DNA from: Tridacna crocea
Lineage: Eukaryota; Mollusca; Bivalvia; Cardiida; Cardiidae
Direction: 5' to 3'
DNA length: 64,000 nucleotides
NCBI GenBank assembly: GCA_943736015.1
Contig: OX031060.1
Location: forward strand, 22,769,231 to 22,833,230
Positions 1 to 64,000 of this stretch are shown in pieces (the stretch's first letter is position 1; the number at the start of each line of letters is the position of its first letter). Position numbers and translations under genes: made by a program. Below the pieces are notes generated by a model. The model was not told the DNA's origin. It worked only from the letters and a program-made list of their open reading frames with translations, and made no database searches.

Positions 1-458
1 CTACTCTGTCCTAAAAGTGGAAAATTTAGAACATACAGAAATTCAATGGTACTTATGTGATGGACAAATTGTACTGTTGTGTAGTGACCAATACAAGGTT
101 TCTGTTAGATGGAGGAGAAAAAGATCAAATAACAACAACATGAAGTGCAATACCTCTATAATATGCTAAAACGAGTATAAGTAATAGAAAATTGAACTTG
201 CCCTCAATTTACTTTCGTAAAGGAAATTAGTTGTAGTAAAAATAGTGAAATGAGAAATGTGAATATTTGGTGAAGACACAATTAGCCTTGTCTTATAGGT
301 TACCTTACTCTGTTCTTTCTCCCAGTGCAAGAATCAGAAATCTCGTGATTTAATTTCATCACATGAGTTTGACAACTTCAAAGCCCAATTTTAAACATGG
401 ATAAAGAAAAAAGACCTTTACAATTTATAATACATGTATTAGTATTTTATATGATAAG
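1..458. other. AT-rich intergenic DNA, nothing recognised
   Basis: No open frame of note, no RNA motif and no clear repeat were seen here. The stretch ends at a TTAA at 459-462 that begins the first foldback element. Confidence 0.5.
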
Positions 459-684
459 TTAACCCTTCAGTAAACACTCCCTGGTTTTTACGACCCTAAG
501 ATGGGACCCTTTTGAAAATATTGTTGGAAAAGGAGAAAATGCTGGAAACCAGCATTTTCTCCTTTTCCCACTATGTTTTCTACCATGCTGGCAGTGAATT
601 TCAATGTTTGAGTTCCATTTATCTTGTTGTCTGCAAGTGCTTTTAAGTTGGACCAGTCTAAAATTTTGTTCTTTGGTAAAGGGA
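459..684 (+). mobile_element. TTAA-flanked foldback MITE, copy A
   Basis: It starts with TTAACCCTT and ends with TTTGGTAAAGGG, which are the terminal motifs of a family seen about ten times in the first 15 kb. The centre (about 514-578) is a long palindrome: an arm reading GGAAAAGGAGAAAATGCTGG, a short loop, then its complement. The side sequence contains the family block CTGCAAGTGCTTTTAAGTTG. TTAA ends with CCC/GGG termini are known from piggyBac-like and Kolobok-like elements, so a non-autonomous member of one of these is inferred. The right TTAA is degraded to ATTG, next to the following element. No protein is encoded. Confidence 0.75.
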
Positions 685-687
685 TTG

Positions 688-1884
688 TTTCGGCAGTAAT
701 AGCTACAACCGTATTCTATAGGTTAATTGAAACAAATAAACAAAGGTACACGCCACGCGTGATAAATGGTCACTATAGCAACGTCAAGTTGACGTGAGCA
801 GGGCACCTTGACGTCAGTTCACAAAATAACTTCTTTTTAATTGCAAGTATCGATCACAATAAGCACTCCAGTATGTTTTTGAATTGTGTATGACAATAGT
901 ATTCACCCGCAGGGTTCCCCATGTACTACCTGCCATCAAAAGCCACAATGAATCACCGACCGTAAGAATTTCCTGAAACAGTATAGAGAACGTGGTGACA
1001 GCTTCTTGGTATTCGTAATTATGACCGATGTAACTTAGATTGGTTTGTATGATCCAAAGACAAGCAAGACAGTTCTGTGTGGAAAAACCCCTAATTCACC
1101 CTCGCCAACAAAAGCAATGGAGAAATGTTATATATTATTGAAATGAACCGAGTTATTCTCTGCCACACACTACAGATTGGGAAGACAGTCACAGCAAAGC
1201 ATAACTGGAACGCATGGTCTTTTTTTTACTACATGGTACATAAAATGATATTCTTATTTTATATGATGATAGATTTGGTTGGTGAAACCAGTGATTACTA
1301 CACTAATTTTGTTGTGCATGTATAGATGCATAGGTTCAACCATATGCTTGTTTCAGGTGCACCGACATGAGTTGATCAGGGCTGTATAGGAGAAACCTGG
1401 CGCGTTCTACCTACATCACAACATCGCCACACCTTATACTTGATCAACTACCAAGAAAATACCTGCTGATAGAGTAACATTATTGAGTACCCACCATACC
1501 CCCCTGACCCGTACCGCATAATTTTTGGGTATTCCGTACTATTAAGTGTTACTGACACAGTCACAGTTTCGACGATGTCGATCATCTTCCCGTCGTGGTC
1601 AGGGAATGTGTAAGGAATATTCCATAATCAGACTTGAAAAACTTTTGTAATTAGTGCGTACATAGGCATCAGAGGTGCATTGAGCATACGGTGAAGTATT
1701 TTTAATAACATTCATGACTATTTCAGACGTTTGTAAAGACAAACTTTTAACTCTGTGCATCAAGGTGCCCAGCTCAGGTCGACTTGACGTTGCTATGGTG
1801 ACAATACATCACGCGTTTCTAGTATCTTCGTTTATTTGTTTCAACTAGCCTATAGAATATGGTTGTAGCTGTCATTGCCGAAAA
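688..1884. mobile_element. Non-autonomous DNA transposon with ~120-bp TIRs
   Basis: Positions 688-810 and 1761-1884 are imperfect inverted copies of each other. Both contain, in order from the outside, TTTCGGCA, AGCTACAACC, ATTCTATAGG, GAAACAAATAAAC, ACGCGTGAT, ATAGCAACGTCAAGT and GGGCACCTTGA. The ~950 bp between them has no credible coding frame, so the element could only have moved with a transposase supplied elsewhere. I could not fix a target-site duplication. The left end abuts the degraded end of foldback copy A, which may have been the target. The superfamily is unassigned. Confidence 0.75.
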
Positions 1885-2526
1885 ACTCATTAAAAAATAT
1901 CAAAATATAAAAGAATGGCGGCACTTGTCCCAAAACTTTTCGAACACCCCTCGTACATGTAATGTCCATTGTCTAAAAGGAGACGGAAGCTTACATTTTA
2001 GGAAACTTACATTTAAATTGCTTAATTTCTGGTGTCATCAATCATGTGCATGCTTGTTTCACATTTTTTCATTTCTTTTGTCAGTTTTTTCTTGTTTGTG
2101 TTAAGATTTTCAGCAAGAAGTTCGGCTGACGGTGGGACTGTCCTGAAAGGTAAGTGAAACAGGCCAAAGAGTGGGACTGTACTGAAAGGTAAGTAAAGCA
2201 GACCATTTTGTAGCTTTGTACCATTTGAACTGTTGTCTGCAAATGCTCTGAATTCAGAGATGTCTGAAACTTTGTCAACTGGTTAAGAACTGAACTATTC
2301 ACTAATAGTCTCGGATATCTATAAGTTAACCCTGGTCTTGCTAAACAACTTTCAAGCCAATAGTATGACTAATACGCTGCTTTTTTATAGGTGTCTTGTG
2401 GAAAAAGGTTTCTCCTGTCAGATGTGTAGATCCAAGATCAGGCTGCATATTTTGTGCAGTCCAATCCTGATCTACACTGTCGACCGTACATCCATGAGCA
2501 GCATTAGGGTAAGGAGTTAGTAAGGG
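1885..2526. other. Intergenic stretch with small repeats and a foldback
   Basis: No gene was seen. Positions 2133-2208 hold two copies of a ~39-bp unit that begins GTGGGACTGT and includes TGAAAGGTAAGT. Positions 2220-2286 resemble one side of the TTAA foldback family (TGTCTGCAAATGCTCTGAA, then TCAACTGGTTAAG). Positions 2418-2480 form an imperfect inverted repeat listed separately. Confidence 0.55.
2418..2480. repeat. Imperfect foldback with GTGTAGATC arms
   Basis: The left arm contains GTGTAGATC and GATCAGGCTGCA. The right arm contains TGCAGTCC and GATCTACACT, which is its approximate complement. From memory, this kind of foldback is common in bivalve intergenic DNA, so I treat it as a weak taxonomic hint. 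It could also be a fragment of a larger short element. No terminal repeats or target duplication were located. Confidence 0.5.
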
Positions 2527-2754
2527 TTAACTCATTACCAAAAGAAAAAAATTTAGGCTACTCCAAATTGAGAGCACTGGCAGATGACAAAATAAATGTG
2601 AATGAAAAATTGAAATTTGATTTGGAAAGGGTAGAAAACATAGTGGGAAAGGAGAAAATGCTGGTAACCACCATTTTCTCCTTCTCCCACGATGTTTTCG
2701 AAGGCTTTCTTTTTCACGGTCGTTAGAAGTCCAAATTGTGTGGTCAAGAGTTAA
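2527..2754 (+). mobile_element. TTAA-flanked foldback MITE, copy B
   Basis: TTAA is present at both ends (2527-2530 and 2751-2754). The left end reads CTCATTACCAAA, a variant of the family terminus CCCTTTACCAAA. The central palindrome lies at about 2637-2699 with arms GGAGAAAATGCTGG and CCACCATTTTCTCC, so the loop side of one arm has lost pairing. The element is full length for the family (about 225-260 bp) and non-coding. Confidence 0.8.
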
Positions 2755-2797
2755 GAGAAAACAAAAATAGGGAGTGGTAAGGTATGATGGCATGGTA

Positions 2798-2994
2798 TTA
2801 ATCCATTAGCACAGAGTCCCTAAAATTTGACGACCCTGAGAAAGAAGCCTGGTAACCAGCATTTTCTCCTTTTCCCCCAATGTTTTCTACTCTTCACAAA
2901 ACAAATTTCAAATTTTCAGTCACTTTTATTTTGTTGTCTGCAAATGCTTTCAATTTGGACAAGTCTAAAACATTGTCGTTTGGTAACGAGTTAG
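2798..2994 (-). mobile_element. TTAA-flanked foldback MITE, copy C, left arm deleted
   Basis: The outer blocks are in the opposite order to copy B. A TTAA start at 2798 is followed by the block GACGACCCTGAGAAAGAAGC. The palindrome is then cut: only GGTAACCAGCATTTTCTCC and the following arm remain. After that come CTGCAAATGCTTTCAATTTG and TTTGGTAACGAGTTAG. The missing arm explains the short length, 197 bp. Deletion of one arm of a long perfect palindrome is a usual decay route. Confidence 0.7.
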
Positions 2995-3049
2995 ATGGCT
3001 ATAAATTTGTTTTGTGATAGAGGAGAGAAATGAATTTCAGTTGAAATTT

Positions 3050-3242
3050 TTTGAACTCTTTCGAAAATATCAAATTTCTGAGTATTTGCAGACATTTACA
3101 TGAATAAGGTTTGAACTGAAAAATGAAATTTGTCTTGGGACCAGTAAAAAGCTTTGGGGAAAAAGGAGTAAATCCTGTTTACCAGCATTATCTCCATTTT
3201 TTCCACAATGTTTTTAAAAGCCGTCTGTAAGGTAGTTTAACC
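3050..3242. mobile_element. Decayed remnant of the foldback MITE
   Basis: This contains AAATGAAATTTGTCTTGGG, then a degraded palindrome at about 3160-3215 (GGGGAAAAAGGAG, CCAGCATTATCTCC, CCACAATGTTTT). Both ends are unclear. It lies between copies C and D and looks older than either. Confidence 0.5.
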
Positions 3243-3427
3243 TTGGGATTTTTTGTTCAGAGTTCAGAATGTGGTTTAACTCTTTACCAAACAACAGCTT
3301 TAGACAGGTCCAAATTGAATGCCTTCGGATGCCACTCAAAAACTGAAGTTTGTAGTGGGAAGGGTAGAAAATATTGCGGGAAAATGAAAAAAAAAAAAAT
3401 GCTGGTTACTAGCATTTTGCCTTTTTA

Positions 3428-4821
3428 GCTCACCTGAGCACAACGTGCTCAAGGGGAGCTTTTAGGGTCACTGGGTGTCCGTTGTCCGTCATGCGTCGTG
3501 CGTCGCGCATTGTCAACAATTCTTTAAACATCAACTCCTCCTAAACGCTAGGCCAATTTGGACCAAACTTGGCAGGAATGTTCCTTGGGAGGTCCTCTTT
3601 AGATATTGTTCACAGAATTTGATTCCGTCAAAAACTCTGGTTGCCATAGCAACCAAATGGAATTTTTTAGCAAATTCTTTAAAAATCTTCTCCTCTGAAA
3701 CCGCTGGTCGGATTTTGAAATAATTTCATAGATATGTTCCTTGGGTGACCCTTTTCAAAAGTTATTCGTGAAATTTTGATCTGTAAAAAAATGTGGCTCT
3801 GGTGAATGGGGGCTACTTGCACTATACAGAAATGAAGGAATTGTTAAAAAATCTTCTCTGAAACCGCTGTCCAGATTTTAGAATAATTTCACAGAGTTGT
3901 TCCTTGGGTGACCCTTTTCAAAAATTGTTCGCTAAATTTTGATTGGTCAAGAAACATGGCTGTGGTGAATGGGGGCTACTTGCACTATAGAGAAATGAGG
4001 AAATTCTTAAAAAATTTTCTTCTCTGAAACCGCTTGTCAGATTTTGAAATAATTTCACAAAGTTGTTCCTTTACCCTTTTCAAAAATTGTTCGCGAAATT
4101 TTTCATTGGTCAAGAAACATGGCTCTGATGAATGGGGGCTACTTGCACTATAGGGAAATGAGGAAATTCTTAAAAATTTTTCTTCTCTGAAACCGCTGGT
4201 CAGATTTTGAAATAATTTCTCAGGGATGTTCTTTGGGTGACCTTTTCAAAAAGTTTGTGTGAAATTTTGATTGGTCAAGAAACATGGCTCTGGTGAATGG
4301 GGGTTACTTGCACTATATGGAAATGAAGAAATTATTGAAAATTCTTTTTCTCTGAAACCCCTAGTCAGATTTTAAAATAATTTGACAGAGATGTTCCTTG
4401 GGTGATCCTTGCTCTTGGGAATGGGGGCTACTTGCGCTATATGGACATGATGAAATTCTTGAAAATTCTCTTTCTCTGAAACCCCTGGTCAGATTTTAAA
4501 AGAAATATTCCGAAATGTTTTTTGGGTGACCCTTTTCAAAACTTGTTCATAAATTTTGATCCATCAAGAAACATGGCTCTCGTGGATGGGGGATACTTGC
4601 TCTTATACAGAAATGAAGAATTCTTAAGAATTCTTCTTTTTCAAACTGATGGTCAGATTTCAAAATTAATTTTACAGGTGACTTTTTGAAAATTGCTTAG
4701 CAAAATTATAAATTTGGTTCCAATGTTTCAATACCTCCAAAAAAAAAAAAAAAAAAAAATGGGCTATGGTCATCTCAAAAATTCAGGTGAGCGATCCAGG
4801 GCCATCTTGGCCCTCTTGTTT
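3428..4821 (+). mobile_element. Hairpin-ended element with ~165-bp internal tandem core
   Basis: It begins with AGCTCACCTGAGCACAACGT, whose arms form a hairpin with GTGCTCAAGGGGAGCT. Next comes a CGTCGTGCGTCGCGC-type segment. The far end has CAGGTGAGCGATCC and GGCCCTCTTGTTT. The interior is a degenerate tandem array in which GAAACCGCTGG-type motifs recur at 3697, 3860, 4026, 4189, 4354 and 4478. That is a ~165-bp period with one shortened unit. Non-autonomous Helentron-like elements of bivalves have terminal hairpins plus ~160-bp cores, so that class is inferred. No duplicated target is obvious, which fits but does not prove rolling-circle insertion. Confidence 0.65.
3697..4690 (+). repeat. 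Degenerate ~165-bp tandem core, ~6 copies
   Basis: Successive copies share GAAACCGCTGGTCAGATTTT, TTCCTTGGGTGACCC, AAGAAACATGGCTCTG, GTGAATGGGGGCTACTTGC and AAATGAGGAAATTCTT. The spacings are 163, 166, 163, 165 and 124 bp; the last comes from a ~41-bp deletion near 4410. The copies differ by many substitutions, so the core expanded long ago. A 20-base A run follows at about 4740-4759. Confidence 0.8.
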
Positions 4822-4888
4822 CACACTGTTTTCAGAAGGCTTCTTTCTCAGAGCCGTAAAAACCCAGTATTGTTTGGTAAAGACTTAA

Positions 4889-5376
4889 TCCATCAGAGCA
4901 AAAAATGCTTAAGGTAAGCATTTGTGATTGTACTCTATCCAGCTTTGATTGTATTTGGAATGTCAGCAGTAACCTAATATATTCTCTAGAGGTCCCACTT
5001 AATAAATCATTATCTGTTTATATTTTTGTTAGTTTTTGGGATAACAAGTCGAAAATCAAGGACTGTGACGAGATGATTTATTAGCCCCTCTTGATTATAT
5101 TTGTTATACAGTATTACTTGTATTCAGAGACCACCCAAGGGGAGTAATAAAAGTGGAATCTTACAGCAGGTAGTCTTTAAATGCAAGTCATATCAGGTAG
5201 ATTTAAGAAGGGATGTAGTATCAGAATGGTGGTCTCTTAAAGAAGTGAATTGTTTAATGCAGGTAGTCTCTAACACAGGTTTACCTGTATTGCCATGGTT
5301 CCTGATTTGAAATCTATATTCCAAAAAGCAAACAAAAAATTAAGTAAATTTGTAGTGAAAGGTTTATCAAGTAAGA
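4889..5376. other. Intergenic stretch, nothing firmly recognised
   Basis: No gene was seen. Positions 5100-5305 contain GAGACCACCC, GGTGGTCTCTTAA and ACAGGTTTACCTGTATTG, in an arrangement that suggests a worn dispersed repeat with inverted ends. I cannot define its limits. Confidence 0.4.
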
Positions 5377-5594
5377 TGAACTCTTTACCAAACGACAAAA
5401 TTTTAGACCGGTCCAAATTTGCAGACCACAAAATTAACCGGACTCAAAAATTTTAATTCGTCCTGGGAGAGCATAAAACATTGTGGGAAAAGGAGAAAAT
5501 GCTGGTTACCAGCATTTTCTCCTTTTCCCATGATGTGTTCAAAAGGCCTTTTTTCAGGGTCATGAAAAACCAGGGATTGTTTTGTAAAGGATTC
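5377..5594 (+). mobile_element. TTAA-type foldback MITE, copy E (best palindrome)
   Basis: The termini are CTCTTTACCAAACGAC on the left and TTTTGTAAAGGATTCA on the right; the flanking tetranucleotides have drifted from TTAA. The central hairpin is perfect over 22 bp: 5485-5506 pairs with 5508-5529 around a single base. Weaker pairing extends outward through AACATTGT and ATGATGT. This copy gives the clearest family arm, GGGAAAAGGAGAAAATGCTG. It has no coding capacity. Confidence 0.8.
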
Positions 5595-5705
5595 ATAGGA
5601 CTGTATTGTATAAAACTTGTGAGCCATGCTCTGTGAGTAATCTGTGAAAAGGGGTCAGATGCATCTCCGTGGATGTTTTCACTTGTGGATCCCCAAAATC
5701 CATAA

Positions 5706-5929
5706 TGTTTCACCAAATGACAAAATTTTAGGATTGTCCAATACGAAACCATTTGCAAACGACAAAATAAAAAATGACTTAAAATTTGAAATTTGTTTTG
5801 TGAAGGGTAGAAAACATTGTTTGAAAAGAAGAAAATGCTGCTTACCAGCATTTTCTCTTTTTCCCACAATGTTGTCTAAAGGCTTCTTTCTCAGGGTCAT
5901 CAAAAGTAGGGATTGTGGTAATGGGTTAA
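5706..5929 (+). mobile_element. TTAA-type foldback MITE, copy F
   Basis: The left end is worn (TTTCACCAAATGAC). The right end is intact, with GTAATGGGTTAA at 5918-5929. The palindrome is at about 5812-5872 with arms GAAGAAAATGCTG and CAGCATTTTCTC. The block TTTCTCAGGGTCATCAAAAG, conserved across the family, lies on the right side. Confidence 0.75.
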
Positions 5930-5969
5930 CTATGTCATGAAGTGAATGGTCCTTTGGTATGCCGAAGAT

Positions 5970-6090
5970 TTAAACCTTTACTCCATAGATACTCATTTTG
6001 ATGTATTAATAACAGACAGCTTTTGAAAACATTTTTGGAAAAGGAGAAATTGCTCGTAATGAGCAATTTCTCCTTTTCCCACAATGTTTC
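5970..6090 (+). mobile_element. Foldback MITE copy G, truncated, with altered hairpin
   Basis: The left end reads TTAAACCTTTACTCC. The hairpin has two perfect 19-base arms, 6037-6055 and 6061-6079, around the loop GTAAT. Its tip reads AAATTGCTC and GAGCAATTT where other copies read AAAATGCTGG and CCAGCATTTT, so both arms changed in a complementary way. The normal right side is missing after about 6090. Confidence 0.65.
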
Positions 6091-6405
6091 CCCCTCAATC
6101 AGATATTTTGTATTCTCATTTGTCCATATTTTTGACATGTTATCTTAATTTGCTGCTGAAATGGAAGAGCCTCAATTTCAGTCTGAACAGATTAGACTTG
6201 TTTGTCGAGAAAGTTACCAGAACATATCCCAGAAAATCCTAGCATTAAGTACATATCTAGAGGCAAAATTGGTTTGTGTTTGTCTTAATGCTGTCTTGGA
6301 TAAGTGCAAAATTATGTTAAATCAGAGCATAATGCAGGTCAGTGTGGCTAATCTAAGAGAAACTCGTGTGCTTGATACAGACTGTATTTTCAGTCAAATA
6401 CTCAT
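6091..6405. other. Intergenic stretch, no gene supported
   Basis: An open frame of 82 codons (6161-6409) lies here. It runs into the next MITE, has no recognisable motif and is within the length expected by chance, so it is not called. Nothing else was seen. Confidence 0.5.
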
Positions 6406-6665
6406 TTAACCCTTTACCAAATGACCAAATTTTAGACTGGTTCAAAAGAAAAAGCACTTGCAGACAACAAAATAAACATAACTCAAAAATTGAAATATGT
6501 TTTAAGTAGGATAGAAAACATTGTGGGAAAAGGAGACAAAATGCTGGTTACAAGCATTTTCTCCTTTTCCAAAATATTTTCTACCTTATAAGAGAAATAT
6601 TATGCCATTTGAGCCGCCTTTTTCTCAGGGTCATCAACAGTAGGGATTGTGTAGTAATGGGTTAA
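6406..6665 (+). mobile_element. TTAA-flanked foldback MITE, copy H (intact TTAA both sides)
   Basis: A perfect TTAA lies at 6406-6409 and 6662-6665. The termini are CCCTTTACCAAATGACC and GTAGTAATGGG. The palindrome, at about 6518-6580, has one extra base in the left arm (GGAGACAAAATGCTGG). A short segment (AAGAGAAATATTATGCC) is inserted after the right arm and makes this copy the longest. The exact TTAA ends make it the best evidence for the target preference. Confidence 0.85.
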
Positions 6666-6845
6666 AGGAATCACAGACCCCGTTACGAAAGCACAATGAA
6701 TTCGTTTTGAAACCGATTTTCTCCATATAGTAGTGTATGTACATTGTATGTGCGTGTGAGAGAGGGAGAGGCGCATTTCTATTAAAGGAATCACAGACTC
6801 GGTGTTAGGAAAGCATAGTGATGAAATTTCCTTTTGTAACTGACT
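6664..6845 (+). repeat. Imperfect direct repeat, ~60 bp twice
   Basis: TTAAAGGAATCACAGAC begins at about 6663 and again at about 6782. Each is followed by a similar GAAAGCA(C/T)A segment and a GAAAT/GTTTTG end. Between them lies GTGCGTGTGAGAGAGGGAGAG. The origin is unknown. Confidence 0.55.
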
Positions 6846-7082
6846 AGATCTGCAAGGGAAACGTGTGCATGAAAATGAAAAAAAAAAGTTGCGATCCATA
6901 TATGCTTAACTGAGAGATAAAAATGATAAATTGTATTTAAGTTTAAGTGTATTTTAACAGCTTAGGTCAAATCACAACAGTCATTGCATCCAGATATGTG
7001 TTTCCAGGCTTTCACACCAGTCGTGGCACACCTTCAAGTTACTGACTTCTCTTGATTCATGTATCATAGGTTAGAGAAAAAA
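6846..7082. other. Intergenic, nothing recognised
   Basis: No coding frame, tRNA-like element or repeat is visible between the short direct repeat and the tRNA-like segment. Confidence 0.45.
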
Positions 7083-7172
7083 AAATCGCCAGAAAGAGAG
7101 TTTATCTCAACAGAGTTTCGAACTCAACCACCAGCTTACCAGCCGGATACGCTAACTACTGAGCCTCCCTAC
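7083..7172 (-). mobile_element. tRNA-derived SINE head or tRNA pseudogene
   Basis: The minus strand reads GGCTCAGTAGTTAGCG, close to an A box, then GGTTGAGTTCGAAACTC, close to a B box (consensus GGTTCGANTCC). The spacing is about right for a tRNA-like internal promoter. The T-stem pairs poorly and no clean acceptor stem is seen, so this is not a functional tRNA. It ends in an A/T-rich run. It is distinct from the main SINE-like family further right. Confidence 0.55.
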
Positions 7173-7332
7173 ATTGTGGAGGTAGACTTGTGAAAACATT
7201 GTTGGAAAAGGTTGGCTTCATCTTCTTTTCTACCATCCTTTGATACCCATCTACTAACATTTCATTAATCGTTGCTCCGAAAGTGTCAGGTGTTTTTGAA
7301 TAACCATTGACTCGTTTAGAGAGTCATATTTT

Positions 7333-8002
7333 TCAGTTCAACATTTTATTGCATTAAACAAGTACATGTTTATGGCAAATAGAACAAAAAACAGAGAGAA
7401 CATGGATTTACACGAAGAGCATAAAGTATGTGAAAAAAATGTAAAAATTAATACAAATATGTACAGATGACAGTAATATTAAATGCTTTAAGCACAAGCT
7501 AATTTCTTAATAACGTGGCATAGTAGATAAATTTACTTAGGTTATTAATAACTGTAGCCGAAGTTTCCTCTAAAACGTTAATGAATTTGTATTCATTCGG
7601 CCATGTATAATAGTAACGTTTAAGATATTGTTGTCGTAGATGAGTATATTTTGGGCATATTAACAAGAAATGGAATTCATTTTCAATAATGTTTTGATTA
7701 AAATTTTCACAGATGCGTAGATTCCTAGGTTGTTCAATAGATCATCCTTGTTCTATGGCTAGATTATGAGCAGAAATTTTAAATCGTGTTAAAGCTATTC
7801 TGAATTTTAGGACTTTTATTGTGTTAAGATATTGTTCAAATTCAAAAGAGTGTTTAAAAAGAGAATAGCACTCGAGTCGTGGGGAGTTATAAATCGAATG
7901 ATACCAACGCTCGTAATATAATTGTAGAATGTGAAACTTTCTAGGCTCTAGCTCGATGCGTATATTTGTTTGACGTTCCCAAATAAATGATAGATCGTGT
8001 TC
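7333..8002 (-). pseudogene. Non-LTR retrotransposon, 3' end with broken C-terminus
   Basis: On the minus strand, a frame without a start runs from about 8002 to a stop at 7499-7501, roughly 168 codons. It contains the segments YYERWYHSIYNSPRLECYSL, FRIALTRFKISAHNLAIEQG, an in-frame stop at 7742-7744, then HFLLICPKYTHLRQQYL. The W..S...SPRL, LTRFRISAH.L.IE.GR and HFLL.CP.Y..LR pattern is the familiar C-terminal tail of non-LTR reverse transcriptases in marine invertebrates. The reverse transcriptase and endonuclease domains are absent. Downstream on the minus strand is a 3' tail with an AATAAA signal near its end (about 7345-7350). This is a 5'-truncated dead copy, and its 5' break abuts a truncated foldback MITE. 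Confidence 0.75.
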
Positions 8003-8163
8003 AATCCCTACTTTTGACGCCCCTTAGAAAGAAGCCTCTCCTTTTCCCACAACGTTTTCTACCCTTCACAAAACAAATTTCAATTTTTCAGTAACTTTTA
8101 TTTTGTCATCTGCAAATGCTTTCGATTAGGACAAGCCTAAAATGTTGTTTGGTAATGAGTTAA
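8003..8163 (-). mobile_element. TTAA-type foldback MITE, copy I, truncated
   Basis: It starts abruptly with CAATCCCTACTTTTGACG, an internal family block, at the LINE junction. It then keeps AGAAAGAAGCC, one palindrome arm (CTCCTTTTCCCACAACGTTTTC), CTGCAAATGCTTTCGATTAG and the terminus TTTGGTAATGAGTTAA (TTAA at 8160-8163). The other end and one hairpin arm are missing. Confidence 0.7.
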
Positions 8164-8219
8164 CTGCATATTTTGGATTGTATGGTTTTCAGCATTATTA
8201 GTTATAGCACAACAGCCAG

Positions 8220-8480
8220 TGTATCTATCCATGGTTTTCTGGAGTTTCAGTACCAGTAGCGTGCACAGTAGTCTTTCAAGGTGCTACCTGCTTTACCATG
8301 TAAACATTTTTGAAACAATTATTAGTGCTGAGAGAGGAATAAATCCAGCTGCAGTGACTCATGAATCCTTGGAAAGGAATTAGCCAGTCCAGGAATCGAA
8401 CCGACAACGCCCTGTACTCAAATCATGTATGCGGTAGACTGAGGTACAGGGGCTCAGTACACGTTTTGAAAATGCTAAGA
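8220..8480 (-). mobile_element. tRNA-derived SINE-like element, dispersed copy
   Basis: It shares the family path AGTACCAGTAGCGTGCACA, AATTATTAGTGCTGAGAG, AATAAATCC, GCAGTGACTCATGAA and CCAGGAATCGAACCGACAAC. Read on the minus strand, it has a tRNA-like head with GTTGTCGGTTCGATTCCTGG, close to a B box. It is the leftmost recognised member of the family that builds much of the tandem unit. Confidence 0.6.
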
Positions 8481-8959
8481 GAGAACCGTTGTCTTCACAT
8501 GTCATATTCTTCGAAGACTCGACTTGCTTTATATAATAAATCCCCCCCCCCGTCAATATTGGGAGGATTGTAGTAATATGTGCTATAGAGTAGCAATGGA
8601 GAAAATAGCTTTCATCAATACATCTGAAGAAAAAAATCAGGCCTGTTTTAGCCCCCGATTTCTCTAAAACTGCTGATCATAGCTGAATTAATCACACGGG
8701 GTACTGTTTTATTGAGTAAACGTTTATTTTAGTTTGAAATCAAAAGTAACGCTTGTTGCACAGAAAAGTAGTTCAGTTTTGTAACCAGGATGCCCAAATT
8801 AGATGTGTATGTATAGAAAGCTATCTAGCAGGAGACAATGAAGAAAGAGTTTCAGAACAAGTGCAGCAATAGAACTGATTTGAATATAGAGCTAAGTCCC
8901 CCATTCTTTTAAAATTATAAAGAAAAGACAAGATATCAAGCACAATTGTGATGCGGTTT
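8481..8959. other. Intergenic stretch, nothing recognised
   Basis: A run of ten C lies near 8545. No open frame, terminal repeat or RNA-like sequence was identified. Confidence 0.45.
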
Positions 8960-9140
8960 CATTATTGCTCGGGCGATAATAGTGGTGAACTTGTTGATGG
9001 TTGTTCCCAAGCCACTGACCACTACCGTGGAAAGAATTAAATGTTGGAATGACCATCATCCATCCTCAGAAAGGATTGGTCGAGCAAGGGAATCCAATCA
9101 TCAACCCCCTGATTTCAATCCATGTTTGTTACCTGACTAG
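8960..9140 (-). mobile_element. Degraded SINE-like family member
   Basis: TTCCCAAGCCACTGACCACTA, CATCCTCAGAAAGGATTGG, TCGAGCAAGGGAATCCAATC and AACCCCCTGATTTCAATCC follow the same order as the family consensus, with many substitutions. The orientation matches the other copies (tRNA-like head to the right, on the minus strand). Confidence 0.5.
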
Positions 9141-9239
9141 TATCATATCCTAAAGCCTGTTATGGAAGCACTGGAAATAATTAGTGTTTATTTGATGATT
9201 GTTTACTGCTTTTTTTCGAAATAATCAAAACCTAAAGAT

Positions 9240-10965
9240 AAACAAAAGGACCATGATGGTCCTATATCGCTCACCTGAGTACTAAGCAGCAAAGGTCTAC
9301 AACAAAGACTATAATTACCAAGTATTGAGGTTCAAGGGCTAATGATGATGAAACAAGAGCGGCAAATTGTTGCAAGATATGCAATCCCACCACCAGTTGT
9401 AAAGGAGGTATAATAGTTGCAAAGGGCTGGCAATGCAACAGACAGTTTGACTTGAGACTTCAAAATTCCACTCTCGACAAGCAAACAATACTATTAAAAT
9501 AAAGATCAAAGTGGAATTACTCAAAATCCATGCTAGGTAGAGTTATTGTTCTTGAACCGAGTACTCAGTAATATCACAAGAAACATGCATACCAATTTTG
9601 AAGCCGTTCCGACTCGAGATGACAAAGTTATATTCCAAACAAGCATTCAATGCAGACTCATGTGAGATTTTATTGAGACAGACATTCTAACCAATTTTCA
9701 ATTAAGCTTAGCAAGAAATGTGGCCTCAAAAGTGCTCACAAGAAGACTTTTAAAGATTTCCCTCTTTATCTCTATGTGAAATCTGAGACCAACAACATAG
9801 GGCTAACTTTCACACCAGGACCATAATTTGAAGTGTTTTGGTAGAGGGCCACTAGATGATGCTACATGCCAAATATGAAAGCTCTAGCCCTTATGGTTTG
9901 GGAGAAGATTTTCAAAGATTTCCTTCTTTATCGCTATGTGAAATCCGGGAACCTACAACATAGGGCCATAATTCGAGGTATGTTGGTAGAAAGCCACTAG
10001 AAGATGCTACATGTATATGCCAAATATGAAAGCTCTGGCCATTACGGTTTGTGACAAGAAAATTTCCTAAGAGTTCCTTCTTTATCACTGTGAAATCCGA
10101 GACCCACAACATATGGCAAATTCTTTACATCAGGGACATAATTTGAAGAAAGTTGGTAGAGGGCCACTGGATGATGCCACATGCCAAATATGAAAGCTCT
10201 GGCCTTTACCATTTGAACAAGAAGGTTTTTAAAGATTTCCTTCCTTGTCTCTATGTGAAATCCAAGACCAACAACATAGGTTTAATTTTCACACCAGGGC
10301 CATAATTTGAAGTATTTTGGTAGAGGGTCACTAGATGATGCTGCATGCCAAATATGAAAACTCTAGCCCTTACGGTTTGGGACAAGAACGTTTTCTAGGA
10401 TTTCCTTCTTTATTTCTGTGAAATCCGAGACCCCAAAACATAGGGCCAATTTCCCTACTAAGGCGATAATTTGAAGTATTTCAGTAGAGGGCCACTAGAT
10501 GATGCTACATGCCAAATATGAGAGCTCTAACCCTTACGGTTTGGGAGAAGATTTTCTAAGATTTCCTTCTTTATCTCTTTGTGAAATCTGAGAACCCACA
10601 ACATAGGGCCAATTTCAACACTAGAGCCATAATTTGAAGTATTTTGGTAGAGGGCTATTAGATAATGCTACATGCCAAATATGAAAGCTCTAGCCCTTAC
10701 ATTTTGGACGACAAGATTTTTAAAGTCTTTTCACTCGGTTACCATGGCAACCACAGTTCTTGACGGAATTCAAATCTTTAAAGTATTTCGAAAGTGCATC
10801 ACCTAGGGATGATTTCGTGAAGTTTGACTGAAATCTGATTGTTAGTTTAGAAGATTTTTTTGTAATTGTGAACGGACAGACGGACGGACGGACAGACGGA
10901 CGACGGACATTGATCGATCACAATGGCTCACCTTGAGCACTTCGTGCTCAGGTGAGCTAAAAAGG
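9240..10965 (-). mobile_element. Hairpin-ended element with ~164-bp core, reverse orientation
   Basis: The right end holds the hairpin GCTCACCTTGAGCAC / GTGCTCAGGTGAGC (10925-10958). Beside it is a GGACGGACGG-rich segment, the reverse of the layout at 3428. The left end has GATGGTCC and ATATCGCTCACCTGAG at about 9254-9280. The interior is a degenerate tandem series in which GATGATGCTACATGCC-type motifs recur at 9855, 10000, 10170, 10334, 10498 and 10661. No long coding frame exists. The class is inferred to be Helentron-like non-autonomous, as for the opposed copy. Confidence 0.65.
9780..10720 (-). repeat. Degenerate ~164-bp tandem core, ~6 copies
   Basis: Each copy carries CCAAATATGAAAGCTCT, CCCTTACGGTTTGGGA, AAGATTTCCTTCTTTATC, GTGAAATCCGAGACC, CAACATAGGGCCAAT, CATAATTTGAAGTATTTTGG and TAGAGGGCCACTAGATG. 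The spacings are 145, 170, 164, 164 and 163 bp. The sequence differs from the 3697-4690 core, yet the period is almost the same. Confidence 0.8.
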
Positions 10966-11249
10966 GAAAACCGTAGAAAGGCAATTGGAAATACTGCTGA
11001 CTGGCTGGAAATCGAGTAAAGGAATTGAACGTATTTGTAGAACAAGTATGTTTTCCCGATTTCTTTTAACAGTGTTGAAAAGTGAACAAAAACTTTTTAG
11101 TAAGCCTGTTAAAGTTTACAGTAGTTTTGAAGCTATTTGAAAATTGTCTAGATGATGATGATGATGAAGTTGTTGGGGCTGGATGTTGTAACAGAGCCAA
11201 ATTTGGCGAGTTTTTAGAGTTGTTTTAAACTAGATGTCAGGTAAATGGA
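10966..11249. other. Intergenic stretch with (GAT)n
   Basis: A short GATGATGATGATGATG run lies at about 11152-11167. Nothing else was recognised. Confidence 0.5.
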
Positions 11250-11465
11250 ACGGCCAGTGCTCTTGTAACTGTCTTTCCAAACCACTGTAGTTAACTGCTT
11301 TTCAAAATGTTTCCAGTCGATAGAATGATCGGCACAAGCAAAGAATAAATCCTGCACCAATGAATATCCTTAAATCTCGGACAGAAATTGGTACAGTTTT
11401 GGGAGTGAACCAACGACTATAGATTTTAAGCCATGCACTTTACCGACTAAGGAACTGGGCAATAC
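11250..11465 (-). mobile_element. Degraded SINE-like family member
   Basis: CGGCCAGTGCTCTTGTAACTG, CTTTCCAAACCACTG, AATAAATCCTGCACCAATGA and GGGAGTGAACCAACGAC follow the family order. This is an old copy, just outside the segment that is homologous to the array unit. Confidence 0.5.
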
Positions 11466-12060
11466 GATCTGAGAAAGAGAGAGGGGAGTCTATTTGAATT
11501 TGACATGCTTACTTTATTCGTGAAGGGTTGTTATGTGCAATTTTGTGAAGAAAAATGATGCAATTGACTTGATATTGCAGCTGTGGCTTTCTTGTTGTGT
11601 TGATTACATTTGAAGGACTGTATTCTCTGAACATGATGTTATATCATTTTCCTCCAAAAATGTATTTCCTACAATAAATTAGCTTCCTTTTGTCATATTT
11701 TCCCAAGTCTGCATGATTGATCGGTTAGAACTCAGTCGAGATGAAGCTCCCTAAGTATTTAATTTTGAGTGTAATCTGAGCAAGAATTATTTAGAATTAT
11801 CCTTAAAATATTTTGAATGAAATGTTACGGTGGAACTAGCACACTTGAGATATTCTGGCAAGATCTTACAAGATTATGTAATCACCCTGTGCATTTCTAC
11901 ATAAGGCCAATTTGAATTCCGTATCAACCTTACCTATTTACCTAATGAATGCCGAAAAAGGCAAGGTTCCCATTTTATGATCTAAAGCATCTATCTATTG
12001 AAAATAATTCATAAAAATGAACGCAAGATTCTCAATGCCAACGTTATGATTATGTAGTAT

Positions 12061-12400
12061 TGATTGATTGAAGAGTGTTAAAACGTCGTTTACAATATTT
12101 CAGTTCATATTGCGGCGGCCCGTGAACTTATCCTCTCCTGGAATTAATTTTACCAGTATTTCGCACAATATTCTTTCCAAGGCACTGACTACTTTCCAAC
12201 ATAACAATCGTCGAATTAATGATAAAGGTTGAGAAATGAATGAATCGTATCGCAATGACTAAGCAATTCTCGGAAAAAATCGACCGAGCCGGGAATCAAA
12301 CTAGCGGCTCCCTGTTCTCGAATCTTTTATGGTTTTCTGTATCCAGTACTCATCATAATATTATATCCACTGGCTGCTTTCTCACATACTCAGCGCCATT
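12061..12400 (-). mobile_element. SINE-like copy in copy 0 (first)
   Basis: It starts with a GATTGATTGA run at 12061 (the tail of a minus-strand element). Next come ATTGCGGCGGCCCGTGAAC and CCAGTATTTCGCACAATATT, then GGGAATCAAACTAGCGGCTC, the worn tRNA-like head. A GA/CG-rich microsatellite follows at 12418-12468. Confidence 0.65.
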
Positions 12401-12814
12401 AAAACATTCACCAGTGCGACAGCGCGCGCGCGTGCAAGAGAGAGAAAGAGAGTGAGAGAGACGGACAGACAGAGTTTGTAAAATTGATAGTTGGAAAAAG
12501 CTTTTGATATTGTGGATAAAGAAATTGTTAAATTTGGAAAGATCAATGACAGAAAAGCGACATAGATCTTCACTGCTAGATTTTGATATGGATGCGTTAA
12601 AAAAATTGAGGGTAAATATAAGAATTAATATTTCTGCCGTCAGCTTCTTTTCTGCATAATAACCGTTGAAACAATGAACAGCAGTGAAGCAGAAGATTTG
12701 CAATTAATTTAATCAAATATGGGGAAAAAATCTTCCGAACTAGGGACTGGCGACCCCCTTGTCTCTAGAACTATGGATAAACGACTGAAGTACCGAACTA
12801 GTCTTTGGCAATCC

Positions 12815-13110
12815 ATGGATTGAATGATTGATCGACTCTGTGTGTTTAACACCATTTTCAACGATATTCGAGTTACATTGCGGCGGCTAGTACACTTGTC
12901 AATGTGATTCAGTAACCAATAGTTCGAATGATATTCCTCCGAAATCACTGACTATTGTCACATAACTATTATCGAAACTGTTGCTCAGAGGTTTGGGAAA
13001 AATCGCAGTATCACCAACTATCGGAAAGGAATGGCCGAGCAGGGGATACAAACCAGCTAACCCGTGCCTGATGTTCCGGGCAATTCGAACCGAATCCCTG
13101 TTTAATAATC
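12815..13110 (-). mobile_element. SINE-like copy in copy 0 (second)
   Basis: The tail is GATTGATCGA, followed by TGTTTAACACC, TTCGAGTTACATTGCGGCGG, TCAGTAACCA, the CCGAGCAGGGGATACAAACC head region and AACCCGTGCCTGATGTTC. The order is identical to 18297-18600 in unit 1. Confidence 0.65.
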
Positions 13111-13182
13111 TTTGGAGTTGAACGTGAAGATAATGTGTTGATATGGAAATGCTATGGAATATTTCAGATAAAGAAGGGGAAT

Positions 13183-13480
13183 TGGTTTGATTGATTGATA
13201 GCATGTGGTTACCACCATTTTCAACAATATTTCAAGTACATCGCGGCGGCCAGTGCACCTACCCATACTTTACTTAAGTTTCAGTAACCAGTCCATTGTT
13301 CGATATTTTCAAGATGCTAATGACTCCTTTTCAACATAACTGTTTTCAAACCTGCTTTTGAAGGTATAGCGAATAATTTATCAAGTCGCAAAAATTATCA
13401 TCAGAGCTTGGAAAGAAATGGCCGAGTATGGGAATGAAACCAGCTAATCCTTGTCTGAAGTTATGTTCACTATCAACCGA
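13183..13480 (-). mobile_element. SINE-like copy in copy 0 (third)
   Basis: The tail is TTTGATTGATTGATAGC, followed by the TACATCGCGGCGGCCAGTGC core, CTTTTCAACATAACTG and GGCCGAGTATGGGAATGAAAC. It corresponds to 18675-18990 in unit 1 and to the fragment at 15940-16156. Confidence 0.65.
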
Positions 13481-14018
13481 ATTGGTATTCAAATATCTCT
13501 AAGTTAAAGGCCAAGAAAAAGTTCTGATTTGGGAATGTTGTGAAAGATTTTCAGATTTAGCAAAGAAAAGTTACTAATTCGAATGGAAAAAAAAATTTTT
13601 TTCCTGAACTTTTCAAGACTTTCCTAATGTTTATGTTTTTCAATCATTGCTTTGATGATATTGTTGTTGATTATAATAATGGTGATTGTAGTTTCGATGG
13701 TTGACTTGGTAGTGATGGTTTGTAAAGCCGATACCGGATTTAATAATGGAGATAGGTGTGTTTGTTTTCTTGGTGTTTTAACGCCGACTTGAAGATTACT
13801 TGAATGTTATTAATGGTGCCGGAAGATTTTTAGAGATATAAACACTGAGAGATAGTAACAGAGAGGCAGTGATTGAGGGAGGGAGTGAGTTTGAGAAAGG
13901 TTTTGTATTTAACATTTTTACTTTATAGTGGAAAGGTTGTACTGTGGATGAAGAAATTGTTAAATTTGTAAGGCTAATGACAGAAAAGCGAAATATCTAT
14001 ACTGTGCTAGATTTTAAT

Positions 14019-14408
14019 CATCTTCGCCAGCCAAGTTTAGGATCACTACGTGGATCTTACCTTGGCGGATTGGGCTTGATTTTTTCAACCTCCCGATACG
14101 CCTTTTCATTGGATGCAGCAAGCTCTAGCTGCGACGAATGAAATCGCTCGTAGCATTTCATCTTTGATAAAAATAGAACACAGTCTCTACCATTCGAATA
14201 AAAGGTAAAACATGGAAACCCACGTGGATGTCTGCTTATCGCTTCATGTGTATTTGTAAAACGATATTTCATTTGCTTTTAAAAACATGATGTAAAGGGG
14301 GATAATAACTAGCATCCAGTAGCGGGCGCATCGCAGGAATTTAAGATTGGGGCTCAATCAGCCAAGGTAAGATCCAGGTAGTGATCGTAAACTTGGCTGG
14401 CGAAGATG
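14019..14408. mobile_element. 390-bp MITE, 48-bp TIRs, 9-bp TSD (Mutator-like?)
   Basis: Positions 14019-14066 and 14361-14408 are inverted repeats with two mismatches over 48 bp, beginning CATCTTCGCCAGCCAAGTTT. The element is flanked by GATTTTAAT at 14010-14018 and 14409-14417, a 9-bp direct repeat. All six array units have GATTTCAAT once and no insertion at the matching place (for example about 19531-19539). A 9-bp duplication with long terminal inverted repeats is typical of Mutator-like elements, so a non-autonomous member is inferred. Small open frames inside it are not genes. Confidence 0.85.
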
Positions 14409-14685
14409 GATTTTAATAGGCATGTTTTGAAAATGTTAGGGTAAATATTATAGAGGCCACTCGCTTCTTTTCCACACAACAAGCGTCAATGCACTGTATA
14501 TCTATAGCTATAGCTTTACTAGAGTTACCTGCATTGTAGGAAGGATCCATTAAATGAGATAATCCATGTTGTTATAAAAGATAGTGATTTAAAGGGCTGG
14601 CTGTAAGGGGAGGTGGAGGCCAGGGAAAATTCATGAACCTTTGGTAAAAATTCAATTTGCTTCATTGCTTTTAGTCTATTGCGTT

Positions 14686-14913
14686 TTAACCCTTTCCCAA
14701 ACAGCAAATTTTGGACCAGACCAAATTGAAAGCATTTTGCAAATGACAAATTAACAGTCGCTAAAAAGATTATTTTTCTATATTGTAGGGTAGAAAACAT
14801 TGTGGGATAAGGAGAAAATGCTGGTTACCAGCATTTTCTCCTTTTCCCACAATGTTTCCAAAAGGCTTTGATTCCTGACCCGTAATAACCAAGGATTGTT
14901 TGGGAAAGGTATA
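14686..14913 (+). mobile_element. TTAA-type foldback MITE, copy J, with empty site in array
   Basis: It starts TTAACCCTTTCCCAAACAGC and ends GATTGTTTGGGAAAGG. The palindrome lies at about 14796-14858 and is near perfect (AAGGAGAAAATGCTGG / CCAGCATTTTCTCCTT). Copy 0 reads TTTAGTCTATTGCG before it and ATATCAGATTTCAATCATA after it. The array units read straight through as TAGTCTATTGTGTTTTTAGT then CATATTGGATTTC (19711-19745 in unit 1), so they represent the unfilled site. Confidence 0.85.
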
Positions 14914-14959
14914 TGCTATATCAGATTTCAATCATATCGGATCTATCCAAGCTGTGTTG

Positions 14960-15180
14960 CTATTTCATTTACCAGTACCTTGCACATGATTCCAAACCAA
15001 TGGATGGTTTTCTATGTATTGTTTTCGGGGATTAAAGGACAGTTAACGACGAGAAAGTAATAAATCTTGTCGCAATGACGCATCAAACCGGGAAAAAATT
15101 GCAACAACTTGAGAATCGAACCTGTGAACCCCTATTTTCAGCCCTTGTTGGTCAGCAGCTGAGCAACCAAGCCTAGAATT
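14960..15180 (-). mobile_element. SINE-like copy in copy 0 (fourth), clear tRNA-like head
   Basis: TTACCAGTACCTTGCACATG, TCGCAATGACGCATCAAACC, GAGAATCGAACCTGTGAACC and GCAGCTGAGCAACCAAGCC. On the minus strand this reads GGCTTGGTTGCTCAGCTGC then GGTTCACAGGTTCGATTCTC, close to tRNA A and B boxes. It is the best tRNA-like head of the family in this window. Confidence 0.65.
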
Positions 15181-15245
15181 ATGTTAATGGAATTTCTTGC
15201 AATTGATTAGATGTTAAAGAGTTCCATGTCAAGGAAAACGAAAGT

Positions 15246-15698
15246 TATGAGCCTGATCTGATGACTTCAACATAATTTGAGTTCTATTGCATGCACCTTC
15301 TTGTGCGTTATTGGAGTTTCTATGAGCGGTATTTGGCTTTAACTTCCCCGCTTTCAAACCTGGATTTTTTGATAGACTGATAAATGAGGAGAGAAGAATG
15401 AAATTAGATTGGCTGGGATTCGAACGATAGAACCTTGAGTTTTAAGCAATCGGCTGACTGATGCGGAGAGAGAGAGAGAGAGAGCGATAGAGAGTAATGA
15501 TTTTATTTTGAACTTTTCATTTTATTAGTTTAGTTTAAACATATCTTATTTCAACTAGAAGAAATGGGGTTGGACCAGAAGTTCTTTCAACTTAGAATCG
15601 GTCCTTCCCGTACAATACATTCAATACACATTCTGCAATGGCATAAATAAAAAAAAAAACAAACGCACATCCTCACGCATCACACACACACACACACA

Positions 15699-15741
<43 letters not shown>

Positions 15742-15939
15742 ACACAGGCAGAGAGAGAGAGAGAGAGAATTTTTAGGAAACAAGATGGTGATCTCCGTAG
15801 AATGTGATGCTCTAATAAGCAGTAAAAAGTAGAACTGCCACAAATAAAAAGCAATTACACAAAACGCTTGGTATCTCTAATGTATTTTATTTCGTGAGGA
15901 TTATTCCATGCGAGAAGAAATCGTAACATTTTGGAAAGA
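15246..15939. other. Low-complexity spacer between copy 0 and the array
   Basis: No gene was seen. A tRNA-like minus-strand segment lies at 15418-15470, with CGTTCGAATCCCAGC as a B box. A GA run lies at about 15467-15484. A long CA tract with interruptions (15679-15746) is followed by a GA run (15751-15769). The 77-codon frame over the CA tract is an artefact. Confidence 0.6.
15679..15769. repeat. (CA)n then (GA)n compound microsatellite
   Basis: CACA repeats with CCCA and CATA interruptions run for about 68 bases. A short GGCA link and GAGA repeats follow. Confidence 0.95.
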
Positions 15940-16156
15940 AAATGACCGATTTGATTGATTGGGTGCATGTGTTTAAGACCGTTTTAAACAATATTTCAAT
16001 TATATCGCGGCGGCCAGTAACCTACCCATACTTTACTAAAGTTTCAGTAACCAGTCCTTTGTTTGATATTTTCCAGATGCTAATGACTCCTTTTCAACAT
16101 AACTATTACCTAAAGTGCTTCGAGAGGCTAGCGAAGAAATTATCCTGTCGCAAAAA
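15940..16156 (-). mobile_element. SINE-like fragment joining the array edge
   Basis: TTTGATTGATTGGG, TATATCGCGGCGGCCAGTA, TCAGTAACCAGTCCTTTG, CGAGAGGCTAGCGAAGAA and CCTGTCGCAAAAA match 18675-18890 in unit 1. At about 16157 the match stops and the sequence becomes the start of the array unit (CAACAGCTTGCG). This is the visible left border of the tandem array. Confidence 0.75.
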
Positions 16157-16215
16157 CAACAGCTTGCGTTATGTTATTTTAGGAATCGAGACGGTAGCCT
16201 TGGTGAGATGTATCA

Positions 16216-16657
16216 GTAAGCTATAAACCTGTGTCCTTCCAGAGATTTTACTCCCTACCTGTTAGCCTGCAATTCCCAGTCGGAAAGATATTCACTTGGA
16301 TCCTTGTACTTCATCTCAGACGGTGAAAGACATTCTCAGTTTGATGCTCCTTCCAATCTTGTAACAATGTCCCTTCTATTATTTCAAACCAATGCCGTAT
16401 AACTGTATCCGTGGTCTGTCAGTTGGACAGATATAACCTCAGAATTTACAACTATGCCCTCACCGTTGATTTAGCCCCAGTCAGCTTGTTTATTCTGCTT
16501 CCTTCAAATTAGAACGTAACTTAATTGAATGTACCTTCCAACGATAAAGCTATGCCCCTGTTGTTTCACCGATTAGTCTTTGGCCTCAACGTCGTCTTTA
16601 TGATCTTAACCCTTAGTCTGAACGGCCTGAAATAATGTATTTGTCCTCATTTGTCAT
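16216..16657. other. Unclassified unit segment before the pyrimidine tract
   Basis: This is present in every unit (for example 24223-24664 in unit 2). It contains CCAGAGATTTTACTCCCTAC, TCAGACGGTGAAAGA, AACAATGTCCCTTCT and AACGGCCTGAAATAATGT. There is no coding frame, and I recognise no repeat family in it. It is slightly pyrimidine-rich and grades into the next block. Confidence 0.6.
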
Positions 16658-17262
16658 CTCACACACTCTATCTCTTCTCCTTTTCTTTATTTATTTCTAT
16701 CCCTCTTTTTGCAATTTCTGTCTTTCTTCACCTCTCTCCATTTAATTTTGTGTAGCTCTATTGTTTCTCTTTCTCTCCTTGTCTCTCACACTCTATCTAC
16801 TGCCTTCCGAACTCTTTTTTACTACTCTCTGTCCCTCATTTTATTTTTCTCTCAACACTGTTTTCCACGCTCAGTCTCTCGCTGTTTCTCTGTCTGTCTG
16901 TCTGCCTGTCTCTCTCGCTTTCTGTCTTTCTGTTCCTCTGTGTATCACTCTATACCCCTTCCCATTTCTATTCCTGCTCTGCTCTTATTTCTTTCCTCTT
17001 TCTACCTGTATCTCACTGCCTTCTTTTACACAGTCTCTCTATCTCTGTTGCTTTCTGTCTCTTCCGCTATTCCACCATCTTTTGTCTCATTTTCCTATCA
17101 CTCCCTATTCTGTTATCTTCTCTGTCTCTCTTTATTTCTCTTTGCTTCCTGCAAACTTTACTCTTGTCTCTCCATCCTATCAATCTCTTTTGCTTTTTTT
17201 TCCTTTTATCTATCTTACTATCTATATATCTATATCTGTCTAGCTATCTATCTATCTTAAGA
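16658..17262. repeat. Pyrimidine tract, unit 1 (~600 bp)
   Basis: The + strand is almost entirely C and T in a mix of CTCT, TCTGTCTG and TCTATC motifs with few purines. Overlapping frames rich in Ser, Leu, Phe and Tyr arise because stops are rare in such sequence; they are not proteins. Compared with other units it reads GTCTAGC and a shorter TCTA run at the end. Confidence 0.9.
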
Positions 17263-17519
17263 CTGTTTTCTCTGACCACACGATGTCCATCCTATTCCTC
17301 CAAAAATGTACTTCCTACAATAAATTAGCTTCTTTTCTTCATATCTTCCTCAGTCTGCATGATTAATCGTTTCTCATTCGATATGATGCTCCTTCAGTCC
17401 GTAATTTTGAGTATAATCTAACTATATTACCATTCGAATATTTTAGAATGAAGGTTCCCATTTTATGATCTAAAGCATCTATCTATTGGAAATAAGTCAT
17501 AAAAATGAACGTAGGATTC

Positions 17520-17850
17520 TCAATGCTATAAGTATGCAGTATTGATTGAAGAGTGTTAAAACCTCGATTTCAATATTATTTTAGTTCATATTGCGGCGGT
17601 CCGTGAACTTATCATCTTTTGAAATCATTTTTACCAGTATTCCGCACAATATTCTTTCCAAGGCACTGACTACTTTCCAACATAAGAATCGTCAAAATAA
17701 TGATAAAGGATGAGAAATGAATCATATCGCAATGACTGTAAGCAATTTGCGGAAAAAATCGACCGAGGCGGGAATAAAACTAGCAGCTCCGTGTTCTCGA
17801 TTTTTTTATGGTTTTCTTTATCCAGTACTCATCGTAATATTATATTCACT
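17520..17850 (-). mobile_element. SINE-like copy a in unit 1 (recurs in every unit)
   Basis: TATTGATTGAAGAGTGTTAAAA (tail side), ATTGCGGCGGTCCGTGAAC, CCAGTATTCCGCACAATATT, CATATCGCAATGACTG and CGAGGCGGGAATAAAAC. The tRNA-like head is on the right on the minus strand and is worn. The GA run follows directly. Confidence 0.6.
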
Positions 17851-17897
17851 GGCTGCTGTCTCACATGCTCAATGTCATAAACATCAAAACATTATTC

Positions 17898-17900
<3 letters not shown>

Positions 17901-17936
<36 letters not shown>
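17901..17936. repeat. (GA)n run, 36 bases; recurs per unit with varying length
   Basis: The lengths are 36 here, 36 at 26095-26130, 42 at 34229-34270, 28 at 42366-42393, 36 at 50546-50581 and 42 at 58680-58721. Fast-changing runs of equal length at a 24,451-bp offset mark very recent duplication. Confidence 0.97.
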
Positions 17937-17939
<3 letters not shown>

Positions 17940-18296
17940 TTTAAATGGAAAGTTGGAAAGCGCTTTTGATTTCGACACTTTTACCTTATAGTAGCAGGGT
18001 TGCACTTTGGATAAAGAAATTGTTAAGTTTGGAAAGATTAATGACAGAAAAGAGAATTTTATGTTTCGTGCTATTTTAATAGGCATGCGTTAAAAAGTGT
18101 TCTGAAAGTAAATATAAGAGTTAATGTTTTAGCCGTCGTCCTCTATTCCACGTAATTACCGTTAAAACAATGAACAGCACTGAGACAGCAGACGTGCAAT
18201 TGATTTGATCAGATCTTGCGAACTAGGGATTGGCTACCCCCTTGTCTCTAGAACTACGGATAAACGACTGAGTTATCGAACTAGTGTTTGACAATC

Positions 18297-18600
18297 GATT
18301 GATTGATTGATTGACTATATGTGTTTAACACCGTTTTCAACGATATTCGAGTTATATTGCGGCGGCCAGTTCTCTTGCCTATGCGTTCCTATAGTTTCAG
18401 TAACTAGTACTTTTCACGATATTCTTCCCAAGCCATTGACTGCTTTTCCACATAATTATAGTCAAAACTGCTGCTCAGAAAAATTAATGCTACCACAGTG
18501 AGCATTATCAACCCTCGGAAAGAAATGACCGAGCAGGGGATACAAACCAGCCAAGCAGTGCCTCAAGCTCCGGGCAATGCAGACCGAATACCTTTTTAAG
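18297..18600 (-). mobile_element. SINE-like copy b in unit 1 (recurs in every unit)
   Basis: It begins with (GATT)4, the tail of a minus-strand element. Next come TGTTTAACACCGTTTTCAAC, TATATTGCGGCGGCCAGTTC, TTTCAGTAACTAGTAC, CCAAGCCATTGACTGC and CCGAGCAGGGGATACAAACC. On the minus strand the order is a worn tRNA-like head, a body and a CAAT-repeat tail, the usual SINE layout. The GATT count is 5 in units 2 and 5 and 4 elsewhere. Confidence 0.65.
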
Positions 18601-18674
18601 AATCTTTGGAAGGTGAAGACAATGTGTTGATTTGAAAATGCTGTGAAGTATTTCAGGTAAATAAAAGAAGGGGG

Positions 18675-18990
18675 ACTGAATTGGATGATTGATTGATTGC
18701 TTGATTGCATGTGGTTTAACACCGTTTTCAACAATATTTCAATTATATCGCGGCGGCCAGTGCACCTACCCATACTTTACTGAAGGTTCAGTAACCAGTC
18801 CTTTGTATGATATCTTCAAAATGCAAATTACTCCTTTTCAACATAACTATTATTAAAAGTGGTTTCGAGAGGCTAGCGAAGAACCAATCCTGTCGCAAAA
18901 ATTATTATCAAACCTCGGAAAGACATGGCCGAGTAGGGGAATCAAACCAGCTTACCCATGTCTCAAGTTCTATAGGCTATCGACCGAATT
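18675..18990 (-). mobile_element. SINE-like copy c in unit 1 (recurs in every unit)
   Basis: The GATGATTGATTGATTGCTTG tail is longer in unit 1 than elsewhere. Then come the TATATCGCGGCGGCCAGTGC core, TTTTCAACATAACTATTA and GCCGAGTAGGGGAATCAAAC. It matches the fragment that borders the array at 15940-16156. Confidence 0.65.
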
Positions 18991-19769
18991 GATATTCGAA
19001 AATCTCTGTAGTGAAAGAAAAGTTTTGATTTTGGAATGGTGTGAAAGATTTTCAGATTTATCAAAGATAACTAATTTGAATGGAAAAAAAAAGATGTTTT
19101 CCTGAACTCTTCAAGAGTTTGCTATAACTTAACACAAAGCCATGGCGTTTTTTCAACGCTTTTTAATAATTGCTTTGATGATGATGTTGATGATTATAAT
19201 AATGGTGATGGTAGTTTCGATGGTTGAGTTGGTAGTGATGGTGGTAAAGCCGATACCGGATTTAGTAGTGGGGATAAATGTGTTTGTTTTCTTGGTGTTT
19301 TAAGGCCGACTTGAACATTACTTGTATGTTACTAATTGTGCACCTGGATTTTTAGAGACATTAAAACCGAGAGACAGCAACAGAGAGGCAGTGAGTGTGA
19401 GAGGGAGTGAGTTTGAGAAAGGTTTTAAATTTAACAATATTTACTTAATAGTGGAAAGGTCGTATTGTGGATGAAGAAATTGTTAAATTTGTAAGCTAAT
19501 GACAGAAAAGCGAAATATCTATACTGTGCTAGATTTCAATAGGCATGTGTTGGCTTTGATATGTGTTACCTGCATTGAATGAAGGATCCATTAAATGAGA
19601 TACCCTTGTTATTATAAAAGATTGAGATTTAAAGGGCTGGCTGTAAGGGGAGGTGGAGGCCAGGGAAATTCATCGGACTTTGGTAAAATTTGAATTTGTT
19701 TTGTTGCTTTTAGTCTATTGTGTTTTTAGTCATATTGGATTTCAGTCATATGAGATATATCAGGGCGTC

Positions 19770-20020
19770 ATTTGCATCTATCAAAGCTGTGTCGGTATTT
19801 TATTTACCAGTACATTTGCACATTATTCCAAACCAATGGATGCTTTCCTACATCCATCAATATTTTTTTGGGGAAAAAAAACTGTTAGTGACGAGAAAGT
19901 AATATATCATGTCGCAGTGACTCATCAAACCTCAGATAAAAATTGCAACAGCTTGGGAATCGAACCTGTGAACCCCTATTTTACAACCGCCGTTTGTCAT
20001 GAGGTGAGCAACCAAGCTTA
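19770..20020 (-). mobile_element. SINE-like copy d in unit 1 (recurs in every unit)
   Basis: TTACCAGTACATTTGCACAT, ATGTCGCAGTGACTCATC, GGGAATCGAACCTGTGAACC and GAGGTGAGCAACCAAGC. The minus strand reads GCTTGGTTGCTCACCTC and GGTTCACAGGTTCGATTCCC, a good tRNA-like A/B box pair. It has no GATT tail, so it is 3'-truncated. Confidence 0.6.
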
Positions 20021-20456
20021 GAATTATGCTGATGATGTTTCTTGCACTTCATCAGATGTTAAAGATTATGTCAACAAAAATGAAGGTTACTATTTTTTGG
20101 TGTTTTAACGCCGACTTGAACATTACTTGAATGTAACTAATGGTGCCTGTGAATTTCTATAGATATGAAAACCGAGAGACAGCTACACAGGCAGTGAGTG
20201 TGGGAGGGAGGGAGTTTAAGAAAGGGTTTGATTTTGACATTTTACTTTAGAGTGGAAAGATTGTATTGTGGATGAAGAAATTGATAAATGTGTCAGGCGA
20301 ATGACAGAAAATGTAGTGCAAGATTGTAATAGGCATGTGTTGGGTTTAATAAGTGTTACCTGCATTGAATGAAGGATCCATTAAAAGAGATATCCATGTT
20401 GTTATAAAAGATGGCGATTTAAAGGGCTGGCTGTAGGGGGAGGTGGAGGCCAGGGG

Positions 20457-22865
20457 GATAACTTTTTACCAGTACTTCGCACAATATTGTTCCCATTGAC
20501 ACTGGCAGCCTTTCTCACATAGCCTCGTCGAAAGAATTATGAGTGCTGAGATAAGATTAAATCCTGTCGCAATAATCGTCATCAATTCTATAGAGCATGT
20601 TCTCAGTGTAAGCAAATGTGTCCTTAGTCAGTAGATTTTACTTTCATCTGAAGAAGGGTGTTTGAGAAGGGTTTTGATTTTGACATTGTTACTTCAGAGT
20701 GGAAAGATTGTATTGTGGATGAAGAAATTGATAAATGTGTCAGGCTAATGACAGAAAAGGTAGTACTAGATTGTAATAGGCATGTGTTGGGTTTAATATG
20801 TGTTACCTGCATTGAATGAAAGATCCATTAAATGAGATATCCATGTTGTTATAAAAGATGGTGATTTAAAGGGCTGGCTGTAAGGGGAGGTGGAGGTCAG
20901 GATAAAACCTTTTACCAGTACTTCGCACAATATTGTTCCCATTGACACTGGCAGCCTTTGTCAAATAGATTCGTGGAAAGAATTATGAGTGCTGAGATAA
21001 GATTAAATCTTGTCGCAAAAATCATCATGAATTCTAAAGAGCATATTCTCAGTCTAAATAGATGTATCCTTAGTCCGCAGATTTTACTTTCACCTGCGAA
21101 AGGGAGTTTGAGAGGTTTTTTGACATTTTTACTTTATAGTGGAAAGATTGTATTGTGGATTAAGAAACTGATAAATGTGTAAAGCTGATGACAGAAAAGC
21201 TTCATGTAGAGTGTAGTAGGCATGTGTTCGGTTTAATAAACGTTACCTGCATTGAATGAAGGATCCGATCCATTAAATGAGACATCCAAGTTGTTATAAA
21301 TTGTGATTTAAAGGGCTGGCTGTAAGGGGAGATGGAGGCAAGTGGAATAACTTTTTACCAGTACTTCGCATACTATTGTTCCCATTGATACTGGCAGCGT
21401 TTTTCACATAGCCTTGTGGAAAGAATTATGAGTGCTGAGATAAGATTAAATCCTGTCGCAATAATCGTCTTTAATTCTATAGAGCATATTCTCAGTCTAA
21501 GCAATTGTATCCTTAGTCCGCAGATTTTACTTTCACCGGAGAAAGGGAGTTTGAGAAAGGTTTTGATATTGACATTTCCACTTTATAGTGGAAAGATTAT
21601 ATTGTGGATGAAGAAATTGATAAATGTGTAAGGGTAATGACAAAAGCTAGTGCTAGATTGTAATGTGTTGGGTTTTATATGTGTTACCTGCATTGACTGA
21701 AGGATCCATTAAATGAGATATCCATGTTGTTTTAAAAGATGGCGATTTAAAGTGCTGGCTGTATGGGGAGGTTGGGGTAGGGATAGAACTTTTTACCAGT
21801 ACTCCGCACAATATTGTTGCTATTGACACTGGCAGCCTTTTTTTACAAAGTCTCGTCGAAATAATTATGAGTGCTGAGATAAGATTAAATCCTGTCAGAA
21901 TAATCGTCATCAATTCTATAAAGTATATTCTCAGTGTAAGCAAATGTATTATCAGTCGGCAGATTTTACTTTCACTTGAGGAAGGGAGTTTGACAAACGT
22001 TTTGATTTTGACATTTTTACTTTAGAGTGGAAAGATTGTATTGTGGATGAAGAAATTCATAAATGCGTGAGGCTAATGACAGAAAAGCTTCTGGAAGATT
22101 GTAATAGGCATGTGCTGGGTTTAATAAGTGTTACCTGCATTGACTGAAGGATCCATTGAATGAAATACCCATGTTGTTATAAAAGATGGCGATTTACAGG
22201 GCTGGCTGTAAGGGGAGGTGGAGGCCAGGGAGATAACTTTTTACCAGTACTTCGCACAATATTGTTCCTATTGACACTGGGAACTTTTCTCACTTAGCCT
22301 CGTCGAAAGAATTATAAGCGCTGAGAAAAGATAAAATCCTGTCGCAATAATCGTCATTAATTTTATAGAGCTTATTCTCGGTCTAAATAAATGTATCCTT
22401 AGTCCGCAGATTTTACTTTCACTTGAGGAAGGGAGTTTGACAAACGTTTTGATTTTGACATTTTTTACTTTAAGAGTGGAATGATTATATTGTGGATGAA
22501 GAAATTGATAAATGTGTGAGGCTAATGATAGAAAAGCTAATGCTGGATTGTAATAGGCATGTGTTGGTTTTAATAAGTGTTACCTGCATTGAATGAAGGA
22601 TCCATTAAATGAGATATCCATGTTGTTATAAAAGATGGTGATTTATAGGGCTGGCTTTAAGGGGAGGTGGAGGCCAGGGGATAACTTTTTACCAGTACTT
22701 CGCACAGTATTGCTTCCATTGACACTGGCAGCCTTTCTCACATACCCTCGTCGAAAGAATTATGAGTACTGAGATAAGATTAAATCCTGTCGCAATAATT
22801 ATCATCAATTCTATAGAGCATATTCTCAGTCTAAGCAAATGTAGTCGGCAGATTTTAATTTCACC
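20457..22865. repeat. ~445-bp tandem subrepeat block, unit 1
   Basis: ACCAGTACTTCGCAC-type starts lie at 20468, 20914, 21357, 21795, 22243 and 22691, spaced 446, 443, 438, 448 and 448 bp. Each subrepeat is a SINE-derived piece (GAGTGCTGAGATAAGATTAA, CCTGTCGCAATAATCGTC) fused to a piece of the preceding unique segment (TTGACATTTTTACTTT, GGAAAGATTGTATTGTGGAT, ATTAAATGAGATATCCATG, AAAGGGCTGGCTGTAAGGGG). A weak further start is at about 23121. Conserved short frames such as one starting MSAEIRLNPV are by-products. Confidence 0.92.
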
Positions 22866-24043
22866 TAGGGGGATACATTTCCAGTCTGTATCTATTTATT
22901 CCTGGAAGGGTTGTTATGTGCAAAAAGACATTGTAACTGTTTGTAAAGAACAATGATGGAAAAAAAAAAAAAAAACACGAAATTTGTGAGCAGTAGATTT
23001 TGATAGCTATGTGCTTAGAATTTGCAGAAGTTAATTTCAAGAATATCGATATTTTCTAGACAGTTTTGGATTCAATTAAAAAAAGTTGTAAACTATTTTG
23101 AGGGAGATCAGTGCCTTCTTTTACCAGTACTTTGCACAATATTGTTCCCATTGGCACTTGCTGCTTTCTTTGATCCGAGTCTACAAACGCTTCAGAATCA
23201 ACCAGTTCCTTGTTTCTGATACTTCATTCAGCTTTAATGTTAGTCACTGAGATAAAACTTACCTCTGGAATTATTCGATATGATTAACCACTTGTAACCA
23301 TTTTTGGTCCCTTGTATGTGTGTTTCTGTAAGATGTATCGTCGGTCTGTGAAATGCAAATGTCTAGAAATTTGATTTTATTTTCAATTTAAGGAAATGCC
23401 ATGCGTTACCCCCTTCAATTTGTTCGATTTACCTTCAGTCGAAGTGTTGTACATTTAGTACGAGAAATATTTCTTTTTGTTTCAGTTTACACCTTTAGCT
23501 GTAATTGCTTGAAATTGCTTGTCAGTAGGCCCTAAAACTGTATTTCTACCTTTTTTTGACAGTACAAGTTCTTAAACCAGTACCCCCAGTTGGCGATTTC
23601 AAACCCACAAGGCCTAAAACCAACCAACAGGCAGTTGCAAGCATATTGGGCCCTGGAATTGTATCCTCAGTTCGTGGAATGTTTCCCCAATCTATTTCAA
23701 ATCCTCGTAGACTTTGAAATTGTTCTATACCCAGTTGAATGTACACCCAGGCCCTAAACCACTGCCTCACTCTCGTGGTATTGTTTGCACAGTTTGCCCA
23801 TACACTTTTTTCCTGACATGTACTTAAAATCTGTAAGATTTCAGAGAGAATCCCAAATTTAACTTGTCTTCCAGTCTTAAAACATTAGTCAGCCCAATGA
23901 ACCCAAGTTAGCAACTGAACACCCCCAGTCTATGAGTCCCTCGGATACACCATAAGGCCCTGAAGCTGTGTTCTGTCTGAAAATCCACCCTTTTTCAATT
24001 CCCTTACCTTCTTGATGTACCCACAGTTCGAAGATGTCCATTG
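22866..24043. other. Unclassified unit segment after the subrepeats
   Basis: It recurs in every unit. It starts with ATTCCTGGAAGGGTTGTTATG and an A run (22960 area). A degraded subrepeat start follows near 23121, and then ~800 bp of sequence with recurring GGCCCT motifs (about 23530, 23650, 23751 and 23955), each near ACTGTAT/ATTGTAT and CAGT. No coding frame is supported. Confidence 0.55.
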
Positions 24044-24222
24044 GTTACTGCAACAGCTCGCGTTATGTTATTTTAGGAATCGAGACGTAGCCTTGGTGAG
24101 ATGTTACTGCAACTGTTTGCGTTATGGTATTTCAGGAATCGAGATGGTAGCCTTGGTGAGATGTTACTGCAACTGTTTGCGTTATGGTATTTCAGGAATC
24201 GAGATGGTAGCCTTGGTGAGAT
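24044..24222. repeat. 60-bp minisatellite, three copies (unit 2)
   Basis: Copies of 59, 60 and 60 bp start GTTACTGCAAC and contain GCGTTATG, AGGAATCGAGA and AGCCTTGGTGAGAT. The first copy differs from the two identical later ones (CAGCTCGCG versus CTGTTTGCG). Other positions: one copy at 16157-16215, two at 32238-32356, two at 40376-40494, three at 48494-48672 and two at 56689-56807. Confidence 0.93.
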
Positions 24223-24664
24223 GTATCAGTAAGCTATAAACCAGTGTCCTTCCAGAGATTTTACTCCCTACCTGTTAGCCTGCAATCCCCTGTCGGAAAG
24301 ATATTCGCTTGGATCCTTGTACTTCATCTCAGACGGTGAAAGATATTCTCAGTTTGATGCTCCTTCCAATCTTGTAACAATGTCCCTTCTATTATTTCAA
24401 ACCAATGCCGTATGCCTGTATCCGTGGTCTGTCAGTTGGACAGATATAACCTCAGAATTTACAACTATGCCCTCACCGGTGATTTAGCCCCAGTCAGCTT
24501 GTTTATTCTGCTTCCTTCAAATTAGAACGTAACTTAATTGAATGTACCTTCCAACGATAAAGCTATGCCCTGTTGTTTCACCGATAAGTCTTTGGCCTCA
24601 ACGTCTTCTTTATGATCTTAACCCTTAGTCTGAACGGCCTGAAATAATGTATTCGCCCTCATGT

Positions 24665-25310
24665 TTCATCTCACACACTCTATCTCTTCTCCTTTTCTTT
24701 ATTTATTTCTATCCCTCTTTTTGCAATTTCTGTTTTTCTTCACCTCTCTCCATTTAATTTTGTGTATCTCTATTGTTTCTCTTTCTCTGTGTCTCTCACA
24801 CTCTATCTACTGCCTTCCGAACTCTTTTTTACTACTCTCTGTCCCTCAACATCTTTCTCTCAACACTGTTTTCCACGCTCAGTCTCTCGCTGTTTCTCTG
24901 TTTCTCTGTCTGTTTGTCTGTCTCTCTCGCTTTCTGTCTTTCTCTTGCTCTGTGTATCACTCTATACCCCTTTCCATTTCTATTCCTGCTCTTCTTTTAT
25001 TTCTTTCCTCTTTCTACCTGTATCTCACTGCCTTCTTTCACACAGTCTCTTTATCTCTGTTGCTTTCTGTCTCTTCCGCTATTCAACCATCTTCTGTCTC
25101 ATTTTCCTATCACTCCCTATTCTGTTATGTTCTCTCTGTCTCTCTTTATTTCTCTTTGCTTCCTGCAAACTTTACTCTTGTCTCTCCATCCTATCAATCT
25201 CTTTCGCTTTTTTCCCTATTATCTATCTTACTATCTATATATCTATCTCTATCTGTCTATCTATCTATCTATCAATCTATCTATCTATCTATCTATCTGT
25301 CTATCTATAA
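24665..25310. repeat. Pyrimidine tract, unit 2
   Basis: Same block as in unit 1, ending in a (TCTA)n run with a TCAA interruption. The CTCAACATC variant near 24847 is shared only with unit 5. Pyrimidine/purine strand bias this long can form triplex (H-DNA) under negative supercoiling; that is inference. Confidence 0.9.
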
Positions 25311-26091
25311 AGACTGCTTTCTCTGACCACACGATGTCCATCCTTTTCCTCCAAAAATGTACTTCCTACAATAAATTAGCTTCTTTTCTTCATATCTTCC
25401 TCAGTCTGCATGATTAATCGTTTCTCATTCGATATGATGCTCCTTCAGTCCGTAATTTTGAGTGTAATCTAACTATATTATCATTCGAACATTTTAGAAT
25501 GAAATGTTATGGTGTTACTAGCACATTTGAGACATCCTGGCAAGATCTTACAAGATTACGTAATCACCCTGTAGATTTCTACATACGACCAATTTAAATT
25601 CCCTATCGACATCAGCTATTTACCTAATGAATGCCGAAAAAGCCAAGGTTCCCATTTTATGATCTAAAGCATCTATCTATTGGAAATAAGTCATAAAAAT
25701 AAACGTAGGATTCTCAATGCTATAAGTGTGCAGTATTGATTGAAGAGTGTTAAAAGTTCGATTTCAATATTAGTTCAGTTCATATTGCGGCGGCCCGTGA
25801 ACTTGTCCTCTCCTGCAATTACTTTTACCAGTATTCCGCACAATATTCTTTCCAAGGCACTGACTACTTTTCAACATAAGAATCGTCAAAATAATGATAA
25901 AGGATGAGAAATGAATCATATCGCAATGACTGTAAGCAATTTGCGGAAAAAATCGACCGAGGCGGGAATAAAACTAGCAGCTCCGTGTTCTCGATTTTTT
26001 TATGGTTCTCTTTATCCAGTACTCATCGTAATATTATATCCACTGGCTGCTGCCTCACATGCTCAATGTCATAAACATCAAAACATTATTC

Positions 26092-26133
<42 letters not shown>

Positions 26134-28649
26134 TTTAAATGGAAAGTTGGAAAGCGCTTTTGATTTCGACACTTTTACCTTATAGTAGCAGGGTTGCACT
26201 TTGGATAAAGAAATTGTTAAGTTTGGAAAGATTAATGACAGAAAAGAGAATTTTATGTTTCGTCCTATTTTAATAGGTATGCGTTAAAAAGTGTTCTGAA
26301 AGTAAATATAAGGGTTAATGTTTTAGCCGTCGTCCTCTTTTCCACGTAATTACCGTTAAAACAATGAACAGCACTGAGACAGCAGACGGGCAATTGATTT
26401 CATCAAATCTTGCGAACTAGGGATTGGCTACCCCCTTGTCTCTAGAACTACGGATAAACGACTGAGTTATCGAACTAGTGTTTGACAATCGATTGATTGA
26501 TTGATTGATTGACTATATGTGTTTAACACCGTTTTCAACGATATTCGAGTTATATTGCGGCGGCCAGTTCTCTTGCCTATGCGTTCCTATAGTTTCAGTA
26601 ACTAGTACTTTTCACGATATTCTTCCCAAGCCATTGACTGCTTTTCCACATAATTATAGTCAAAACTGCTGCTCAGAAAAATTAATGCTACCACAGTGAG
26701 CATTATCAACCCTCGGAAAGAAATGACCGAGCAGGGGATACAAACCAGCCAAGCAGTGCCTCAAGCTCCGGGCAATGCAGACCGAATACCTTTTTAAGAA
26801 TCTTTGGAAGGTGAAGACAATGTGTTGATTTGAAAATGCTGTGAAGTATTTCAGGTAAATAAAAGAAGGGGGACTGAATTGGATGATTGATTGATTGCAT
26901 GTGGTTTAACACCGTTTTCAACAATATTTCAATTATATCGCGGCGGCCAGTGCACCTACCCATACTTTACTGAAGGTTCAGTAACCAGTCCTTTGTATGA
27001 TATCTTCAAAATGCAAATTACTCCTTTTCAACATAACTATTATTAAAAGTGGTTTCGAGAGGCTAGCGAAGAACCAATCCTGTCGCAAAAATTATTATCA
27101 AACCTCGGAAAGACATGGCCGAGTAGGGGAATCAAACCAGCTTACCCATGTCTCAAGTTCTATAGGCTATCGACCGAATTGATATTCGAAAATCTCTGTA
27201 GTGAAAGAAAAGTTTTGATTTTGGAATGGTGTGAAAGATTTTCAGATTTATCAAAGAAAGGTAACTAATTTGAATGGAAAAAAAAGATGTTTTCCTGAAC
27301 TCTTCAAGAGTTTGCTATAACTTAACACAAAGCCATGGCGTTTTTTCAACGCTTTTTAATAATTGCTTTGATGATGATGTTGATGATTATAATAATGGTG
27401 ATGGTAGTTTCGATGGTTGAGTTGGTAGTGATGGTGGTAAAGCCGATACCGGATTTAGTAGTGGGGATAAATGTGTTTGTTTTCTTGGTGTTTTAAGGCC
27501 GACTTGAACATTACTTGTATGTTACTAATTGTGCACCTGGATTTTTAGAGACATTAAAACCGAGAGACAGCAACAGAGAGGCAGTGAGTGTGAGAGGGAG
27601 TGAGTTTGAGAAAGGTTTTAAATTTAACAATATTTACTTAATAGTGGAAAGGTCGTATTGTGGATGAAGAAATTGTTAAATTTGTAAGCTAATGACAGAA
27701 AAGCGAAATATCTATACTGTGCTAGATTTCAATAGGCATGTGTTGGCTTTGATATGTGTTACCTGCATTGAATGAAGGATCCATTAAATGAGATACCCTT
27801 GTTATTATAAAAGATTGAGATTTAAAGGGCTGGCTGTAAGGGGAGGTGGAGGCCAGGGAAATTCATCGGACTTTGGTAAAATTTGAATTTGTTTTGTTGC
27901 TTTTAGTCTATTGTGTTTTTAGTCATATTGGATTTCAGTCATATGAGATATATCAGGGCGTCATTTGCATCTATCAAAGCTGTGTCGGTATTTTATTTAC
28001 CAGTACATTTGCACATTATTCCAAACCAATGGATGCTTTCCTACATCCATCAATATTTTTTTGGGGAAAAAAAACTGTTAGTGACGAGAAAGTAATATAT
28101 CATGTCGCAGTGACTCATCAAACCTCAGATAAAAATTGCAACAGCTTGGGAATCGAACCTGTGAACCCCTATTTTACAACCGCCGTTTGTCATGAGGTGA
28201 GCAACCAAGCTTAGAATTATGCTGATGATGTTTCTTGCACTTCATCAGATGTTAAAGATTATGTCAACAAAAATGAAGGTTACTATTTTTTGGTGTTTTA
28301 ACGCCGACTTGAACATTACTTGAATGTAACTAATGGTGCCTGTGAATTTCTATAGATATGAAAACAGAGAGACAGCTACACAGGCAGTGAGTGTGGGAGG
28401 GAGGGAGTTTAAGAAAGGGTTTGATTTTGACATTTTACTTTATAGTGGAAAGATTGTATTGTGGATGAAGAAATTGATAAATGTGTCAGGCGAATGACAG
28501 AAAATGTAGTGCAAGATTGTAATAGGCATGTGTTGGGTTTAATAAGTGTTACCTGCATTGAATGAAGGATCCATTAAAAGAGATATCCATGTTGTTATAA
28601 AAGATGGCGATTTAAAGGGCTGGCTGTAGGGGGAGGTGGAGGCCAGGGG

Positions 28650-31058
28650 GATAACTTTTTACCAGTACTTCGCACAATATTGTTCCCATTGACACTGGCA
28701 GCCTTTCTCACATAGCCTCGTCGAAAGAATTATGAGTGCTGAGATAAGATTAAATCCTGTCGCAATAATCGTCATCAATTCTATAGAGCATGTTCTCAGT
28801 GTAAGCAAATGTGTCCTTAGTCAGCAGATTTTACTTTCATCTGAAGAAGGGTGTTTGAGAAGGGTTTTGATTTTGACATTGTTACTTCAGAGTGGAAAGA
28901 TTGTATTGTGGATGAAGAAATTGATAAATGTGTCAGGCTAATGACAGAAAAGGTAGTACTAGATTGTAATAGGCATGTGTTGGGTTTAATATGTGTTACC
29001 TGCATTGAATGAAAGATCCATTAAATGAGATATCCATGTTGTTATAAAAGATGGTGATTTAAAGGGCTGGCTGTAAGGGGAGGTGGAGGTCAGGATAAAA
29101 CCTTTTACCAGTACTTCGCACAATATTGTTCCCATTGACACTGGCAGCCTTTGTCAAATAGATTCGTGGAAAGAATTATGAGTGCTGAGATAAGATTAAA
29201 TCTTGTCGCAAAAATCATCATGAATTCTAAAGAGCATATTCTCAGTCTAAATAGATGTATCCTTAGTCCGCAGATTTTACTTTCACCTGCGAAAGGGAGT
29301 TTGAGAGGTTTTTTGACATTTTTACTTTATAGTGGAAAGATTGTATTGTGGATTAAGAAATTGATAAATGTGTAAAGCTGATGACAGAAAAGCTTCATGT
29401 AGAGTGTAGTAGGCATGTGTTCGGTTTAATAAACGTTACCTGCATTGAATGAAGGATCCGATCCATTAAATGAGACATCCAAGTTGTTATAAATTGTGAT
29501 TTAAAGGGCTGGCTGTAAGGGGAGATGGAGGCAAGTGGAATAACTTTTTACCAGTACTTCGCATACTATTGTTCCCATTGATACTGGCAGCGTTTTTCAC
29601 ATAGCCTTGTGGAAAGAATTATGAGTGCTGATATAAGATTAAATCCTGTCGCAATAATCGTCTTTAATTCTATAGAGCATATTCTCAGTCTAAGCAATTG
29701 TATCCTTAGTCCGCAGATTTTACTTGCACCGGAGAAAGGGAGTTTGAGAAAGGTTTTGATATTGACATTTCCACTTTATAGTGGAAAGATTATATTGTGG
29801 ATGAAGAAATTGATAAATGTGTAAGGGTAATGACAAAAGCTAGTGCTAGATTGTAATGTGTTGGGTTTTATATGTGTTACCTGCATTGACTGAAGGATCC
29901 ATTAAATGAGATATCCATGTTGTTTTAAAAGATGGCGATTTAAAGTGCTGGCTGTATGGGGAGGTTGGGGTAGGGATAGAACTTTTTACCAGTACTCCGC
30001 ACAATATTGTTCCTATTGACACTGGCAGCCTTTTTTTACAAAGTCTCGTCGAAATATTTATGAGTGCTGAGATAAGATTAAATCCTGTCAGAATAATCGT
30101 CATCAATTCTATAAAGTATATTCTCAGTGTAAGCAAATGTATTATCAGTCGGCAGATTTTACTTTCACTTGAGGAAGGGAGTTTGACAAACGTTTTGATT
30201 TTGACATTTTTACTTTAGAGTGGAAAGATTGTATTGTGGATGAAGAAATTCATAAATGCGTGAGGCTAATGACAGAAAAGCTTCTGGAAGATTGTAATAG
30301 GCATGTGCTGGGTTTAATAAGTGTTACCTGCATTGACTGAAGGATCCATTGAATGAAATACCCATGTTGTTATAAAAGATGGCGATTTACAGGGCTGGCT
30401 GTAAGGGGAGGTGGAGGCCAGGGAGATAACTTTTTACCAGTACTTCGCACAATATTGTTCCTATTGACACTGGGAGCCTTTCTCACTTAGCCTTGTCGAA
30501 AGAATTATAAGCGCTGAGAAAAGATAAAATCCTGTCGCAATAATCGTCATTAATTTTATAGAGCTTATTCTCGGTCTAAATAAATGTATCCTTAGTCCGC
30601 AGATTTTACTTTCACTTGAGGAAGGGAGTTTGACAAACGTTTTGATTTTGACATTTTTTACTTTAAGAGTGGAATGATTATATTGTGGATGAAGAAATTG
30701 ATAAATGTGTGAGGCTAATGATAGAAAAGCTAATGCTGGATTGTAATAGGCATGTGTTGGTTTTAATAAGTGTTACCTGCATTGAATGAAGGATCCATTA
30801 AATGAGATATCCATGTTGTTATAAAAGATGGTGATTTATAGGGCTGGCTTTAAGGGGAGGTGGAGGCCAGGGGATAACTTTTTACCAGTACTTCGCACAG
30901 TATTGCTTCCATTGACACTGGCAGCCTTTCTCACATAGCCTCGTCGAAAGAATTATGAGTGCTGAGATAAGATTAAATCCTGTCGCAATAATTATCATCA
31001 ATTCTATAGAGCATATTCTCAGTCTAAGCAAATGTAGTCGGCAGATTTTAATTTCACC
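28650..31058. repeat. ~445-bp tandem subrepeat block, unit 2
   Basis: It has the same six-copy arrangement as unit 1. Variants shared only with unit 5: GCTGATATAAG near 29627 and TTACTTGCACC near 29722. Confidence 0.92.
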
Positions 31059-32799
31059 TAGGGGGATACATTTCCAGTCTGTATCTATTTATTCCTGGAA
31101 GGGTTGTTATGTGCAAAAAGACATTGTAACTGTTTGTAAAGAACAATGATGAAAAAAAAAAAAAAAAACCACGAAATTTGTGAGCAGTAGATTTTGATAG
31201 CTATGTGCTTAGAATTTGCAGAAGTTAATTTCAAGAATATCGATATTTTCTAGACAGTTTTGGATTCAATTAAAAAAAGTTGTAAACTATTTTGAGGGAG
31301 ATCAGTGCCTTCTTTTACCAGTACTTTGCACAATATTGTTCCCATTGGCACTTGCTGCTTTCTTTGATCCGAGTCTACAAACGCTTCAGAATCAACCAGT
31401 TCCTTGTTTCTGATACTTCATTCAGCTTTAATGTTAGTCACTGAGATAAAACTTACCTCTGGAATTATTCGATATGATTAACCACTTGTAACCATTTTTG
31501 GTCCCTTGTATGTGTGTTTCTGTAAGATGTATCGTCGGTCTGTGAAATGCAAATGTCTAGAAATTTGATTTTATTTTCAATTTAAGGAAATGCCATGCGT
31601 TACCCCCTTCAATTTGTTCGATTTACCTTCAGTCGAAGTGTTGTACATTTAGTACGAGAAATATTTCTTTTTGTTTGAGTTTACACCTTTAGCTGTAATT
31701 GCTTGAAATTGCTTGTCAGTAGGCCCTAAAACTGTATTTCTACCTTTTTTTGACAGTACAAATTCTTAAACCAGTACCCCCAGTTGGCGATTTCAAACCC
31801 ACAAGGCCTAAAACCAACCAACAGGCAGTTGCAAGCATATTGGGCCCTGGAATTGTATCCTCAGTTCGTGGAATGTTTCCCCAATCTATTTCAAATCCTC
31901 GTAGACTTTGAAATTGTTCTATACCCAGTTGAATGTACACCCAGGCCCTAAGCCACTGCCTCACTCTCGTGGTATTGTTTGCACAGTTTGCCCATACACT
32001 TTTTTCCTGACATGTACTTAAAATCTGTAAGATTTCAGAGAGAATCCCAAATTTAACTTGTCTTCCAGTCTTAAAACATTAGTCAGCCCAATGAACCCAA
32101 GTTAGCAACTGAACACCCCCAGTCTATGAGTCCCTCGGATACACCATAAGGCCCTGAAGCTGTGTTCTGTCTGAAAATCCACCCTTTTTCAATTCCCTTA
32201 CCTTCTTGATGTACCCACAGTTCGAAGATGTCCATTGGTTACTGCAACAGCTCGCGTTATGTTATTTTAGGAATCGAGACGTAGCCTTGGTGAGATGTTA
32301 CTGCAACTGTTTGCGTTATGGTATTTCAGGAATCGAGATGGTAGCCTTGGTGAGATGTATCAGTAAGCTGTAAACCAGTGTCCTTCCAGAGATTTTACTC
32401 CCTACCTGTTAGCCTGCAATCCCCAGTCGGAAAGATATTCGCTTGGATCCTTGTACTTCATCTCAGACGGTGAAAGACATTCTCAGTTTGATGCTCCTTC
32501 CAATCTTGTAACAATGTCCCTTCTATTATTTCAAACCAATGCCGTATGCCTGTATCCGTGGTCTGTCAGTTGGACAGATATAACCTCAGAATTTACAACT
32601 ATGCCCTCACCGGTGATTTAGCCCCAGTCAGCTTGTTTATTCTGCTTCCTTCAAATTAGAACGTAACTTAATTGAATGTACCTTCCAACGATAAAGCTAT
32701 GCCCCTGTTGTTTCACCGATAAGTCTTTGGCCTCAACGTCTTCTTTATGATCTTAACCCTTAGTCTGAACGGCCTGAAATAATGTATTCGCCCTCATGT

Positions 32800-33443
32800 T
32801 TCATCTCACACACTCTATCTCTTCTCCTTTTCTTTATTTATTTCTATCCCTCTTTTTGCAATTTCTGTTTTTCTTCACCTCTCTCCATTTAATTTTGTGT
32901 ATCTCTATTGTTTCTCTTTCTCTGTGTCTCTCACACTCTATCTACTGCCTTCCGAACTCTTTTTTACTACTCTCTGTCCCTCATTTTATCTTTCTCTCAA
33001 CACTGTTTTCCACGCTCAGTCTCTCGCTGTTTCTCTGTTTCTCTGTCTGTTTGTCTGTCTCTCTCGCTTTCTGTCTTTCTCTTGCTCTGTGTATCACTCT
33101 ATACCCCTTTCCATTTCTATTCCTGCTCTTCTTTTATTTCTTTCCTCTTTCTACCTGTATCTCACTGCCTTCTTTCACACAGTCTCTTTATCTCTGTTGC
33201 TTTCTGTCTCTTCCGCTATTCAACCATCTTCTGTCTCATTTTCCTATCACTCCCTATTCTGTTATGTTCTCTCTGTCTCTCTTTATTTCTCTTTGCTTCC
33301 TGCAAACTTTACTCTTGTCTCTCCATCCTATCAATCTCTTTCGCTTTTTTCCCTATTATCTATCTTACTATCTATATATCTATCTCTATCTGTCTATCTA
33401 TCTATCTATCAATCTATCTATCTATCTATCTGTCTATCTATAA
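32800..33443. repeat. Pyrimidine tract, unit 3
   Basis: It has the CTCATTTTATC variant, and its (TCTA)n run is one repeat shorter than in unit 2. Confidence 0.9.
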
Positions 33444-34225
33444 AGACTGCTTTCTCTGACCACACGATGTCCATCCTTTTCCTCCAAAAATGTACTTCCT
33501 ACAATAAATTAGCTTCTTTTCTTCATATCTTCCTCAGTCTGCATGATTAATCGTTTCTCATTCGATATGATGCTCCTTCAGTCCGTAATTTTGAGTGTAA
33601 TCTAACTATATTATCATTCGAATATTTTAGAATGAAATGTTATGGTGTTACTAGCACATTTGAGACATCCTGGCAAGATCTTACAAGATTACGTAATCAC
33701 CCTGTAGATTTCTACATACGACCAATTTAAATTCCCTATCGACATCAGCTATTTACCTAATGAATGCCGAAAAAGCCAAGGTTCCCATTTTATGATCTAA
33801 AGCATCTATCTATTGGAAATAAGTCATAAAAATAAACGTAGGATTCTCAATGCTATAAGTGTGCAGTATTGATTGAAGAGTGTTAAAAGTTCGATTTCAA
33901 TATTAGTTCAGTTCATATTGCGGCGGCCCGTGAACTTGTCCTCTCCTGCAATTACTTTTACCAGTATTCCGCACAATATTCTTTCCAAGGCACTGACTAC
34001 TTTTCAACATAAGAATCGTCAAAATAATGATAAAGGATGAGAAATGAATCATATCGCAATGACTGTAAGCAATTTGCGGAAAAAAATCGACCGAGGCGGG
34101 AATAAAACTAGCAGCTCCGTGTTCTCGATTTTTTTATGGTTCTCTTTATCCAGTACTCATCGTAATATTATATCCACTGGCTGCTGCCTCACATGCTCAA
34201 TGTCATAAACATCAAAACATTATTC

Positions 34226-34273
<48 letters not shown>

Positions 34274-36787
34274 TTTAAATGGAAAGTTGGAAAGCGCTTT
34301 TGATTTCGACACTTTTACCTTATAGTAGTAGGATTGCACTTTGGATAAAGAAATTGTTAAGTTTGGAAAGATTAATGACAGAAAAGAGAATTTTATGTTT
34401 CGTCCTATTTTAATAGGTATGCGTTAAAAAGTGTTCTGAAAGTAAATATAAGGGTTAATGTTTTAGCCGTCGTCCTCTTTTCCACGTAATTACCGTTAAA
34501 ACAATGAACAGCACTGAGACAGCAGACGGGCAATTGATTTCATCAAATCTTGCGAACTAGGGATTGGCTACCCCCTTGTCTCTAGAACTACGGATAAACG
34601 ACTGAGTTATCGAACTAGTGTTTGACAATCGATTGATTGATTGATTGACTATATGTGTTTAACACCGTTTTCAACGATATTCGAGTTATATTGCGGCGGC
34701 CAGTTCTCTTGCCTATGCGTTCCTATAGTTTCAGTAACTAGTACTTTTCACGATATTCTTCCCAAGCCATTGACTGCTTTTCCACATAATTATAGTCAAA
34801 ACTGCTGCTCAGAAAAATTAATGCTACCACAGTGAGCATTATCAACCCTCGGAAAGAAATGACCGAGCAGGGGATACAAACCAGCCAAGCAGTGCCTCAA
34901 GCTCCGGGCAATGCAGACCGAATACCTTTTTAAGAATCTTTGGAAGGTGAAGTCAATGTGTTGATTTGAAAATGCTGTGAAGTATTTCAGGTAAATAAAA
35001 GAAGGGGGACTGAATTGGATGATTGATTGATTGCATGTGGTTTAACACCGTTTTCAACAATATTTCAATTATATCGCGGCGGCCAGTGCACCTACCCATA
35101 CTTTACTGAAGGTTCAGTAACCAGTCCTTTGTATGATATCTTCAAAATGCAAATTACTCCTTTTCAACATAACTATTATTAAAAGTGGTTTCGAGAGGCT
35201 AGCGAAGAACCAATCCTGTCGCAAAAATTATTATCAAACCTCGGAAAGACATGGCCGAGTAGGGGAATCAAACCAGCTTACCCATGTCTCAAGTTCTATA
35301 GGCTATCGACCGAATTGATATTCGAAAATCTCTGTAGTGAAAGAAAAGTTTTGATTTTGGAATGGTGTGAAAGATTTTCAGATTTATCAAAGAAAGGTAA
35401 CTAATTTGAATGGAAAAAAAAGATGTTTTCCTGAACTCTTCAAGAGTTTGCTATAACTTAACACAAAGCCATGGCGTTTTTTCAACGCTTTTTAATAATT
35501 GCTTTGATGATGATGTTGATGATTATAATAATGGTGATGGTAGTTTCGATGGTTGAGTTGGTAGTGATGGTGGTAAAGCCGATACCGGATTTAGTAGTGG
35601 GGATAAATGTGTTTGTTTTCTTGGTGTTTTAAGGCCGACTTGAACATTACTTGTATGTTACTAATTGTGCACCTGGATTTTTAGAGACATTAAAACCGAG
35701 AGACAGCAACAGAGAGGCAGTGAGTGTGAGAGGGAGTGAGTTTGAGAAAGGTTTTAAATTTAACAATATTTACTTAATAGTGGAAAGGTCGTATTGTGGA
35801 TGAAGAAATTGTTAAATTTGTAAGCTAATGACAGAAAAGCGAAATATCTATACTGTGCTAGATTTCAATAGGCATGTGTTGGCTTTGATATGTGTTACCT
35901 GCATTGAATGAAGGATCCATTAAATGAGATACCCTTGTTATTATAAAAGATTGAGATTTAAAGGGCTGGCTGTAAGGGGAGGTGGAGGCCAGGGAAATTC
36001 ATCGGACTTTGGTAAAATTTGAATTTGTTTTGTTGCTTTTAGTCTATTGTGTTTTTAGTCATATTGGATTTCAGTCATATGAGATATATCAGGGCGTCAT
36101 TTGCATCTATCAAAGCTGTGTCGGTATTTTATTTACCAGTACATTTGCACATTATTCCAAACCAATGGATGCTTTCCTACATCCATCAATATTTTTTTGG
36201 GGAAAAAAAAAACTGTTAGTGACGAGAAAGTAATATATCATGTCGCAGTGACTCATCAAACCTCAGATAAAAATTGCAACAGCTTGGGAATCGAACCTGT
36301 GAACCCCTATTTTACAACCGCCGTTTGTCATGAGGTGAGCAACCAAGCTTAGAATTATGCTGATGATGTTTCTTGCACTTCATCAGATGTTAAAGATTAT
36401 GTCAACAAAAATGAAGGTTACTATTTTTTGGTGTTTTAACGCCGACTTGAACATTACTTGAATGTAACTAATGGTGCCTGTGAATTTCTATAGATATGAA
36501 AACAGAGAGACAGCTACACAGGCAGTGAGTGTGGGAGGGAGGGAGTTTAAGAAAGGGTTTGATTTTGACATTTTACTTTATAGTGGAAAGATTGTATTGT
36601 GGATGAAGAAATTGATAAATGTGTCAGGCGAATGACAGAAAATGTAGTGCAAGATTGTAATAGGCATGTGTTGGGTTTAATAAGTGTTACCTGCATTGAA
36701 TGAAGGATCCATTAAAAGAGATATCCATGTTGTTATAAAAGATGGCGATTTAAAGGGCTGGCTGTAGGGGGAGGTGGAGGCCAGGGG

Positions 36788-39196
36788 GATAACTTTTTAC
36801 CAGTACTTCGCACAATATTGTTCCCATTGACACTGGCAGCCTTTCTCACATAGCCTCGTCGAAAGAATTATGAGTGCTGAGATAAGATTAAATCCTGTCG
36901 CAATAATCGTCATCAATTCTATAGAGCATGTTCTCAGTGTAAGCAAATGTGTCCTTAGTCAGCAGATTTTACTTTCATCTGAAGAAGGGTGTTTGAGAAG
37001 GGTTTTGATTTTGACATTGTTACTTCAGAGTGGAAAGATTGTATTGTGGATGAAGAAATTGATAAATGTGTCAGGCTAATGACAGAAAAGGTAGTACTAG
37101 ATTGTAATAGGCATGTGTTGGGTTTAATATGTGTTACCTGCATTGAATGAAAGATCCATTAAATGAGATATCCATGTTGTTATAAAAGATGGTGATTTAA
37201 AGGGCTGGCTGTAAGGGGAGGTGGAGGTCAGGATAAAACCTTTTACCAGTACTTCGCACAATATTGTTCCCATTGACACTGGCAGCCTTTGTCAAATAGA
37301 TTCGTGGAAAGAATTATGAGTGCTGAGATAAGATTAAATCTTGTCGCAAAAATCATCATGAATTCTAAAGAGCATATTCTCAGTCTAAATAGATGTATCC
37401 TTAGTCCGCAGATTTTACTTTCACCTGCGAAAGGGAGTTTGAGAGGTTTTTTGACATTTTTACTTTATAGTGGAAAGATTGTATTGTGGATTAAGAAATT
37501 GATAAATGTGTAAAGCTGATGACAGAAAAGCTTCATGTAGAGTGTAGTAGGCATGTGTTCGGTTTAATAAACGTTACCTGCATTGAATGAAGGATCCAAT
37601 CCATTAAATGAGACATCCAAGTTGTTATAAATTGTGATTTAAAGGGCTGGCTGTAAGGGGAGATGGAGGCAAGTGGAATAACTTTTTACCAGTACTTCGC
37701 ATACTATTGTTCCCATTGATACTGGCAGCGTTTTTCACATAGCCTTGTGGAAAGAATTATGAGTGCTGAGATAAGATTAAATCCTGTCGCAATAATCGTC
37801 TTTAATTCTATAGAGCATATTCTCAGTCTAAGCAATTGTATCCTTAGTCCGCAGATTTTACTTTCACCGGAGAAAGGGAGTTTGAGAAAGGTTTTGATAT
37901 TGACATTTCCACTTTATAGTGGAAAGATTATATTGTGGATGAAGAAATTGATAAATGTGTAAGGGTAATGACAAAAGCTAGTGCTAGATTGTAATGTGTT
38001 GGGTTTTATATGTGTTACCTGCATTGACTGAAGGATCCATTAAATGAGATATCCATGTTGTTTTAAAAGATGGCGATTTAAAGTGCTGGCTGTATGGGGA
38101 GGTTGGGGTAGGGATAGAACTTTTTACCAGTACTCCGCACAATATTGTTGCTATTGACACTGGCAGCCTTTTTTTACAAAGTCTCGTCGAAATAATTATG
38201 AGTGCTGAGATAAGATTAAATCCTGTCAGAATAATCGTCATCAATTCTATAAAGTATATTCTCAGTGTAAGCAAATGTATTATCAGTCGGCAGATTTTAC
38301 TTTCACTTGAGGAAGGGAGTTTGACAAACGTTTTGATTTTGACATTTTTACTTTAGAGTGGAAAGATTGTATTGTGGATGAAGAAATTCATAAATGCGTG
38401 AGGCTAATGACAGAAAAGCTTCTGGAAGATTGTAATAGGCATGTGCTGGGTTTAATAAGTGTTACCTGCATTGACTGAAGGATCCATTGAATGAAATACC
38501 CATGTTGTTATAAAAGATGGCGATTTACAGGGCTGGCTGTAAGGGGAGGTGGAGGCCAGGGAGATAACTTTTTACCAGTACTTCGCACAATATTGTTCCT
38601 ATTGACACTGGGAGCCTTTCTCACTTAGCCTCGTCGAAAGAATTATAAGCGCTGAGAAAAGATAAAATCCTGTCGCAATAATCGTCATTAATTTTATAGA
38701 GCTTATTCTCGGTCTAAATAAATGTATCCTTAGTCCGCAGATTTTACTTTCACTTGAAGAAGGGAGTTTGACAAACGTTTTGATTTTGACATTTTTTACT
38801 TTAAGAGTGGAATGATTATATTGTGGATGAAGAAATTGATAAATGTGTGAGGCTAATGATAGAAAAGCTAATGCTGGATTGTAATAGGCATGTGTTGGTT
38901 TTAATAAGTGTTACCTGCATTGAATGAAGGATCCATTAAATGAGATATCCATGTTGTTATAAAAGATGGTGATTTATAGGGCTGGCTTTAAGGGGAGGTG
39001 GAGGCCAGGGGATAACTTTTTACCAGTACTTCGCACAGTATTGCTTCCATTGACACTGGCAGCCTTTCTCACATACCCTCGTCGAAAGAATTATGAGTAC
39101 TGAGATAAGATTAAATCCTGTCGCAATAATTATCATCAATTCTATAGAGCATATTCTCAGTCTAAGCAAATGTAGTCGGCAGATTTTAATTTCACC
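36788..39196. repeat. ~445-bp tandem subrepeat block, unit 3
   Basis: Same six-copy arrangement, with GGATCCAATCC in the third link shared only with unit 6. Confidence 0.92.
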
Positions 39197-40937
39197 TAGG
39201 GGGATACATTTCCAGTCTGTATCTATTTATTCCTGGAAGGGTTGTTATGTGCAAAAAGACATTGTAACTGTTTGTAAAGAACAATGATGAAAAAAAAAAA
39301 AAAAAAACACGAAATTTGTGAGCAGTAGATTTTGATAGCTATGTGCTTAGAATTTGCAGAAGTTAATTTCAAGAATATCGATATTTTCTAGACAGTTTTG
39401 GATTCAATTAAAAAAAGTTGTAAACTATTTTGAGGGAGATCAGTGCCTTCTTTTACCAGTACTTTGCACAATATTGTTCCCATTGGCACTTGCTGCTTTC
39501 TTTGATCCGAGTCTACAAACGCTTCAGAATCAACCAGTTCCTTGTTTCTGATACTTCATTCAGCTTTAATGTTAGTCACTGAGATAAAACTTACCTCTGG
39601 AATTATTCGATATGATTAACCACTTGTAACCATTTTTGGTCCCTTGTATGTGTGTTTCTGTAAGATGTATCGTCGGTCTGTGAAATGCAAATGTCTAGAA
39701 ATTTGATTTTATTTTCAATTTAAGGAAATGCCATGCGTTACCCCCTTCAATTTGTTCGATTTACCTTCAGTCGAAGTGTTGTACATTTAGTACGAGAAAT
39801 ATTTCTTTTTGTTTCAGTTTACACCTTTAGCTGTAATTGCTTGAAATTGCTTGTCAGTAGGCCCTAAAACTGTATTTCTACCTTTTTTTGACAGTACAAG
39901 TTCTTAAACCAGTACCCCCAGTTGGCGATTTCAAACCCACAAGGCCTAAAACCAACCAACAGGCAGTTGCAAGCATATTGGGCCCTGGAATTGTATCCTC
40001 AGTTCGTGGAATGTTTCCCCAATCTATTTCAAATCCTCGTAGACTTTGAAATTGTTCTATACCCAGTTGAATGTACACCCAGGCCCTAAACCACTGCCTC
40101 ACTCTCGTGGTATTGTTTGCACAGTTTGCCCATACACTTTTTTCCTGACATGTACTTAAAATCTGTAAGATTTCAGAGAGAATCCCAAATTTAACTTGTC
40201 TTCCAGTCTTAAAACATTAGTCAGCCCAATGAACCCAAGTTAGCAACTGAACACCCCCAGTCTATGAGTCCCTCGGATACACCATAAGGCCCTGAAGCTG
40301 TGTTCTGTCTGAAAATCCACCCTTTTTCAATTCCCTTACCTTCTTGATGTACCCACAGTTCGAAGATGTCCATTGGTTACTGCAACAGCTCGCGTTATGT
40401 TATTTTAGGAATCGAGACGTAGCCTTGGTGAGATGTTACTGCAACTGTTTGCGTTATGGTATTTCAGGAATCGAGATGGTAGCCTTGGTGAGATGTATCA
40501 GTAAGCTATAAACCAGTGTCCTTCCAGAGATTTTACTCCCTACCTGTTAGCCTGCAATCCCCTGTCGGAAAGATATTCGCTTGGATCCTTGTACTTCATC
40601 TCAGACGGTGAAAGATATTCTCAGTTTGATGCTCCTTCCAATCTTGTAACAATGTCCCTTCTATTATTTCAAACCAATGCCGTATGCCTGTATCCGTGGT
40701 CTGTCAGTTGGACAGATATAACCTCAGAATTTACAACTATGCCCTCACCGGTGATTTAGCCCCAGTCAGCTTGTTTATTCTGCTTCCTTCAAATTAGAAC
40801 ATAACTTAATTGAATGTACCTTCCAACGATAAAGCTATGCCCCTGTTGTTTCACCGATAAGTCTTTGGCCTCAACGTCTTCTTTATGATCTTAACCCTTA
40901 GTCTGAACGGCCTGAAATAATGTATTCGCCCTCATGT

Positions 40938-41581
40938 TTCATCTCACACACTCTATCTCTTCTCCTTTTCTTTATTTATTTCTATCCCTCTTTTTGCAAT
41001 TTCTGTTTTTCTTCACCTCTCTCCATTTAATTTTGTGTATCTCTATTGTTTCTCTTTCTCTGTGTCTCTCACACTCTATCTACTGCCTTCCGAACTCTTT
41101 TTTACTACTCTCTGTCCCTCATTTTATCTTTCTCTCAACACTGTTTTCCACGCTCAGTCTCTCGCTGTTTCTCTGTTTCTCTGTCTGTTTGTCTGTCTCT
41201 CTCGCTTTCTGTCTTTCTCTTGCTCTGTGTATCACTCTATACCCCTTTCCATTTCTATTCCTGCTCTTCTTTTATTTCTTTCCTCTTTCTACCTGTATCT
41301 CACTGCCTTCTTTCACACAGTCTCTTTATCTCTGTTGCTTTCTGTCTCTTCCGCTATTCAACCATCTTCTGTCTCATTTTCCTATCACTCCCTATTCTGT
41401 TATGTTCTCTCTGTCTCTCTTTATTTCTCTTTGCTTCCTGCAAACTTTACTCTTGTCTCTCCATCCTATCAATCTCTTTCGCTTTTTTCCCTATTATCTA
41501 TCTTACTATCTATATATCTATCTCTATCTGTCTATCTATCTATCTATCAATCTATCTATCTATCTATCTGTCTATCTATAA
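40938..41581. repeat. Pyrimidine tract, unit 4
   Basis: It has the same form as unit 3, including the CTCATTTTATC variant. Confidence 0.9.
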
Positions 41582-42362
41582 AGACTGCTTTCTCTGACCA
41601 CACGATGTCCATCCTTTTCCTCCAAAAATGTACGTCCTACAATAAATTAGCTTCTTTTCTTCATATCTTCCTCAGTCTGCATGATTAATCGTTTCTCATT
41701 CGATATGATGCTCCTTCAGTCCGTAATTTTGAGTGTAATCTAACTATATTATCATTCGAATATTTTAGAATGAAATGTTATGGTGTTACTAGCACATTTG
41801 AGACATCCTGGCAAGATCTTACAAGATTACGTAATCACCCTGTAGATTTCTACATACGACCAATTTAAATTCCCTATCGACATCAGCTATTTACCTAATG
41901 AATACCGAAAAAGCCAAGGTTCCCATTTTATGATCTAAAGCATCTATCTATTGGAAATAAGTCATAAAAATAAACGTAGGATTCTCAATGCTATAAGTGT
42001 GCAGTATTGATTGAAGAGTGTTAAAAGTTCGATTTCAATATTAGTTCAGTTCATATTGCGGCGGCCCGTGAACTTGTCCTCTCCTGCAATTACTTTTACC
42101 AGTATTCCGCACAATATTCTTTCCAAGGCACTGACTACTTTTCAACATAAGAATCGTCAAAATAATGATAAAGGATGAGAAATGAATCATATCGCAATGA
42201 CTGTAAGCAATTTGCGGAAAAAATCGACCGAGGCGGGAATAAAACTAGCAGCTCCGTGTTCTCGATTTTTTTATGGTTCTCTTTATCCAGTACTCATCGT
42301 AATATTATATCCACTGGCTGCTGCCTCACATGCTCAATGTCATAAACATCAAAACATTATTC

Positions 42363-42396
<34 letters not shown>

Positions 42397-44908
42397 TTTA
42401 AATGGAAAGTTGGAAAGCGCTTTTGATTTCGACACTTTTACCTTATAGTAGTAGGATTGCACTTTGGATAAAGAAATTGTTAAGTTTGGAAAGATTAATG
42501 ACAGAAAAGAGAATTTTATGTTTCGTCCTATTTTAATAGGTATGCGTTAAAAAGTGTTCTGAAAGTAAATATAAGGGTTAATGTTTTAGCCGTCGTCCTC
42601 TTTTCCACGTAATTACCGTTAAAACAATGAACAGCACTGAGACAGCAGACGGGCAATTGATTTCATCAAATCTTGCGAACTAGGGATTGGCTACCCCCTT
42701 GTCTCTAGAACTACGGATAAACGACTGAGTTATCGAACTAGTGTTTGACAATCGATTGATTGATTGATTGACTATATGTGTTTAACACCGTTTTCAACGA
42801 TATTCGAGTTATATTGCGGCGGCCAGTTCTCTTGCCTATGCGTTCCTATAGTTTCAGTAACTAGTACTTTTCACGATATTCTTCCCAAGCCATTGACTGC
42901 TTTTCCACATAATTATAGTCAAAACTGCTGCTCAGAAAAATTAATGCTACCACAGTGAGCATTATCAACCCTCGGAAAGAAATGACCGAGCAGGGGATAC
43001 AAACCAGCCAAGCAGTGCCTCAAGCTCCGGGCAATGCAGACCGAATACCTTTTTAAGAATCTTTGGAAGGTGAAGTCAATGTGTTGATTTGAAAATGCTG
43101 TGAAGTATTTCAGGTAAATAAAAGAAGGGGGACTGAATTGGATGATTGATTGATTGCATGTGGTTTAACACCGTTTTCAACAATATTTCAATTATATCGC
43201 GGCGGCCAGTGCACCTACCCATACTTTACTGAAGGTTCAGTAACCAGTCCTTTGTATGATATCTTCAAAATGCAAATTACTCCTTTTCAACATAACTATT
43301 ATTAAAAGTGGTTTCGAGAGGCTAGCGAAGAACCAATCCTGTCGCAAAAATTATTATCAAACCTCGGAAAGACATGGCCGAGTAGGGGAATCAAACCAGC
43401 TTACCCATGTCTCAAGTTCTATAGGCTATCGACCGAATTGATATTCGAAAATCTCTGTAGTGAAAGAAAAGTTTTGATTTTGGAATGGTGTGAAAGATTT
43501 TCAGATTTATCAAAGAAAGGTAACTAATTTGAATGGAAAAAAAAGATGTTTTCCTGAACTCTTCAAGAGTTTGCTATAACTTAACACAAAGCCATGGCGT
43601 TTTTTCAACGCTTTTTAATAATTGCTTTGATGATGATGTTAATGATTATAATAATGGTGATGGTAGTTTCGATGGTTGAGTTGGTAGTGATGGTGGTAAA
43701 GCCGATACCGGATTTAGTAGTGGGGATAAATGTGTTTGTTTTCTTGGTGTTTTAAGGCCGACTTGAACATTACTTGTATGTTACTAATTGTGCACGTGGA
43801 TTTTTAGAGACATTAAAACCGAGAGACAGCAACAGAGAGGCAGTGAGTGTGAGAGGGAGTGAGTTTGAGAAAGGTTTTAAATTTAACAATATTTACTTAA
43901 TAGTGGAAAGGTCGTATTGTGGATGAAGAAATTGTTAAATTTGTAAGCTAATGACAGAAAAGCGAAATATCTATACTGTGCTAGATTTCAATAGGCATGT
44001 GTTGTCTTTGATATGTGTTACCTGCATTGAATGAAGGATCCATTAAATGAGATACCCTTGTTATTATAAAAGATTGAGATTTAAAGGGCTGGCTGTAAGG
44101 GGAGGTGGAGGCCAGGGAAATTCATCGGACTTTGGTAAAATTTGAATTTGTTTTGTTGCTTTTAGTCTATTGTGTTTTTAGTCATATTGGATTTCAGTCA
44201 TATGAGATATATCAGGGCGTCATTTGCATCTATCAAAGCTGTGTCGGTATTTTATTTACCAGTACATTTGCACATTATTCCAAACCAATGGATGCTTTCC
44301 TACATCCATCAATATTTTTTTGGGGAAAAAAAACTGTTAGTGACGAGAAAGTAATATATCATGTCGCAGTGACTCATCAAACCTCAGATAAAAATTGCAA
44401 CAGCTTGGGAATCGAACCTGTGAACCCCTATTTTACAACCGCCGTTTGTCATGAGGTGAGCAACCAAGCTTAGAATTATGCTGATGATGTTTCTTGCACT
44501 TCATCAGATGTTAAAGATTATGTCAACAAAAATGAAGGTTACTATTTTTTGGTGTTTTAACGCCGACTTGAACATTACTTGAATGTAACTAATGGTGCCT
44601 GTGAATTTCTATAGATATGAAAACCGAGAGACAGCTACACAGGCAGTGAGTGTGGGAGGGAGGGAGTTTAAGAAAGGGTTTGATTTTGACATTTTACTTT
44701 ATAGTGGAAAGATTGTATTGTGGATGAAGAAATTGATAAATGTGTCAGGCGAATGACAGAAAATGTAGTGCAAGATTGTAATAGGCATGTGTTGGGTTTA
44801 ATAAGTGTTACCTGCATTGAATGAAGGATCCATTAAAAGAGATATCCATGTTGTTATAAAAGATGGCGATTTAAAGGGCTGGCTGTAGGGGGAGGTGGAG
44901 GCCAGGGG

Positions 44909-47318
44909 GATAACTTTTTACCAGTACTTCGCACAATATTGTTCCCATTGACACTGGCAGCCTTTCTCACATAGCCTCGTCGAAAGAATTATGAGTGCTG
45001 AGATAAGATTAAATCCTGTCGCAATAATCGTCATCAATTCTATAGAGCATGTTCTCAGTGTAAGCAAATGTGTCCTTAGTCAGCAGATTTTACTTTCATC
45101 TGAAGAAGGGTGTTTGAGAAGGGTTTTGATTTTGACATTGTTACTTCAGAGTGGAAAGATTGTATTGTGGATGAAGAAATTGATAAATGTGTCAGGCTAA
45201 TGACAGAAAAGGTAGTACTAGATTGTAATAGGCATGTGTTGGGTTTAATATGTGTTACCTGCATTGAATGAAAGATCCATTAAATGAGATATCCATGTTG
45301 TTATAAAAGATGGTGATTTAAAGGGCTGGCTGTAAGGGGAGGTGGAGGTCAGGATAAAACCTTTTACCAGTACTTCGCACAATATTGTTCCCATTGACAC
45401 TGGCAGCCTTTGTCAAATAGATTCGTGGAAAGAATTATGAGTGCTGAGATAAGATTAAATCTTGTCGCAAAAATCATCATGAATTCTAAAGAGCATATTC
45501 TCAGTCTAAATAGATGTATCCTTAGTCCGCAGATTTTACTTTCACCTGCGAAAGGGAGTTTGAGAGGTTTTTTGACATTTTTACTTTATAGTGGAAAGAT
45601 TGTATTGTGGATTAAGAAACTGATAAATGTGTAAAGCTGATGACAGAAAAGCTTCATGTAGAGTGTAGTAGGCATGTGTTCGGTTTAATAAACGTTACCT
45701 GCATTGAATGAAGGATCCGATCCATTAAATGAGACATCCAAGTTGTTATAAATTGTGATTTAAAGGGCTGGCTGTAAGGGGAGATGGAGGCAAGTGGAAT
45801 AACTTTTTACCAGTACTTCGCATACTATTGTTCCCATTGATACTGGCAGCGTTTTTCACATAGCCTTGTGGAAAGAATTATGAGTGCTGAGATAAGATTA
45901 AATCCTGTCGCAATAATCGTCTTTAATTCTATAGAGCATATTCTCAGTCTAAGCAATTGTATCCTTAGTCCGCAGATTTTACTTTCACCGGAGAAAGGGA
46001 GTTTGAGAAAGGTTTTGATATTGACATTTCCACTTTATAGTGGAAAGATTATATTGTGGATGAAGAAATTGATAAATGTGTAAGGGTAATGACAAAAGCT
46101 AGTGCTAGATTGTAATGTGTTGGGTTTTATATGTGTTACCTGCATTGACTGAAGGATCCATTAAATGAGATATCCATGTTGTTTTAAAAGATGGCGATTT
46201 AAAGTGCTGGCTGTATGGGGAGGTTGGGGTAGGGATAGAACTTTTTACCAGTACTCCGCACAATATTGTTGCTATTGACACTGGCAGCCTTTTTTTTACA
46301 AAGTCTCGTCGAAATAATTATGAGTGCTGAGATAAGATTAAATCCTGTCAGAATAATCGTCATCAATTCTATAAAGTATATTCTCAGTGTAAGCAAATGT
46401 ATTATCAGTCGGCAGATTTTACTTTCACTTGAGGAAGGGAGTTTGACAAACGTTTTGATTTTGACATTTTTACTTTAGAGTGGAAAGATTGTATTGTGGA
46501 TGAAGAAATTCATAAATGCGTGAGGCTAATGACAGAAAAGCTTCTGGAAGATTGTAATAGGCATGTGCTGGGTTTAATAAGTGTTACCTGCATTGACTGA
46601 AGGATCCATTGAATGAAATACCCATGTTGTTATAAAAGATGGCGATTTACAGGGCTGGCTGTAAGGGGAGGTGGAGGCCAGGGAGATAACTTTTTACCAG
46701 TACTTCGCACAATATTGTTCCTATTGACACTGGGAACTTTTCTCACTTAGCCTCGTCGAAAGAATTATAAGCGCTGAGAAAAGATAAAATCCTGTCGCAA
46801 TAATCGTCATTAATTTTATAGAGCTTATTCTCGGTCTAAATAAATGTATCCTTAGTCCGCAGATTTTACTTTCACTTGAGGAAGGGAGTTTGACAAACGT
46901 TTTGATTTTGACATTTTTTACTTTAAGAGTGGAATGATTATATTGTGGATGAAGAAATTGATAAATGTGTGAGGCTAATGATAGAAAAGCTAATGCTGGA
47001 TTGTAATAGGCATGTGTTGGTTTTAATAAGTGTTACCTGCATTGAATGAAGGATCCATTAAATGAGATATCCATGTTGTTATAAAAGATGGTGATTTATA
47101 GGGCTGGCTTTAAGGGGAGGTGGAGGCCAGGGGATAACTTTTTACCAGTACTTCGCACAGTATTGCTTCCATTGACACTGGCAGCCTTTCTCACATACCC
47201 TCGTCGAAAGAATTATGAGTACTGAGATAAGATTAAATCCTGTCGCAATAATTATCATCAATTCTATAGAGCATATTCTCAGTCTAAGCAAATGTAGTCG
47301 GCAGATTTTAATTTCACC
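44909..47318. repeat. ~445-bp tandem subrepeat block, unit 4
   Basis: Same six-copy arrangement. It shares AAGAAACTGATAAATG and TGGGAACTTTTCTCAC with unit 1 and has an extra T at about 46289. Confidence 0.92.
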
Positions 47319-48493
47319 TAGGGGGATACATTTCCAGTCTGTATCTATTTATTCCTGGAAGGGTTGTTATGTGCAAAAAGACATTGTAACTGTTTGTAAA
47401 GAACAATGATGAAAAAAAAAAAAAACACGAAATTTGTGAGCAGTAGATTTTGATAGCTATGTGCTTAGAATTTGCAGAAGTTAATTTCAAGAATATCGAT
47501 ATTTTCTAGACAGTTTTGGATTCAATTAAAAAAAGTTGTAAACTATTTTGAGGGAGATCAGTGCCTTCTTTTACCAGTACTTTGCACAATATTGTTCCCA
47601 TTGGCACTTGCTGCTTTCTTTGATCCGAGTCTACAAACGCTTCAGAATCAACCAGTTCCTTGTTTCTGATACTTCATTCAGCTTTAATGTTAGTCACTGA
47701 GATAAAACTTACCTCTGGAATTATTCGATATGATTAACCACTTGTAACCATTTTTGGTCCCTTGTATGTGTGTTTCTGTAAGATGTATCGTCGGTCTGTG
47801 AAATGCAAATGTCTAGAAATTTGATTTTATTTTCAATTTAAGGAAATGCCATGCGTTACCCCCTTCAATTTGTTCGATTTACCTTCAGTCGAAGTGTTGT
47901 ACATTTAGTACGAGAAATATTTCTTTTTGTTTCAGTTTACACCTTTAGCTGTAATTGCTTGAAATTGCTTGTCAGTAGGCCCTAAAACTGTATTTCTACC
48001 TTTTTTTGACAGTACAAGTTCTTAAACCAGTACCCCCAGTTGGCGATTTCAAACCCACAAGGCCTAAAACCAACCAACAGGCAGTTGCAAGCATATTGGG
48101 CCCTGGAATTGTATCCTCAGTTCGTGGAATGTTTCCCCAATCTATTTCAAATCCTCGTAGACTTTGAAATTGTTCTATACCCAGTTGAATGTACACCCAG
48201 GCCCTAAACCACTGCCTCACTCTCGTGGTATTGTTTGCACAGTTTGCCCATACACTTTTTTCCTGACATGTACTTAAAATCTGTAAGATTTCAGAGAGAA
48301 TCCCAAATTTAACTTGTCTTCCAGTCTTAAAACATTAGTCAGCCCAATGAACCCAAGTTAGCAACTGAACACCCCCAGTCTATGAGTCCCTCGGATACAC
48401 CATAAGGCCCTGAAGCTGTGTTCTGTCTGAAAATCCACCCTTTTTCAATTCCCTTACCTTCTTGATGTACCCATAGTTCGAAGATGTCCATTG

Positions 48494-48672
48494 GTTACTG
48501 CAACAGCTCGCGTTATGTTATTTTAGGAATCGAGACGTAGCCTTGGTGAGATGTTACTGCAACTGTTTGCGTTATGGTATTTCAGGAATCGAGATGGTAG
48601 CCTTGGTGAGATGTTACTGCAACTGTTTGCGTTATGGTATTTCAGGAATCGAGATGGTAGCCTTGGTGAGAT
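48494..48672. repeat. 60-bp minisatellite, three copies (unit 5)
   Basis: It has the same arrangement as in unit 2 (one variant copy then two identical copies), which supports units 2 and 5 being sister copies. Units 3, 4 and 6 have two copies. Confidence 0.93.
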
Positions 48673-49115
48673 GTATCAGTAAGCTATAAACCAGTGTCCT
48701 TCCAGAGATTTTACTCCCTACCTGTTAGCCTGCAATCCCCTGTCGGAAAGATATTCGCTTGGATCCTTGTACTTCATCTCAGACGGTGAAAGATATTCTC
48801 AGTTTGATGCTCCTTCCAATCTTGTAACAATGTCCCTTCTATTATTTCAAACCAATGCCGTATGCCTGTATCCGTGGTCTGTCAGTTGGACAGATATAAC
48901 CTCAGAATTTACAACTATGCCCTCACCGGTGATTTAGCCCCAGTCAGCTTGTTTATTCTGCTTCCTTCAAATTAGAACGTAACTTAATTGAATGTACCTT
49001 CCAACGATAAAGCTATGCCCCTGTTGTTTCACCGATAAGTCTTTGGCCTCAACGTCTTCTTTATGATCTTAACCCTTAGTCTGAACGGCCTGAAATAATG
49101 TATTCGCCCTCATGT

Positions 49116-49762
49116 TTCATCTCACACACTCTATCTCTTCTCCTTTTCTTTATTTATTTCTATCCCTCTTTTTGCAATTTCTGTTTTTCTTCACCTCTCT
49201 CCATTTAATTTTGTGTATCTCTATTGTTTCTCTTTCTCTGTGTCTCTCACACTCTATCTACTGCCTTCCGAACTCTTTTTTACTACTCTCTGTCCCTCAA
49301 CATCTTTCTCTCAACACTGTTTTCCACGCTCAGTCTCTCGCTGTTTCTCTGTTTCTCTGTCTGTTTGTCTGTCTCTCTCGCTTTCTGTCTTTCTCTTGCT
49401 CTGTGTATCACTCTATACCCCTTTCCATTTCTATTCCTGCTCTTCTTTTATTTCTTTCCTCTTTCTACCTGTATCTCACTGCCTTCTTTCACACAGTCTC
49501 TTTATCTCTGTTGCTTTCTGTCTCTTCCGCTATTCAACCATCTTCTGTCTCATTTTCCTATCACTCCCTATTCTGTTATGTTCTCTCTGTCTCTCTTTAT
49601 TTCTCTTTGCTTCCTGCAAACTTTACTCTTGTCTCTCCATCCTATCAATCTCTTTCGCTTTTTTCCCTATTATCTATCTTACTATCTATATATCTATCTC
49701 TATCTGTCTATCTATCTATCTATCAATCTATCTATCTATCTATCTATCTGTCTATCTATAAA
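49116..49762. repeat. Pyrimidine tract, unit 5
   Basis: It has the same form as unit 2, including CTCAACATC and the longer TCTA run. Confidence 0.9.
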
Positions 49763-50542
49763 GACTGCTTTCTCTGACCACACGATGTCCATCCTTTTCC
49801 TCCAAAAATGTACTTCCTACAATAAATTAGCTTCTTTTCTTCATATCTTCCTCAGTCTGCATGATTAATCGTTTCTCATTCGATATGATGCTCCTTCAGT
49901 CCGTAATTTTGAGTGTAATCTAACTATATTATCATTCGAACATTTTAGAATGAAATGTTATGGTGTTACTAGCACATTTGAGACATCCTGGCAAGATCTT
50001 ACAAGATTACGTAATCACCCTGTAGATTTCTACATACGACCAATTTAAATTCCCTATCGACATCAGCTATTTACCTAATGAATGCCGAAAAAGCCAAGGT
50101 TCCCATTTTATGATCTAAAGCATCTATCTATTGGAAATAAGTCATAAAAATAAACGTAGGATTCTCAATGCTATAAGTGTGCAGTATTGATTGAAGAGTG
50201 TTAAAAGTTCGATTTCAATATTAGTTCAGTTCATATTGCGGCGGCCCGTGAACTTGTCCTCTCCTGCAATTACTTTTACCAGTATTCCGCACAATATTCT
50301 TTCCAAGGCACTGACTACTTTTCAACATAAGAATCGTCAAAATAATGATAAAGGATGAGAAATGAATCATATCGCAATGACTGTAAGCAATTTGCGGAAA
50401 AAATCGACCGAGGCGGGAATAAAACTAGCAGCTCCGTGTTCTCGATTTTTTTATGGTTCTCTTTATCCAGTACTCATCGTAATATTATATCCACTGGCTG
50501 CTGCCTCACATGCTCAATGTCATAAACATCAAAACATTATTC

Positions 50543-50584
<42 letters not shown>

Positions 50585-53100
50585 TTTAAATGGAAAGTTG
50601 GAAAGCGCTTTTGATTTCGACACTTTTACCTTATAGTAGCAGGGTTGCACTTTGGATAAAGAAATTGTTAAGTTTGGAAAGATTAATGACAGAAAAGAGA
50701 ATTTTATGTTTCGTCCTATTTTAATAGGTATGCGTTAAAAAGTGTTCTGAAAGTAAATATAAGGGTTAATGTTTTAGCCGTCGTCCTCTTTTCCACGTAA
50801 TTACCGTTAAAACAATGAACAGCACTGAGACAGCAGACGGGCAATTGATTTCATCAAATCTTGCGAACTAGGGATTGGCTACCCCCTTGTCTCTAGAACT
50901 ACGGATAAACGACTGAGTTATCGAACTAGTGTTTGACAATCGATTGATTGATTGATTGATTGACTATATGTGTTTAACACCGTTTTCAACGATATTCGAG
51001 TTATATTGCGGCGGCCAGTTCTCTTGCCTATGCGTTCCTATAGTTTCAGTAACTAGTACTTTTCACGATATTCTTCCCAAGCCATTGACTGCTTTTCCAC
51101 ATAATTATAGTCAAAACTGCTGCTCAGAAAAATTAATGCTACCACAGTGAGCATTATCAACCCTCGGAAAGAAATGACCGAGCAGGGGATACAAACCAGC
51201 CAAGCAGTGCCTCAAGCTCCGGGCAATGCAGACCGAATACCTTTTTAAGAATCTTTGGAAGGTGAAGACAATGTGTTGATTTGAAAATGCTGTGAAGTAT
51301 TTCAGGTAAATAAAAGAAGGGGGACTGAATTGGATGATTGATTGATTGCATGTGGTTTAACACCGTTTTCAACAATATTTCAATTATATCGCGGCGGCCA
51401 GTGCACCTACCCATACTTTACTGAAGGTTCAGTAACCAGTCCTTTGTATGATATCTTCAAAATGCAAATTACTCCTTTTCAACATAACTATTATTAAAAG
51501 TGGTTTCGAGAGGCTAGCGAAGAACCAATCCTGTCGCAAAAATTATTATCAAACCTCGGAAAGACATGGCCGAGTAGGGGAATCAAACCAGCTTACCCAT
51601 GTCTCAAGTTCTATAGGCTATCGACCGAATTGATATTCGAAAATCTCTGTAGTGAAAGAAAAGTTTTGATTTTGGAATGGTGTGAAAGATTTTCAGATTT
51701 ATCAAAGAAAGGTAACTAATTTGAATGGAAAAAAAAGATGTTTTCCTGAACTCTTCAAGAGTTTGCTATAACTTAACACAAAGCCATGGCGTTTTTTCAA
51801 CGCTTTTTAATAATTGCTTTGATGATGATGTTGATGATTATAATAATGGTGATGGTAGTTTCGATGGTTGAGTTGGTAGTGATGGTGGTAAAGCCGATAC
51901 CGGATTTAGTAGTGGGGATAAATGTGTTTGTTTTCTTGGTGTTTTAAGGCCGACTTGAACATTACTTGTATGTTACTAATTGTGCACCTGGATTTTTAGA
52001 GACATTAAAACCGAGAGACAGCAACAGAGAGGCAGTGAGTGTGAGAGGGAGTGAGTTTGAGAAAGGTTTTAAATTTAACAATATTTACTTAATAGTGGAA
52101 AGGTCGTATTGTGGATGAAGAAATTGTTAAATTTGTAAGCTAATGACAGAAAAGCGAAATATCTATACTGTGCTAGATTTCAATAGGCATGTGTTGGCTT
52201 TGATATGTGTTACCTGCATTGAATGAAGGATCCATTAAATGAGATACCCTTGTTATTATAAAAGATTGAGATTTAAAGGGCTGGCTGTAAGGGGAGGTGG
52301 AGGCCAGGGAAATTCATCGGACTTTGGTAAAATTTGAATTTGTTTTGTTGCTTTTAGTCTATTGTGTTTTTAGTCATATTGGATTTCAGTCATATGAGAT
52401 ATATCAGGGCGTCATTTGCATCTATCAAAGCTGTGTCGGTATTTTATTTACCAGTACATTTGCACATTATTCCAAACCAATGGATGCTTTCCTACATCCA
52501 TCAATATTTTTTTGGGGAAAAAAAACTGTTAGTGACGAGAAAGTAATATATCATGTCGCAGTGACTCATCAAACCTCAGATAAAAATTGCAACAGCTTGG
52601 GAATCGAACCTGTGAACCCCTATTTTACAACCGCCGTTTGTCATGAGGTGAGCAACCAAGCTTAGAATTATGCTGATGATGTTTCTTGCACTTCATCAGA
52701 TGTTAAAGATTATGTCAACAAAAATGAAGGTTACTATTTTTTGGTGTTTTAACGCCGACTTGAACATTACTTGAATGTAACTAATGGTGCCTGTGAATTT
52801 CTATAGATATGAAAACAGAGAGACAGCTACACAGGCAGTGAGTGTGGGAGGGAGGGAGTTTAAGAAAGGGTTTGATTTTGACATTTTACTTTATAGTGGA
52901 AAGATTGTATTGTGGATGAAGAAATTGATAAATGTGTCAGGCGAATGACAGAAAATGTAGTGCAAGATTGTAATAGGCATGTGTTGGGTTTAATAAGTGT
53001 TACCTGCATTGAATGAAGGATCCATTAAAAGAGATATCCATGTTGTTATAAAAGATGGCGATTTAAAGGGCTGGCTGTAGGGGGAGGTGGAGGCCAGGGG

Positions 53101-55509
53101 GATAACTTTTTACCAGTACTTCGCACAATATTGTTCCCATTGACACTGGCAGCCTTTCTCACATAGCCTCGTCGAAAGAATTATGAGTGCTGAGATAAGA
53201 TTAAATCCTGTCGCAATAATCGTCATCAATTCTATAGAGCATGTTCTCAGTGTAAGCAAATGTGTCCTTAGTCAGCAGATTTTACTTTCATCTGAAGAAG
53301 GGTGTTTGAGAAGGGTTTTGATTTTGACATTGTTACTTCAGAGTGGAAAGATTGTATTGTGGATGAAGAAATTGATAAATGTGTCAGGCTAATGACAGAA
53401 AAGGTAGTACTAGATTGTAATAGGCATGTGTTGGGTTTAATATGTGTTACCTGCATTGAATGAAAGATCCATTAAATGAGATATCCATGTTGTTATAAAA
53501 GATGGTGATTTAAAGGGCTGGCTGTAAGGGGAGGTGGAGGTCAGGATAAAACCTTTTACCAGTACTTCGCACAATATTGTTCCCATTGACACTGGCAGCC
53601 TTTGTCAAATAGATTCGTGGAAAGAATTATGAGTGCTGAGATAAGATTAAATCTTGTCGCAAAAATCATCATGAATTCTAAAGAGCATATTCTCAGTCTA
53701 AATAGATGTATCCTTAGTCCGCAGATTTTACTTTCACCTGCGAAAGGGAGTTTGAGAGGTTTTTTGACATTTTTACTTTATAGTGGAAAGATTGTATTGT
53801 GGATTAAGAAATTGATAAATGTGTAAAGCTGATGACAGAAAAGCTTCATGTAGAGTGTAGTAGGCATGTGTTCGGTTTAATAAACGTTACCTGCATTGAA
53901 TGAAGGATCCGATCCATTAAATGAGACATCCAAGTTGTTATAAATTGTGATTTAAAGGGCTGGCTGTAAGGGGAGATGGAGGCAAGTGGAATAACTTTTT
54001 ACCAGTACTTCGCATACTATTGTTCCCATTGATACTGGCAGCGTTTTTCACATAGCCTTGTGGAAAGAATTATGAGTGCTGATATAAGATTAAATCCTGT
54101 CGCAATAATCGTCTTTAATTCTATAGAGCATATTCTCAGTCTAAGCAATTGTATCCTTAGTCCGCAGATTTTACTTGCACCGGAGAAAGGGAGTTTGAGA
54201 AAGGTTTTGATATTGACATTTCCACTTTATAGTGGAAAGATTATATTGTGGATGAAGAAATTGATAAATGTGTAAGGGTAATGACAAAAGCTAGTGCTAG
54301 ATTGTAATGTGTTGGGTTTTATATGTGTTACCTGCATTGACTGAAGGATCCATTAAATGAGATATCCATGTTGTTTTAAAAGATGGCGATTTAAAGTGCT
54401 GGCTGTATGGGGAGGTTGGGGTAGGGATAGAACTTTTTACCAGTACTCCGCACAATATTGTTCCTATTGACACTGGCAGCCTTTTTTTACAAAGTCTCGT
54501 CGAAATATTTATGAGTGCTGAGATAAGATTAAATCCTGTCAGAATAATCGTCATCAATTCTATAAAGTATATTCTCAGTGTAAGCAAATGTATTATCAGT
54601 CGGCAGATTTTACTTTCACTTGAGGAAGGGAGTTTGACAAACGTTTTGATTTTGACATTTTTACTTTAGAGTGGAAAGATTGTATTGTGGATGAAGAAAT
54701 TCATAAATGCGTGAGGCTAATGACAGAAAAGCTTCTGGAAGATTGTAATAGGCATGTGCTGGGTTTAATAAGTGTTACCTGCATTGACTGAAGGATCCAT
54801 TGAATGAAATACCCATGTTGTTATAAAAGATGGCGATTTACAGGGCTGGCTGTAAGGGGAGGTGGAGGCCAGGGAGATAACTTTTTACCAGTACTTCGCA
54901 CAATATTGTTCCTATTGACACTGGGAGCCTTTCTCACTTAGCCTTGTCGAAAGAATTATAAGCGCTGAGAAAAGATAAAATCCTGTCGCAATAATCGTCA
55001 TTAATTTTATAGAGCTTATTCTCGGTCTAAATAAATGTATCCTTAGTCCGCAGATTTTACTTTCACTTGAGGAAGGGAGTTTGACAAACGTTTTGATTTT
55101 GACATTTTTTACTTTAAGAGTGGAATGATTATATTGTGGATGAAGAAATTGATAAATGTGTGAGGCTAATGATAGAAAAGCTAATGCTGGATTGTAATAG
55201 GCATGTGTTGGTTTTAATAAGTGTTACCTGCATTGAATGAAGGATCCATTAAATGAGATATCCATGTTGTTATAAAAGATGGTGATTTATAGGGCTGGCT
55301 TTAAGGGGAGGTGGAGGCCAGGGGATAACTTTTTACCAGTACTTCGCACAGTATTGCTTCCATTGACACTGGCAGCCTTTCTCACATAGCCTCGTCGAAA
55401 GAATTATGAGTGCTGAGATAAGATTAAATCCTGTCGCAATAATTATCATCAATTCTATAGAGCATATTCTCAGTCTAAGCAAATGTAGTCGGCAGATTTT
55501 AATTTCACC
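53101..55509. repeat. ~445-bp tandem subrepeat block, unit 5
   Basis: It matches the unit 2 block, including its private variants. Confidence 0.92.
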
Positions 55510-57250
55510 TAGGGGGATACATTTCCAGTCTGTATCTATTTATTCCTGGAAGGGTTGTTATGTGCAAAAAGACATTGTAACTGTTTGTAAAGAACAATGA
55601 TGAAAAAAAAAAAAAAAAACCACGAAATTTGTGAGCAGTAGATTTTGATAGCTATGTGCTTAGAATTTGCAGAAGTTAATTTCAAGAATATCGATATTTT
55701 CTAGACAGTTTTGGATTCAATTAAAAAAAGTTGTAAACTATTTTGAGGGAGATCAGTGCCTTCTTTTACCAGTACTTTGCACAATATTGTTCCCATTGGC
55801 ACTTGCTGCTTTCTTTGATCCGAGTCTACAAACGCTTCAGAATCAACCAGTTCCTTGTTTCTGATACTTCATTCAGCTTTAATGTTAGTCACTGAGATAA
55901 AACTTACCTCTGGAATTATTCGATATGATTAACCACTTGTAACCATTTTTGGTCCCTTGTATGTGTGTTTCTGTAAGATGTATCGTCGGTCTGTGAAATG
56001 CAAATGTCTAGAAATTTGATTTTATTTTCAATTTAAGGAAATGCCATGCGTTACCCCCTTCAATTTGTTCGATTTACCTTCAGTCGAAGTGTTGTACATT
56101 TAGTACGAGAAATATTTCTTTTTGTTTGAGTTTACACCTTTAGCTGTAATTGCTTGAAATTGCTTGTCAGTAGGCCCTAAAACTGTATTTCTACCTTTTT
56201 TTGACAGTACAAATTCTTAAACCAGTACCCCCAGTTGGCGATTTCAAACCCACAAGGCCTAAAACCAACCAACAGGCAGTTGCAAGCATATTGGGCCCTG
56301 GAATTGTATCCTCAGTTCGTGGAATGTTTCCCCAATCTATTTCAAATCCTCGTAGACTTTGAAATTGTTCTATACCCAGTTGAATGTACACCCAGGCCCT
56401 AAGCCACTGCCTCACTCTCGTGGTATTGTTTGCACAGTTTGCCCATACACTTTTTTCCTGACATGTACTTAAAATCTGTAAGATTTCAGAGAGAATCCCA
56501 AATTTAACTTGTCTTCCAGTCTTAAAACATTAGTCAGCCCAATGAACCCAAGTTAGCAACTGAACACCCCCAGTCTATGAGTCCCTCGGATACACCATAA
56601 GGCCCTGAAGCTGTGTTCTGTCTGAAAATCCACCCTTTTTCAATTCCCTTACCTTCTTGATGTACCCACAGTTCGAAGATGTCCATTGGTTACTGCAACA
56701 GCTCGCGTTATGTTATTTTAGGAATCGAGACGTAGCCTTGGTGAGATGTTACTGCAACTGTTTGCGTTATGGTATTTCAGGAATCGAGATGGTAGCCTTG
56801 GTGAGATGTATCAGTAAGCTGTAAACCAGTGTCCTTCCAGAGATTTTACTCCCTACCTGTTAGCCTGCAATCCCCAGTCGGAAAGATATTCGCTTGGATC
56901 CTTGTACTTCATCTCAGACGGTGAAAGACATTCTCAGTTTGATGCTCCTTCCAATCTTGTAACAATGTCCCTTCTATTATTTCAAACCAATGCCGTATGC
57001 CTGTATCCGTGGTCTGTCAGTTGGACAGATATAACCTCAGAATTTACAACTATGCCCTCACCGGTGATTTAGCCCCAGTCAGCTTGTTTATTCTGCTTCC
57101 TTCAAATTAGAACGTAACTTAATTGAATGTACCTTCCAACGATAAAGCTATGCCCCTGTTGTTTCACCGATAAGTCTTTGGCCTCAACGTCTTCTTTATG
57201 ATCTTAACCCTTAGTCTGAACGGCCTGAAATAATGTATTCGCCCTCATGT

Positions 57251-57894
57251 TTCATCTCACACACTCTATCTCTTCTCCTTTTCTTTATTTATTTCTATCC
57301 CTCTTTTTGCAATTTCTGTTTTTCTTCACCTCTCTCCATTTAATTTTGTGTATCTCTATTGTTTCTCTTTCTCTGTGTCTCTCACACTCTATCTACTGCC
57401 TTCCGAACTCTTTTTTACTACTCTCTGTCCCTCATTTTATCTTTCTCTCAACACTGTTTTCCACGCTCAGTCTCTCGCTGTTTCTCTGTTTCTCTGTCTG
57501 TTTGTCTGTCTCTCTCGCTTTCTGTCTTTCTCTTGCTCTGTGTATCACTCTATACCCCTTTCCATTTCTATTCCTGCTCTTCTTTTATTTCTTTCCTCTT
57601 TCTACCTGTATCTCACTGCCTTCTTTCACACAGTCTCTTTATCTCTGTTGCTTTCTGTCTCTTCCGCTATTCAACCATCTTCTGTCTCATTTTCCTATCA
57701 CTCCCTATTCTGTTATGTTCTCTCTGTCTCTCTTTATTTCTCTTTGCTTCCTGCAAACTTTACTCTTGTCTCTCCATCCTATCAATCTCTTTCGCTTTTT
57801 TCCCTATTATCTATCTTACTATCTATATATCTATCTCTATCTGTCTATCTATCTATCTATCAATCTATCTATCTATCTATCTGTCTATCTATAA
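57251..57894. repeat. Pyrimidine tract, unit 6
   Basis: It has the same form as unit 3. Confidence 0.9.
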
Positions 57895-58676
57895 AGACTG
57901 CTTTCTCTGACCACACGATGTCCATCCTTTTCCTCCAAAAATGTACTTCCTACAATAAATTAGCTTCTTTTCTTCATATCTTCCTCAGTCTGCATGATTA
58001 ATCGTTTCTCATTCGATATGATGCTCCTTCAGTCCGTAATTTTGAGTGTAATCTAACTATATTATCATTCGAATATTTTAGAATGAAATGTTATGGTGTT
58101 ACTAGCACATTTGAGACATCCTGGCAAGATCTTACAAGATTACGTAATCACCCTGTAGATTTCTACATACGACCAATTTAAATTCCCTATCGACATCAGC
58201 TATTTACCTAATGAATGCCGAAAAAGCCAAGGTTCCCATTTTATGATCTAAAGCATCTATCTATTGGAAATAAGTCATAAAAATAAACGTAGGATTCTCA
58301 ATGCTATAAGTGTGCAGTATTGATTGAAGAGTGTTAAAAGTTCGATTTCAATATTAGTTCAGTTCATATTGCGGCGGCCCGTGAACTTGTCCTCTCCTGC
58401 AATTACTTTTACCAGTATTCCGCACAATATTCTTTCCAAGGCACTGACTACTTTTCAACATAAGAATCGTCAAAATAATGATAAAGGATGAGAAATGAAT
58501 CATATCGCAATGACTGTAAGCAATTTGCGGAAAAAAATCGACCGAGGCGGGAATAAAACTAGCAGCTCCGTGTTCTCGATTTTTTTATGGTTCTCTTTAT
58601 CCAGTACTCATCGTAATATTATATCCACTGGCTGCTGCCTCACATGCTCAATGTCATAAACATCAAAACATTATTC

Positions 58677-58724
<48 letters not shown>

Positions 58725-61238
58725 TTTAAATGGAAAGTTGGAAAGCGCTTTTGATTTCGACACTTTTACCTTATAGTAGTAGGATTGCACTTTGGATAAA
58801 GAAATTGTTAAGTTTGGAAAGATTAATGACAGAAAAGAGAATTTTATGTTTCGTCCTATTTTAATAGGTATGCGTTAAAAAGTGTTCTGAAAGTAAATAT
58901 AAGGGTTAATGTTTTAGCCGTCGTCCTCTTTTCCACGTAATTACCGTTAAAACAATGAACAGCACTGAGACAGCAGACGGGCAATTGATTTCATCAAATC
59001 TTGCGAACTAGGGATTGGCTACCCCCTTGTCTCTAGAACTACGGATAAACGACTGAGTTATCGAACTAGTGTTTGACAATCGATTGATTGATTGATTGAC
59101 TATATGTGTTTAACACCGTTTTCAACGATATTCGAGTTATATTGCGGCGGCCAGTTCTCTTGCCTATGCGTTCCTATAGTTTCAGTAACTAGTACTTTTC
59201 ACGATATTCTTCCCAAGCCATTGACTGCTTTTCCACATAATTATAGTCAAAACTGCTGCTCAGAAAAATTAATGCTACCACAGTGAGCATTATCAACCCT
59301 CGGAAAGAAATGACCGAGCAGGGGATACAAACCAGCCAAGCAGTGCCTCAAGCTCCGGGCAATGCAGACCGAATACCTTTTTAAGAATCTTTGGAAGGTG
59401 AAGTCAATGTGTTGATTTGAAAATGCTGTGAAGTATTTCAGGTAAATAAAAGAAGGGGGACTGAATTGGATGATTGATTGATTGCATGTGGTTTAACACC
59501 GTTTTCAACAATATTTCAATTATATCGCGGCGGCCAGTGCACCTACCCATACTTTACTGAAGGTTCAGTAACCAGTCCTTTGTATGATATCTTCAAAATG
59601 CAAATTACTCCTTTTCAACATAACTATTATTAAAAGTGGTTTCGAGAGGCTAGCGAAGAACCAATCCTGTCGCAAAAATTATTATCAAACCTCGGAAAGA
59701 CATGGCCGAGTAGGGGAATCAAACCAGCTTACCCATGTCTCAAGTTCTATAGGCTATCGACCGAATTGATATTCGAAAATCTCTGTAGTGAAAGAAAAGT
59801 TTTGATTTTGGAATGGTGTGAAAGATTTTCAGATTTATCAAAGAAAGGTAACTAATTTGAATGGAAAAAAAAGATGTTTTCCTGAACTCTTCAAGAGTTT
59901 GCTATAACTTAACACAAAGCCATGGCGTTTTTTCAACGCTTTTTAATAATTGCTTTGATGATGATGTTGATGATTATAATAATGGTGATGGTAGTTTCGA
60001 TGGTTGAGTTGGTAGTGATGGTGGTAAAGCCGATACCGGATTTAGTAGTGGGGATAAATGTGTTTGTTTTCTTGGTGTTTTAAGGCCGACTTGAACATTA
60101 CTTGTATGTTACTAATTGTGCACCTGGATTTTTAGAGACATTAAAACCGAGAGACAGCAACAGAGAGGCAGTGAGTGTGAGAGGGAGTGAGTTTGAGAAA
60201 GGTTTTAAATTTAACAATATTTACTTAATAGTGGAAAGGTCGTATTGTGGATGAAGAAATTGTTAAATTTGTAAGCTAATGACAGAAAAGCGAAATATCT
60301 ATACTGTGCTAGATTTCAATAGGCATGTGTTGGCTTTGATATGTGTTACCTGCATTGAATGAAGGATCCATTAAATGAGATACCCTTGTTATTATAAAAG
60401 ATTGAGATTTAAAGGGCTGGCTGTAAGGGGAGGTGGAGGCCAGGGAAATTCATCGGACTTTGGTAAAATTTGAATTTGTTTTGTTGCTTTTAGTCTATTG
60501 TGTTTTTAGTCATATTGGATTTCAGTCATATGAGATATATCAGGGCGTCATTTGCATCTATCAAAGCTGTGTCGGTATTTTATTTACCAGTACATTTGCA
60601 CATTATTCCAAACCAATGGATGCTTTCCTACATCCATCAATATTTTTTTGGGGAAAAAAAAAACTGTTAGTGACGAGAAAGTAATATATCATGTCGCAGT
60701 GACTCATCAAACCTCAGATAAAAATTGCAACAGCTTGGGAATCGAACCTGTGAACCCCTATTTTACAACCGCCGTTTGTCATGAGGTGAGCAACCAAGCT
60801 TAGAATTATGCTGATGATGTTTCTTGCACTTCATCAGATGTTAAAGATTATGTCAACAAAAATGAAGGTTACTATTTTTTGGTGTTTTAACGCCGACTTG
60901 AACATTACTTGAATGTAACTAATGGTGCCTGTGAATTTCTATAGATATGAAAACAGAGAGACAGCTACACAGGCAGTGAGTGTGGGAGGGAGGGAGTTTA
61001 AGAAAGGGTTTGATTTTGACATTTTACTTTATAGTGGAAAGATTGTATTGTGGATGAAGAAATTGATAAATGTGTCAGGCGAATGACAGAAAATGTAGTG
61101 CAAGATTGTAATAGGCATGTGTTGGGTTTAATAAGTGTTACCTGCATTGAATGAAGGATCCATTAAAAGAGATATCCATGTTGTTATAAAAGATGGCGAT
61201 TTAAAGGGCTGGCTGTAGGGGGAGGTGGAGGCCAGGGG

Positions 61239-63647
61239 GATAACTTTTTACCAGTACTTCGCACAATATTGTTCCCATTGACACTGGCAGCCTTTCTCAC
61301 ATAGCCTCGTCGAAAGAATTATGAGTGCTGAGATAAGATTAAATCCTGTCGCAATAATCGTCATCAATTCTATAGAGCATGTTCTCAGTGTAAGCAAATG
61401 TGTCCTTAGTCAGCAGATTTTACTTTCATCTGAAGAAGGGTGTTTGAGAAGGGTTTTGATTTTGACATTGTTACTTCAGAGTGGAAAGATTGTATTGTGG
61501 ATGAAGAAATTGATAAATGTGTCAGGCTAATGACAGAAAAGGTAGTACTAGATTGTAATAGGCATGTGTTGGGTTTAATATGTGTTACCTGCATTGAATG
61601 AAAGATCCATTAAATGAGATATCCATGTTGTTATAAAAGATGGTGATTTAAAGGGCTGGCTGTAAGGGGAGGTGGAGGTCAGGATAAAACCTTTTACCAG
61701 TACTTCGCACAATATTGTTCCCATTGACACTGGCAGCCTTTGTCAAATAGATTCGTGGAAAGAATTATGAGTGCTGAGATAAGATTAAATCTTGTCGCAA
61801 AAATCATCATGAATTCTAAAGAGCATATTCTCAGTCTAAATAGATGTATCCTTAGTCCGCAGATTTTACTTTCACCTGCGAAAGGGAGTTTGAGAGGTTT
61901 TTTGACATTTTTACTTTATAGTGGAAAGATTGTATTGTGGATTAAGAAATTGATAAATGTGTAAAGCTGATGACAGAAAAGCTTCATGTAGAGTGTAGTA
62001 GGCATGTGTTCGGTTTAATAAACGTTACCTGCATTGAATGAAGGATCCAATCCATTAAATGAGACATCCAAGTTGTTATAAATTGTGATTTAAAGGGCTG
62101 GCTGTAAGGGGAGATGGAGGCAAGTGGAATAACTTTTTACCAGTACTTCGCATACTATTGTTCCCATTGATACTGGCAGCGTTTTTCACATAGCCTTGTG
62201 GAAAGAATTATGAGTGCTGAGATAAGATTAAATCCTGTCGCAATAATCGTCTTTAATTCTATAGAGCATATTCTCAGTCTAAGCAATTGTATCCTTAGTC
62301 CGCAGATTTTACTTTCACCGGAGAAAGGGAGTTTGAGAAAGGTTTTGATATTGACATTTCCACTTTATAGTGGAAAGATTATATTGTGGATGAAGAAATT
62401 GATAAATGTGTAAGGGTAATGACAAAAGCTAGTGCTAGATTGTAATGTGTTGGGTTTTATATGTGTTACCTGCATTGACTGAAGGATCCATTAAATGAGA
62501 TATCCATGTTGTTTTAAAAGATGGCGATTTAAAGTGCTGGCTGTATGGGGAGGTTGGGGTAGGGATAGAACTTTTTACCAGTACTCCGCACAATATTGTT
62601 GCTATTGACACTGGCAGCCTTTTTTTACAAAGTCTCGTCGAAATAATTATGAGTGCTGAGATAAGATTAAATCCTGTCAGAATAATCGTCATCAATTCTA
62701 TAAAGTATATTCTCAGTGTAAGCAAATGTATTATCAGTCGGCAGATTTTACTTTCACTTGAGGAAGGGAGTTTGACAAACGTTTTGATTTTGACATTTTT
62801 ACTTTAGAGTGGAAAGATTGTATTGTGGATGAAGAAATTCATAAATGCGTGAGGCTAATGACAGAAAAGCTTCTGGAAGATTGTAATAGGCATGTGCTGG
62901 GTTTAATAAGTGTTACCTGCATTGACTGAAGGATCCATTGAATGAAATACCCATGTTGTTATAAAAGATGGCGATTTACAGGGCTGGCTGTAAGGGGAGG
63001 TGGAGGCCAGGGAGATAACTTTTTACCAGTACTTCGCACAATATTGTTCCTATTGACACTGGGAGCCTTTCTCACTTAGCCTCGTCGAAAGAATTATAAG
63101 CGCTGAGAAAAGATAAAATCCTGTCGCAATAATCGTCATTAATTTTATAGAGCTTATTCTCGGTCTAAATAAATGTATCCTTAGTCCGCAGATTTTACTT
63201 TCACTTGAAGAAGGGAGTTTGACAAACGTTTTGATTTTGACATTTTTTACTTTAAGAGTGGAATGATTATATTGTGGATGAAGAAATTGATAAATGTGTG
63301 AGGCTAATGATAGAAAAGCTAATGCTGGATTGTAATAGGCATGTGTTGGTTTTAATAAGTGTTACCTGCATTGAATGAAGGATCCATTAAATGAGATATC
63401 CATGTTGTTATAAAAGATGGTGATTTATAGGGCTGGCTTTAAGGGGAGGTGGAGGCCAGGGGATAACTTTTTACCAGTACTTCGCACAGTATTGCTTCCA
63501 TTGACACTGGCAGCCTTTCTCACATACCCTCGTCGAAAGAATTATGAGTACTGAGATAAGATTAAATCCTGTCGCAATAATTATCATCAATTCTATAGAG
63601 CATATTCTCAGTCTAAGCAAATGTAGTCGGCAGATTTTAATTTCACC
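61239..63647. repeat. ~445-bp tandem subrepeat block, unit 6
   Basis: It matches the unit 3 block, including its private variants. Confidence 0.92.
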
Positions 63648-64000
63648 TAGGGGGATACATTTCCAGTCTGTATCTATTTATTCCTGGAAGGGTTGTTATG
63701 TGCAAAAAGACATTGTAACTGTTTGTAAAGAACAATGATGAAAAAAAAAAAAAAAAAACACGAAATTTGTGAGCAGTAGATTTTGATAGCTATGTGCTTA
63801 GAATTTGCAGAAGTTAATTTCAAGAATATCGATATTTTCTAGACAGTTTTGGATTCAATTAAAAAAAGTTGTAAACTATTTTGAGGGAGATCAGTGCCTT
63901 CTTTTACCAGTACTTTGCACAATATTGTTCCCATTGGCACTTGCTGCTTTCTTTGATCCGAGTCTACAAACGCTTCAGAATCAACCAGTTCCTTGTTTCT

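Follow-up and report, generated by a model that had tools for sequence, protein, structure and literature searches.

A megasatellite with a three-unit, 24.45-kb higher-order repeat in an assembly of Tridacna crocea

Array layout and composition of the unit

We analyzed a 64-kb stretch of Tridacna crocea DNA (hereafter, the window) and found a head-to-tail array of units of ~8.14 kb, which spans the region from ~16.2 kb to the window end (Table 1). All units are in direct orientation: four are full, the edge unit (U1) is nearly so and the sixth (U6) is cut. Units were delimited at a 30-mer common to five copies, and U1 was cut at the corresponding place. What the window shows is the left edge of the array, which probably extends beyond position 64000. 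Kilobase-scale units arranged head to tail are what defines a megasatellite or macrosatellite.

Table 1. Positions of the array units and of the main features within and beside them
Feature	Position	Strand	Remarks
Old diverged partial unit copy	11613..15247	+	BLASTN match to unit positions ~729-3702 with an identity of about 79-80%
End piece of the unit preceding U1	16157..16568	+	97.1% identical to U2 positions 7724-8135; recognizable left limit of the array
U1 (edge unit)	16569..24580	+	8012 bp
U2	24581..32715	+	8,135 bp
U3	32716..40853	+	8,138 bp
U4	40854..49031	+	8,178 bp; mosaic
U5	49032..57166	+	8135 bp; equal to U2
U6	57167..64000	+	6834 bp; cut by the window end; equal to U3
60-bp repeat in U1	24044..24224	+	Three copies; U4 counterpart at 48494-48674
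Pyrimidine-rich tract in U2	24643..25323	+	74-81% C+T in 250-base steps; CTAT microsatellite at its end
Three related SINE-like pieces in U2	26480..28200	+	~250-320 bp each; the pieces align with one another
Six ~447-bp repeats in U2	28397..31057	+	Detected by TRF; copies 83.8-92.3% identical

The unit combines SINE-like pieces with a pyrimidine-rich tract, an array of six ~447-bp repeats and several 60-bp repeats. One ~447-bp array was identified by TRF in each of the six units. The same program listed a CTAT run for U2-U6, absent from its listing for U1, and an AG run in U3 and U6 only. Two of the three SINE-like pieces of U2 contain, on the minus strand, a sequence resembling the tRNA B box with at most one mismatch. 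A total of 14 such matches were found, compared to 0.54 expected; 12 of them come from just two sites that recur in all six near-identical units, so the number of independent cases is small. Searches of viral contigs and of genome contigs with SINE-like patterns yielded no match in either set. The 60-bp repeat is present in 3, 2, 2, 3 and 2 copies in U1-U5, respectively (TRF). An earlier reading of the same DNA, made from the letters only (the sequence-only reading), had pointed out that these numbers differ between neighbors and agree three units apart, and the TRF counts agree at that spacing.

No gene was found in this megasatellite by the RNA searches or by a protein scan that covered some of its unspliced open frames. 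No Rfam family was matched at its gathering score in the 64-kb window, and no tRNA was predicted there by ARAGORN (bacterial code). An array of ribosomal, 5S, tRNA or snRNA genes was rejected on these grounds. A laxer Rfam scan of positions 1-33000 gave eight matches to miRNA or snoRNA families, all located within 5481-14873 and far below gathering scores. With regard to proteins, we searched Pfam with 10 of the 30 open frames of at least 60 aa in U2 and with 10 of the 31 open frames of at least 75 aa in positions 1-16568; none of the frames scanned in either set had a match above the cut-off, and the best match among them all was PF00507 (E 0.0044, 17.6 versus a cut-off of 23.3 bits). The 447-bp array of U2 contains many stops in each of the three plus-strand frames, and an array of coding units was dismissed for this reason and for the lack of a Pfam match above the cut-off in the scanned frames. 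Where the unit has its longest open frames, the DNA is pyrimidine-rich and none of the three plus-strand frames is closed.

Differences among units and the mosaic fourth unit

Pairs of 24-mers present 2-12 times were most often 24,451 bp apart (14,315 pairs), followed by 8,138 bp (8,112 pairs). When the window was aligned with itself by BLASTN, positions 17451-39549 matched 41916-64000 at 99.73% identity (22,105 columns, 34 mismatches, 7 gap openings), and the array shifted by one unit matched itself at 99.1-99.5%. Both the 24-mer distances and the self-match agree with the period of 24,451 bp claimed by the sequence-only reading. A base-by-base list for the 24.45-kb shift contained 41 differences, that is, 34 substitutions and 7 indels. 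Of the substitutions, 31 are located at or left of 19553 and the other three at 20250, 20632 and 24024; the rightmost difference of any kind is at 24568. Alignment of 24571-39549 with 49022-64000, which had been proposed as a check, gave zero differences over 14,979 bp, and it is the window end, not a mismatch, that stops the match. Approximately 1.8-1.9 triplet blocks lie within the window, with the identical stretch running off its end.

The sequence-only reading had reported only a few differences in the parts that it compared. The three that it named are real (a C run at 24568/49018, CACAG versus CATAG at 24024/48474 and an extra T at 46290), but its list was incomplete: positions 20250, 20632 and 22959 were missing, and so were the 31 substitutions up to and including 19553, which mostly fall before the start that it gave for the repeat.

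Comparison of complete units showed the same periodicity. No substitution was found between U2 and U5 (0/8,135) or between U3 and U6 (0/6,834), which are the two pairs among U2-U6 that lie three units apart. The other eight pairs differ by 11-29 substitutions: 23/8127, 13/8117, 29/8115 and 16/6823 for adjacent units, 29/8115, 23/8127 and 11/6813 for units two apart, and 16/6823 for the pair four apart. U2, U3 and U4 are mutually 0.16-0.36% apart. U1 was kept out of these counts because its left part is the old edge; its pairs with other units differ by 71-83 substitutions (72 for U1-U6, over a shorter stretch). Units thus diverge more inside a triplet than between triplets, and the structure is a higher-order repeat of period three in which units 2-3 recur as units 5-6, just as the sequence-only reading had it.

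U4 is a mosaic. Its comparison with U1 gave, from left to right, 36/879, 28/1234, 3/1463 and 4/4413 substitutions. To trace its parts we used ungapped alignment columns in which U4 matches exactly one of U1-U3, of which there are seven. U4 agrees with U3 alone at columns 1620, 1624 and 2248 in the left part and with U1 alone at columns 3808, 4803, 5919 and 5921 in the right part, and the two classes separate cleanly with no interleaving. A 3+4 split this clean arises by chance with a probability of 2/35 (2/56 when the 60-bp copy is counted as well), and we regard the split as evidence of moderate strength for a mosaic origin. As for indels, U4 has in common with U1 a poly(A) base and the presence of a third 60-bp copy, whereas it shares none with U3 alone. 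These sites place the switch in U4 between ~43076 and ~44625, which corresponds to 18619-20173 in U1.

Four of the seven sites (2248, 4803, 5919 and 5921) are polarized. The states shared by U1 and U4 at 4803, 5919 and 5921 are present in none of the six 447-bp paralogs of U2 and are therefore derived, which rules out that the kinship of U1 and U4 at these columns reflects shared ancestral states. At column 2248, the old left copy carries the state of U1 and U2; therefore, the state shared by U3 and U4 is derived. Within columns 2330-3800, U1, U2 and U3 are identical (0/1,463 for each pair), and U4 has private states at 2822, 2977 and 3186, with the old copy carrying the state of U4 at 2977. 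If the three private sites predate the exchange, the switch perhaps lies to the right of 3186 (44005-44625 in U4), which would narrow it from ~1.5 to ~0.6 kb. The right half of U1 does resemble U4, as the sequence-only reading had noted. For U4, an origin by crossover is a better reading than copying from U1.

Origin of the triplet

Unequal crossover is a general model for higher-order repeats (PMC8122249, in the part considered), and ordinary unequal exchange probably built the triplet of this megasatellite, possibly with a second round. In this model, sister chromatids or homologues exchange unequally, and the units multiply as a result. Had such an exchange been shifted by three units, it would have joined the left part of the unit behind U3 to the right part of U1 and so generated the mosaic U4; it would also have set a second copy of U2-U3 behind U4, and the outcome would be a 24.45-kb higher-order repeat. 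The pairs U2-U3/U5-U6 may have been renewed afterwards, by conversion or by another exchange in the same register: no difference separates these pairs though the right parts of U1 and U4 differ, which leaves a later exchange, a doubled assembly node or chance.

A narrower version, in which a single exchange sufficed and the U1-U4 differences are mutations, edge conversion or homopolymer consensus errors, appears rather doubtful to us; the likelihood we attach to it overlaps with that attached to unequal exchange in general. U4 is the product expected from one exchange, and the three U1-U4 indels to the right of the switch all fall in runs (T, A and C). The substitutions there are at columns 3885, 4267, 6595 and 7661. 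At 3885, three of the six 447-bp paralogs carry the state of U1, which could be a conversion or an old state, and 6595 borders a poly(A) run and is replaced by an indel in the pairwise list; whether either is a new mutation is doubtful. Nevertheless, 2-4 substitutions in 4.4 kb contrast with none in 15 kb. If both stretches are of the same age, the probability that all substitutions fall in the 4,413-bp part and none in the 14,979 bp is 0.0027 for four, 0.012 for three and ~0.05 for two. A wider count from column 2330 (7 in 5,876 bp) lowers it to 0.00014 and includes three sites that are possibly left of the switch. A single exchange thus fits less well, and we lean toward a doubled assembly node or a second round, by exchange or by conversion. 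The absence of differences over 14,979 bp limits divergence to no more than 0.02% (95%), which corresponds to an age under ~10,000-50,000 years or generations at assumed rates of 1e-8 to 2e-9. The very recent triplet duplication suggested by the sequence-only reading fits U2-U3 versus U5-U6, but a single date for everything is doubtful given the U1-U4 substitutions.

The doubled node mentioned above refers to an assembly loop, which the sequence-only reading had also considered. In this case, the reads would hold U1-U2-U3-U4 and a junction from U4 to a U2-like unit, while the U2-U3 node would have been written out twice during assembly, so that the order to the right of U4 and the copy number would be in doubt. 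The complete lack of differences over 14,979 bp, despite those between the right parts of U1 and U4, would be accounted for, and common accurate long reads are of about the same length as the identical stretch. However, a fresh duplication likewise yields identical copies. That U4 is U1 rewritten is ruled out, since U4 lacks the private variants of U1 (including its states at 3885 and 4267) and has its own states on both sides of the switch; the loop thus concerns U5-U6 only. Moreover, the path U3-U4-U2-like demands a real junction even for a loop, so that the three-unit cycle would be real and the copy number doubtful. Blockwise copying is an ordinary growth route for long tandem repeats, and for a 15-kb exact match we consider an assembly error unlikely, but a realistic concern. 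Far less probable is that a 24.45-kb extrachromosomal circle U2-U3-U4, or rolling-circle copies, were read together with the chromosomal array. The cycle U2-U3-U4-U2 agrees with the observed order, and rolling-circle amplification has been proposed for satellites (PMC8122249, in the part considered); however, no sequence feature requires it.

Returning to unequal exchange, the relationships among the repeats suggest stepwise growth of the array, from 447-bp repeats (8-16% apart) to 8.14-kb units and then to the 24.45-kb triplet. It is possible, although we propose this tentatively, that the megasatellite is switching its amplification unit from 8.14 to 24.45 kb, with a founding crossover that can be mapped to ~1.5 kb in U4 and a triplet that has already been renewed; in that case, the unit to the right of U6 should match U4. 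If real, the array would be a clear natural example of the beginning of a higher-order repeat at the kilobase scale, with a recombinant unit beside its likely parents. If instead an assembly loop produced the second copy, the case shows that exact repeats of ~15 kb in assemblies call for caution. Neither outcome alters general knowledge of tandem arrays.

Comparable repeats and the left edge

Gene-free megasatellites have been described in human, including a ~6-kb repeat at 4p11 with blocks of the 147-bp Acro satellite and 5.4-kb repeats at 19q13 with MER33 (PMC2588610). The array described here resembles both in being a kilobase-scale, apparently gene-free tandem repeat with putative transposable-element pieces, and resembles the 4p11 repeat also in its inner satellite blocks; the organism is different, and the likeness is drawn from descriptions. 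In the parts of that paper considered, higher-order repeats were reported for GAATG and VNTR arrays and not for the 4p11 and 19q13 megasatellites. Among bivalves, the oyster Crassostrea angulata has a satellite, CanSat15, with a monomer of 8,637 bp (PMC11136912), whose unit length is similar; the term "higher-order" does not occur in the main text of that paper. The organization in which units inside a block differ more than blocks do is shared with alpha-satellite higher-order repeats, as described in the part of PMC8122249 considered. However, alpha satellite has a 171-bp unit and monomers ~30% apart, compared to 8.14 kb and 0.16-0.36% (U2/U3/U4) here. An assignment to alpha satellite was rejected, as the inner repeat is ~447 bp and the unit 8.14 kb.

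The edge is the most diverged part of the array. Identity is uneven, with 97.1% at 16157-16568, 91.1% at 16569-17452 and rising values thereafter, and does not form a smooth gradient. U1 lacks 143 alignment columns at 17450-17451 that are present in U2-U6; the old copy also has sequence there, which suggests a deletion confined to the edge unit. At 16156-16157, the array starts inside a 60-bp repeat that is joined directly to a truncated SINE-like piece, and this repeat was perhaps involved in the rearrangement. Homology of the old partial copy to the unit stops just before the 447-bp array, which this copy may have lost or may never have contained, and the copy is interrupted by an inverted-repeat insertion. 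This MITE-like insertion (14019-14408) has 84-nt terminal inverted arms that are 80% complementary and is flanked on both sides by GATTTTAAT.

Other repeats were also observed in the left flank. A recurrent hairpin with arms of 31-33 nt (85-97% complementary) is present at 514-580, 5475-5539, 5808-5878 and 14795-14857, and the hairpins near 5.5, 6.0 and 14.8 kb gave miRNA-family matches far below Rfam gathering scores. In addition, repeats of 163 and 164 bp make up two short tandem arrays that lie apart, at 3672-4410 and 9962-10720.
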